From Sipunculus nudus (lineage: Eukaryota > Annelida > Sipuncula > Golfingiida > Sipunculidae), in the NCBI GenBank assembly GCA_026874595.1, contig CM049314.1, forward strand, positions 9,726,729-9,790,728: a stretch of DNA of 64,000 bases, read 5' to 3'. Below, piece after piece: positions 1 through 64,000 of this stretch. How positions within the stretch are numbered: the stretch's first letter is position 1; each line of letters starts with the position of its first letter. Under the pieces are notes generated by a model, which did no database searches, was not told the DNA's origin, and worked only from the letters and a program-made list of their open reading frames with translations. A program made the position numbers and the translations under genes.

Positions 1-1902
1 TAATTTTTTTACAGGCCTTTCAACATTTAACAAAATGTAAACATTGACATATTTAACAACCATAGGAAATACTTTTATTCAATTTCCTTTCTAAGAGTAT
101 CAGATCGTTTCGTGTTATAATCCGAGTTAGCCCTTTGGTGAGCCGGCGACGCAACAGGCTCAGATACCTCTTGCGTCGCAGTCGGTGGCTAGTCGGATTC
201 GTATCGCAACCGCATAAGACGTATCGGTCCTTCAAAACATCATATGTTTGACTTCATCCGTAACCGCAACCGCGACCGCGTAAAAAGAATCGTAGCTTGA
301 AGAGATAGAAATAACCAGTGGGAACAGCGCTAGTTTCTGATTTATCGGGTTTATGTATACATGTATATACTGAATAGTCTATCCCGTATGCTTTTGAAGG
401 CAGGAGACAGTGGCGCTATGTTTATCACAGAGACACTACAGAGTCTTGGATAGTACTGTACTTTTATATTACTATAATTTTAGACTATTAAATTATATAT
501 TAGTATAGTTTCAGTGTTCAGCTGCAAGAATAAACCTTTGGTCACATGTAAAAATCTGATAGGATAATAGGATAATTAATATGTTGAAAATATATGGACG
601 GTTGCAGAATGATATCTCTGTCCCCAGTATTTATAGAAGGGGCAGTGACCCCCTCTGCATGCTTCCTATACCATTGTTAGTCTTTGGGCATTCCTATCAA
701 ATGGGAGAGGGGCAAAGTTGTAGGTCACAAGTAGGTTCCCATTGGAATCTGGCGATTATTCTCTTAACTCAAACTGTATTATCATACATTTTTACCCTAA
801 AGTTGATAAGGGACGAAAGGTCTAATATTAGATGTAAAACTTTATATCATATCCAACATTCATATTTTGCAACCTTCTGGTTCTGAAGAATCCTATGGTC
901 AATTGACATGGCGTCTAGCACGAGTTGGCAGCCTCATTTTCACAATTTCATTTGAAGGTATATTTTGAAGCTGAACAGCCAATTAGGAGCTTTTAAATGT
1001 AGTTGTTTGAGCTTTCATGAGTGGGGTCGAGGTGTTGTAAAAATTGACTGTTAACTCAGACATCGATTTTATAGTTTAACTGGTTTATTTTGCAGGGACG
1101 GTTTAAATTTCACTATAGTTACTTAGGCCTGTGTTCCATCCCTTCTATTACGCATACCATTTGGAATATATCTGCCAGTTGCAATATGGAAAAACTGTCA
1201 AATTTTGATAAGCGCCCCAACCATGGAATAGACTATATATGTGAACTGTCATTTTATCATAAACGGCTGTCTTGGCCCCTGTGTGTTTTAAATTTTGGCT
1301 TTATTGTATGCCTGGAGAAGCGATAAGGACACATAACACACACAGCCTCAGAGTCTCAGCCTGGTCGACAAGTATATTACAGATGAATCAGAGTTCTACA
1401 TGGGAAAAAAAGATTGTTTTTTTCATATATTGTCAACACCAACCACTGGTGACTCCCGCACAAGTCCAATCAGCAACCTGCGGTTACAAGTTTTTGTTGT
1501 TTGTTATCATGGGCACATGTATTGCGTTTTTGTAGATAAACCCAACTAATTCTGTCCACCAGTTTCTTGATGGACAAAACTGGTAAGCTTGACCTTGGTC
1601 TCCATGTTTTTCTGACTTTGAAAAGGCCAGAAATATATCCTTGTTAAAGTACAAAATTATAACAGTACTGGCCCAACCAGTCCTTCAGATATATTATTTT
1701 TCTCCTGAACAACTGGTATATGCCTATATCATGCCAGGGTTCATGGTGTCAGAATGTCAAAGGTCACATGTTAAGTTAATCTCAATTTGGTGATAAGATG
1801 ATAAATTCCTGTTGTGAATGTTAGGCTATAATATCATGTTATTCAGCTGAGCGTTATAACCCATGGGTCACCTACAGCTAGGTAAATTTTAACATTTTTC
1901 AG
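1..1902. other. Region upstream of PHYHIP-like exon A, no exon securely placed
   Basis: No coding exon could be supported here. The open frames present are short, lack family resemblance and look random. Positions 110-290 carry GC-rich blocks built from cgcaaccgc-like words in both orientations, inside otherwise AT-rich sequence. An ATGGCG start in fair context at about 909 opens only a 15-codon frame. A good-looking acceptor (TTTATTTTGCAG) ends at 1095 but the sequence after it is not recognisable. The N-terminal exons of gene A may be here or left of the window. Confidence 0.4.
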
Positions 1903-3170
1903 TGTGCTCTACGGAAAAATTAAGAAGACTTCACGGATTAGCCAAGAACTACGCCAACCACTATCCATCGTCAGGGCGGTGCCGGTATTTTTATAGTTAT
2001 AACGGAAACCATTATTTCGACCAGACTGGTCAGTCTAACATCACATCACATGGCCCAACCAGCGAGGAACTTAGTTCTATCGTCGAAAATACCGGGGGTA
2101 TGGCCTTCACCACTTCTACCAGCGTTCTACATGAACCAGAACAGGGATCAACAAGGCTACAGATTCGAGCTGACGTCATTATGACCAGACACTGTCGTCT
2201 GTTCTTCGCTGACTTTTTCTGCAGGAACGGCCTTCACAGAGTCCAACTCGTCCTCGTCCCACATGTGAAACCTGAGCTGAGACCGATCATTTCCCGTCTG
2301 CTTGAACTTGATATAAATGATAACTCGTTTCTCTATTTAAATTCTGGATCTGTTTATGTTACAGAAAAATGGGGTTTGTGGGTGGAGATTATTTATTCCA
2401 AAAAGGTTGATATTAGTCGTCTCTGTAGAGAAGGCAAAGCGTCATTCCAGTTGAGAAAGCCGCATAAATCGCTATCTTTTGGGAATACGCTCATGAACAG
2501 ACACACGGTATGTTATATATGCAACCCACCCAAGGACCCAGCAGAGGTGCTGAAGCAATTACAGGAACAATATAATTCAGTAACTCAAACAGCCACATCT
2601 TCTGACGCATCTCTCGGTGTCCGTGAATCACTTGAGTTGGAGAATGGCACTGCGGTGTATTTGGACGTGCCCCTCAGTGTCACTGACAGGTTGAAGTTAC
2701 GGAATCATACAACAACAGCACTTGACGTGTCACTCATTACCCAGGAACGGACCAGACGGAAACACCCAGAGGCAGATGTTGACGCGTCAGTCAGTGTCAG
2801 TAAATGTACCAGGTTGGAAAATGGCACAGTGACAGGTGTTGACGCGTCAGTCAGTGTCAATGAACGGTCCAGGTTGCGGAATCGCTCGGCGACAGAAGCC
2901 GACGTGTCATACTTTAACAAGGAATCCTCCGATACGCTGGACCCCATAACTGAAGAGATTGACAAGGGACTTGCAGAGCATTGGGTGATGAATATAGCTG
3001 ATACATATCAAATCCGCCATGCTGAACAATCTGCACACTTTGTGCAGGACAGTCTTACATTTGTATCACGCCATTCGAACATTAACAGAAGGTGTATCTT
3101 GATTTTGACATGTGCTTCAATGTTTATATTCGGCTGTATTTACCATCTACTGATGCCGTGTGTCAAATAG
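1903..3170 (+). CDS. Terminal exon of a PHYHIP-like protein (gene A), with 20-residue repeats and C-terminal membrane segment
   Basis: The exon begins after the acceptor AACATTTTTCAG (AG at 1901-1902) in phase 1 and runs 421 codons to TAG at 3168-3170. The first half resembles the C-terminal domain of phytanoyl-CoA hydroxylase-interacting proteins: CRLFFADFFCRNG, then VQLVLVP, LELDINDNSFL, LWVEIIY and a closing CYICNPP, matching the family's LYFADFYCM, LVLAP, LLDI.CN.FL, LILEIIY and CKTCN. The family's SPINGKLQG and SPYGRWRF stretches are eroded, so this copy is divergent. Residues encoded by 2613-2909 form five repeats of 19-20 residues (consensus like SV..R.RLRNGT...DVS), some with N-x-T sequons. 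A basic NRR stretch then leads into one hydrophobic segment of about 20 residues (ILILTCASMFIFGCIYHLLM) and a six-residue tail, as in tail-anchored proteins. The first exons are missing, so no ATG start is claimed. Function beyond family membership is unknown. Confidence 0.82.
2613..2909 (+). repeat. Five in-frame 57-60 bp coding repeats in gene A
   Basis: Units at 2613-2672, 2673-2732, 2733-2789, 2790-2849 and 2850-2909 encode 20, 20, 19, 20 and 20 residues. The last two are closest at the DNA level: GACGCGTCAGTCAGTGTCA recurs exactly 60 bp apart. The reading frame is kept throughout, so the expansion occurred under coding constraint or very recently. Confidence 0.85.
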
Positions 3171-3173
3171 CAA

Positions 3174-3179
3174 AATAAA
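3174..3179 (+). promoter_or_regulatory. Polyadenylation signal for gene A
   Basis: A canonical AATAAA lies three bases after the stop codon. If it is used, the 3' UTR is only about 20-30 nt. No other signal was needed to explain the end. Confidence 0.5.
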
Positions 3180-3801
3180 TCCCATTTTTGTTACTATATA
3201 TTTCTTTTTAAGAAATCAAATTTTTTAATACTTTAAAGTGTATGAAATGTGTATTTTTATTTAAATTTTTTTTTCTGTTGCATCCACAAAAACATGAAAC
3301 CCCACACCTTTATTGACTACTATTGGTTACATAGGTCAAAGTGACGATCGTATTGACCACGAAAACGTGTTGCTGTAAAATAGAGAGGGGAGGTATTTTG
3401 CCCCGTCTGACTCAATTATTTAAATATACTTTAATCACGGAAAAAGGAAAATACGATTATATTTTTTTTAATGAAACACCAAAAATCTTTTCCATTCAAA
3501 CGTGACTGATACCACGACTCCGAGGCTCATCAGTTGATATAACTAGAGCACAGCAAGTGTGCAGTGTAAAAAAACCCGTCGTATGTCTTGTGACTTTCGA
3601 CCTTTTTAAATACGCACATATATTTGGCCTGAAATCGAACCTAGGTGACATATTATATTTGTAATTTTTTTATGTTGAGTTTCATCAATATCCATCATAT
3701 TCCTGGTAAGTTATCGAGGCGACACCTCAAAGAAGTCTGGTGACCTATCTACCTCATCAAATATGTGTGGATTTTGCCGGGATTATATGCGAGATATTAT
3801 T
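3180..3801. other. Intergenic AT-rich stretch
   Basis: Between the end of gene A and the start of the tandem duplication I see no gene, only AT-rich sequence with short homopolymers. Confidence 0.5.
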
Positions 3802-4205
3802 GGATGTATTATTTCTGTTCAGGTTAATCGTCATCCATCAAAGTCTGGTAAGTAATCGGGACGATACTGAAAGTTAACGGACGGATGGATGGTCTCGATA
3901 CCATATAATACGTATAATATAAGCTACGTGGACTTGGCATGCGGTATGCGAAATTATTTTATTTTCGCTCTAGTTATTTTTTCATAATAAAATGATTATT
4001 TATTAGGAGCAATGATAAGGAGCAAAAATTGTCATAAAAATTTTCATGCAAAATGCCAATGTGGACAGAGCAACCAGATTTCGTAGGATTTTAAACACGC
4101 ACGTGTAACAAAGTGTTAAACTTTTGAAAAACAGATTCTGATTAAACCGTGTAAAATGTATACATTCAAATGGCTTGATTGAATCGGACACAATATTATA
4201 AGGGC

Positions 4206-4208
<3 letters not shown>

Positions 4209-4266
<58 letters not shown>

Positions 4267-4267
4267 A
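4209..4267. repeat. (TA)n microsatellite, copy 1
   Basis: A TA run interrupted once by AAA. Its counterpart in the second copy of the duplication at 8808-8858 is uninterrupted. Confidence 0.9.
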
Positions 4268-5270
4268 TAACATTATGTATCGGGTTACCATTCAAATGGC
4301 TTACTTGTGAACAATATTAATGGCCCGTCTCCAGAAATGATATGAAGTCATCAGATATGCAGATACCAGTCTGTTTATAGACAATATGATTGCATGTGGA
4401 GTGTATACTTATCAGTCTTACACACAGGATTTGTCTGGGGATCATAAAAAGTGTCTAAATATAGACCGGGCTTCCCGCTAGTGCTTGCAAAAGCTCTTTC
4501 TGGGAGAGTTCGATATACGAGTCATTCACAGAGGGCTGTGTCGACACGGTCATATATTTCTACTTACGTTGTTTAAGGGGGGGGGGGGGGGGTCTACCAT
4601 ATGGATAGATTCGAGGGCACATGAACCTTACTGCTGCAGTGTATGACTATTTTTTGTTGGTGGATCTAGTGTTTGAGGGTTCAAGGACAGGTCTTTAAAA
4701 TCCGTGTCTGTCAGTGTGCATGACCGATAACTGGCCAATGTATAGATGGTTTCAAGAGCAAATACAAAATGGTTTCAACGTCAAGGGCAAATAAAGTAGG
4801 CCTAATAGTTCATGTTTGTGTATTTGCGGCTGGCGGGTGTATTTTTTATGGGATTATGAGCAGGTAATTTATAGTCCATGTATGTGTTGTACGCGTCAGG
4901 TGCCCAGGTTTTCTTACAGCTCCTGTATGTTCGTGTCCGGGGCGGGTCTATCATGTTTATGGGTACAAGATCAGATGTTCTTTATAGTTCATGTCCACGT
5001 GTATATCAGGGGCTAATCCGGTAACATTTTTATGGTTTAATTAAACACGTCCTGGCTAATTCAAGCATATGTGTACACCACAGGCACAGGACTCAATGGG
5101 GGGGGGGGGGGGGTCGATATAATAAGCACTGGCGGCCCCTCTCTCGACCGTATTTTTAGCATTGTTACACCCCCGAAGGAATGGACTTTAGTTCTTTTAA
5201 ACGGTGGATTGAGATGGCTGAAGCTCACACATACACCCCTAAAATGAGAAAAACGTGTGTGACAATACAA

Positions 5271-6794
5271 GTGACCCAGGGATCAAGACGCTCAGCTGAG
5301 TGCAGACATTCAAAAAAGGAATGTTATCATCTGAATGCCAAATTTTGTATGTGGTATTCCCATTCAACTGAAGCATAACTCAGGGGATATGGGTAACAGA
5401 GACCAAAGTTAAGGTTTCCAGGGATATTTTTCATGGACCTCCCTGCATGTCAAGTATGAAGATTCGAGCTGCAATGATTACGATTTGCGACCTCATGACG
5501 GCCGACCGCATCTTTCAGGGACTCAAAAATATAAATTTAAAGAAATGGGTAAAAATGAAAAAAATGAAGGTGGCGCTACCAGTGCAAGAACTAATGAAAC
5601 ACTTCGTGATGAATATGTATGCAAAAATTCACGGTGATGAATGCATTAGTTGTTCCGAAACTGGAAGTTTTGTATCAAATTTTTAATTATATTGAGGGGC
5701 ACGCCCTGTAGCTCACAGAGACCTAATTTCAGGTTTCCAAGAAACATTTTTATGGAACTCCCTGGATAACAAGTAAGAAGTTTCAAGGTCCAATGGTAAC
5801 GATTTGTGCCCTGTTAACGGAAGACTGCATTTTTGAAGGTTTTATAAAATGGAGAAAAATGCCAACAACCTCATGAAAAAAAACAGTCGGCGCCAGCAGC
5901 CTTAGACTCTGATGAAACACTCCATGATCAATATGCATGCAAAGAATCATGGTTATCAATGCATTAGTTGTTCAGATACTAGAGCTTTTGCATCAAATTT
6001 TTAAATTATTCTGGTAGGTACTTCTGAGCCCCACAGTCGGAAGATATGGGTAACAGAGACCTAATTTTTAGGTTTTCATAGAGATTTTTTTATGGAACTC
6101 CCTTGATAATAAGTTAGAAGTTTCAAGGTCCAATGGTTACGATTTGTGCCATGTTAACGAACAACCGCATCATTCAAGGTCTTAAAAAAAAGAAAAAAAA
6201 GGCGTAAAACTTGAAAAAATCCAGTGGCGCCACCAGTCTGCAGAAACTGATGAAACACTCCATGGTCAATATGCATGCAAAGAATCATGGTTATCAATGC
6301 TCTTGTTTCAAATGTTTAATTATTCGGGGGGGGGGGGGGGGGTTCTGAGCCCTATAGCTCAAAAGGATATGGGTAACAGAGACCTAATTTCAGGTTTCCT
6401 GGGAGATTCTTCAGTGACCTAACTTGATGTAAAGTTAGAAGTATCTATAGATACAATGGTTATGATTTGTGCTCTGTTAACAGATAGCCACGTCTCAAAA
6501 TATAGAGAAAATGCGTAAAAAATTAAAAAAATCCAGGTGATCAATACTTTGTATCAATTTTTTTTTTTATTTTTCGGGGGGGGGGGGGTACTTAAGAGTC
6601 CAATAGCTCAAAGGATATGGGTAACAGAGACTTAAATTTAAGTTTCCAAGCAGATTTTTCATGGACCTCCCATGATGTAACGTTGCAAGATTCTAGTTCC
6701 AGGATTTACGATTTGTGCCTGGTTAACGGACAGACGGACAAACGACGGCCATAGACTGATCGCTTTAGCTCACATGACTTTCAGTCAGCTAAGC
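5271..6794. repeat. Composite dispersed repeat with about 330-bp internal monomers (copy 1)
   Basis: The left edge is marked by GTGACCCAGGGATCA followed by GCTCAGCTGA. Inside are imperfect monomers of about 330 bp, recognised by GGATATGGGTAACAGAGAC near 5386, 6041, 6362 and 6615 and by TACGATTTGTGCCCTGTTAA. The right edge is a hairpin at 6767-6794 (AGCTCACATGACT, loop, AGTCAGCTAAGC) preceded by a GACGGACAAACGACGG tract. Related units sit at 9856-11376 and 50253-51967. It looks like a non-autonomous mobile element with a tandem-repeat core; I see no transposase. Confidence 0.75.
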
Positions 6795-7834
6795 CAAACA
6801 TGTAATAGGGGCCTAAAGAAAATGAACTTACATTCCTAAGTCTTCACGTGCGCGACGGTCATGTGGCCAGCGGCTACAGTGCTTTGAGAACATTACGTGT
6901 AATGTGCTTACAGCGAGTTTCAGGATTAAACAGGACTCTGTGATTTGTGTATTTATATGAACTCAATAGCAAGTGTACCTTTTGTGTGGGACGTCTCCTC
7001 CAGAGAATGTTCTTTTCGAGTCCTGGTTGATTAACACAATACACTCGATACACAAGCGCATCTAAAACAATTCACTGGTTTAACACATCGGCTATTTACA
7101 AGTCCTTTAAACATAACTGATAAGTCCGTTAGTGAGCTACGCTGGCCGTCCGCAGACTCTGACATAGGATACACAGGAAAATCGTCCCTCTGATCGGTAT
7201 AATGACAATCTCGGATCCTCCTCTGGCCGTCGTACGGCTAGACGCCGCTATCTTGCCTAGGAGATGATTTTACCCTCGTGTCCTCATTAATATTATATAC
7301 TCATGCCTACGTCACACATCCTGATCGCGTTTGGCCTATCTTCTTACAATATTATGAGACCTGTCGTTGAATGCATGAATATTAGAATGGACACGCCTCC
7401 AGAGACAAAAGTGTGAGAAAATCAAGTTTAGAGGTGCGTTGTCTTTGAAACCTACCTTAAAAAGTGCTATAACAGGAAACTGTCTAGACTAAGTCTGACC
7501 AGAACCTGGGTTCCCTAAACCTACGTTTCTACGCTAATAATTAATATACATGTATATCAATTTATAGAAACTATCTTTTGGTTATACTATCCTTACTTAG
7601 ATCTGCAAAAAATCTAATAAATAATAAACAAGTCACGGTTCTCTGGTGATAAGCATGCATGTCTTATCTTATACCAAACTTATTTTCTTTATTTCTAGTG
7701 CCTATTCACCCTAAATATGCCGTTATCCGCTAAAAAAACCTTACTTATATCTGTTCATACCTCGTATAGCATTCCGCTTCCACTGATAAGGACTGTGATG
7801 ATAATATTTGTTCAACTGATTTTTTAACAACTGA

Positions 7835-8050
7835 GTGGGGAACCTTTAAGGGTTCTAATTGGAATCTTAAACACATGTTTCTTTTTTGGAACCTTCCCAG
7901 GGTTCTTTTATAGAACCTTAAACGATTCCATCAAGAACCTATTTAAAGGTTCTGAGACGAACCTTTCAAGGGTCTTCACAGTGGACTGAGTGTTGAACCT
8001 TTAGAGCCTCTTTGTGGAATCCTATGTATATGGTTCTCTATGGACCCTTC
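7835..8050. repeat. Cluster of GAACCTTT / AAGGTTCT words in inverted pairs
   Basis: Short inverted pairs such as GAACCTTTAAGGGTTC and GAACCTATTTAAAGGTTC recur, together with GGAACCTTCCCAGGGTTC. The same cluster is present in the second copy near 12410-12625. It resembles a decayed foldback or MITE. Confidence 0.5.
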
Positions 8051-8803
8051 AAAGACGGCTAATCGTAGAAAGTCTAATTAGAATGCATTATGTATATGGG
8101 ATAAAGACCATTTGGTGTTCATATACCTCAAGAATTATTTTATCTGACCATATTGTCTCCTCAGGCAGGGCTAACATTTAATTTTTGTGTGTGCTGAAGT
8201 TACTTTATAATCGTTAATACTGCCTTCAAGTAAAGAGAAACACTTTTGATGGATTATATGATGTAATCCAACAGTATTTTCATGAAATGAGGGAAAAACT
8301 GCGAGTACTCAAAAGTAAAACTTTTACTGAAAAAGCAATTTCATTTGTGATCTGTGTGCATGATAATTCCTTTCAGGGCCGTATGTTCAGGGATGTATTA
8401 TTTCTGTTGAGGTTAATCGTCATCCATCAAAGCCTGGTAAGTAATCGGGACGATACTGAAAGTTAACGGACGGATGGATGGTCTCGATACCATATAATAC
8501 GTATAATATAAGCTACGTGGACTTGGCATGCGGTATGCGAAAATATTTTATTTTCGCTCTAGTTATTTTTTCATAATAAAATGATTATTTATTAGGAGCA
8601 ATGATAAGGAGCAAAAATTGTCATACAAATTTTCATGCAAAATGCCAATGTGGACAGAGCAACCAGATTTCGTAGGATTTTAAACACGCACGTGTAACAA
8701 AGTGTTAAACTTTTGAAAAACAGATTCTGATTAAACCGTGTAAAATGTATACATTCAAATGGCTTGATTGAATCGGACACAATATTATAAGGCCCTGACA
8801 GGC

Positions 8804-8807
<4 letters not shown>

Positions 8808-8858
<51 letters not shown>
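8808..8858. repeat. (TA)n microsatellite, copy 2
   Basis: Pure TA run at the position equivalent to 4209. The interruption and length differ between the copies, so this site has changed since the duplication. Confidence 0.9.
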
Positions 8859-8861
<3 letters not shown>

Positions 8862-9855
8862 ACATTTTGTATCGGGTTACCATTCAAATGGCTTACTTGT
8901 GAACAATATTAATGGCCCGAAATGATATGAAGTCATCAGATATGCAGATACCAGTCTGTTTATAGACAATATGATTGCATGTGGAGTGTATACTTATCAG
9001 TCTTACACACAGGATTTGTCTAGGGATCATAAAAAGTGTCTAAATATAGACCGGGCTTCCCGCTAGTGCTTGCAAAAGCTCTTTCTGGGAGAGTTCGATA
9101 TACGAGTCATTCACAGAGGGCTGTGTCGACACGGTCATATATTTTTTTCATAGGTTGTTTAAGGGGGGGGGGGGGGGGATGTCTACCATATGGATAGATT
9201 CGAGGGCACATGAACCTTACTGCTGCAGTGTATGACTATTTTTTGTTGGTGGATCTAGTGTTTGAGGGTTCAAGGACAGGTCTTAAAAACCGTGTCTGTT
9301 AGTGTACATGACCGATAAATGGGCGATGTACAGATGGCTTCAAGAGCAAATACAAAATGGTTTCAACGTCAAGGGCAAATAAAGTAGGCCTAATAGTTCA
9401 TGTTTGTGTATTTGCGGCTGGCGGGTGTATTTTTTATGGGATTATGAGCAGGTAATTTATAGTCCATGTGTGTGTTGTACGCGTCAGGTGCCCAGGTTTT
9501 CTTACAGCTCCTGTATGTTCGTGTCCGGGGCGGGTCTATCATGTTTATGGGTACAAGATCAGATGTTCTTTATAGTTCATGTCCACGTGTATATCAGGGG
9601 CTAATTCGGTAACAATTTTATGGTTTAATTAAACACGTCCTGGCTAATTCAAGCACATGTGTACACCACAGGCACAGGACTCAATGGGGGGGGGGGGGGT
9701 TGATATAATAAGCACTGGCGGCCCCTCTCTCGACCGTATTTTTAGCATTGTTACACCCCCGAAGGAATGGCCTTTAGTTCTTTTAAACGGTGGATTGAGA
9801 TGGCTGAACTCACACATACACCCCTAAAATGAGAAAGACGTGTGTGACAATACAA

Positions 9856-11376
9856 GTGACCCAGGGATCAAGACGCTCAGCTGAGTGCAGACATTCAAAA
9901 AAGGAATGTTATCATCTGAATGCGAAATTTTGTATGTGGTATCCCCATTCAACTGAAGCATAGCTCAGGGGATATGGGTAACAGAGACCAAAGTTAAGGT
10001 TTCCAGGGATATATTTCATGGACCTCCCTGCATGTCAAGTATGAAGATTCGAGCTGCAATGATTACGATTTGCAACCTCATGACGGCCGACCGCATCTTT
10101 CAGGGACTCGAAAATATAAATTTAAAGAAATGGGTAAAAATGAAAAAATTGAAGGTGGCGCTACCAGTGCAAGAACTAATGAAACACTTCATGATGAATA
10201 TGTATGCAAAAATTCACGGTGATGAATGCATTAGATGTTCCGAAACTGGAAGTTTTGTATCAAATTTTTAATTATATTGAGGGGCACGCCCTGTAGCTCA
10301 CAGAGACCTAATTTCAGGTTTCCAAGAAACATTTTTATGGAATTCCCTGGATAACAAGTAAGAAGTTTCAAGGTCCAATGGTAACGATTTGTGCCCTGTT
10401 AACGGAAGACTGCATTTTTGAAGGTTTTATAAAATGGAGAAAAATGCGTACAACCTCATGAAAAAAACAGTCGGCGCCAGCAGCCTTAGACTCTGATGAA
10501 ACACTCCATGATCAATATGCATGCAAAGAATCATGGTTATCAATGCATTAGTTGTTCAGATACTAGAGCTTTTGCATCAAATTTTTAAATTATTATGGTA
10601 GGTACTTCTGAGCCCCAGAGTCGGAGGATATGGGTAACAGAGACCTAATTTTTAGGTTTTCATAGAGATTTTTTTCGGGACTCCCTTGATAATAAGTTAG
10701 AAGTTTCAAGGTCCAATGGTTACGATTTGTGCCCTGTTAACGAACAACCGCATCATTCAAGGTCTTAAAAAAAAAGAAAAAAAAGGCGTAAAACTTGAAA
10801 AAATCCAGTGGCGCCACCAGTCTGCAGAAACTGATGAAACACTCCATGGTCAATATGCATGCAGAGAATCATGGTTATCAATGCACTTGTTTCAAATTTT
10901 TAATTATTCGGGGGGGGGGGGGGTTCTGAGCCCTATAGCTCAAAAGGATATGGGTAACAGAGACCTAATTTCAGGTTTCCTGGGAGATTCTTCAGTGACC
11001 TAACTTGATGTAAAGTTAGAAGTATCTATAGATACAATGGTTATGATTTGTGCTCTGTTAACAGATAGCCACGTCTCAAAATATAGAGAAAATGCGTAAA
11101 AAATAAAAAAAAAATCCAGGTGATCAATACTTTGTATCAATTTTTTTTTTATTTTTCGGGGGGGGGGGGGTACTTAAGAGTCCAATAGCTCAAAGGATAT
11201 GGGTAACAAAGACTTAAATTTAAGTTTCCAAGCAGATTTTTCATGGACCTCCCATGATGTAACGTTGCAAGATTCTAGTTCCAGGATTTACGATTTGTGC
11301 CTGGTTAACGAACAGACGGACAAACGACGGCCATAGACTGATCGCTTTAGCTCACATGACTTTCAGTCAGCTAAGC
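9856..11376. repeat. Composite dispersed repeat, copy inside duplication copy 2
   Basis: Same structure as the element at 5271-6794, carried along in the 4.6-kb duplication. The terminal hairpin is at 11349-11376. Poly-G runs inside differ in length from copy 1. Confidence 0.75.
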
Positions 11377-12954
11377 CAAACATGTAATAGGGGCCTAAAG
11401 AAAATGAACTTACATTCCTAAGTCTTCACGTGCGCGACGGTCATGTGGCCAGCGGCTACAGTGCTTTGAGAACATTACGTGTAATGTGCTTACAGCGAGT
11501 TTCAGGATAAAACAGGACTCTGTGATTTGTGTATTTATATGAACTAAATAGCAAGTGTACCTTTTGTGTGGGACGTCTCCTCCAGAGAATGTTCTTTTCG
11601 AGTCCTGGTTGATTAACACAATACACTCGATACACAAGCGCATCTAAAACAATTCACTGGTTTAACACATCGGATATTTACAAGTCCTTTAAACATAACT
11701 GATAAGTCCGTTAGTGAGCTACGCTGGCCGTCCGCAGACTCTGACATAGGATACACAGGAAAATCGTCCCTCTGATCGGTATAATGACAATCTCGGATCC
11801 TCCTCTGGCCGTCGTACGGCTAGACGCCGCTATCTTGCCTAGGAGATGATTTTACCCTCGTGTCCTCATTAATATTATATACTCATGCCTACGTCACACA
11901 TCCTGATCGCGTTTGGCCTATCTTCTTACAATATTATGAGACCTGTCGTTGAATGCATGAATATTAGAATGGACACGCCTCCAGAGACAAAAGTGTGAGA
12001 AAATCAAGTTTAGAAACTTTGAAACCTACCTTAAAAAGTGCTATAACAGGAAACTGTCTAGACTAAGTCTGACCAGAACCTGGGTTCCCTAAACCTACGT
12101 TTCTACGCTAATAATTAATATACATGTATATCAATTTATAGAAACTATCTTTTGGTTATACTATCCTTACTTAGATCTGCAAAAAATCTAATAAATAATA
12201 AACAAGTCACGGTTCTCTGGTGATAAGCATGCATGTCTTATCTTATATCAAACTTATTTTCTTTATTTCTAGTGCCTATTCACCCTAAATATGCCGTTAT
12301 CCGCTAAAAAACCTTAGTTATATCTGTTCATACCTCGTATAGCATTCCGCTTCCACTGATAAGGACTGTGATGATAATATTTGTTCAACTGATTTTTTAA
12401 CAACTGAGTGGGGAACCTTTAAGGGTTCTAATTGGAATCTTAAACACATGTTTCTTTTTGGAACCTTCCCAGGGTTCTTTTATAGAACCTTAAACGATTC
12501 CATCAAGAACCTATTTAAAGGTTCTGAGACGAACCTTTCAAGGGTCTTCACAGTGGACTGAGTGTTGAACCTTTAGAGCCTCTTTGTGGAATCCTATGTA
12601 TATGGTTCTCTATGGACCCTTCAAAGACGGCTAATCGTAGAAAGTCTAATTAGAATGCATTATGTATATGGGATAAAGACCATTTGTTGTTCATATACCT
12701 CAAGAATTATTTTATCTGACCATATTGTCTCCTCAGGCAGGGCTAACATTTAATTTTTGTGTGTGCTGAAGTTACTTTATAATCGTTAATACTGCCTTCA
12801 AGTAAAGAGAAACACTTTTGATGGATTATATGATGTAATCCAACAGTATTTTCATGAAATGAGGGAAAAACTGCGAGTACTCAAAAGTAAAACTTTTACT
12901 GAAAAAGCAATTTCATTTGTGATCTGTGTGCATGATAATTCCTTTCAGGGCCGT

Positions 12955-14463
12955 GGAAAAAAACATAGTTTCAGGGCTTTGGAATGAAAACACAGTATTC
13001 AAGAAACATATCTTTTCAAACATTAATTTTTTTAAATTCCACTTAAAAGCAATACAAAAGTTTAAAATCATAAACCAACCATGCAAACAGGGAAAAACGC
13101 CTTATCACTTTTTACGTGGATCTCTACGTCATACGAATAAGTCTTTTTGTTTTTATTTTTGTGGTACAGAGTTTCTGTTCACCTCCCCCTTTCTCAAATC
13201 TAAGGCTTACACGTAAAGCAGTTGAACGCAGTTCTTTTTTTTTTTTTTTTTTTTGCCTGCAGACTCTTTGATTTACACATCCTCAGGAGTGTGGTATCAC
13301 ATGGATGTATTGAATTCATGTTATGTGAATAATGCAAATTAGTTAAGTCTAATGAAAATCTTACTTGCATCGTCGCAGCTTTTTGCAACATACATTCAAT
13401 TGATGCATTTCAGTGGACACTCTTTAAGAAATTATTCGAAAATACTACAGTTTATCATGATAAGCAAAAGTTTATTATAAATGTAACGTTTTCTTTAATG
13501 TATATTCATGATATACGCACACAAAAGGGGATATATCCGTATACACTCGCTTGCCTATGATATCACAGTGATTCCATATGATAAGCTAGTGTTGCCGCTC
13601 TGTGGACCTTTTTTAAATCAACATTTTTGCAGGAAAAATTTCTTTTCATACTTTTTTATACTTTTTTTCATATCATCATCTTCAAGTGGTGCTTTAAGGC
13701 TGTTTACATGTGCGTGATTGAGCGCAGTAAACATACTCTGTCAATATATCATAAAAGTAGCATTTTGTTTGCGTTTTCTTTATTCAATGTTTGACATCAT
13801 CGCTGGATAAAGTGATACTGTGGAGTCGTGCTATAACTCGCTACGTAACTGCAAATTTCATACCTCAGGCTTACAAGTTTAGAAGTATCTCATGCTGTAA
13901 AGCTGTACAAAAATTGTGCAATTTGGCACTGATTTCTACTTTTCCATACTTTTTGGGGATAGTGTGATACCTTTTTCTTTAAAGATTTTATACTTTTACC
14001 ATACATTTCAGAGCGTCAGCACCGTAAAATCGTTTTTTCTGTGTGTGTGTTTGTGTGTGTGCATGTATAATTATACTGTGTTTGTCAATTAATAAACAGT
14101 TCACATATTATACAATATATTTTTATCAAGTTACATGAACATGTGATGCAACGCATTGGTCAAGTAACAGAGACAAATATATACACGAATAAATGCAACC
14201 AAACTATACATGTTTAGTCTTGAAACAAATTCCAACCCGATCCCACCTGAGTCAGGCAGCCAATACCATATATACATAATATTACTTTCTACATATCATT
14301 AAAAATGAGAACTATTTGATATATCAATAATGAAACAGATGAATTAATAGGATCATTAGCCTGCTATACGACCCTTCAGTTCCCTATATACATACTCACT
14401 TAAAAGAGTGATGTACACTGGCGTGACGAGGACAGGTTTCTGCTATTTTCTCATTGTAACTTT
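12955..14463. other. AT-rich sequence downstream of gene B
   Basis: No gene seen. It holds a 20-T run at 13233, a GT run at 14040-14062, and TTTATT (AATAAA on the minus strand) at about 13772 that could serve gene B, though far from its stop codon. Confidence 0.4.
14040..14062. repeat. (GT)n microsatellite
   Basis: Slightly interrupted GT run. Confidence 0.8.
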
Positions 14464-15329
14464 TCAGCTGAACCAGGAGCCGAAAAATCTACCTAATGCA
14501 CCAAAAAGGGCTGTAACCAGGCCTTCATTTTCTGGTTCATGAGTGCTGCTTTGGTGTTCAGGTTCCGAATATCTACGGTTGATAGTAGGTTGGTGCTGAA
14601 CTCTATAGCTCGTCGGTGGCACATGAACTGTTGTTCGAGGTTGCTCCCATGAGCACCCTACCCGCACCGCCGGCTTTTTGGGCGGTACGTTACACACAAC
14701 ACAGTCCCGTTTCTTCCTGATACCACCCCATGTTGATGAACCGCGACCAATTGTACCTACAGTCTCAAATGAAGCTTTCCCAATGTTCTGAAGGCGGGAT
14801 ATGTTAACCGAATCGACATAGAAGACCTCAACCCACAGGTCTCTTCTGTTAGTGACATGAACCGATCCCCCGAAAGCACTCAGGCGCAGAAATGAATTGC
14901 TGTTGATATCGAGTTCTATCAGTTCCTTGAGGACTGGAAGTTCAGAGACCCTCCTGTATGGGACCAGCACCAGCTGGACGTGGTGTGGGCGCCCGTTCAT
15001 GCAGAAGAAATCGGAGAAGTACAGACGACAGTTGCTGTTGATCAGCTCGGTGGGTTTGACCAGTAGACGACGTCTGCCGTAGGGGGATGCCGAGGGTCTC
15101 GGGGTGTTGGCGCTGAAGAACACTCCCCGAAGTCGGCCGTTAATGGGGTTCCTGGGATCACCACCCCCATCTTTCAGTTCAGTGCTCATTAAACCGCCAG
15201 TCATTTCAATCTGAGAAAAATAACTTTCAGACTTGTTCCGATACAAATACTGACATTCTCGAAAGCTGCTGTACCCATTATACGTCTTGGCAAATTCAAG
15301 GAGACTGTTCAGTTCATCTTTGGAGTAAC
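14464..15329 (-). CDS. Terminal exon of a PHYHIP-like protein (gene B)
   Basis: Read leftward from an acceptor ATTTGTAG (AG at 15331-15330), phase 1, the exon encodes 287 residues to the stop at 14464-14466. It matches the C-terminal domain of phytanoyl-CoA hydroxylase-interacting proteins well. After YSKDELNSLLEFAK come LYRNKSESYF, NPINGRLRGVFFSANT, SPYGRRRLLV, CRLYFSDFFCMNG, VQLVLVPYR, LIELDINSNSFLRL, LWVEVFYVDSVNISRL and CVVCNVPPKKP, colinear with the vertebrate protein. After the domain comes a Ser/Pro/His-rich linker of about 60 residues, ending in a hydrophobic/aromatic segment (LVTALFGALGRFFGSWFS) that may associate with membranes. The N-terminal fibronectin-type exons known in vertebrates are not found. 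Gene A is a more divergent paralogue with the same intron position. The molecular role is not established by sequence. Confidence 0.88.
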
Positions 15330-15805
15330 CTACAAATGATGTTTCTTTGAGATAGCCTTCATATATTTTATAAACATTTCATAATGTTTATTTTTCTCAT
15401 GAAACTTACATTTACAGTATAAAATCTGTATATAGACGGACATTTTATATGCATGAAGAATTAAGCAAGATATAATATTGAAAAGTAATCCTATAATATC
15501 AAAATGTAAAAGTGATGTATGGTTAATATTACCCATAGATTTAGTAAGATTTCTCTTCTTTATATTTTAATAAAATGGAATTTATTTGCTCTATAATTGT
15601 ACAATAGGTGCACCAACAGGAACGGCATGGGCATACCTATCCACATTAGCGGTAAATATTGCACATCACATTAAGCAACATTTGGATAGCTTGCACCAAG
15701 GCCGATATATGTAATTAGACGAGGAGCTGTGGAAAGAGCTTTCATCCAGCTGCGAAAGAAGCCATGTTGTACATATAAATAAAGGTTACGTAAGCGATTA
15801 CTCAC

Positions 15806-15831
15806 TGTCGTGGTACGGCATTGTGGATAAC
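15806..15831 (-). CDS. Possible 26-nt microexon preceding gene B terminal exon
   Basis: A strong acceptor CTCCTTTTTCAG ends at 15832 and a consensus donor GTGAGT begins at 15805, enclosing 26 nt. If read ..TTA TCC ACA ATG CCG TAC CAC GAC A, it leaves one base, which is the phase needed by the 15329 acceptor, and would join as PYHD-S-YSKDEL. The support is splice sites and phase only; a 26-nt piece has no homology power. Confidence 0.35.
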
Positions 15832-15839
15832 CTGAAAAA

Positions 15840-16197
15840 GGAGAAAATCAGCTCCCATAAATATTATTTATTAAAATTTATTCCAAAATATTTATTAAAT
15901 ATTGTTTTTGCCACAAACATTCGCGCACACACACAATGATAACCTCTTCGTGCAATAAATCAAATTATACATAAAAAAATATTCAATGATAACCCCTTGC
16001 CTACTTTCCCACTCAACCGGCAATCAGTTGACAATTGGATTCATTCATTCTTTCTTAAACCTCCTTAAAAGACCCCAGGATCCAGGACTTCTTGCAGGGG
16101 GCAGGGGGGACGGGTGTCATTAGGTGATTATTCCGAGCAATTTACCTGCCATGGTTTAAAATTGGTATGAAACAGGTTCATAGTTGATCCGTGCCCG
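15840..16197. other. AT-rich gap left of the long inverted repeat
   Basis: Presumed intronic or upstream sequence of gene B. No feature is supported. Confidence 0.35.
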
Positions 16198-16800
16198 AGT
16201 CTAGAAAAAATAGGGATGAACGCGGAACAAATTGCAACAGAAATGAAACCAACTGCATTTTACTCAGAAACTTCTCGAGAATAATATATCGAAAGTGCAA
16301 AAAGGACCCATTGGGGGAAAGTCATTTAATTTGATTATTTTAATTGGCTAAATAACTAATAAGTTTTACTATATTTGTCTGCATATTGTCATATTAAGCT
16401 TTGTCTTCACCACTATTAGTGACCACTCATTTGAAAGATCTTTTCATTGCCTATCTATTAAATCTGACTATGAAGCCAATTTACCAATAATAACGAATTC
16501 CGTAAATTGTTTAGAGCAGGGCTCAATAACACTTCCCCACATCCCCAAGCAGTTGAAAATATATATGAGAACAACCTGCCCCGGCGTCTGAAAGTTGGCA
16601 GCTGGGATTACGATATAACAGACCATCATACAGTCTAAGTGAATATCACATACATGATAAATCAAACAGAAATCTAGGAAAATGATATTTCATATCACAA
16701 TACGTATCGTGAGGGATATAAAGTTCTCGACATCAGGGAATATTTAGAATTTAAATGGTGCTCAACCAAATTTCAATAAATTGATATTTAGCTTATGGAA
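16198..16800 (+). repeat. Long inverted repeat, left arm
   Basis: This arm of about 600 bp is repeated in reverse complement at 18765-19395. Blocks that match include TCATATTAAGCTTTGTCTT, GAAAGATCTTTTCATTGCC and TCTGAAAGTTGG, in the same order. Identity judged by eye is about 75-80 percent, with small indels. Confidence 0.85.
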
Positions 16801-18764
16801 TCTTGCTAATTCTCCTATTAGAATAGTTTTGTTAATTATACTAACTTTAATTATCTGGCAACACAATAAAATAATTAAAAACCATCGAGTAAGAATAAAC
16901 ACTATATACCGCTCAAAATAAAGACCCTACTTTAACGTCTTTCTTCTTTTTACCTTCAACTTTTACTCAGTCAGTGCTTCTATTTCATATTTTAAAGTAA
17001 TGTAAACAAATTAAAATATATGGGTTGAAGTTTTAACCTTTTCCATTAAAAAAAGGGAAGAGACTTAATAATAGATGTATACATTTATCTCTTATTCTAT
17101 TGTAGGTCTTATTATATATTATATTTTCATAAAATTAAAATTATATATATATATATAAAATATATATATATATATATAAAATATATATATAGATATATAT
17201 ATATAATCATATACTCTTCTTTAACTGAAAGCTTTAAACAACATTTAGAGTTTATGAAACATTTGGAATATTTTCTGATCCTAGCGATTCATTGTGATAT
17301 AGAATATTTGGAGGCAAACAATTAAAAAAGTACACGTTACATTCATATCTTGCCATTATTTCAATAAGAAGGTGGTGTAAATTATCTCCACACAAGTAGA
17401 TTAAATAATTCATGAGGCATTTTCTATCCTTTATAAGTTACTATGGTAAGTGAATTATCCTCAGTCAATGGAAAGAAATAATGGAATCCACATTTTTTAA
17501 TGAAGATGAATTACTACCAAATTATAATATTCTGTTTTATGTTACAGCAAAGATACTATATATACTATCTTTGGTGACACTGAAGAAATAGGTCATAGTG
17601 ATGCAACATATGCATCTTAATGTATGAAGTGTTCGAGTATTCTGGATTTATTTTTCGGAATGAAATACAAAAGACCTGTTTATTCATATGCTTTTTTTCA
17701 AATGTCTTCATTAAGCATCTTGTCAGTATAATATAAGGATACATGAAAATAAGCAGACATCTTGGAAAGAGGACAGGGTTCCTCATCATGCTGGGTGAAC
17801 TGTTGAAATGCTTGCTTTGAATTAAATGGAATCTGAGGGTTTATACAGAACTTTATGTGGAACCTTAAATTTCGAATTTTCATTTAGGTACCCTCTTTTG
17901 ATAGGGATAAATCAAACAGGAGGAAAACAGAAGTCAGCTGAAACCAATCTAGGACGTGGTGAATAATGGTGAACAGTAATGAAGGTTGGTCGAGAGTTTC
18001 CCACAGGTAATCCTGAGCAGTGAGGACAGATTGATATCAAAATTGACAAGAAATCGTCAGAAATGTAAAAAAAAAAAGTACGACCAAGACATAATCACGT
18101 GATAAGACCAACAAGATATACCTTCCATGGAAATGGGAACCGGGTATTAGTAACTGATTTGAAAGATTGAGTCGCATATAAAATGTTGACATCAGACAGA
18201 TGGACAGACAGACAGACTGAGGGGATAAATCATTTTCCTGATTTACTCCTCACATTTAGAGTCAGTAACTGAATATAATACATGTCAGATTGAACAAATG
18301 TTGTGTTGCCTAAAATATACCCATAAAATTCATTTAATTCAGTCTATGCAACAGGGCAAATGTAAAAATTACTCAAGCTGGGAATCATATTTTCAATTTA
18401 TAATTCTGTTAAGTCTGTTACAATAATCTTACATTAGACGTAAGCCCAGAAATAGGCCTAAATAACATTGTTACAATTGTGACGTCATAATAGTTACCAT
18501 AATGATACAGATGCTCTGAATTCATTACCATGAATTACGTCCGTTTTTTTTTTGTTTTTTTTTGCAACAGAGCAATGATTTTTTACAAAGACTGAAGATG
18601 ATGACAGTAAAACACTGAAGAAGTCCATCATTACGTCATGTGATCGTGTGGATAACGTATATATATTAGACTTTTAATATAACTTACATTTTCGTATTCG
18701 AAACCAGATTATTAAATTCACTACAATAAACAAATCTTTTCTAAGGGGAGAATGAGCAAAAATC
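16801..18764. other. Two-kb interior between the long inverted repeats
   Basis: AT-rich, with a TA array at 17143-17204 and a poly-A/poly-T pair. A minus-strand open frame of 61 codons from 17883 has protein-like composition (RFHIKFCINPQ, QFTQHDEEPC) but is preceded directly by a stop and matches no family I know. If the inverted repeats are transposon ends, this would be the cargo. Confidence 0.4.
17143..17204. repeat. (TA)n microsatellite
   Basis: TA runs separated by AAA and GA interruptions. Confidence 0.85.
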
Positions 18765-19395
18765 CACAAATCAATTTGCAATTTATTGAAATGGGGTTGA
18801 ACCCCATTTATATGCTAAATGTCCTCTGATGTCGAAAACCTTATATCCCTCATAATACATATATAAAACATGATATAAAACATCCCCTGCTCCTATATTT
18901 CTATATGATTTATCCTGTATGTCATATTCCCTTGGTGTGTCTCAAGGGCACGGTTTGATTTATCGTAGGCCCAGCTGCCCAACTTTCAGACACTCGAACA
19001 AATCGTTATCACGATATTTGACACACCTTAGGCAAGTGGGCATGTGTTATTGTCGAGCCCTGCCCTAATCTATTTATATATACTTGTTATCATTGGTAAA
19101 CTGACATCTTGGTTAGATTCAATAGATAGGCAATGAAGAGATCTTTCAAATGAATGGTCACTCATAGGGGTAAAGACAAAGCTTAATATGACAATGTGCA
19201 GACAAGTAAAGTAAAACTTATTAGTTAATTAGCCAATCAAAATCATCAAATTAGGCCTAAATGATTTCCCCCAATGGGACTTTTTGGCACTTTTGATATG
19301 TGGTCCCCTGAAGTTTCTGATCATCATACAGCAAAGATCATTTCTGTTTCAATTTTTTCGGGATTTGGCTTAAAAATCATGTAAAATGACTAGAC
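18765..19395 (-). repeat. Long inverted repeat, right arm
   Basis: Reverse complement of 16198-16800, ending near GACTAGAC where the left arm begins GAGTCTAG. The two arms have diverged by substitutions and short indels, so this is an old structure. Confidence 0.85.
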
Positions 19396-20590
19396 TATAA
19401 AAGAGCATTATCAGCATGGATATGCATGTATATACATTGCAGAGATCAATAGATTTAGTTATTACCTTGTTTCCAATGCTGGTTTGATTCAACTACTTGA
19501 ACCGTCGTTTCTTGTTTGGAGGAGAGGAACTAAAGTACAAGTAACGACAGGTAAATGACATAATGGATTTCCTGAAATGTACTTTCCGGGAAATTTCAAA
19601 ATGGAATCCGCGAAGCTGATCTTTGGCGTAGTCTCTCATACAGATACACGGTGGCGCTCCGCTACCAATCCCCGTGTTTGTGCAGTGAATGAAGCCAATA
19701 TCAGACTTGACGCGGGTTAAAATAAGGTTAACTAATTTAATGTTAACATAATCCCTAAAAAAACATGCATATGTATATATGTATTCTATTTTGCAGGTTT
19801 GAGATAAGTCATCAGTTGTGCGCATGAATGTTGTAAAGCGCATTGATATGCACAGGCTGCATCTATTCTGTTCGTGCATGAGCGTGTCATATTGCATATC
19901 CGTGTGAGATATTTGGAGAACAATTCCATTGATTTCAATTAAATAATAAAGCCATATAGGTCGGAAGTTTGAACTTCTCAAAGCGAATGCAATTGGGTGT
20001 AAAACCCAATGCAAGTTATCCATGACGGACGGTTCATACATCTGACAGCATTGTTTTTCCCCAGGGGTTGTGTCATGATGACACAGGCAGCTGGGAAACT
20101 CGATTACGTGACATGACGTCATGCACTGATTACAAGACGTCATACGCCAAAATGACGCGCGTTGATTGCTGTGCATGCAAGGGCTTAAATTATGTTAAGT
20201 CATAGTTCCCTCGTAAATTATATATAGGCCTAGTCAGTTAGGCAAAGGCAATTCAGTGTTAAATATAAAATGAAAAATTAGTCAATTACAGTATTGAAAC
20301 ATTAATTAATAGTATACTGTAAACTGTAGGTGTATGTAGCCTACCGAGATACAACCTTTGAGAATACATTAATTCCTAAGTCATTCAGATGGCATGTTAT
20401 GATCTCAGAAGTCAGGTCTATAGAAGCTTCACAGAAGCGCACGCGTGTGTTTGTGTGTGTGTGTGTGTTCGCAGGATCTTTGGAGAACACTTTCAAATAA
20501 GGCCTGATTTATATCGGGAGTGTGTACATCTCAAACTGACCAAATTTTGGTGAATATCTTCACTATGCGGGGGTGGGAGGGGTGCTTACA
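19396..20590. other. Region with a long minus-strand open frame and CRE-like cluster
   Basis: A 227-codon minus-strand frame (20176 to 19493) is open, but its Met/Cys/His-rich composition is unlike a conserved domain and I do not call it a gene. A donor-like AACAAG/GTAATA at about 19466 on the minus strand follows it. The stretch could be the 5' exon and promoter of gene B. A GT run lies at 20449-20470. Confidence 0.3.
20114..20160. promoter_or_regulatory. Cluster of three CRE-like sites
   Basis: A perfect palindromic TGACGTCA at 20114-20121, AGACGTCA at 20135-20142 and TGACGCGC at 20153-20160 lie within 47 bp, next to TTACGTGAC at 20104. CREB/ATF-family factors bind TGACGTCA. Promoter function, probably for leftward transcription, is inference. 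Confidence 0.45.
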
Positions 20591-20603
20591 GGAAAAAACA
20601 AGG

Positions 20604-23139
20604 GACCCATGGGTCACGTCGCTCAGCTGAATTTTGGAAAATTTTAGCAATTGCAAAATATGCTCATTTTTATATATCTATTACCATTTGGAAAGCTAAA
20701 AGGAAATATACCTACTAACTGGTGATAATCAAATATTAAATATATATTTGCTGAACTGATACTGTGCACTTTTATGGTATATATCAAAGATACAGAAGCA
20801 AATATTTCTAGAGGTATCATTAAGTCAGCTATGTGACAGTAATTTGTGCATAGAATAACCATGGGAATGTATGAACACCTGTCAATTATAGAATAAGGAA
20901 AAAAGTGGAAATTATCTGAAGTATAATAATACACATTTAATTTATAACTGAAATAAAATGCTGTAAAAAAATTTTAAATTCCATTTTCAAATGAGCATTA
21001 ACTAAACCTGATAAATATATATTGTATTACAATTATGGCACGAAAACATTTAATAATGCAATAAGGAAATAAAATTATGTGCCTAAGAGTTATATGAAAG
21101 TATACGTTTGACCAACAAAATATGTGTTAACTTTATTAATGTCTGGATAGAGGGAGGGAGGAGGAGGAGGAGGAGAGCAAGAAAGAAAGAGAAAAGGGGG
21201 GATCATTCAACATTGCTTATAGGAAAAAGGCTGATTCATAATTATTATATATTTAATGATAAACATGACAAATGGACAGACAGAGCTGATCACTTTATGT
21301 CCCGTTCTGCTGTGGCAAGAATATGTTTCAATTAGATCCTAATTTTTTTATAACACCATATTTTTTTTATTTAATAAATCCTTATACACACGGCTATAAA
21401 ATTAATGGGCAAGTCCCCAGGTGCAAGGGCTCAATGGAAAGGGGGGGGGGGGTAATGGTGAGAGTTACAACATCTCTGCATATATATACAGGATATGTAA
21501 TTTAAGGCAACAGTGCCTGCAGCAGGAAAAATTTATTCATAATTATTAGGTATTTAAAAACAGACAGAGAGGTGGACAAAGCCAATAACTTTATTTCATA
21601 TTCTGCTGAAACAGGAAAATGATGAACAAATTTTTGCATAAGATCATTTTTTTATTACATAAAACATATTTCAAGTTTACCAATTTTATACATTTACAGT
21701 ATAACATATATATCCGAATATATAAGCTGATTCTTAATTCTAAATTGAACCAACAATTAACCCTGATTTGGTCAGACAGCATCACAATATATGCATACAG
21801 GTGTAATTATTATCTTTTTCTTTTACTACAAAAAATATATTTTATTAATTTGCAAAACAATAAATATATGAAAGTAAAACTTAATCCAGAATTCACAATT
21901 TTAAATGGTACCTTTATTTATTCATAATTTGGCTCATGTATTATCAAATTATGCATACCGGTGGCTTAAATCGCTGAAATATTAAAAAGGGAAATTAATA
22001 TCTTTAAAAATGCTATATTACCACAATGTGGTATCTTCAGGATTATTCCTGAATTACCAATTCAAGAAAAAAAATTGTACTGGAGTGGAAACAGCAATAC
22101 AATAAAGGATATACAGTTAAAAATTACTTCATAACGTACACTAAGTGGGTTGGGGGGGGGGGGGTTATATGATAATAACTGTACACCTGTGACAGCAGGG
22201 GATTTCCTGCCAGTGACCCATTACAAATCAGGTACCCTGGCATAGATAACCTCCAGTGACCAGAAGTGGGTTGCCTGCATCTTGACAATGCAAGTGAATA
22301 CAATAGAGCCTACAATTAAAATTAAAGAACTAGCCTATCTTTTTTAGCTTTTAATTTCAAATCAAAGATATAAACAGATTATATACTTACATGTATACGC
22401 TTCGAAAATGAAACCAACAGTACTTACGGGAAATAAAATGAGTCATGGTCAAAATTGGGCAAAATTTAAGGTACTGATTTTATACTTATCCTAATTATTT
22501 AAAAAAAAAATACAAAATTCGGATCTAACTTTGGGTTAACAATTGAACCTTGAACAATTGAACCTTTATTATATAAAGTTATATCCCTGAAAAAATGTCT
22601 CTAGCTTCAACAATTATCATTTTAAGTTAGAAAATATCTTTCCTGATTTTTTTTAAAAGTACATTATGTTCAGGCCCATAACTTTAGGAAATTACGGAAA
22701 ACTGAGCTAATTTTGGCTTGTACATAGGAAACATATAAAAGAATATTTCTGCCAGAGATAGGCAAAACAGCTCTTGTGGTTTTGATATTAGGCAGTCCTG
22801 AAGTGGAATAATAGTTTTTTTTATGGAAAATTAAGGGTTTTTCTTAATTTCTCAAAAGAACGAAGACGCAGTGATCCAGTTTTTGTTTTGGTAGGTGAGC
22901 TATGAGACATGTAACTGTATCTTGAATTTTGGATTCGTAGGTCCAACGGTTTCACAATGTGCCCTTTTCACGCACAGTAGCCGTGACAAACACGACACAG
23001 TTAGGGTCCTCCTACTTCTGGCAGGGCAGCGATCTGGCCGTAATGTCAGAGGCCCGATCTATCGCTACACGCACAGACGACCGGACGGACGACGGACAAA
23101 GGACCATCGCTATAGCAGATGACTTATAGTCAGCTGAAC
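20604..23139. repeat. Dispersed repeat unit, 2.5 kb, with palindromic left edge and hairpin right edge
   Basis: The left edge carries the perfect palindrome GACCCATGGGTC followed by GCTCAGCTGA. The right edge is the hairpin at 23112-23139 (TAGCAGATGACT, loop, AGTCAGCTGA) after a GACGGACGACGGACAAAGG tract, then AACTAAAAA. The last 700 bp (from about 22445, ATGGTCAAAATTGGGC) matches two units at 44622-45914. It contains poly-G runs at 21441 and 22151 and two diverged internal monomers near 21235 and 21536. No coding capacity seen. Confidence 0.65.
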
Positions 23140-23145
23140 TAAAAA

Positions 23146-23559
23146 AAACTTTTGGAAATATTGTCATGTAGTGTAATTTTAGTCCACAAAAAATGTTTTG
23201 CTGTTACTGGCTGCTTAAAATAGCCTACCTTTTAAAATTGAAATATTTTCTAAAATGTTACAAAATCATGTTAAGGGAATGAAAAGTTAAAAAATATGAA
23301 TACTATCAGAAAGATCCCTGTTTAAAATAATGTCGATTTTATATTGCCTAATATGATTTTTTATCAACTTTTGGATATATGAAATTAGCCAGGGATGATA
23401 CCTTAAGATCAAAAGCAACAGCTGGGAGTTTAAACCCAGCCAGGAGACAAGAGCCGACGGTGGAGGTGTGTGGGGGGGGGTGGGGTGGGGGTGGGGGCGG
23501 GGGGAGCTGAAGAACACAGGTAGGTGGCCAGGATTTGTAGTTGGTTACTTAAAACAGCA
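23146..23559. other. Lead-in to the minisatellite
   Basis: AT-rich, then a G-rich low-complexity block (23470-23512) directly before the array. No gene. Confidence 0.5.
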
Positions 23560-25390
23560 CAAGATAATCAGGAGCTGTGGCTGGAAGAAAATAACACCAG
23601 GAGACAGTCAGGAGCCGTGACTCGGTGATTAGAACACCAGTAGACAGGAGCCGTGACTGGGAGATTAGAACACCAGTAGACAGGAACCGTGGCTGGGAGA
23701 TTATAACACCAGTAGACAGTCAGGAGCCATGACTGGGAGATCATAACACCAACAGACGGTCACTAGCCATTGCAGGGAGTTTATAACAACAGTAGACAGT
23801 CGTGGCTGGGAGATTATAACAGCAGTAGACAGGAGCCATGGCTGGGGGATTTATAACGCTTTAAACAGGAGGCGGGGCTAGATTATAACACTTCTAGACA
23901 GAAGCCGTGGCTGGGAGATTATAACACCTCTAGATAGGAGCCGTGGCTGGGAGAATATAACACCAGTAAACAGGAGCCGTGGCTGGGAGATTATAACAGC
24001 AAATTACAGGAGCCGTGGCTGGGTGATTATAACACCAGAAGACAGTCAGGAGCCGTGACTCGGTGATTAGAACACCAGTAGACAGGAGCCGTGGCTGGGA
24101 GATTAGAACACCAGTGGACAGGAACCGTGGCTGGGAGATTATAACACGAGTAGACAGGAGCCGTGACTGAGAGAATATAACACCTGTAGACAGTCAGGAG
24201 CCATGACTGGGAGATTATAACACCAACATACGGTCACTAGCCATTGCAGGGAGTTTATAACAACAGTAGACAGTCGTGGCTGGGAGATTATAACAGCAGT
24301 AGACAGGAGCCATGGCTGGGAGATTTATAACGCTTCTAGACAGAAGCCGTGGCTAGGAGATTATAACACATCTAGATAGGAGCCGTGGCTGGGAGATTAT
24401 AACAGCAAATTACAGAAGCCGTGGCTAGGTGATTATAAAACCAGTAGACAGGAGCCATGGCTAGGAGAATATAACATCAGTAGACAGTCAGAAGCCATAA
24501 CTGGGAGATTATAACAACCAACAGACGGTCACTAGCAATTGCAGGGAGTTTATAACACCAGTAGACAGCCGTGGCTGGGAGATTATAACAGCAGTGGACA
24601 GGAGCCATGGCTGAGAGATTTATAACACTTATAGACAGGAGCCAGGGCTAGATTATAACACTTCTAGTCAGAAGCCGTGGCTGGGAGAATATAACACCAG
24701 AAGACAGTCGGAGCCGTGACTCGCTGATTAGAACACCAGTAGACAGGAGCCGTTGCTGGGAGATTATAACAATAGTTAGCAAGAGCCATGGCTTGGAGAT
24801 TAACATCAGCAGACAGTCAGGAGCCGTGAATGGAAGATTAGAACACCAGTAGATAGGAGCCGTGGCTGGGAGATTATAACAGCAGATGACAGGAGCCGTG
24901 GCTAGGAGATTATAACACCAGTAGACGGGAGCCGTGGCTTGTAGTGTATAAAACCAGTAGACCATCAGGAGTATTGGCTGGGGGATAACATCAGGAGACC
25001 ACCGGGAGTCGTGTCCGGGGTACTATAACATCAGGAGGCCACCAGGAGTCGTGACTGGGGGATTATAACATCAGTAGACCACCAGGAGTAGTTGCTGAGA
25101 GATTATAACACCAGTAGACAGGAGCCATGAATGGGAGATTTTATAACCAGTTGACACTCAGGAGCCAAGGCTAGCAGATTATAACATCAGTAGACCACCA
25201 GGAATAGTAGCTGGGGGATAATAACATCAGTAGATCACCAGGGGTTGAAGCTGGGGGATTATAACATCAGAAGACCAACAGGAGTCGTGGCTGGGGGATT
25301 CTAACATCAGTAGATCACCAGGGGTTGTTGCTGGGTGATAATCACATCAGTAGATCACCAGGGGTTGTTGCTGGGGGATAATAACATCAG

Positions 25391-27610
25391 TAGATCACCA
25401 GGAGTTGTAGCTGGGGGGTTATAACATCAGGAAATCACCAGGGGTTGTTGCTGGGGGATAATAACATCAGTAGATCACCAGGAGTTGTAGCTAGGGGGTT
25501 ATAACATCAGGAAACCACCAGGGGTTGTTGCTGGGAGATAATAACATCGGGAGATCACCTGGAATCGTGGCTGGGGGATTATAACATCAGAAGACCAACA
25601 GGAGTCGTGGCTGGGGGGTTATAACATCAGAAGACCACCAGAGGGTTGTTGCTGGGGGATAAAAACATCAGTAGATCACCGGGAGTCGTGGCTGGGGGGT
25701 TATAACATCAGGAGACCACCAGGGGTTGTTGCTGGGGGATTATAACATCAGAAGACCAACAGGAGACGTGGCTTGGGGGTTATAACATCAGGAGACCACC
25801 AGGGGTTGTTGCTGGGGGATAATAATATCAGTAGATCACCGGGAGTCGTGGCTGGGGGATTATAACATCAGGAGACCACCACGGGTTGTTGCTGGGGGAT
25901 AATAACATCAGTAGATCACCAGGAGTTGTAGATTGGGGGTTATAACAATAGAAGACCAACAGGAGTCGTGGCTGGGGGGTTATAACATCAGAAGACCAAC
26001 AGGGGTTGTTGCTGGGGGATAATAACATCAGTAGATCACCGGGAGTCGTGGCTTGGGGATTATTACAATAGAAGACCAACAGGAGTCGTGGCTGGGGGGT
26101 TTTAACATCAGGAGACCACCAGGGTTTGTTGCTGGGAGATAATAACGTCAGTAGATCACCAGGATTTGTAGCTGGGGGATTATAACATCAGAAGACCAAC
26201 AGGCGTCGTAGTTGGGGGATTATAACATCAGGATGCCACCAGGAGTCGTGACTTGGGGATTATAACATCAGTAGACCACCAGGAGTAGTTGCTGAGAGAT
26301 TATAACACCAGTAGAAAGGAGCCATGAATGGGAGATTTTAAAACCAGTTGACACTCAGGAGCCATGGCTAGGAGATTATAAAATCAGTATACCACCAGGA
26401 ATAGTAGCTGGGGGATTATATTATCAGAAGACACCCCAGGGTCGTGGCTGGGGGATAAAACATCAGGAGACCACCAGGGGTTGATGCTGGGGGATAATAA
26501 CATCAGTAGATCACCAGAAGTTGTAGCTGGGGGATTATAACATCAGAAGACCACCAGGGGTTGTGGCTGGGGGGTTATAACATCAGAAGACCACCAGGTG
26601 TTGTTGCTTGGGAATAATAACATCAGTAGATCACCAGGGGTTAAAGCTGGGGGGTTATAACATCGGGAAACCATCAGGAGTCGTGGCTGGGGGATAATAA
26701 CATCAGTACATCACCAGGAGTAGTAGCTGGGGGGTTATAACATCAGGAGACTACCAGGGGTTGTTGCTGGGTGATAATCACATCAGTAGAACACCGGGAG
26801 TCGTGGCTGGGGGATTATAACATCAGAAGACCAACAGGAGTCGTGGCTCGGGGATAATAATATCAGTAGATCACCAGAGGGTTGTTGCTGGGGGATAATA
26901 ACATCAGTAGATCACCGGGAGTCGTGGCTGGGGGATTATAAAATCAGAAGACCAACAGGAGTCGTGGCTCGGGGGTTATAACATCAGGAGACCGCCAGGG
27001 GTTGTTGCTGGGGGATAATAACATCAGTAGATCACCAGGAGTTGTAGCTGGGGGATTATAACATCAGAAGACCAACAGGAGTCGTGGCTGGGGGTTATTA
27101 CATCAGGAGACCACCAGGGGTTGTTGCTGGGTGATAATAACATCAGTAGATCAACGGGAGTCGTGGCTGGGGATTATAACATTAGAAGACCAACAGGAGC
27201 CATGGCTCGGGGGGTTATAACATCAGGAGACCGCCAGGGGTTGTTGCTGGGGGATAATAACATCAGTAGATCACCAGGAGTTGTAGCTGGGGGATTATAA
27301 CATCAGAAGACCAACAGGAGTCGTGGCTGGGGGGTTATAACATCAGGAGACCACCAGGGGTTGTTGCTGGGGGATAATAACATCAGTAGATCACCAGTTG
27401 TAGCTGGGAGATTAAAACATCAGAAGACCAATAGGCGTCGTAGTTGGGGGGTTATAACATCAGGAGACCACCAGGGGTTGTTGCTGGGGGAAAATAACAT
27501 CAGTAGACCGCCAGGAGTTGTAGCTGGGGGGTTATAACATCAGAAGACCACCCAGAGTCGTGGCTTGGGGATTATAACATCAGGAGACCACCAGTTGTGG
27601 GTGGGGGGTT
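25391..27610 (+). repeat. Large-scale duplication inside the minisatellite, unit 1
   Basis: Variant order here is repeated with an offset of 2270 bp at the left end, shrinking to about 2113 bp at the right end. Diagnostic oddities are shared, for example GAGAGATTATAACACCAGTA at about 26290 and 28567, and ACACTCAGGAGCCATGGCTA at about 26351 and 28621. Confidence 0.8.
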
Positions 27611-27660
27611 ATAACATCAGGAGACCACCAGGGGTTGTAGCTGGGGGATTATAATATCAG

Positions 27661-29730
27661 TAGATCACCAGGGGTTGTAGCTGGGGGGTTATAACATCAG
27701 GAAATCACCAGGGGTTGTTGCTGGGGGATAATAACATCAGTAGATAACCAGGAGTTGTAGCTAGGGGGTTATAACATCAGGAGACCACCAGGGGTTGTTG
27801 CTGAGTGATAATAACATCGGTAGATCACCGGGAGTCGTGGCTGGGGGATTATAACATCAGAAGACCAACAGGAGTCTAGGCTGGGGGGTTATAACATCAG
27901 AAGACCACCAGAGGGTTGTTCCTGGGGGAAAATAACATCAGTAGATCACCGGGAGTCGTGGCTGGGGGGTTATAACATCAGGAGACCACCAGGGGTTGTT
28001 GCTTGGGGATTATAACATCAGAAGACCAACAGGAGACGTGGCTTGGGGGTTATAACATCAGGAGACCACCAGGGGTTGTTGCTGGGGGATAATAATATAA
28101 GTAGATCACCGGGAGTCGTGGCTGGGGGATTTTAACATCAGGAGACCACCACGGGTTGTTGCTGGGGGATAATAACATCAGTAGATCACCAGGAGTTGTA
28201 GATTGGGGGTTATAACAATAGAAGACCAACAGGAGTCGTGGCTGGGGGGTTATAACATCAGAAGACCAACAGGGGTTGTTGCTGGGGGATAATCACATCA
28301 GTAGATCACCGGGAGTCGTGGCTGGGGGATTATTACAATAGAAGACCAACAGGAGTCGTGGCTGGGGGGTTATAACATCAGGAGACCACCAGGGGTTGTT
28401 GCTGGGAGATAATAACGTCAGTAGATCACCAGGATTTGTAGCTTGGGGATTATAACATCAGAAGACCAACAGGCGTCGTAGTTGGGGGATTATAACATCA
28501 GGAGGCCACCAGGAGTCGTGACTGGGGGATTATAACATCAGTAGACCACCAGGAGTAGTTGATGAGAGATTATAACACCAGTAGACAGGAGCCATGAATG
28601 GGAGATTTTAAAACCAGTTGACACTCAGGAGCCATGGCTAGGAGATTATAATATCAGTAGACCACCAGGAATAGTAGCTGGGGGATTATATTATCAGAAG
28701 ACCACCCAGGGTCGTGGCTGGGGGATAAAACATCAGGAGACCACCAGGGGTTGATGCTGGGGGATAATAACATCAGTAGATCACCAGGAGTTGTAGCTGG
28801 GGGATTATAACATCAGAAGACCACCAGGGGTTGTGGCTGGGGGTTATAACATCAGAAGACCACCAGGTGTTGTTGCTGGGGGATAATAACATCAGTAGAT
28901 CACCAGGGGTTGAAGCTGGGGGGTTATAACATCGGGAAACCACCAGGAGTCGTGGCTGGGGGATAATAACATCAGTACATCACCAGGAGTAGTAGCTGGG
29001 GGTTATAACATCAGGAGACTACCAGGGGTTGTTGCTGGGTGATAATCACATCAGTAGATCACCGGGAGTCGTGACTTGGGGATTATAACATCAGAAGACC
29101 AACAGGAGTCGTGGCTCGGGGGTTATACCATCAGGAGACCGCCAGGGGTTGTTGCTCGGGGATAATAACATCAGTAGATCACCAGGAGTTGTAGCTGGGG
29201 GATTATAACATCAGAAGACCAACAGGAGTCGTGGCTGGGGGGTTATAACATCAGGAGACCACCAGGGGTTGTTGCTGGGGGATAATAACATCAGTAGATC
29301 ACCGGGAGTCGTGGCTGGGGGATTATAACATTAGAAGACCAACAGGAGTCGTGGCTCGGGGGGTTATAACATCAGGAGACCGCCAGGGGTTGTTGCTGGG
29401 GGATAATAACATCAGAAGACCAACAGGAGTCGTGGCTGGGGGGGTTATAACATCAGGAGACCACCAGGGGTTGTTGCTGGGGGATAATAACATCAGTAGA
29501 TCACCAGGAGTTGTAGCTGGGAGATTAAAACATCAGAAGACCAACAGGCGTCGTAGTTGGGGGGTTATAACATCAGGAGACCACCAGAGGTTGTTGCTGG
29601 GGGAAAATAACATCAGTTGACCGCCAGGAGTTGTAGCTGGGGGGTTATAACATCAGAAGACCACTCAGAGTCGTGGCTTGGGGATTATAACATCAGGAGA
29701 CCACAAGTTGTGGGTGGGGGATAATAACAT
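27661..29730 (+). repeat. Large-scale duplication inside the minisatellite, unit 2
   Basis: Second copy of 25391-27610. It lacks about 160 bp (four 40-bp units) relative to the first copy, which accounts for the change in offset. A partial third copy of the tail pattern appears near 30000-30240. Confidence 0.8.
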
Positions 29731-31493
29731 CAGTAGATCACCAGTAGTTGTAGCTGGGGGATTATAATATCAGGAGACCACTAGGAGTCGTGGCTGGGGG
29801 ATTATAACATCAGGAGACCACCAAGACTCGTGGTTGGGGGATAATAACATCAGTAGACCACCAGGAGTCGGGGCTGGGGGATTTTAACATCAGGAGACCA
29901 CCAGGGGTTGTGGCTGGGGAGTTATCACATCAGGAGACCAACAGGAGTCGTGGCTTGGGAGTTATAACATTAGGAGACCACCAGGGGGTGTGGCTTTGGG
30001 ATATTAACATCAGTAGATCACCGGGAGTCGTGGCTGGGGGATTATAACATCAGAAGACCAACAGGAGTCGTGGCTCGGGGGTTATAACATCAGGAGACCG
30101 CCAGGGGTTGTTGCTGGGGGATAATAACATCAGTAGATCACCAGGAGTTGTAGCTGGGGGATTATAACATCAGAAGACCAACAGGAGTCGTGGCTTGGGG
30201 ATTATAACATCAGGAGACCACCAGTTGTGGGTGGGGGATAATAACATCAGTAGTTGTAGCTGGGGGATTATAATATCAGGAGACCACTAGGAGTCGTGGC
30301 TGGGGGATTATAACATCAGGAGACCACCAAGAGTCGTGGCTGGGGGATTATAACATCAGGAGACCACCAGTTGTGGGTGGGGGATAATAACATCAGTAGT
30401 TGTAGCTGGGGGATTTTAACATCAGGAGACCACCAGGGGTTGTGGCTGGGGGATAATAACATCAGGAGACCAACAGGAGTCGTGGCTGGGGGGTTATAAC
30501 ATTAGGAGACCACCAGGGGGTGTGGCTGGGGGATAATAACATCAGTAGATCACCGGGAGTCGTGGCTGGGGGATTATAACATCAGTAGATCACCAGGAGT
30601 TGTAGCTGGGGGATTATAACATCAGAAGACCACCAGGGGTTGTGGCTGGGGGGTTAGAACATCAGTAGATCACCGGGAGTCGTGGCTGGGGGATTATAAC
30701 ATCAGAAGACCAACAGGAGTCGTGGCTTGGGGGTTATTACATCAGGAGACCACCAGGGGTTGTTGCTGGGGGATAATAACATCAGTAGATCACCAGGAGT
30801 TGAAGGTGGGGATTATAACATCAGAAGACCAACAGGAGTCGTGGCGGGGGGATTATAACATCAGGAGACCACCAGGAGTTGTGGCTGGGAATTAATTATA
30901 ACATCAGGAGACCACCAAGAGTTGTCGCTTGGGGATTAGAACATCAGGAGACCACCAGGTGTTGTGGATGGGGGATTATAACATCTGGAGACCACCAGGA
31001 GTCGTGGCTGAGGGATAATAACATCAGGAGACAACCAGGAGTCTTGGCTGGGTGATTATAAGGTCAGTAGACCACCAGGAGTTGTTGCTTTGGGATTATA
31101 ACACCACTAAACAGGAGCCATTGCTGGGATATTATTAGACTAGTAGACAGTCAGGAGCCATGGCAGGGAGATTATAACACCAGTACACAGAAGCAATGGC
31201 TGGAAGATTGTAACACCAGTAGACAGGAGCCATGGCTGGGAGATTGTAACACCAGTAAACTGGTGAACAGAACTGTAAAACAGCCACTCTTAAAATCATC
31301 AGTTTTTTACAGATATTGAAAATGCACACCAGAAACAAGTAAGTAAGAAAACATTAAGCTTTTCGTTATTTTATTGATGTCACATGTTGGGATTACTTTG
31401 CAATTTGAACCTTTAAACAGCTTTCAAAACAACAGTATCTCCCTACTAATGAGACAACAGCGTTATACATATATACACATACTTTTATGTGTG

Positions 31494-31495
<2 letters not shown>

Positions 31496-31525
<30 letters not shown>

Positions 31526-31540
31526 TATATATATATATAT
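31496..31540. repeat. (GTAT)n / (TA)n microsatellite
   Basis: A tetranucleotide run grading into a TA run. Confidence 0.9.
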
Positions 31541-31880
31541 AAAACCTTGTATGAAATATGTACATCTGATGGATACCACAATAAACAGAACAGATACTTC
31601 ATACACAGAACCTGCCCTACACAGAACAGAAAACTGCTGAGCCTACTGAAATAAATAATTTGTGACATCCAGTTTGTTTTATATACTGCTTCTGCTGAGT
31701 GCAGCACCATTGCTTGATGATATCCATTGATTTTGTGTTGTCTCACAGTTTTCAACAATTTTTAGCTTTGTTAAAAAGATTCAACTGGTGAATATCTTAA
31801 ATTCATTTGTGTACAGGTATACAGTGCTGAAAGATATATTTATAATAAATAATGCTCGAAACAATGAGTGTGGCAGTTTC

Positions 31881-31886
31881 TTTATT
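31881..31886 (-). promoter_or_regulatory. Candidate polyadenylation signal for ENOX
   Basis: TTTATT on the plus strand reads AATAAA on the minus strand, about 350 nt past the ENOX stop codon. It is the nearest canonical hexamer I found, but AT-rich sequence makes chance matches common. Confidence 0.3.
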
Positions 31887-32234
31887 TTTAAACGTATAAA
31901 GCTGTACCTTGGAGATCCTATGAAATGATATTTACTTGCGATCAATTTCCATCCCTTCAAAGGATTACTTAAACAAAATATTTTCTGTTTTTGCAGGTGC
32001 AAGTCTATGCATCAAACTATACTCTATACAAGCTCTAACCCAGGGTGTCCTTTTTTTCTTCAGTACAGTTGACTTAATGCCAAATCAATGATTGTGCAGC
32101 TAATCTTCAAATCCTTCATGTTAAGAATCACAGGCTCCTTAGAGGAACATAGACATGCAACAAACTTACTTTTAACAAAATACTTCTTATATAAAGACAA
32201 ATACAAAAACATTATAATGCATGTAAATATGTAT

Positions 32235-32449
32235 TCAAAGTGAGCCAGGGTCAAACCCAATGAAGTGCCACCTCCTCTCCAGGGACGCTCCAACACCATG
32301 CACTTTTTGGCGGAACAGTTGACTGGCACCCTCCAACAAAGTCTCCAGTTCTCCAGCTCTTATAGTGAATTTGAGCTGCTGGAGGTACGACCAGATATAA
32401 TCCGTGCTGGCACCAAACGGATGTACGTGAAGAAACACAGAGATCAAAC
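32235..32449 (-). CDS. ENOX: ENOX coding exon 13 (C-terminus)
   Basis: 215 nt from acceptor TTTATTCACAG to the stop. Holds the family's most conserved end: [20 protein letters not shown] and [10 protein letters not shown]. In human ENOX2 these positions are linked to copper (HVH) and adenine-nucleotide (GVGASL) binding. No cysteine occurs in this exon; vertebrate copies have one after the ERRW/EKRW helix. Confidence 0.96.
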
Positions 32450-35400
32450 CTGTGAATAAATACAGTCATCATCAGCTTCTGAACAGGTCACATTACACCG
32501 TGACACTGGGATGTAATAATATGGTGTCTCAGTATATGATACATATCACAATACTTTGCTCATGATATGATACACGATACAATACATTTGTGATGTATAA
32601 TAATTTTGATTCTGCGCAAAATTATCCCTTGTATACAGAAATGTAAATACAGCTTGAACTCCCGTGCTTCATTAGCATATTTAAATGAGATTTGGTGTTT
32701 AAAGTACACAAGTGCCACCTATTCATAACTGCGAGTACTACGACCATTGGGAAATTTAAGCATATTGTTTTTGTCGGACAGACTACCAGTGTTAAAGCTT
32801 GATTCTTTTAAATAAATCAAGTATAAACCAATCCTGAATAAATAGCAAGTTTTAATAGACAAACCAGACTGGATAACGTGTCAGTGCTCCGAAACAGAGC
32901 GAGCAAGCGTGTGACAGGCACCGCTTCATACCCGATGTTTGACTGTGTACCCTATCGTTGCTAAAAGAATACGCATATTTTCAATTATATACTATGATGG
33001 AAAGGGTACCCATGATCCATATTCCGAGCTCCCATCTCTGTGCTAAGCATATGAAATATTCTACAAGCGTTATTTGACCCAGTGATTTCGGCTGTGAACC
33101 ACCGCTTCGGTCGCCATACACAAGCACCCACTGACTGAGGTCAAGGGTCGTAACCATGGAGATGACACGCTAAGCAGACCCAAAAACCAACCCCAGGGCG
33201 GCCAAGCTGTGCACAGCTGTTGTAACGTTATAGCCTTTACATGTACACGCGCATCAATAGCCCGCTCTGCATGTGATTTTAGCTGCTTTGCAGTTTACAT
33301 TCAGTCTTAATTAAATCATTCACAAAGTAACAGACCTGTTTTCACCATTTTGTTGATAAAATCATACTAAGATAATGTCACGGTTAAAGGATTTATATAC
33401 AGTTTTTCTGGCCAAATCCATCAGCTGATCAGGGTTGACCTCATGACAGACGGCACCTCTGGACCAGCGCTCACAAAAATGTGTACCCTAGCTTTGCTAA
33501 ACCACTTTAAAATCTGATATTTTCAATAACTATACATTTTTTTATGCACTTTCTTTTATTATGGTCTGTTTACTGCAGTCGGAATATTTACCCACTATTT
33601 TATGGATTTTCTGAGCGTTCCTCTCGTCGCGCAAGTAGGTCATAGACATGTTGAAACATGCCATTTAAAAAGTCACATGACAATGGTCACATGATTTATT
33701 AATGTCCATTCTCACCCTCAGATGGCAGGACATATCCATGAGTGGACACAATGTTGTGAAGCGCACACAGTTTGTGGCGTTTGAAAAAAGACCAAGTCCG
33801 AGTATATCTATGCGCGTTCATGTTCCTTTTTACTGCTAGGTGTCGGGTCAATCGCCGCTGAAGTAAACAAAGACCACGTGCAGACGCATGGGAGATTAGG
33901 CTGAATAGGCTGACCATCTTAAGATAGATTTCCAAACTTCAAGAAAATTAATTTCAAAATCAGATGCTATTCAGCTCGTTTCTTGCTAATGACATTTCAC
34001 TTTATATGATTCAAATGTATCTGTAAGTCTATTTCTAAATATCAGACTTCACTTTTAGTCAATGAATCAAATATCATCAACTAAAATGAGACAGGGACCT
34101 CTGACAATACTGATATGCTAGCCGACTTTGTATCGCAGTGTATAAGTGTGAATCATTTCAGCCAGACTGTGACACAATACACATTATATTATTTTATTTA
34201 TTTTATTTTTCTAAAATATTTAATTAGTTCAGAGGTTTAACATTTAACATTAATTGTAAATACTGTAAATATACAGAAGCCAATGACAGCAAGAAAGTTA
34301 CAACCCATAGTTTAAAGGTTCCTCTGTACACAGACTGGAAGTACCTACCTATAAGTCTGGTATCTTTTTCAGAAGTCAAGGCAGGGCTGGTTGTCTGAGA
34401 GCTCACAACGGTTGACTCCAAACCTGAAGAACCTGGGATCTCACTTCCCTCCTTCTTAGATGTTTCCTATAAATAATACATACAATTGTAGCTTTGTAGC
34501 CTGTCTTATATATGTCCTCTTTGTCTCAAAATAAAATAATATAATAATTTCATGTAATAAAAAATAAACATAAAAGATCAAGATCCAGAATTTCCAATTT
34601 GTGTTCCAATTACAATGAATAATTGCATTTATCATACTTCTGGATTTTGTCATTATAGAGGCAGTAGGCAGAAGCCACAAATCAAACCCATCTCAGAGCA
34701 AACACCATGCAGTTAAGTACTTAAAATTACACTATCAAAGGAATATCTCATGTTTTAATGCAATAACTCTAATATTTTAACAAAGGTAAGGTTTCATGAT
34801 GTCAACAATCCTGACTGACTGAAACTTAACAAAAGGTGAAGTAATATTACTGCTTAAAATACAAATTATCAAAATGCCCAAGAACAAGACTTAAGAAATT
34901 TTATTCTACTTAAAAGATTTAAATATAATAATATATTTGTGGGTGCTAATTTTTGGTTCATACTTCTTAAAGTCCTAGAGGCAATTTTCTCTAAAATTTC
35001 TTATTTTACCTATTTGTGAATTAAATGACAACATTTGGAGTTCATTTAAACATCCATTATGAAGAGTTACTACATACAGCTAAGTAAACATAAGTATTAG
35101 TGATGATGTTAATATAGGGCCAGAATAAACAGGCACCTACCTCAGTAGGTTTTCTCCTGGCTTCAATCAGTTGCTGTAAGAGTAAAGTTATTGAAACACT
35201 TAAATTTACAGTCAAAGCATGTTTCATATACATGTGATATTATATGTAAATTTTTTTATCAACCATACATTGCAAAATGATATGTGTCTACTCATGACAG
35301 CCAGGTACAGGTACTCTGAACTGTGTACCGAGGTACAAGTACATGAACCCAACCCTGGAACAAGGTTTGGGTGAATAAGAATTAAATGTACTTTTTTTGG

Positions 35401-38400
35401 GATTCACATTTTTTAATTGGTGCTGAAAACAGTTTGTTTTAAGGAAGGATTTACCCCAGATGTTATAAAATATAACTGGGGAAAATGAGATCATAAGATC
35501 CTTCCCTTTAAGACTGTGAGAATCTGACTTAAATCTTTGATTTCAAAAATGGGCATTGAAGTAGTTGTTCTGTGTTCCTGATGTCAAACTTAAAATTCTT
35601 TTAGGAACTGGGAAACCATACATTTTGACCCCTCGTAATGTATATTGGTGCCAACTGACCTGTTGCATGCCCTGCAGTGCGTGCTGTAACGCCTTGATCT
35701 GCATGGTCCGCTCATCAGTCTTGTTTTTCTCTTCTTGTTTCAGTAACTCCACCTCATTGCGGTATGCTTCCAGCTGACACTTCAGCTGATCGTTCTCGTC
35801 ACGATAATGCAGTAACTCGGCTTCCACTGGTGAAAATCACATAAAATTATTTGGGACCTGCCAGCACTCAGACATCCTCAAACATGTCTCAAAATTTACT
35901 GTATTAAAACTTATTTGCACATTTGCTTGCCACTGTTACTACCACCTCACATGATTTTTTAGGTGCATGACTTCTAGGGAGCTTTCCTCAAACATGTCAA
36001 TACATTAAGATGACTGATTACATATATTTCAATTTCTGAATTAATACCTTTTTACTATGAGTCTAGAAAAGACTTTAGAAATGCACAGAAAAAAAAATGG
36101 AGACAAAAGGTAAATTTAGTTAAAAACAAAAAATGCAATGACACACTTACTTATCAATGTAAAAGTGAGTCACAATTTACACAGATAAGCCTAACAATGC
36201 CATGGGCAGGCCAGAATTCAAAATATGCAACTTTGGTACCTAGGCATTGTCTATGAGAGGTTGTTACTTTCTTGATTTCAGATAAAACCTGCTGAGCCAA
36301 TATACAATAGCTATTTATATTTAAGATGAGAAAATACAAAAGAAATCACTATTACTGAGTTTACCTGAGATAAACTACTGCCTAGTAACAATTACAACAT
36401 TTTTTTTTATTTCCTGTAGGATATTTTCCAGTAGAATATTTTCTCATAAAATATCTTCTGTAGAAATGATTACCAGTCATCAGAGAGAGGCTCAGAAATC
36501 TTGAACTATTCCAATGAAGACTAGTGCTAAGGAATTTCTATGAAGTATTTTGTTGACTCCCTAGATGCAAACTATATGCAAAGAAATCCCACTTACCCAA
36601 TGAAACACAAAGCAACTCCCTCAGTTACCAGGATCTCATTTAGGATAACATTAAGACAGGCAGGTCTTTATACATTTTTTATACAAGATTTTATTTTGGT
36701 TAAATAGCACATGCATGAATGCAAGTATGTTGCCTGTATATGGCACACAATAATCCTTCTATGTCCATAAAGAGAGTCAAAGAGTGGAAAACATATTTTA
36801 TAGTGGTGTGCCATTTAATTATAATGTTGACCAGTCATTTCCTTTCATGATCAATTAAACCAATTGCATTTTTGCATAATCTATCACAAACAATTATGTA
36901 TGCACATCAAATTAAGTCATATTGTCTGGATAAAATATCTGCAGCACAAATTAGTGAACAGCATTAAAACTTAAAACTTGTTCCACAAATAAAAGTCAAC
37001 AACCCTGTACCATAAATACTTCAGGCATAATTCTTAAAATGTTACATAAAACAACTGATTAATAATCAATCATCAGTCTTTTTTTTATCATCAATCAACA
37101 ACTATGATTTTACAACCGATTCCTACCACTCATATCAAATGCATAACATCGGGCAATATGACAACCACAGCTACTGATTGATTCATGACTTGTCCTCATA
37201 ACACCAGGCAGTATGACAACCACAGCTACTGAATAATTCACAACTTATCCTCATAATAAAATTTCTTACCCAGCCCAGCATCTTGTCGTTGCTTTTTGTG
37301 CATCGGCTCGCTGTCCTCAGAATCTGACAGGTCCATTTCCCGTTCCTCCCGCTGCTGCAGATACTCAGTCTGGTGAGACTCGTACACATCCTGCAAAAGG
37401 GCAAACAGTCAGACGACCGAGAAATATCAATAATACCCCCTCCCCATGCTTCTAACCCCCACAAACACTTTAATATGGTTAATATTATTTTTTTTTCATC
37501 TAAACGATATCAATAGTTTTAAGTATTTTCATCAAAAGTTTATTGTAAATAAAATACTACAGCAACCATAGAAACTAAAAAGAGTTTTTGGATAAAAACA
37601 GAACAGACAACTCTGGTGACCTTAATAAATTTCTGCCCATTCACAGGAGAAGAGAATATTTATATTAAATTCATACTTAATATTAATATTATATATAAAT
37701 ACTTTAAATAGTATCTGCTTTGAAGGCAAAATGAACAAGCAAGTCATTTAGTGTTTTCAAGTACCTATATACAATCAAAATTATATATATAAACCACACT
37801 GTGTATAAAATGAAAACCCCTTTCTTCTTTATTCTTTTATTCCCATTCAATATTATAAAGTTAATATACAATTCTTGTGTTACAAATGACACTTTAAAAC
37901 CCACTGATTAGCACAGTGGTTGTTGACTAGTACAGAATGTAATATTATGAGTTACTCTGTTGAATTCCTGATATTCCTGTTTTCTTCTGCTGTGCTGACC
38001 ACCTGATGAGCTTGCTCAGGTACCTGACGAGCTTGCTCAGGTGAGCAGTAAACTCCTCCTGGTCCGTTTGTTCTCAGCCGCGTCTCTCATGGCCTCCCTC
38101 TCACTTACCTTTTGGCTCCCAACTGAGTATATTACCAGTTTATATACCAATACCTTTTGAAATAAACACTTCTAGGGGACCTGTGACATACACAAGTCTT
38201 TATTTGCATTGGAAAATTCACACAAACTGCTGGTTTCTGGCAAATATGTATTATTTGCATCTTATCTTCATTATTCCAACCTTTACAGAAGATTTTCACG
38301 ATTCAATAAGGAAAACTATTCAAATGGGATAAATGTTAAGCCAGTGCAACTCACAGTTTCTTTTTTTAAAGAAACTGTGAAGTTAAATGTTCTGTTACTT

Positions 38401-41400
38401 GTCATGTCATCCATATCACCTCCCAGGTGCATGCATCATAATGTGTTTTGAATATCATTATAAGCATATATATGCTTATGTATACCATGCAGACCATGGC
38501 TAATTTTAATATTGATTAAAATTTAAGTCAATATCTGAGTAAGGATATCTTTTCACCCTAAGCTGGGATGATTGCAATTTTCAGAGATTTTTTCCAATGC
38601 AAATACCCACCAAGATACTGAACAGGCATCACACTTCTAAGAATGTACAGCCAACAGTTTCTATATTAAGTTTCCCATGTTTTCCAAGATAACACATCAG
38701 GTTACACTCTCACTCATATTCTGATGTCAAAACTTCCTTAAACAGCTAAAAAATCACAGATTAAAGAAAAAAGGTAAAAACACCTGTCAAACCCAGGTTT
38801 AATATTTTCACCCAGTGACTGAATAAATAAGCTGTAAATTCAGGAAAGTGTAACACCAGTGATATCTGGTTAATTCCTCATGTTTACTGCGGAAATCAAT
38901 ACCAACTTTATACTGGACTTCTCACAATACTGTACTGAATAATCACAAACCAGTTTTAAGACCCATAAATACATCTCACTGATCAATATTTGGTAAACTT
39001 GCAGCATAGGTTATCTTTCATTTGCATTGCTCAGCCTTCATTTTCCCTGTGTAGCCTTACTTTTGCCCCTTACCCCCATGTCCAATGGGAACATTGGCAA
39101 TGACCGCACAAAATATCATTCAATCATACTGCAATGTTCAGGAGAGTAACCTATGCTACATTTTACCCAATAATACATCAAACAGGCACCACTTTCTAAA
39201 AACTCACCATCACATCAAACCAGTATCATTCATTTCCTTTACCATCTCTCACTAGCCTCTCTTAAATCTCATGCATATGTCACTCCCTTTTATTAACTAG
39301 AATACCGGTAGTCGACATGCAACAAGTGATAACATGTATCTCCATTTCACAGAGACATGGGAAAAGTAATGCATAGAATGTTCTTGATATGACATGATTC
39401 CAAATTTGTGGCATCAGTGATGCCAATTAAACTCCCCGTACATGTGCAATTTTCACCAAAAATGGAATTACAGATGGATACACCATGCAGGATTTCTGGC
39501 TGAGACAGCAATCAACTACTGAGAAAAAGTACATCAATGTATTCTATAAAAACAGAAAAGCAGGTGGAGCCACATGTATGGTCTACAACAAAGCTATCCA
39601 AGATGGATAAACATGCCAAAATTTCAGGCTGATACATCCATCCAATCCTCAGATATAACCCAAAAGCACACACAAAAATTGCAGATGCCGCAACCAATCT
39701 TGTATACAAGATTGAGGTACAAAAGATCTATGGACATGCACCATTTCAGGCCAATATGGCAAATCACTCCTCAGAAAAAGGGTATTGATTTATTATACAA
39801 AAATGGAAAGGTTGGTGGCGCCACCTGTCTGGTCTAAGAAAAAACCCTCCAAGATGGATGTGCATGCCAAACTTCAGACCAATACATCGATAACTACTGA
39901 GATATGAGCAATTTTCACCTAAAGCAAACACACAGATGGACCCCACATGAAAACTATTGCAGATGGCGCCACCAGCATCAATAATAAGAAGTATCCATGA
40001 TCTATGGACATGCACAATTTCAGGCCAATATGGCAAATCACTCCTGAGAAAAAGGGTATTAATTTATTCTATGAAAATGGCACGGTTGGTGAAGCCACCT
40101 GTCTGGTCTAAGAAAAAACCCTCCAAGATGGATGTGCATGCCAAATTTCTGACCAATACACTGAACCACTCCTGAGATATAAGCAAAATTCACCTAAAGC
40201 AAACATATGGATGAACAATTGCAATGCACTTCAAGTCATGAATTTCAGGCCAATACGGCAAATCACTCCTGAGAAAAGGGCATTAATTTATACTATAAAA
40301 ATGTTAAGGAAGGTGGCCCCACCTGACTGGTCTCCAAGAAAACTCTCCAAAATGCATGTACATGTCAAATTTCAGACCCATACATTGAACCACTCCTGAT
40401 ACGAGCAATTTTCACCTGAAGCAAATATACAGATTGACGCCACACAAAAACAAATGAAGATGGCACTACCAGTCTCGAGATGAAGGTATCCATGATCTAT
40501 GAACATGCAAAATAGCAGCTCAATACATTGAACCACTCCTGAGATATGGGCTGTTTTCAAAAAGACACCCAGATTCATACTGCACAATTTTGACTGCAGG
40601 TTGCGGCACCAGTCTTTGTTAGGCAACTTTTCCAGGTTTCGGATAGATTGGTCCAAGGGTCTCAGAGGAGTTCTCCGGTAACGAACTGGGCGGCAGCAGA
40701 ACACAATCAAAACATAGTATTCTCAAAACTTTTTGGGGGGGGGCGGATACAATTAAAAAACCTGAAGAAATTTTACTACTCCACAAGAAAAATTTTACAT
40801 GTTAGAGTTGCATATCTAAACAAATGTTTAATTTGTAACAGCTGACACATCACAATTTTTTTTTTTTAGTTACACAGTTGTAGATACTGTTAAAACTTTT
40901 TACAGTTGCATGACGAAACAGAGGCATTATATTATCATGGTTCTACTTGAAAACCTGAAGGTATTAATTTAAACGGAGCTGATCTTTTGTTCACCACTGT
41001 CATAGCAGTGAATTATATTTTACTTTATTTGAGCAATTGTGACAGATAATAACCTAGAAAGACACCGATCATTTTCAATGATAATTAAATCATGTAATTA
41101 TTCAAGCATATAATTTTTTTTTTGGTACTTTACTGTAGGGTTGTCCCACTTACCTCCATTCTCTAGTTGAAGTACTTTATTCAATTTGAACTTGGATTAA
41201 TCATGAACTACTGGTAATCTGCACTAAAAATAATTCTACTTTTACCTCCTGTGTTCATGCTTACCCATTCCATCAACCAACATAAAGGGAAGTCATTAAA
41301 ACACTTAATTTTCTGCATTAATTTATGCCTGACAGTCACAACTATTAACAATGGTATTCCTGGCCTGTCTTCAAACCAACTGGTAAAATTCCAAAATCCA

Positions 41401-42688
41401 CTGGTGAACCTGTTCCTTTTCAGAATGCTGGGACAGGTCATATTTTACTTAGATACAAACGGTACTAAATGTTGATAAACAACAAGAAAGAACAGATCAA
41501 CAGAACATGTGAAGATTTGTTTATCACTGGGTGCAGCTCTTGGTTTCAAAGACCGTACATTGAACATATCACACTCACACAAACACCTCCTTGCCACCCT
41601 TGCTCACATTCTGATACAAGACCTTGCCCTCCTACCTTAGCCTGTTTGTGCCATAGGTCTATGTTCTTGCGCTGAGCTTTGGAGAAATGGTCCCAGGCTT
41701 TCTGTAAGCTAGCTGCTCCAAACACCTTTTCTATCTGTTCCACTTGAATAGAAACAGTGATCCATTGGTCATTTAGGTGACTAACATGAAAGAAAAGCTA
41801 GGTCAGTGTCAATAGCATCTGAGTAACATCCATGGTATTAAATGGAAATACATTGAATATAACCATGAATGAATGAAATTATATTTCAAAGTAATTCACA
41901 GCACAATATATTAACTGGCCATGATTAATAAATTAACCCATTCAAACAACAGGTGTATTAACTTTCTAAAATTTATACTTTTATAGAGATAGGATTTTCA
42001 GTTATATTTCAACACAGAAGCTATTCTTACATAATTGTTTGTTTCATTCAAATGCTGTTGACACTTTAGCCTGTTAAATTTCTCAGAAACCAACCACCAC
42101 CTTGTTTCAAGATGGCAGCTTGGATTCAGTTACCATGGCAACATCATTCCTCTAACACTGGCTCTCCACAAGATGGTGACCCCTCATCATTCATGGACAT
42201 ATAACTGGAAAAATGTACATTATTTCATCCAAGACGACTTGTGTTCACCTTTGACCTGTGAAATCTGCATACACAAATTCATATGGCTATGCCTCCTCAA
42301 ATTGCTCGGACTTACCTTAAGTTCATTTGACAATAATGATAATAACTGTTTTTAAGTTTGACAGACTCTTCCAGGGATCGGCCATAAACAATACATCAAA
42401 CCCCTCAAATACTAGGGCTGGTGTCATATTCCCAAGGCTAATTTTTCATGATTTTCACTTTGTTCTTTGTTTCACAAGGTGTCTCATTTACGCGATCTTA
42501 CCATGCAGTATCCTACACATAGTATATCAAAGTTATTACATTATTATTTCGTATGCACACTCAATCTTCACTGTCTGATGAGGACCCACAAGGGGTAGAA
42601 ATTTTTGTCTTCAATAGACAGATAATATAAAATATCTGATATTATTTATAATGTATATCTTTTACTTACATATAACATAAAAAAATGT

Positions 42689-42744
<56 letters not shown>

Positions 42745-45700
42745 TATCAATATTTTGCCTCGTGACCTTTAAATCTACAGGTGTGGTCATGTGAATAATA
42801 TACATAAACTGCCAATGAGGCTATATAATAAATGACTGATCAATGAAGCATCTTATTCACACAGGTGTCATTTTTGCCGTAATTTCTTTTTCGCAAAGAT
42901 CATGAATTTGAAACCCTCACAAACAAGAAACCAACCGCAGTATTAGAACCATGGCATATGTCACACCAACAGTCCACATACCATGCGTGATATTGTCCCA
43001 GGAACTCACCAGAATTTTAATTAATAATTTTAATCTATTACTGGTAAGCTATTCCCTGAATCTCATATTAAGCTGTAAAAATAATCAATTGTTTCATTCT
43101 TATGTAATTTGTTTATTTTAGAGTAATTTTGAAGTACCACATAGGTGAACACACCATTTCCTTTCCTCCTCCCTTGTAGATTCCTGAATGCCACCATTTG
43201 AGCCATGAAGAGTGCCTTACATTACTTATTATAACTAATTGTACAATCCATATAAAATAAACAAAGTTTATATTAAATGTATATTATTTCTGCAGCAAAA
43301 TTATGGCAGTGGGCACCCAATGGCCATACCAGTTCAAATTATATATTACCTGTACATCCTTATGTTATAGTGGATGAAAAAGGCATCTGCTTACAAGAAA
43401 AGTTGGAACACATAAAATGGGGCAAATTTAATCCTTCTAATGCTTCAACCTTTCCACATTTTCCTGAAGGACACAATTATCGAGGACTTCTGTAGGGAGA
43501 TTACTTACAAAAGAGGAAAAAAAAGCTATATGCAGTGAACTCCTTTCACATTATCTGTAACATATCCTTGAATTGCTGACTTGGAGCAGTTATGTTGCTT
43601 ACCACTCAAAACCCATTAGGACTTGTGCCAGTCAATTGATGGGAGTCAAGAGCCAATTAAAAAATGTGCAAGTTAAGTATAACATAATATTCCATATATT
43701 CAATATTATTTACACAATGACAGGCCAGTTAAGACTGCAGGATTTGATCCTTCACACAAAAGTGAACCCTCTGTTTGCCATGACAACTCTTCATATTTAA
43801 ATTAACAGGTGGAGCCAGTTTTAGCCGAACAAAGATGTTGAGAATCCAGAATATACAAAATTGACAAATTTAAATAATGATCATAAGTACCTGGTTTTAT
43901 GGCTTTTATTTATATTAAAAAAAAAATAAATGTAACATATTCACTTTGGACTACTTTCACATCAATCTACACACTAGACACACTAGGAATCTAGATTAAT
44001 ATTATCAACTGCATCTTTGTCGATCATTAATTTCCTTCATATGATCCCTAATGATTAGTAATGAATAATATGATTTATTTTTTTATCATTAAAATTTCAC
44101 TGAAAAATAGCATAGGTGACTGCATGGTGTTATTTGGAATAACACTGACATTGACATTCTATCCATCCATACAAGATTCTTACATCATCAGTAACTGCAA
44201 GTTAATTTTCTGTTACTCATCAACTAACAAATTCCTTTTCTATTAATTTTTCTTTAATTTGTTATAAAAAAAAACAATACAAAATTATTAATTTATTGTT
44301 TATTTGTTATGTTGTGATTCAAAACAACTACTAGATGAGTTGGGTTGGACACCTGGATCAACTGTGGCTGGGCATTAGCTGCCTAGCTGGCCCAGTGTAT
44401 GCTTCGCTCAAGCATGCATAATCTGATGAAAGGTCAACAAGGTCAACATACAGGTGACTGAAGAGGGGCTGGATTAAGCCTGGGTCTGACATGGTCTCAT
44501 AAAAACATTAATAAAAGCTACAATATTTGGCCAATTTCTTTCAGCTTTCTAAACTACAAAGATGAAATCCTTATGTGTGCATGATATGAAAATTATATCA
44601 ACAGTGCTCTCTGGAAACAAACGTGCCATGGTCAAAGTTGGGCAAAATTTAAGGTACTAATTTTATATTTATACTAATAACTTACAAAATTTGAAAAATT
44701 CAGAACTAATTTTTGGTATTCAATTGAATCTTGATTAAATAATGTTACATCCCTGACAAAAAATCTCTAGCTTCAGCAATCCTCTTGTTAAGGGAGTAAA
44801 TATATTTCTTGATTTTTTAAAAAGTGCATTATGTTTGGGCCCATAACTTAAAACAATTACGCAATACTGACATCATTTCTGGCATGTGCATAGCGAATGT
44901 ATAGAAAAATATGTATATTATATATGATCAAAGTCAGATCAGTGGTTTGATATTAGGCAGTCTTACAGTGTAACAATGGGTTTTTAATGGAAAAATGAAG
45001 TTTTTCATTAATATTTCGAAGGAATTAAGTCCTAGTGATCAAATTCTTGGCATGGTAGGGGATTTTGGAGACATCTAACTGTATGCTAAATTTAAGGAAC
45101 TTAAGAGCTGAAGCTGGGGAGCTGAGCTCTAGCAAACTGCATAACACTAGCTTGATGTAAACTTGATGTGACATGGAGCTTGAAAACTTGAATAAAATCT
45201 ATAGTTTTTGATCAACTGGTTTCAAATTTTTGGTGTTAACAGACAAAATGCTAACAAAAACATGCTGTGAAAATTAAATCCACAGTACTTACAGGAAAAA
45301 AACGTGCCATGGTCAAACTTGGGCAAAATTTAAGGTACCAATTTTATATTTCTGCCAATATTTAAAAAATTTTAACAGATTTTGATCTAATTTTTGGTAT
45401 ACAATTAAATTTTGATCAATTTAAGTTGTATTACTGAAAAAAAATCCCTACCTTTAACACTTTTGGTCTTAAGTGACCAAATATCTTTCCTGATTTTTTT
45501 ACAAAGTCCATTATGTTTGGGCCCATTACTTTTTTAAATTAAATAATACTGACTTAATTTCTGGCATGTACATATGAACTATATAGAGGAATATTTATGC
45601 TAAATATGAAGAAAACCAGATGAGTGGTTTTGATATTAGGCAGTCCTGAAGTGTGAAAATAGATTTCTAATAAAAAATTGAGGTTTTTCCTTTATATCTC

Positions 45701-48700
45701 GAAGGAACAAAGTCCTATTGACCCAATTTTCGGCATGGTAGGAGATTTTGGAGACATCTAACTGTATGGGGAATTTCAGATTCGTAGGTCCAATGGTGTC
45801 GAAACGTGCCAGTCTTACAGACGGACATCCAGACAGATGGACGGACAGACAGACGGACGGACATTAGACAATGGACCACGACTATAGCTCAGATGACTTA
45901 TAGTCAGCTGAGCTAAAAACAGAGCTGCCTCTTCATATTCAGATTTGAAAAATTCAACTCAAATCTTTATGTATGGAGAGTTATAATGGAAACAGAGGCT
46001 CAGTATTAATGTATTATATGACTGGCATTTCAGAAACACAAAGGTACATAACACTGACTATATACAGCCAAACACAGGCTTTTACTTGTCATACCTATTG
46101 TTAATCGCTGCTCCTACTTGGGAGGCTGTAGATACACCATAAGGTGGAGTGACACCAGTCACGATACCTTATCACTGGGCCAAACGCTGCGCTCTTTGTT
46201 TCATGCCACTAATCAGAGGACCATTATACTCATCCAGATATTACAGTATCAACACTTGTCCAGGATTCCAATAACGGATTCTGCGTGACTGTACACATTA
46301 AGGTTACACTACCACACAACTTACTCTGTCGCAAAACTCCCTCCATCTGCTGTCTGTATTTTTCCTTCATCTGTTCAAACTCCTCGTCGTGTTGCGCTTT
46401 CTCGTTCATGAGACGGCGGATGTGGGCGTTTGTGCTCTGCACCATGCTGTAGAAGTTGTTTGCGCTTCGCTTGGTGCAGTCTCCCCGCTCCAGCCAGATA
46501 CACAGGATCTGTGCCGCTTTCATAAAGGAATCATCTCCTGTTATAATAACAAAAACAACCATACAACAAAACTCTTGATACATTATCACTGGGCTACTCT
46601 TAAAAAATGATTTCAAATAGCACGATTCATCAGATTTCAATACTTTCAATGCTGAAATATTCAAGACAATTTCAAATTTTAAATTTTCACAATTCTTGAT
46701 TTCTTAGGGAACTTTAACTGCATTATAACTTAACTTCATTATATGATGTGCACTACAAACCAATCATTATTTCTTTGCAGTTAATTGTTTGTTCTTATTT
46801 TTAATTTTATTCTGCCAAATAATTATATTCTGATAACATTCTGTACAAAACTGTACCAATACAGGAACAAAACACCAAGAGATTTGCTCTCATCAGGAGA
46901 AAGACTAGTACTTATAATTTTGTTAGCACTATACACATATATTACATTCCAGATCAGCTGACACAAGGCTGGCTGTGTTATACCAGAGGCTATGTGAGAG
47001 GTAAAGGATGAATCGCTGGACCACCCTGTCACACTGGAATCTCTTCTAGTAGGCACCTCCATAAAGTGGACACTTTTATAAAGTGGACTGTTTGGCACAG
47101 TCCCACGGGTCCCCACATCATAAAGGTTTGACTGTATTATGAAATTTAATGAGGAAGTTAATATCTGAAATCTCTTTTGAGACCAGCTTTGTTGTCCCTT
47201 CCACATACTATGTGGGCTAACTGGTGCTCAGCCCACTTTTTAAGTGGTTTACACTTTGACATAAAGTCAAACCATGATATTAATGATTAGAGTTTTCAAT
47301 CAAAATTTCACCCAAACTCATTTTTAACACTGTAGGCTTAACACACACAGCCTCTCAAGTCCCATGTCTTAACCACAAGGCTTAGTCTTAAGTAGAAAAG
47401 TTCTGAAGTGATTCATTCACTCTGAACATACACTAAGATTCTGCATGTTAAAAGCTTGAGTAGGAGTTAAAACTATTTCAGTACCTTTCAGTCTGTCCAT
47501 GAGGACACCAGCCTCGTGTTCAGAGTAGTGAACAACTGGTGGTGGACTGGGAGGTCTCAGTCTCTCTTCTTCGATTCTCATGCGATGGCGTTCCTCACGG
47601 GCCAGCACCCGCTGTTTACACTCCCACTCATACAGGTCATCTCGAGCCTGAGCATAATCCACGTGTAGTCGGCCAGTGTTTGGTTTGTCATCCAGATCAT
47701 TGATCTTCATACGGTAACCTGAAATTATTCACACCACCTTACAGATCTGTAGCTTAAAGTCCCTGAATAACTGAATAATGCTTATGTATTATAATACATG
47801 CTATGGATATTCTCAGGTACCTAACAGACCTAACAGTCTCGCCATTTAAGCTTGCTTGTTTTGCAAAGTGGTTGGAACACTGGACTTATGTGCCATCCGC
47901 AATGGGTTTGAATCCTGGATCAGCCCTACTATATTTACCCCATAAAAAAAATCACCTTATATTTAAGTTGAAAAAAAGCAACTTATGTCCTTGTGTGACA
48001 CTTTTGTCCACTCATACCAGCAGCTTTCCTATGATTGCATGGCTGCTAATGTTCAGAGTCACAGTCTGAGGAGGTCTCCTGATACCAGTGAACAAAGCTG
48101 TCACTACAAGTATGTCAGGGGCTGTTCAATTGTCCGTGGTATGTAAGATGTAGTTACAAGGTATAAGATTAACAAGCATGGTGCCAATTGTGATCAATAA
48201 TTAATTTTGTGACAATATAACAAGGAGGTATGAACTCTTCCAAATTCACAAACACATATATATTTCTGAGGCTTACTTACCTGAAATATATATAGCTTTG
48301 TCCACAGATTCTTCATTTTCAAATCTCAGGTGAGAAAAATTCTTCTTGCTCATCCGTATACTACAGATTGGTCCACAACTCTCAAACAGCTCACGCAGGA
48401 TTTCATCTGTACAGGTCTCAGGCAGACCCCCTACGAAGATCGTCCTGCACCCTGGTGGGCGTTCCCTCACTGACGGTGGCGGGGCATCTGGACAAAGAGA
48501 TAGCAGCCCTTGTATTGGTCCAAACTACTACCCATCATTTAAACAGTAAAGCTAAGAACCCATATATATGGAATGATGAATGCATGTTGAGAGATTTCAT
48601 ACTTACAGGCATGATAAGTATATTTTCTATGTGTCATTACTGGATACAATTCCAAACCAGCAAAATCACTACATGTAGAGATTAGTGTTACAGGATATGC

Positions 48701-51700
48701 AATCAGCATACTGAATCTGCGCGTAAGGAATCTCTCCTTATTTGGTCAATACTGAATTTACCCACATTCCACATGCTGGATCTGCACTGCGTTCCTTAGG
48801 AAAGGAAATTGCTCAAAAGGTGATAGGTTAACTATGTTTCATGAAAAATAATGAAATAATATTTTCTTTTTATTTACCTGTTACATATGTTGTTATGGTT
48901 CTTTGTGTGAGTAAAACAGTCCACAGTCTGTTTTCTATAACCAGCCTGCTGACAAGAGGTCTGATCTTGCACAGGGGCAGAAGAAACACTGGTTGGAGGC
49001 TTGATAAATCTAATAAGATTTTGGCAGATACCCCTTTAGTGTAAGGAGGAAACACTTTATATGAATATTTAATATGTCTGGCATGTGAATAGGTCCCTTA
49101 AACCCCACTGCTCTATGTGTATGTGTGTGTTATACAAGTGTAACTTACTCATTGGAGGCGGGTACAGGGTGGCGTTCTTCAGGTGTACAGGCTGTTTTAT
49201 TGGTGCAGCAAGGCCTGGCATGGGGCTCATGAAACCTCCATACTAAAACAATGAACATTACTAATTACATATGTATGTCTCTTACCAAACAACTAAAACA
49301 AGAATACATCATTATTGTGCTATCCATCCCAAGCATCTTAATTACAGGATCGGGCATTCATATTAAATCTGGAAATTCCAATACAATTTTTATTGGCAGT
49401 TGATGATAAAACCATGTAAAACAGGACATAATGAATTTGTGAAAGGAGTCCAGTAGCAAAAGGTGCAATGTACCCCTAATTTTTGACAGCCATGATTAAA
49501 CTTAAATTCTACCCACTTGTCAAGAATATAGATAACTGTATGCACATGTAATAACACGTATCATCCACATATCACATTACCTTAACAAGGAAATTAAGCA
49601 TTCAGATCTGGATACAAATTTTTTGTTTGCAGGGAACCCCACACTGCATCAATATACTCACTGGTGCATACCCCATTGGACCCATCATGGGGTCATTGGG
49701 CATACCCCCCATCATGGGGTTAAAGGGCATTGGAGCCATGGGAGGATGCATCATGCTGGGCATGCCTGCCATGGGCATGTTGCTCACTGGGCTTGTGCTG
49801 TCTGCTCCACTCATCACTACATGCTGTATTTCATCTGTGGAAATTAACAAAAGTACTTATAGTATTAACCCAAAATAATATGAACTTAAGAAAGATTGTG
49901 GTTCTACAATCAATACCCATTTATGGGTTAATTGTATCCGCCAAAACAGAGTTTTGCAGATACTATGTTTTCAGCCCACCACCGCCGCAGCCACCGCCGC
50001 CGCGTAGGTGTCCGGAGAACTCCTCCGTAACTGCTGGGCGGAATTTTACGAAACCCGGGATTATGTTCAGGTCACATGTGAACTGCTGCGCCCCGATTTT
50101 GTTTTGACCTCTGACCTTTTCTCTGCGCTCTGCGTCCGTTTGTGCGTCTGCTTCCACACATAAACCCACATATCTGGGGAACCATTTGACCAATCAGGAA
50201 ATTTTTTTGCACAAATGTAGCCCTTGGAGAGCTTTATAACATACACAAACAAGTGACCCAGGGGTCATGACGCTCAGCTGACCAGTAAGACATTGACAAA
50301 AGTAATTTTATCATCTGAATGTCAAATTTGAATGAAATACTTTTTCCAAACTTGACCTTTTGTATAAAATCATCCAATATTCATTGGGGTACTATGGAGC
50401 TCTGTAGCATGAAGGATATGGGTAACAGACACCTATTTTCAAGGTTTACAAGATGACTTTTCAGGGGTCTCCCAGCATGTCAAAAAATAAAATTCTAGGT
50501 CCAGTTATTATGATTTGTGCCCTGTTTACAGATCACCAAATGTTTAAAGATCACAAAAGTAGAGAAAAAAAATCGTAAAAAATAAAAAAAATATAGGTGG
50601 CGCCACCAATCTCCAGAAATTGATGAAACACTCCATGATCAATATCCATGCAAAGAATCATGGTGATTAATGCATTAGTTGTTCAGATACTTGAGCTTTT
50701 GTATTAAATTTTGCATTATTCTGGGGGGTATTTCAGAACCCCATAGCTCGAAGAATATAGGTCACAGTGACCTAATTTCAGGTTTACAAGGAGAATTTCC
50801 ATAGACCTCCCAGGATGTCAAGTAAGAAGATTCCAGGTCTAGCGGTTACGAATTGTGCCCTGTTAACAGACAAACGCCTGGATGGCCGGACAGACGACGG
50901 ACAAAAGGTGATCCCTATAGCTCAGATGACTTTCAGTCAGCTGAGCTAAAAATTGAAAAAATACAGGTGGCGCCACCAGAATGCAGAAACTGATGAAAAA
51001 TTTCATGATCAATATCCATGCAAAATATCATGGTGATCAATATAATAATTGTTCAGATACTTGAGCTTTTGTATCAAATTTTCCATTATTCTGGGGGGTA
51101 TTTCGGAGCCCCATAGCTCAGAGGTTATGGGTAACAGAGACCTAATTTCAAGTTTTTAAGGAGACTTTTCATGGGCCTCTCAGCATGTCAAGAGAGAAGA
51201 TTCTAGGTCCAGTTGTTACGATTTGTGCCATGTTAACAGATGACCGCATCTTATGAGGTCTCAAAAATAGAGAAAAATTTCGTAAAAATAAAAAAATTCA
51301 GGTGGCGCCACCATACTGCAGAAACTGATGACACATTCCATGATCAATATCCATGCAAAGAATCATGGTGATCACTGCAATAGTTGTTTAGATACTTGAG
51401 CTTTTGTATCAAATTTTCCATTATTCTGGGGGGTACTTCGGAGCCCCATAGCTCAAAGGTTATGGGTAACAGAGACCTAATTTCAGGTTTCCAAAGAGAC
51501 TTTTTATGGGCCTCCCTGCATGTCAAGAGAGAAGATTCTAGGTGTAGTCGTTACGATTTGTGCCCTGTTAACAGATGGCCGCATCTTAAGAGGTCTCAAA
51601 AATAGAGAAAAATATTGGTAAAAATCGAAAAAAATACAGGTGGCGCCACCAGTCTGCAGAAACTTATGAAACACTCCATGATCAATATCCATGCAAAAAA

Positions 51701-54178
51701 TCATGATGATCAATGCATTAGTTGTTAAGATACTTGAGCTTTTGTATCAAATTTTCCATTATTCTGGGGGGTACTTCGGAACCCCATAGCTCGAAGAATA
51801 TAGGTCACAGTGACCTAATTTCAGGTTTACAAGGAGAATTTCCATAGACCTCCCAGGATGTCAAGTAAGAAGATTCCAGTTCTAGCAGTTACGATTTGTG
51901 CCCTGTTAACGGACAGACGGACAAAAGGTGATCCCTATAGCTCAGATGACTTACAGTCAGCTGAGCTAAAAATGGTGGCGCCACCTGCAACCATGTTTGC
52001 ACAGTGTCCATCTGTTTGTCTGCCTTGGGTTTAAATCACTCATATCTCTGCAGTGATTTGACTAATTCACCTGAAATTCGGCATGCGTATTCATCCTGGA
52101 TAGCTTTTCTGATTTTATGACAGGTGGCGCCACCTACATTCACATTTATGCTGCAGACATCCAAGTTCATATCTCGGGAACCATTTGACCGATTGGGCCA
52201 AAATTTTGCATGTGTATAGATTTCACATAGCTCTTGATCATACGCAAAACTGATGGCGCCACCTGCAGCCATTTTTGCACAGCTCCCGTCTGTTTGTCTG
52301 CCATGGGATAAAATCACTCATATCTCGGCAGTGGTTTGACATATCCGCCTAAAATTTTGCAGGTTAATACATCCCCGACAGCTCTCTTGATTTTATGACA
52401 GGTGGCGCCACCTGCATTCTAGTTTATGCAGCAGACATCCAAGCTCATATCTCGGGAACCGTTTGACCGATTGGGCCAAAGTTTTGCATGTGTATAGTTC
52501 TCACATAGCTCTTTATCATACGCAAAACTGGTGGCGCCACCTGCAGCCATTTTTGCACAGCTCCTGTCTGTTTGTCTGCCATGGGATAAAATCACTCATA
52601 TCTCGGCAGTGGTTTGACATATCTGCCTAAAATTTTGCAGGTTAATACATCCCCGACAGCTCTCTTGATTTTATGACAGGTGGCGCCACCTGCATTCTAG
52701 TTTATGCAGCAGACATCCAAGCTCATATCTTGGGGACTGTTTGACCGATAGGGCCAAGGTTTTGCATGTGTATAGTTCTCACATAGCTCTTTATCATACG
52801 CAAAACTGGTGGCGCCACTACAACCATTTTTGCAAAGCGTCCATCTGTTTGTCTGCCACGGGCTAAAATCACTCATATACATGTAGTGGTTTGACTTATC
52901 TGCCTTAAATTTTGCATATGTATACAACTTGGACGGCTTTCTGGATTTTGTGGTAGGTGGCGCAACCTACATACACAATTTGGCTGCAGACATCCATGCT
53001 AATATGCAACACTTCACTCTATTTCCCCTTGCCACTCAATCCATGCCTCACTTCACCCGTTCCACTCTATTTTAGAGTGGATACACGTAGTCGCTTGTCG
53101 ACTACCCGTATTTTAGTTATTTTATGAAAACACAGAAAATATATACAACATAGAATCTTGTGAACCTGTTGTGCTTTGATGGTTACAGAGTATATTATAT
53201 ACAGTCGAACCTCTCTTAGTGGGCACCTCCATAAAGTGGGCCCCTCTATAAAGTGGGCACTTTTGGGCAGTCCCATGTTTTCTTCTCTTAATTATGTTTA
53301 GCTAATGTGGGCACCTCAATATTCTGTAAAGTGGGCACTTTTCCCCAGCTTATGTGGGCACTTCATCAATTTCCCCAATTGAAGTATCTTGCTATTTAAA
53401 CTTTTCTGAATTTTATTTATTATGAATTATTAGCCATCATAGCTACTGTTGATTATTACATATTTATATTTCAACTGTTTATGATAATGATCAAACATGA
53501 GCAAAGGTCAGATGTGTATTACTGTCTAATAGCATAATCATTATAACAGTCTTCTTGACGTAAGGTTAGGCATGGGAGACATTCATACTGATTAGACTTC
53601 TTATTGTGCCTGTACATGCTACGGTCAGACCTCAGCCCAGACTGGTTGCTTTGATGATTGTTTACAGCCAGCAGTGAATGCACCATTCACGAGCCATTCA
53701 TATTGGACTGATAAGCATTTACTTTGATCTAACAGTCACTGGACTTTCTTATTTCCGCAAAGCAAAGAAATTGTTATAGTTGATACCATGAGTGGACGCC
53801 CAGCTCATTTACCCAGGTACTTCCCACTCTTAGATGAGGTAACAGTAAAGGTGCCCGGCTCAGAGCAATGCTTACTAAATAGCAGTTGCACTTAATGATC
53901 AACACCATATATTGATCATTCACATGCATTCTGTGTGTACTCACTTTTACTGTCCACTTATGTTCACCCCATATTAAGGGTATTTGCATAGACCTAAATG
54001 TGTACCTGTTCAAAGATCCTGACAGTGGCTTGTCTTGGAGAATGTTTGTAGAAGAGTATGGTATATCTAAGGAGGCATTGGTTAACTTATCAAAATATTA
54101 GCAGATTTAAATGATAGGATCAATGCTTGTAGGTTATGTCCATGATGGCATCGATATATATTATAACACACACGTACA

Positions 54179-54253
<75 letters not shown>

Positions 54254-56040
54254 ATATAATCTATATAATATGTATATATATATATTTATATATATACAAT
54301 TATTAATTTTTACTTGTAAACCTTTATGTTTAAAAACAGGAAGAAATTACATTAATTTAATAAAGTTCTCCTAAAACAGGCGTAACCAGAGTAATATTTT
54401 AATGTAGGTGGCAGCACTGAAACTGGTAGGTATTACCTCCATATAGTGGGCAACTCTATAAAGTGGGCAGTTTGGCCAAGTCCAAAGGGTGCCCACATTA
54501 TAGAGGTTCGACTGTAGTTAATATAAGTAAATCAAAGAAAATTACCTTCATGAGAGAATTCACACTTAAAACACCACACTGCTGTGTATGAAATAAGACA
54601 GCTCAGTAATCCTTTCAAAATATTTCTCTCATACAGTTGTTTACCAAGTTCTTAATTTTTAGAACCTGTTGACCCTCATAATTAACTTAATTTAAATCCA
54701 ATTAATTACTGAGTCCACAGTTCCATTAATTAATTACCTGTCATTAAGAGTTAAGACATAAAAGTGAATCTCTGAGGTTTAATCAGATTTCACCATCGAG
54801 GCTCCCGCCAGGTTTGAACTGGGAATCATCAGCTCAAAAAGTCTAAAACACTTGGCTATGTCCTAGGCAAGAATTATAATTAATAAACACCAGCCATTAT
54901 TGCTGTTATATCATTCCTCTAAAATTGTTAACTCACCTTTGGGTGATCCATCCTCTCCGAGGTTGTGAGGGCTGACCTCTTTAGCCTCCAGTGGGAGTGG
55001 GGGTTTGCCTTTTGCCATGTTGAACTGGAGGGGCATGTTATTCTGTGCAGGGTCAATTGGCACTGGGCCTGCCATAGGCGGAGGCCCCATAGCTGTAGAA
55101 AACACAATGCATCATGGAGCATTAATGCTGCATTATGATCTATGTTATCATTATCATGGTTTGGAGGCGTGATACATTCCTGCAGTTGTAAAAACACAAA
55201 GAACATTACAATTATGTTATCATTATCAAAGTTGGGATGGCTGACTATCTTCATGCACACTGGTAGGCATTCAAGTTAAAAGCTTAATAAAGGGAAAGAT
55301 AGCATCTTAGCTGCATTGTGGACTTGCCAAAGCGGTGCCCAGACAACTCCCTCTGCAACACTAAAGTATATATGTAAGGACTGTTTCAAAAAGTTGAGCT
55401 TGTCGTAAAGAGAAATACAGTAAGGAAGAGTCTAATAGCTTATTTGCTATTTTTCTGTTGATGCCAATTCAACCACAGTACAAAGAGAGCCGAGCATGGT
55501 AACGCATTTTCCAACCACCCTGCCCCAAGGGCCAGATGAGAAAACAAACTAGCCAGCAAAGCCACAGCAAACAGAGCCACCTGGTGACAATCTCATGAAC
55601 ACCATTTTGGTGTTGTCTAGAACTCTTTCTACATATTATACAAGAGCAAATTTCATTTTCATCATCAGTTTGTAGGCACACAAATAAGTAGTAGAAATAA
55701 TACAAGTTTCTGATCACCGGCAAGGCAACCCGCATGCACAGGGCCCTGTGCTGGAACCCATTTACAGGGTTTACTGTACATACTAATGGAACAACTATTA
55801 ATCTTTTGGTTTCTGTCTTTTCCCGGCCCAAAGCATCGCCCTGTTAAGGACTAAAGTACAGAGGACATTTTTATTATATTGTTTTGAAACGACAAAGATG
55901 ACCAGCATGTTCACTATCAATTAACATGGAAGTGATTTACAGTGACAGACAGAAGTGGCCAATTAAAATAAAACAATTGTAAATCTCTAATTCCATATTA
56001 AGTTAAGCTAATACTTGATACTTCAGAGTTAATTTTTAAC

Positions 56041-56083
<43 letters not shown>

Positions 56084-56108
56084 TGATATATATATATATA
56101 TATACTGA

Positions 56109-56142
<34 letters not shown>

Positions 56143-59100
56143 CATATACATATATACATATATATCATTATTAATAAATTGGTTTTTTTTCCCCAACCAC
56201 ATTAGGTTTTCTTCTCAAACACTCTCAATTACCAGTCACCATTATGTCTAAAGGAAATGCATTAACTGCTAATCAAATGTATGTATTAACTTTAAAGGTC
56301 TGTTGTGTAAATTTTAAGCCAACATGGTGGTCTTTCTTGGTCGTTTTAGAACAATATAATAAAATCGTCCTCTGCCACCTTCATAGGGTGATGATTTAGA
56401 CCAGAGAAAGAGAAACGGAAAGATTAATAGTTGTTTGATTACTTTGTACACTCTTTACACCTCCCAAATGGGTCCTCAGGTGTATTCTGAGATCTCTCGT
56501 AAAATCCAGGTTTCATGGAGTGCCCTGTGTGTAGGGATTCTCTTCCTGAACCTGTGTTATGTGTGGCTCCATGCACTCTTTGCTAGCATCTCATTTGCTG
56601 GCAAAAAAGTGGCATCAGACATATGGCTACGAAAAAAATGTCTTTATGCCATAATATAAGATGAAGTGAGGTACCATTTTACAATGGTGGCGACACCAGC
56701 ATTAAGATCAAATAGGAATGCCTGGCGTCTAAATCTGGTGATTACATGTTAATATTTTCTATTCTGTCTTCAAGTTAGAAGTTATGTGATACATATATTG
56801 CTGGTACTTGCCTTATTTTCAGGGTTGGGCCGGTAACACTCCTTATTACCCGGGCAGGCAATAAGCCTTAAAACCCACATGCAGGTTTAAATGGGCAATA
56901 TGATTTGGGCTTTTTCTAGAAGCATTCTTTTCAATCTCAGAATCGCTGTATAAAATGCATATAATCAAATAAAGAGGAAAAACTACAGTGATTGTCAGTG
57001 CCCAGATGATGCCATTCCTTCTGCAGCAAAGTCCCAGTGAGGTGTCACTGTGGCTTCACCTGTGTGGTATCCTATACATGTACTGCCAATCAGCTGACAC
57101 TTTGCAGCCATTAACCATCTTGTGTCAACCAGTTAGCTAGTTTGTGTACACACCCAATAAGTAATCCATCCACTTGCAATCTTTCATTGATAAAAAGGAA
57201 ATTATTTTAAAATCATCAAATAATACAAATGATAGATTTGAATAGAAATATGATTAAAATAATGGGAGTTACAAAATATGGTAGGTTTATACTCCATTTT
57301 AAAGACTCCTGATTTTTTTAATTATCATTATAACTGCTCTATATCACCAATATCAGTTATATATTATATATATATAGTTATATATATTTTAAAGCAAAGA
57401 AGCATAGTGATCACAGTATTTCCAAAGCTGGTACAAGAAATTATGAGTTCCGTCAGTTGCCATTTGAGACTATATTGCCCATAAAACCCGTAAAACCCTG
57501 GTTTACCCAGGTTAACCCAGTAAAACCCACTGGACTGGGTTTTATGCTTAAAACATGGGTTTTGCCCAACACTGCTTATTTTTCTCTAGCTTCGCCCTAT
57601 TTAGTATATTGAATCATAATGAAGCAGCTATTGTAAAGTCTCTCCAAAGTTGGAACAAGGTGACAGTGTTATATGATCTAGTATTAATATTATTTTAACG
57701 GGGTGCTTCGTGTGACCCCCCATAACATCTGGTGTAACATGTGCGATTAACCCAGAACTTTCCTGCCTGGATTATTTGGCTTTGTGCGGCCCTTGCTGGA
57801 GCCTATGGTGTCAAGTGACTTCCCAATACTAAGTCCACCGTGTAATCACTAACAGATTTGTTTAGCGTGAATTAAGCACCAACACCATTTTTTCTATTTT
57901 TTAATTATGAAACCTTTGTTTGTTCTTACGCGTTTGTTTAGCGTGTTTTGTTTTTGCAACCAGACTACTGTTAATTAAGCACCTACACCATTAAGTCGTG
58001 TCAATCTACATCAGAGTTTTATGGCGTCTTTGATGAAAACTTTGTTCAGTTGCAATGAAAGAATACGTGTGAAAGTGCTGCACCATATACCACTCACGAG
58101 GTGACTTTGGTTAGCATTTTCTTTCCATCTATCACGTTACATGATAAGTAGGTGAGAACTACGCCCGCCTGCAAAGCCCTGGCTTCGTACGACCATGTGC
58201 GACTACGCTTCGCCAATACAGGTCGCACGAAGCAACCATTCAAGCATACTAGGTCATGTGAGGGGATTGCAGGAAGGGGCCCTCTTCATGCGACCCCCTA
58301 GACCCAGTTGTGGCTTAGTCTCTCCAACAGACGCCAGGTGTCGCTACCGCTCTGCACCAGTAAGTCTGTTATTGGATGCCATTTTTTTTTCAAGAATCTT
58401 GAAAAACGGAAGTGCTGTTGGGCATGCGCAAGGAAACCCCCCTAGCATCTGGAGGTGAATCAAGAACGGATGTCCCCCTTGCATAGACCCGGCAGACCCT
58501 AATAAAGAAAAGTAAACAATCTTGTTTGGTTGTGTGGCAAAAATATTCCACTTTTGCTTGTCTATTGCAAGGGAGGGATAGTAGGGGGATTCCTTGCGCA
58601 TGCCGAACAACACTTCCGTTCCTAAGAAAAATGGCGTCCAATAACAGACGTACTGGTGCAGAGCGGTGGTGGGACCTGGCGTCTGTTGGAGAGACTAAGA
58701 TGTGGCTCTGTTGTTAACACAGAGCCCTAGGTCCCTGCCTTCATTTATCTAGCCGACGGGAGTAGGCTACACCTGATGTTGGGTGCCTATTCCAGTGCCC
58801 CTGTCCCATTGTTTCATGCAGTACATGCATGTGTTACATCATCACTGGTGCTTGGTGTGAGTGTCCTGTAACTCGGACCACTGGATACACAGGACCACTG
58901 CCTACAGGCAGCGTTGTTACAAGGTAACACACTGGATTGTTTGAGCTGGCCAGGCGCATGTATTACATTTCAGCTGGGTTAATATGTTAAGAGTAATAAA
59001 GTTGGAGATTTTAAGTAATTTAAACGTGTATTTGAAAGTATTATTGCATATAAAAACTCCACAAATTCTCCATCTCTCCGCGGATTCTCCGCGTTTTAGA

Positions 59101-59473
59101 TAGACCCGCGTATACGGACGGACGCAATGGTGATTAATGTAATGAAGTAAGAGGCAGTTGAAAGTGAGTGACGAAATTAAGACAGAAGAAGATTGTTATT
59201 AAAATGTTTTCTGTTCATACAAGTGTCGTGCATCATAGAGATGCGTGAGTTATTGTACATTCATGCCGCCTTGGTTAAATAAGACTACGACTATGAGTAC
59301 GAGTACTGGGTTCTCGATGGTCAACATCGACGGCGGCATCGTGTTATCCAGGGCCAATAACACACATCATGTGTTGAGATTTTTGCTTAGTTTTACGCTC
59401 AATAGTAAACTAGCATGTTGATGCTTTCATAAAATCTACCTTGGCCTGGCATAAACTGAAATGGGGCCGCCAT
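32235..59473 (-). CDS. ENOX: Ecto-NOX disulfide-thiol exchanger (ENOX1/2 orthologue), 13 coding exons, complete
   Basis: ENOX proteins are copper-associated cell-surface enzymes reported to oxidise hydroquinones or NADH and to interchange protein thiols and disulfides with an oscillating rhythm. Coding exons, in transcription order: 59473-59440, 55092-54937, 49834-49662, 49242-49149, 48487-48281, 47718-47485, 46537-46325, 41742-41636, 37390-37270, 35826-35660, 35173-35141, 34466-34349, 32449-32235. All introns are GT-AG, all phases agree and the total is 1872 nt (623 residues plus stop; vertebrate ENOX proteins are about 610-640). Domains: Met/Pro-rich residues 1-150; RRM about 166-246 (RTIFVGGLP as RNP2, KKNFSHLRF as RNP1, ending [13 protein letters not shown]); helical ENOX core 247-400 ([34 protein letters not shown]); acidic DLSDSEDSE; coiled coil about 450-510; C-terminal domain with HVHPFG (560-565) and [10 protein letters not shown] (604-613). 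No signal peptide is visible, as in vertebrate ENOX proteins. One ENOX gene is seen, so ENOX1 versus ENOX2 cannot be assigned. Confidence 0.96.
34349..34466 (-). CDS. ENOX: ENOX coding exon 12
   Basis: 118 nt between acceptor TTATTTATAG and donor GTAGGT. Encodes a low-complexity Ser/Thr-rich linker, then DTRLIG, which joins [13 protein letters not shown] as in vertebrate [16 protein letters not shown]. Confidence 0.93.
35141..35173 (-). CDS. ENOX: ENOX coding exon 11 (33-nt microexon)
   Basis: 33 nt, phase 0 on both sides, between acceptor CTCTTACAG and donor GTAGGT, encoding [11 protein letters not shown]. Skipping it would keep the frame, so it may be alternative. Confidence 0.8.
35660..35826 (-). 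CDS. ENOX: ENOX coding exon 10, coiled coil
   Basis: 167 nt between acceptor ATTTTCACCAG and donor GTCAGT. Encodes heptad-rich [20 protein letters not shown] and [15 protein letters not shown], matching the vertebrate [18 protein letters not shown]. Confidence 0.94.
37270..37390 (-). CDS. ENOX: ENOX coding exon 9
   Basis: 121 nt between acceptor CCTTTTGCAG and donor GTAAGA. Encodes a charged segment with [16 protein letters not shown], aligning with the EEEMEMSDDE region of vertebrate ENOX. The EEMTE-like quinone-site motif described in human ENOX2 is not present as such. Confidence 0.92.
38000..38110. other. GC-richer islet with two 21-bp palindromic repeats in ENOX intron 8
   Basis: ACCTGATGAGCTTGCTCAGG and ACCTGACGAGCTTGCTCAGG follow each other with a 21-bp period. 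Each is itself an inverted repeat with ACCTGA/TCAGGT ends. A perfect donor-like AAAAG/GTAAGT lies next to it on the minus strand (about 38107). No open exon in phase with ENOX is evident. Confidence 0.45.
39450..40700. repeat. Tandem dispersed-repeat array in ENOX intron 8
   Basis: Three to four diverged units of about 220-275 bp. Each carries a GGTGGCGCCACC-like word (39814, 39961, 40089, 40309), then CTCCAAGATGGATGTGCATG and CACTCCTGAGATAT. Non-coding. Confidence 0.75.
41636..41742 (-). CDS. ENOX: ENOX coding exon 8
   Basis: 107 nt between acceptor TTTCTATTCAAG and donor GTAGGA. Encodes [20 protein letters not shown] and [14 protein letters not shown], strongly conserved in the family. Confidence 0.95.
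42691..42740. repeat. (TA)n microsatellite
   Basis: Pure TA run of about 50 bp in ENOX intron 7. Confidence 0.9.
44622..45914. repeat. Two tandem 680-bp dispersed repeats with 3' hairpin, ENOX intron 7
   Basis: The units start near 44622 and 45304 (TGCCATGGTCAAAGTTGGGC). The second ends in a GACGGACGG tract and the hairpin AGCTCAGATGACT / AGTCAGCTGAGCT at 45886-45914, followed by AAAAA. The same unit is found at 22445-23139. Confidence 0.75.
46325..46537 (-). CDS. ENOX: ENOX coding exon 7
   Basis: 213 nt between acceptor TTATAACAG and donor GTAAGT, phase 1 at both ends. Encodes the ENOX core helices ([37 protein letters not shown]). Confidence 0.96.
47032..47134. mobile_element. 103-bp MITE related to the element at 53202
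   Basis: Sequence CACCTCCATAAAGTGG ... CCACATCATAAAGGTTTGACTG is the two-ended miniature of the 53.2-kb element. The right terminus TTTGACTG is followed by TA. The left terminus has decayed (CACTGGAATCTCT for CAGTCGAACCTCT). Confidence 0.65.
47485..47718 (-). CDS. ENOX: ENOX coding exon 6
   Basis: 234 nt between acceptor ATAATTTCAG and donor GTACTG. It closes the RRM ([20 protein letters not shown]) and encodes the charged helix [20 protein letters not shown] and [15 protein letters not shown]. The donor departs from consensus after GTA. Confidence 0.96.
47855..47985 (+). repeat. tRNA-derived SINE-like piece
   Basis: An A-box-like GCAAAGTGGTTGGAACACTG and a B-box-like GGGTTTGAATCCT are spaced as in a tRNA head, followed by a short tail with an A run. 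It is degraded and lies in ENOX intron 5, so it is not called a functional tRNA. Confidence 0.5.
48281..48487 (-). CDS. ENOX: ENOX coding exon 5, RRM
   Basis: 207 nt between acceptor TCTTTGTCCAG and donor GTAAGT. Carries most of the RNA-recognition-motif fold: [49 protein letters not shown]. Very close to vertebrate ENOX. Confidence 0.96.
49149..49242 (-). CDS. ENOX: ENOX coding exon 4
   Basis: 94 nt between acceptor TTGTTTTAG and donor GTAAGT. Encodes [16 protein letters not shown] and the linker [12 protein letters not shown] before the RRM. Confidence 0.92.
49662..49834 (-). CDS. ENOX: ENOX coding exon 3, methionine-rich
   Basis: 173 nt between acceptor TTTCCACAG and donor GTGAGT. After [13 protein letters not shown] it encodes about 40 residues with 13 methionines in MxxM and MM patterns, ending GPMGYAP in phase 0. 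Confidence 0.92.
50253..51967. repeat. Composite dispersed repeat with about 340-bp monomers, ENOX intron 2
   Basis: Same family as 5271-6794. The left edge is GTGACCCAGGGGTCATGACG + CTCAGCTGA. There are five monomers with GGGTAACAGAGACCTAATTT and GGTGGCGCCACCA, and two copies of the right-edge hairpin (50919-50947 and 51939-51967). The sites that are long poly-G in the 5-11 kb copies are GGGGGG here. Confidence 0.8.
51974..52967. repeat. 278-bp tandem array with GGTGGCGCCACC at every half unit
   Basis: Eight palindrome sites at 51974, 52123, 52252, 52401, 52530, 52679, 52808 and 52956 give alternating spacings of about 149 and 129 bp. Each pair of intervals is one 278-bp unit with CATATCTCGG and TTTGACC in both halves, suggesting an older half-unit duplication. 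It abuts the hairpin end of the previous repeat. Confidence 0.85.
53202..54514. mobile_element. Degenerate 1.3-kb DNA transposon with CAGTCGAACCTC termini and TA target duplication
   Basis: The left terminus CAGTCGAACCTCTCTTAGTG and right terminus (reverse complement) CAGTCGAACCTCTATAATGT are both flanked by TA. TA targets and CAG-type ends fit the Tc1-mariner/pogo (Tigger-like) group. Subterminal CTCCATAAAGTGGGC words occur at both ends. The interior has no intact transposase and carries a large TA array. Confidence 0.75.
54180..54249. repeat. (TA)n microsatellite
   Basis: About 70 bp of TA inside the 53.2-kb element. Confidence 0.92.
54790..54880 (-). repeat. tRNA-derived SINE-like head
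   Basis: On the minus strand, TAGCCAAGTGTTTTAGAC (A box) and CCAGTTCAAACCTGG (B box with its stem) are arranged as in a tRNA. The anticodon arm is not intact. Lies in ENOX intron 2. Confidence 0.55.
54937..55092 (-). CDS. ENOX: ENOX coding exon 2
   Basis: 156 nt between acceptor TTTTCTACAG and donor GTGAGT, phase 1 at both ends. Encodes a Pro-rich stretch ([18 protein letters not shown]) and an acidic end (NLGEDGSPK). Confidence 0.9.
56043..56164. repeat. Interrupted (TA)n microsatellite
   Basis: TA blocks separated by CTGA and CA interruptions in ENOX intron 1. Confidence 0.9.
56820..57574. mobile_element. hAT-type non-autonomous element with 8-bp target duplication
   Basis: The element is 755 bp with termini CAGGGTTGGGCC and, reverse complemented, CAGTGTTGGGCA. 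It is flanked by perfect 8-bp direct repeats CTTATTTT at 56812-56819 and 57575-57582, the hallmark of hAT insertions. AAAACCC/GGGTTTT words cluster near the ends. No transposase. Lies in ENOX intron 1. Confidence 0.82.
58311..58442 (+). repeat. Foldback left arm
   Basis: An arm of about 130 bp, reverse-complementary to 58584-58705. It includes TCTCTCCAACAGACGCCAGG, CGCTCTGCACCAGTA, GTCTGTTATTGGA, ACGGAAGTG and GGCATGCGCAAGGAA. Confidence 0.85.
58584..58705 (-). repeat. Foldback right arm
   Basis: Pairs with the left arm at nearly 90 percent by eye, with a spacer of about 140 bp. Carries TTGCGCATGCC, CACTTCCGTT and AAAATGGCGTCC on the plus strand: NRF1-, ETS- and YY1-like words. Confidence 0.85.
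59440..59473 (-). CDS. ENOX: ENOX coding exon 1 (start codon)
   Basis: The ATG at 59473-59471 sits in a strong start context, GCCATGG. It encodes [11 protein letters not shown] and one further base, then donor GTAGAT. Phase 1, so the split codon with exon 2 reads GCT (Ala). This start was chosen because the phase fits exon 2 and because residues continue in the same Met/Pro-rich style. Confidence 0.85.
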
Positions 59474-60160
59474 GGCTTCTTACATCCACAGGAAAATAAA
59501 GTAGATGCAGTCCAAATGGCTTGCTGCTCCTGTGTGAATTTACTCGAGGTGTGGCTTCAAGTTTAGTTTCGAATTACTATTTACTATCTATATTAACGTA
59601 GATTGTGTTGCAATATTATAAACATAGGTAAATGTCGATTTTACACTTATTTGTTTTTAATATCATTTAATCGATAGTAATTAATATACGAAACGAATGC
59701 TAAAAGCCAGTTACAATTTAGACTGGTACCACTGCCTATTTAGACTGGTACCCCTGTGGTCGGTTTTTTTTCCCCGAGCACTACCGAGCGTACCGAGCGC
59801 TTCCTCGGATTTTGCTCTGGGCATTCCTCTGACCCGCGTGGGCACAGGCATTTGACGTGTTATTCAACCAGCTGGTTAAATAAGCAAATAAACTAGTATG
59901 AAAGCTACCTCTGTATACTATAAGTATAAGTAAAAAAAAAAGACCGACAGTGGTCTATAAATAAAATAGACAAGACTGCCGAAGTCCGCCAAAATGCATG
60001 GGAGGCAGGCCAATAAAGGATAATGTATAAAAATATTAAGATCGATTCATTTATAAAATTGTAATTTCTAATCAATTATCACAATTATCATACTATGACG
60101 ATATCAGTAATATATCCTGAAGGGAAATTATATTAAGAATAACTAATTATGCCTTCCCTC
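59474..60160. other. Presumed ENOX 5' UTR and promoter side
   Basis: Upstream of the ENOX ATG for the minus strand. No TATA box is convincing. A locally GC-richer block with TACCGAGCG repeats lies at 59770-59850. No other gene seen. Confidence 0.35.
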
Positions 60161-60720
60161 CCATGGGGAGACATATAGTGTTTGGTCTGTTGTCGTCGTC
60201 GTCGGTGTGGTCGTCTGAGTAGTCTGAGTCATATCTTGTGAACGTGATAACTAAAGAAAGAATTTTTCATTAAATTTTAAATTTAAATTTTTTCTACCAA
60301 AATCTCGGAGGAGTTCAAAATCCGGTGACCTTGACCCTTCGTCATCAAGGTCAAGTAGTCCGAAACAGAATTTATTGATGAACCCCATAACCTTTGAAGT
60401 ATTGCACATTTTCCTTCAATTTTGAAACACTATTGTTTGAAGCGAGTTTCTTGAGGAGCTTGATAACTGGTGACCTTAACCTGGATCTTCCTGGTTAAAT
60501 CAACCAGAATAAAATCTCAGATCAGTTCATAACTTGGTTACCTTAATCATCATCATACAAGGTCAAATCTTTAGACATCCGGGATTTAGGTTAGCACAAA
60601 ACTTTTGATGGGGTCCATTTTTTACTCAAATTTGGGAGAGTGAGGCCCGTAGTGAGGGGAGATGTAGATGTAGATTTTTTTTGTGTCACAAAAACCAGGC
60701 CCTCTAGGTAATTAGATAAT
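60160..60720. repeat. Probable dispersed repeat with GTCGTCGTCGTC tract and GGTGACCTTGAC words
   Basis: The stretch begins at a GGGGAGACATATAGTGTTTG-type head, has a trinucleotide run, then paired GGTGACCTTGACC and GTCATCAAGGTCAAG blocks that are partly inverted. Only one copy is in this window, so this is by style only. Confidence 0.35.
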
Positions 60721-62600
60721 TAATTATTAATTATTATATAAATTATAAAAACTAATATATTGTATACCAATGATAGAAATGGATATATGTGATATAATCG
60801 TATTTATGCAAAAAAATATACAATGGCTGTTACTAGTCAAATTAAAATGAGGGATTTGCTGTTAACAGAGATCAATGAACCAGTGACATCAATCTAAGAA
60901 CATATATAACTGTCATGAAATAAGGTTCAAACCGGTAAGAATTAGGATGAATGTTAACTGGAAATAAGTTAATTGAGGGAGAGAAAGTAACATACATTTG
61001 TTTCAATATTAAAATTTCATGGCACGCTTATAATGACCATGTGTAACATACAGCTATGGTGTTGGTAAGGTCAACCTTTGTTTATTTTTGACTTCTACAA
61101 ACTTTTTGATGGAAATGTTTACATAATTAGATGTTTAATTTAATAGGTGAACTCAAATATCATCTTTTGTGGTCTTTGGAAAGGTTCAATTATATATAAC
61201 AAAGTACTAATTGTTAGATTTTGCCTTACTCCTATAGACACATCCGATCGTGACGTCACAGAAACTAGGTCACTGACCACGTGGTGCTCTGTAAGGCAAA
61301 ACATGGGCTGCGGCAGGCTCTGGACAAGCTATTTACACTACAATACCAGTCTGAGTTACGCTTCATTTTTCTCACTGTTTAGTGTCATTTTGCATATCAA
61401 ACACCATAAACCATGTCATTCTAGTGTCCCTACAATTAACTAGTCATTTTAACTCCAGGAGGCCTTCCCTAGAACATTTAAATTTGCAGCTGACAATCCC
61501 ACCTGATGTTCAACATCCTTGCATTTAGTCATGGCTAATCAAGAGGTCAGAGGTTTTCACGCTTCATTCTATAAGTATATATTTGTAATATGCTTTCCTA
61601 CCACAAGTGCAGTTCCATTCGTGTGACATACATGGACAATTTTATTCACTTAATCAGCAGTAAAAATGTCAGACTTAAGGTCTAATCATCGTCAAACAAC
61701 CTTGGTTTAATTTAGCTTTAGAATTCATATTAATAAAAATTTTAGACACAGTGATGTATATATATTTAGAATCATTAGAATATTCTCTATCAGATGAGAT
61801 ATATTTAAAAAGTGTAACAGTGTCCACTTTGAAAATCTAAAACTTCAAATAATTTAAAATTATTTTTTTTTTAAATTGGATATATCTCAAAATTGGCATA
61901 GGGTATGTATGTGAAATAGTATCATTTTAAACTACATACAAATATCTCCAGGCGTTTTTTTTGTTATATATTTATTGTCTTTTTTTCATAATGAATTTGA
62001 AATTTAAAAAGAATGTGTGATGTTAACAATACTTATTTCGTTTAAATAACGTATTTCTACTACACTAAAAACGATATAGGAAAAAGAAAAAAAACGCATT
62101 TTAGAATAATTGTTGATTTACCTATATGCAAAATTTGAAGACTCTATATTGGATGGTTTTTAAGAAATATCGCTCTGAAGACCGTACAGTCTCCTGAAAT
62201 ACTGTTTTGAGAAAACGGCCAAAAACTGTTTGGGAAGAGAAATTTCGTTTTGAGTGGAAAACAGGGATATAAGCGCAAGTGACAGTTGTATTTTTTCACT
62301 AAATGTTCCGAAGAGAATCGGTTTAAAAATATAAATAATAAAATTTAATGGTTTATCAATGTTTAAAAAAAGGATTTTATTAGGCATCATGACAACTGGA
62401 GAACTGTCAAACTAAAGTAGGCGGAGCTTACTGGTCCGAGGGGTCGGTCATCGGTAATCAGCTAGTCATGGGCTACCGCGCCGGGGCACGCGTCAGGTGT
62501 GAAGTGACTGTTAAGAACGATCACTCTGTTTACTCTGCGCTCTCATTCAGACCACTATATACCCTAATCCAATTAACAGCTTGTCTCTCCCTCTCACAAT
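60720..62600. other. AT-rich stretch without recognised gene
   Basis: Only a TGACGTCA at 61251-61258 beside CCACGTGG stands out. The open frames are short and unremarkable. Confidence 0.4.
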
Positions 62601-62670
62601 TATATATGAGACACTACATAGCTAGCAGCAACACATATCTCTCTCTCTCTCTCATTAGATTTATTTACAC

Positions 62671-62830
62671 CAGTCATGTACGCGCTAAATCGTGCTGCGG
62701 CCGCTCTTCCTTTACCGATCGCTCTCATAGCTAAGACTCGTTTATCTACATCCTCCACTAACGACACGGGAACCTTGTGATCAGCAGTATGTGACTGTCT
62801 CTCGTTCAAATAGCGAATTTTATCTTCGCT
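62671..62830 (-). CDS. Possible first coding exon (unassigned, or alternative ENOX start)
   Basis: From the ATG at about 62831 on the minus strand, the frame reads MSEDKIRYLNERQSH and VSLVEDVDKRVLAMRAIGKG, then AAAARFSAYMT, ending at a donor-like G/GTGTAA in phase 1. The charged, ordered composition looks more protein-like than its neighbours. The phase would fit ENOX exon 2, but one in three random exons would. I do not recognise a family. Confidence 0.25.
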
Positions 62831-62833
62831 CAT

Positions 62834-63798
62834 TCTACTCTATTTTCTTCGACCCATGACGTTCAGTTTGAAGATAGTGTATATTATAGAAGAAGGAACG
62901 ATGTATTCGGTAATGGTTTTGGCGATGTAATGATGGACCCTGGAAGAAAAGGGTCAATATAACAGAAATAACAATCGGTAAATTCATATTTCTGGGTATA
63001 TTCTTCGTGCCAGGACCATTATTGGGTGACACTAACATATTTTAGGGCAGTGACATAGACATTATTCGGCGACTGGAGGAGTACGATGTACAGATTACTT
63101 CTGGGTAGGCGTATAGTGGGGACGTGTTTGTATTAATTAGTGCCAAATAGCAAGTGCCGGTAATAAAGATAAGCTCTTTCCCGGCTGACTGACCGCGGCT
63201 TCCCCACGCCTGTCAATCAACCATTTGCCGAATACCGCGAGCGCATGGTTAACCAATAAGCAATTTACACGCTGCTAACTCTCGCCGAGCTGACAGTTGG
63301 TCCTGTTTGTACCCCACGAGGGGTTGACATCTAAATTAAAATACTTATTTTTCTAATTGATACAATATAACCCCAGGATTGTGTCTTTGTGAAATGATAG
63401 ATATAGCACACATCTATAAAACCAGATGTCTTTCAGAAAATTGTAATTTCATGATTTTTGACGATGATTAGACCTTAATTCCTTGTTCAGACCTAGAACT
63501 CCCTGTTGACGGGAGTAAACGTTTATGCCGAAAAGGGAGTACAGCCTTCACTTTGGTGGATCATTTCCCATAACAAATCACATTTCAGAGTTACTTTTTC
63601 TAAATATGAAATCTTTATATAAGAATAAATTTATCTTTAGACCTGTCTATCAGCTGATCTAAGTTGAGAATGTCCATGGAAGCTTTATCTGATGACATAA
63701 TTAATTACTCATTTTCCTTAGTTAATTTGAGACTCATAATCTGTTACAGATATACCTCCTTCACTAAATATTCAATGAATGTTTTCATCTTATAGTTT
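62834..63798. other. Right-end region without recognised gene
   Basis: Moderately GC-rich at 63180-63310, with an AACCAATAAG (CCAAT) word. It could be promoter sequence, but nothing decisive is present. Confidence 0.3.
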
Positions 63799-63900
63799 CT
63801 TCTTTGAATAATAATAATTATTATTATTATTATTATTATTATTATCATTATCATCAATAATAAATCATAATAATAACTTTAATAATAATATGAATATCAT
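63799..63900. repeat. (ATT)n microsatellite with imperfect flanks
   Basis: An ATT run with AAT on both sides, forming an inverted TTA/TAA arrangement. Confidence 0.88.
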
Positions 63901-64000
63901 TAATATCAAAATCACTGAAAAGGACAAACCCTAGCAAATTTATATATTGTTAATGTTTTTATAGTTATAATCAATTTTACTTTATTTTAATTTTAATTAA

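Follow-up and report, generated by a model that had tools for sequence, protein, structure and literature searches.

Putative satellite-carrying HINEs in the Sipunculus nudus genome and a Helentron class that likely mobilises them

Results

We analysed a 64,000-nucleotide stretch of the Sipunculus nudus genome (assembly GCA_026874595.1, contig CM049314.1, positions 9,726,729 to 9,790,728; hereafter the window) and its related copies genome-wide. The repeat units in it are very probably HINEs (non-autonomous Helentrons) with satellite cargo, which have autonomous relatives in the same genome making a Rep-PIF1 helicase-endonuclease protein. Helentrons are rolling-circle DNA transposons of the Helitron group. 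What we observed were shared ends, insertion into T-runs, the absence of a non-T duplication at seven sites, high abundance, varied cargo and an autonomous class bearing these ends. The first-pass annotation had suggested non-autonomous Helitron/Helentron-like elements; this reading was supported, with Helentrons rather than canonical Helitrons as the closer group. The features of the window, with the evidence for each in brackets, are as follows, the elements being putative:

50250..51970, minus strand: element B, type I HINE of 1.7 kb within a 278-bp satellite array (both ends exact; joined flanks match uninterrupted 278-bp units; the 5' part of an autonomous Helentron matches at 91.4% identity along 1549 bp)
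51939..51972, minus strand: 5' end of B, comprising a T-run, the 5' subTIR AGCTCAGCTGACT, a loop and the inverted copy (end-pattern match, alignment)
51910..51927, minus strand: 5' microsatellite-like tract of B, GTCC/GTCT (sequence)
50331..51915, minus strand: 335-bp tandem repeats of B (repeat analysis)
50919..50952, minus strand: second, internal 5' hairpin of B at a repeat monomer boundary (exact hairpin match)
50253..50281, minus strand: 3' end of B, comprising the subTIR TCAGCTGAGCG and the palindrome TGACCCCTGGGTCA (exact left-end match)
51973..53005, no strand: 278-bp satellite array hosting B (repeat analysis, flank join)
5268..6797, minus strand: element A, a type I HINE in degenerate form, containing ~335-bp repeats (end matches, repeats)
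9853..11379, minus strand: element A2, second copy of the insertion seen in A, produced by tandem duplication of 4.6 kb (duplication alignment)
20599..23142, minus strand: element C, type II HINE containing a single 690-bp-type unit (5' type TGGTCC, 3' type GTGACCCATGGGTCCC)
44487..45916, minus strand: element D, type II 5' part containing two ~680-bp units (80% alike to the L016 element, colinear along 1435 bp)
45886..45919, minus strand: 5' end of D, exact hairpin (hairpin match)
1843..1874, plus strand: element E, a 3' end by itself on the opposite strand (left-end match, 2 mismatches)

Shared ends within the window

Six hairpins and four left ends had been annotated as shared between units. 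Three of the six hairpins were exact (45886, 50919 and 51939); at 6767, 11349 and 23112 the 32 specified letters, which comprise the hairpin and AAAAA, were matched with 4 mismatches. The left ends were exact at 5271, 9856 and 50253, with 1 mismatch at 20602, and a fifth, overlooked in the first pass, was found on the other strand at 1843-1871 with 2 mismatches. In five Markov-sampled windows the best left-end match had 7-9 mismatches and the best hairpin match 11-13. The copies at 6767/11349 and 5271/9856 are not independent, because one insertion was copied by a tandem segmental duplication (3802-8382/8391-12954, 4.6 kb, 97.8% identity). A letter-free scan, devised after the ends were already known (TTTT, an 11-13-bp inverted repeat around a loop of 2-11 nt, and two or more GTC[CGT] tetramers after it), found three places in the window, which were the three exact hairpins, and no more than one place in any of 20 Markov controls.

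Some of the original description had to be changed. The elements lie on the minus strand; what was called the "hairpin end" is therefore their 5' end, and what was called the "left end" is their 3' end, the reverse of the orientation first read. The hairpins do not always close a unit, as the one at 50919 is internal to element B, and the reported A run follows four of the six hairpins and is absent at 6767/11349. The observation that different bodies lie between shared ends held, with 336-bp and 278-bp arrays in type I elements versus a ~680-bp unit in type II.

For the element D hairpin (45886) we recognised no 3' end within the window, and for element E positions 1-1842 yielded no 5' end. 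Only four reading frames of at least 140 aa between stops were present in the window; a domain scan of ten of its frames gave PHYHIP_C in two and a sub-cut-off STT3 match in one. Rfam at gathering scores gave no match in the window, pattern scans of a viral contig collection gave 0 matches to the 5' end and 0 to the 3' end, and among the 20 papers listed, out of 32, by a literature text search with the end sequences, no title concerned transposons.

Architecture and abundance of the ends

Read on the minus strand, the window elements begin with TT, the 5' subTIR, a loop, its inverted copy and a GTCC-type microsatellite, followed by tandem repeats, the 3' subTIR, the palindrome TGACCCnnGGGTCA and TTG. 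Both the parts and their order agree with how HINEs are defined in the papers used here. The 3' subTIR lies ~21 nt and the 3' palindrome TGACCCATGGGTCA ~4 nt from the 3' terminus. Subterminal inverted repeats were present near both ends: GCTCAGCTGA is inverted at both ends of B and is altered by 1-2 substitutions in the 5' copies of elements A and C, and the majority-letter ends of fetched copies share the 12-bp inverted repeat GCTCAGCTGACT. The majority string of fetched ends also has the GTCC/GTCT tract after the inverted copy. The type II HINE end sequence is GCCGTGACCCATGGGTCCCTTG.

Among 45 5' ends, which were selected by sequence, 12 of the 13 stem positions formed by the inverted copy inside the 5' subTIR pair in 41-45, and one fixed C.T mismatch is kept in 43. 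No base-pair covariation was found among these 45 ends, the stem being conserved as sequence.

A pattern scan of the whole genome (1.43 Gb) found 5288 exact 3' ends (2613 + 2675) and 0 matches to the reversed pattern. The first-pass annotation had proposed collecting genomic copies by their two ends, and these copies were consistent: at 19 of 20 fetched loci, taken out of 40 scored 5'-end matches, a 3' end lay downstream of the queried 5' end on the same strand, in some cases with intervening 5' ends.

Insertion sites

Definition of the target sites, also proposed in the first pass, was possible from uninterrupted relatives of seven sites, all of which indicated insertion into a T-run with no non-T duplication, although T-only duplications would escape detection. 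Six of these were empty sites (identities 79-97%) from 61 flank joins, which comprised all 5'-3' combinations, with many wrong pairings among them. A spanning match at the chosen threshold was absent for 51 of the 61, and four of the ten spanning joins were discarded as wrong pairings or shared-end artefacts. At the seventh site a HINE sits inside a RepHel gene (C8) whose uninterrupted relative is 92-93% identical. The flanks of element B, once joined, match uninterrupted 278-bp satellite units.

An autonomous Helentron class with the same ends

The kind of autonomous element that the first pass had suggested looking for was found, a Rep/helicase/endonuclease element bearing both ends. The genome contains 143 Helitron_like_N matches, and five copies of one Helentron class, 15-16 kb in length, have the same 5' and 3' ends as the HINEs. 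These copies form a small, nearly identical set in one chromosome-scale assembly which also holds thousands of HINEs. We examined one copy (C17) whole, and the other four at the 5' end and by matching at the 3' end. A single frame covering the entire protein is seen only in C17; it has 2342 aa, with Helitron_like_N, PIF1, Exo_endo_phos and a Herpes_teg_N-like domain. In the other four the frame at the Rep match is 571-1124 aa. Rep motif 2 occurs in the 2342-aa frame as FYRVEFQQRGSPHIH, the form diagnostic of Helentrons (F/Y..R, with S between G and P).

The 5' end was exact at the predicted place in 4 of 4 copies fetched, with unrelated upstream flanks; in C17 it has 2 mismatches and sits 6.8 kb upstream of the frame. 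At 7 places the 3' end fell in one alignment with the C-terminus of the gene, which is evidence of co-occurrence and not of a boundary, because the query ends 5 bases past the element. At 29 of 40 scored RepHel places the gene end lacked this 3' end. One of these 29, C13:9113133 (89% alike), had no 3' end in at least 3.3 kb downstream, and the broken C8 RepHel copy had a 5' end ~10 kb upstream and no 3' end in 6 kb downstream.

Over 1.55 kb, element B and the left part of one autonomous copy are 91% identical. B and C17 also share an identical 11-bp subTIR, GCTCAGCTGAC, in line with the rule in the passages of PMC4067079 used here that an element and its partner belong to one family when at least 11 bp of subTIR are identical; A and C have 10 bp or less in common with C17, short of that rule. 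Only 45 of 62 aligned positions were identical between C17 and the last 60 nt of B. From this sequence comparison, B and C17 would be placed in different subfamilies of one family. The autonomous class likely encodes the enzyme mobilising the window elements.

Some subfamilies could be moved by RepHel classes other than this one. Three members of a class with 2230-2426-aa proteins (L030, L031 and L033), considered as partners, had no 5' end in 2.8-3.5 kb upstream, a null result of little weight, given the 6.8 kb between the frame of C17 and the 5' end upstream of it. A further member (L042) and a C17 relative, 89% alike (L043), had no 3' end within ~3.3-3.6 kb downstream. No RepHel partner was recognised for the type II elements (C and D).

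Satellite cargo and internal hairpins

A 336-bp array is frequent in the type I elements of the fetched loci, and seven of these elements have a 278-bp array in the 3' half as well; type II elements carry the ~680-bp unit. Judged by eye at these loci, the arrays keep one orientation relative to the ends. A second, internal 5' hairpin was found in all five autonomous copies examined, where two monomers of the 336-bp array meet. This position, in five autonomous copies and in element B, makes it a possible alternative start. That it works as one, and that transposition from either hairpin, together with array exchange, could build and resize satellite arrays, seems to us doubtful; if true, it would make the transposon itself a satellite generator.

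Proposed mechanism and alternative explanations

By analogy with the Helentron family, we propose that the Rep-PIF1 helicase-endonuclease protein recognises the 5' end by its TT, subTIR and inverted copy and the 3' end by its subTIR and palindrome, and that it copies one strand between them in rolling-circle fashion. The copied strand would go in between two T's with no duplication of the target, and the satellite arrays between the ends would travel along with it. The role of this particular class as mover is likewise suggested by what is known of the family.

Canonical Helitrons, with 5' TC, 3' CTRR and insertion between A and T, belong to the same protein superfamily and have the 3' palindrome and the absent target duplication in common with our elements. 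None of their three hallmarks was found, however: the ends here are TT-AGC... and ...CTTG and insertion is into T-runs and not A|T. The Rep motif has S before PH plus FYR, the Helentron signature, and the endonuclease domain is fused, making this assignment highly improbable. Cut-and-paste DNA transposons with inverted termini, MITEs included, might account for the inverted 10-12-bp repeat common to both ends, but this repeat is subterminal and the extreme ends (TT-AGC at the 5' end and CTTG at the 3' end) are not inverted copies of each other. Neither inverted repeats at the extreme ends nor a fixed-length TSD was found, and at the 7 uninterrupted relatives nothing beyond T's was duplicated, so that we give this origin very little credence.

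Many elements are mostly tandem repeat, and hairpins recur at the monomer boundary within arrays, as would be expected if satellite DNA had spread by recombination alone, with the hairpin either belonging to the satellite unit or acting as a hot spot. Against this stand single insertions with precise edges and unrelated flanks, one of them inside a protein-coding gene, and exact ends numbering thousands; spread by recombination alone is most improbable. HINEs mobilised by an autonomous Helentron remain the preferred explanation.

Comparison with known systems

The Pacific oyster genome is rich in satellite-carrying HINEs, which two oyster papers, PMC7492417 among them, could not tie to an autonomous element in the passages used here. 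In S. nudus, which protein moves satellite DNA is directly testable because thousands of copies and near-identical Helentrons share one assembly, and this assembly allows asking whether related ends with different repeats have one mobiliser. What is new, on the sequence evidence, is a HINE family with a probable mobiliser; the kind of element is already known, and we set it beside Cg_HINE by description.

As described in those passages of PMC7492417, Cg_HINE of Crassostrea gigas has, like the elements here, a 5' subTIR with an inverted copy, a GTCY-type microsatellite, satellite-like repeats, a 3' subTIR plus palindrome, a T-rich target and no TSD. One element can also hold two arrays, the arrays keep one orientation relative to the ends, and in group 2 the same flanks enclose unrelated repeats, as here. 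This likeness is one of described anatomy. The monomers differ, at ~278 and 336 bp (plus the ~680-bp unit) here versus 138-181 bp in Cg_HINE, as does the autonomous class with the same ends found here, none having been related to Cg_HINE in that account. According to the same source, Pearl (CvE), MgE and DTC84 of bivalves have short satellite-like arrays between conserved flanks, as here; this likeness is again by description, and the Pearl repeats, at ~160 bp, are unlike ours.

HINE-Mo/Helentron-Mo and DINE-1, as presented in the passages of PMC4067079 used here, agree with our elements in a palindromic 5' subTIR that lies 2 nt from the terminus, a 3' palindrome, T-T insertion and a RepHel with a fused endonuclease and the diagnostic motif 2. 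They differ in the Herpes_teg_N-like domain of our 2342-aa frame and, for the mite families, in 3' spacing, the palindrome and subTIR lying ~4 and ~21 nt from the terminus here versus 8-35 and 38-60 nt. Common to those families and to S. nudus are HINEs as deletion derivatives of Helentrons.

Ends, orientation and sub-types

On the minus strand, units of the window begin with a T-run, a 5′ subTIR AGCTCAGCTGACT, a 3-nt loop, its inverted copy AGTCATCTGAGCT and a GTCC-type microsatellite, followed by tandem repeats and then a 3′ subTIR TCAGCTGAGCG, a palindrome TGACCCnnGGGTCA and TTG. Judged from sequence, this is the layout of a HINE (non-autonomous Helentron) as defined in portions of PMC4067079 and PMC7492417, and the hairpin which the first-pass annotation had placed at the close of each unit is therefore the 5′ end. 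The elements and neighbouring features are as follows.

Elements and other features of the window
1843..1874, plus strand: element E
5268..6797, minus strand: element A, type I
9853..11379, minus strand: second copy of A (A2)
20599..23142, minus strand: element C, type II
44487..45916, minus strand: element D, type II at its 5′ end
50250..51970, minus strand: element B, type I
1893-3167, plus strand: PHYHIP_C open frame (E 9.9e-11), on the opposite strand to the next
14467-15378, minus strand: second PHYHIP_C open frame (E 1.5e-27)
3802-8382 and 8391-12954: ~4.6-kb segment duplicated in tandem, with element A present twice
16225-16858 and 18704-19359: two inverted repeats, alike at 76% along 659 bp
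23488-31263: minisatellite, very long, built from 36-bp and 40-bp units, a few hundred bp past the 5′ end of C

All six hairpins and four left ends listed by the first-pass annotation were located by pattern matching: hairpins without mismatch at 45886, 50919 and 51939 and with 4 mismatches each at 6767, 11349 and 23112, and left ends without mismatch at 5271, 9856 and 50253 and with 1 mismatch at 20602. A fifth left end, on the opposite strand at 1843-1871 (2 mismatches), had been missed, and the pairs 5271/6767 and 9856/11349, counted as separate cases, are a single insertion doubled by the 4.6-kb tandem duplication (97.8% identical) which holds them both. In five Markov-sampled windows the best left-end match had at least 7 mismatches and the best hairpin match at least 11. 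A scan free of motif letters (T-run, short-loop inverted repeat and GTCN tetramers), which was designed once the ends were known, found 3 places in the 64 kb, the three perfect hairpins, and no more than one in any of the 20 controls.

Two sub-types of end were distinguished: type I (5′ GCGATCAC, 3′ TCATGACCCATGGGTCAC or close) and type II (5′ TGGTCC, 3′ GTGACCCATGGGTCCC). After removal of one duplicate, 45 5′ ends comprised 30 of type I, 12 of type II and 3 others. The T's preceding the 5′ end were built into the scan pattern and so are no proof on their own; TTGTT after the 3′ end lay outside the pattern, and each of its positions was kept in 33-35 of 36. It should also be noted that 43 of the 45 ends (loci L009-L028 and the window) have a C.T mismatch at the eighth stem pair, and that CAGCTG is kept by the majority strings of both subTIRs despite this mismatch.

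Genome copies and cargo

The exact 3′ end pattern occurred 2613 times forward and 2675 times in reverse in the 1.43 Gb assembly, in which the window lies on contig C9; spelled backwards, the pattern occurred 0 times. The 5′-end query yielded 741 candidates; 40 of them were scored, and the 20 loci of 10 kb that were fetched came from among those 40. In 19 of the 20 a same-strand 3′ end (≤ 6 mismatches) lay downstream of the 5′ end, in some with intervening 5′ ends; the exception, L010, has a broken RepHel (Rep plus PIF1 helicase) gene on the same strand ~10 kb downstream of its 5′ ends. No frames of at least 170 aa were found in the 20 loci.

Adjacent 5′-3′ pairs (n = 25; 21 in loci and 4 in the window, the latter including the two copies of A and also B, measured from its internal hairpin) were 0.53-8.3 kb long. 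In seven, a ~336-bp array towards the 5′ end was combined with a ~278-bp array towards the 3′ end. The remainder had only the ~336-bp array, a 180-bp array, a 166-bp array, or none of such size detected by TRF; a ~680-bp unit is the type II cargo. The earlier suggestion of the same ends around different bodies is thus borne out, with more kinds of body than had been described. Window 39484-40686 contains an array of ~260-bp units (39484-40544), and 40001-40686 is ~65-73% like the interior of a type II element in L017; one possibility is that an insertion has separated this stretch from the rest of element D, of which it would be the distal portion.

Insertion sites

We joined the flanks of elements in all 5′-3′ combinations (n = 61) and found a spanning match for 10 joins, clean in 6.

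Clean empty sites (filled site, empty relative, identity)
L009 outer, L016, 95%
L009 inner, L017, 97%
L013, L018, 79% (weakest)
L016, L012, 91%
L025, window 44152-44388, 91%
B, L018, 90%

The joined flanks of B also match uninterrupted 278-bp satellite units in the window, so B lies inside that array. At three clean sites exactly five bases remained in the filled site once the trimmed element had been subtracted; we read them as TT ahead of AGCTC and TTG following GGTCAC. At the other three, three or four remained, owing to differences between the T-runs. A HINE within the RepHel gene of a Helentron on contig C8 provides a seventh site, where an uninterrupted relative on C17 is 92-93% identical.

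The units have subTIRs at both ends, and no non-T target duplication was found at any of the seven sites with an uninterrupted relative; that they are MITEs is very improbable. The same small probability is given to their being satellite only, a reading for which the tandem arrays speak and against which the precisely bounded single insertions do.

An autonomous Helentron with the same ends

Helitron_like_N (PF14214) had 143 genome matches (150 of 195 candidates scored), with open frames of up to 2426 aa. One copy around C17:35630192 was wholly read and contains a single 2342-aa frame with Herpes_teg_N-like, DUF6570, Helitron_like_N, PIF1 and Exo_endo_phos domains, the last only just at its cut-off (24.6 vs 24.5 bits; Exo_endo_phos_2 was below its own). 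FYRVEFQQRGSPHIH in this frame fits the motif-2 signature, described in PMC4067079 as diagnostic for Helentrons. The ends common to the HINEs lie 6.8 kb upstream of the frame (5′ end, 2 mismatches) and 1 kb past its stop (3′ end, 1 mismatch), giving an element of 14,885 bp with no further ends (≤ 9 mismatches) on that strand between its termini except one internal 5′ hairpin.

A query comprising the last part of the C17 gene, the 3′ tail and the 3′ end matched end to end at seven places: C17 itself; C10, C5, C9, C1 and C8 at 98%; and C17:37211172 at 90%. In four more diverged copies gene and 3′ end matched as separate pieces, so that both occurred together in 11 of the 40 places scored (of 1566 candidates); in the other 29 the gene matched without this 3′ end. 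As the query stops 5 bases past the element, it shows co-occurrence and not the 3′ boundary. For four of the other six end-to-end copies the position of the 5′ end was predicted and the sequence there fetched; all four had the exact end, with the first 80 nt alike at 78-80 positions and the preceding 100 nt unrelated (19-32 identical). Five copies of 14.9-16.3 kb, C17 included, therefore have both ends. The four others, read at the 5′ end and matched at the 3′ end, each have a Rep match between the ends, with frames of 571-1124 aa, so the whole protein in one frame is known from C17 only.

The autonomous Rep/helicase partner with the same hairpin, which the first-pass annotation had proposed to look for, was thus found, C17 encoding Rep-PIF1. 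By sequence, the window units are very probably HINEs and the autonomous class with the same ends their likely mobiliser; our confidence is held slightly lower because the linkage query cannot show the 3′ boundary and because 29 of the 40 places lacked the end.

The broken C8 RepHel copy has further colinear pieces in common with C17 upstream of the gene. Against the linkage, the 6 kb read downstream of that copy contained no 3′ end, and other sampled RepHel copies had neither end within the stretches read. A second RepHel class (L030, L031 and L033) has short N-terminal lysine/arginine-rich repeats (MPRTKRKSFKQKKK...) and several long open frames, and none of the HINE ends in the stretches read.

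Element B aligns with the C5 Helentron at 91.4% identity over 1549 bp; the match falls in the Helentron's left part and takes in the hairpin at 50919. In all five autonomous copies another hairpin lies 0.7-1.1 kb inward of the first, always after the same monomer junction (by eye), so the hairpin at 50919, previously taken for a unit end, is internal to B and an inherited array feature.

Comparison with known elements

Among the open-access papers listed by our literature searches, we saw no mollusc report of such an autonomous partner. In the sections consulted, PMC7492417 states that the Cg_HINEs could not be linked to any autonomous element, and PMC7992393 that evidence for autonomous Helitrons in C. 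gigas was not found. The kind of element is already known. The family rule, as given in part of PMC4067079, takes 11 identical subTIR bases and also includes 80% over the last 60 bp; by that rule B and C17, compared at sequence level, are assigned to one family and different subfamilies (45/62 in the last-60-bp comparison).
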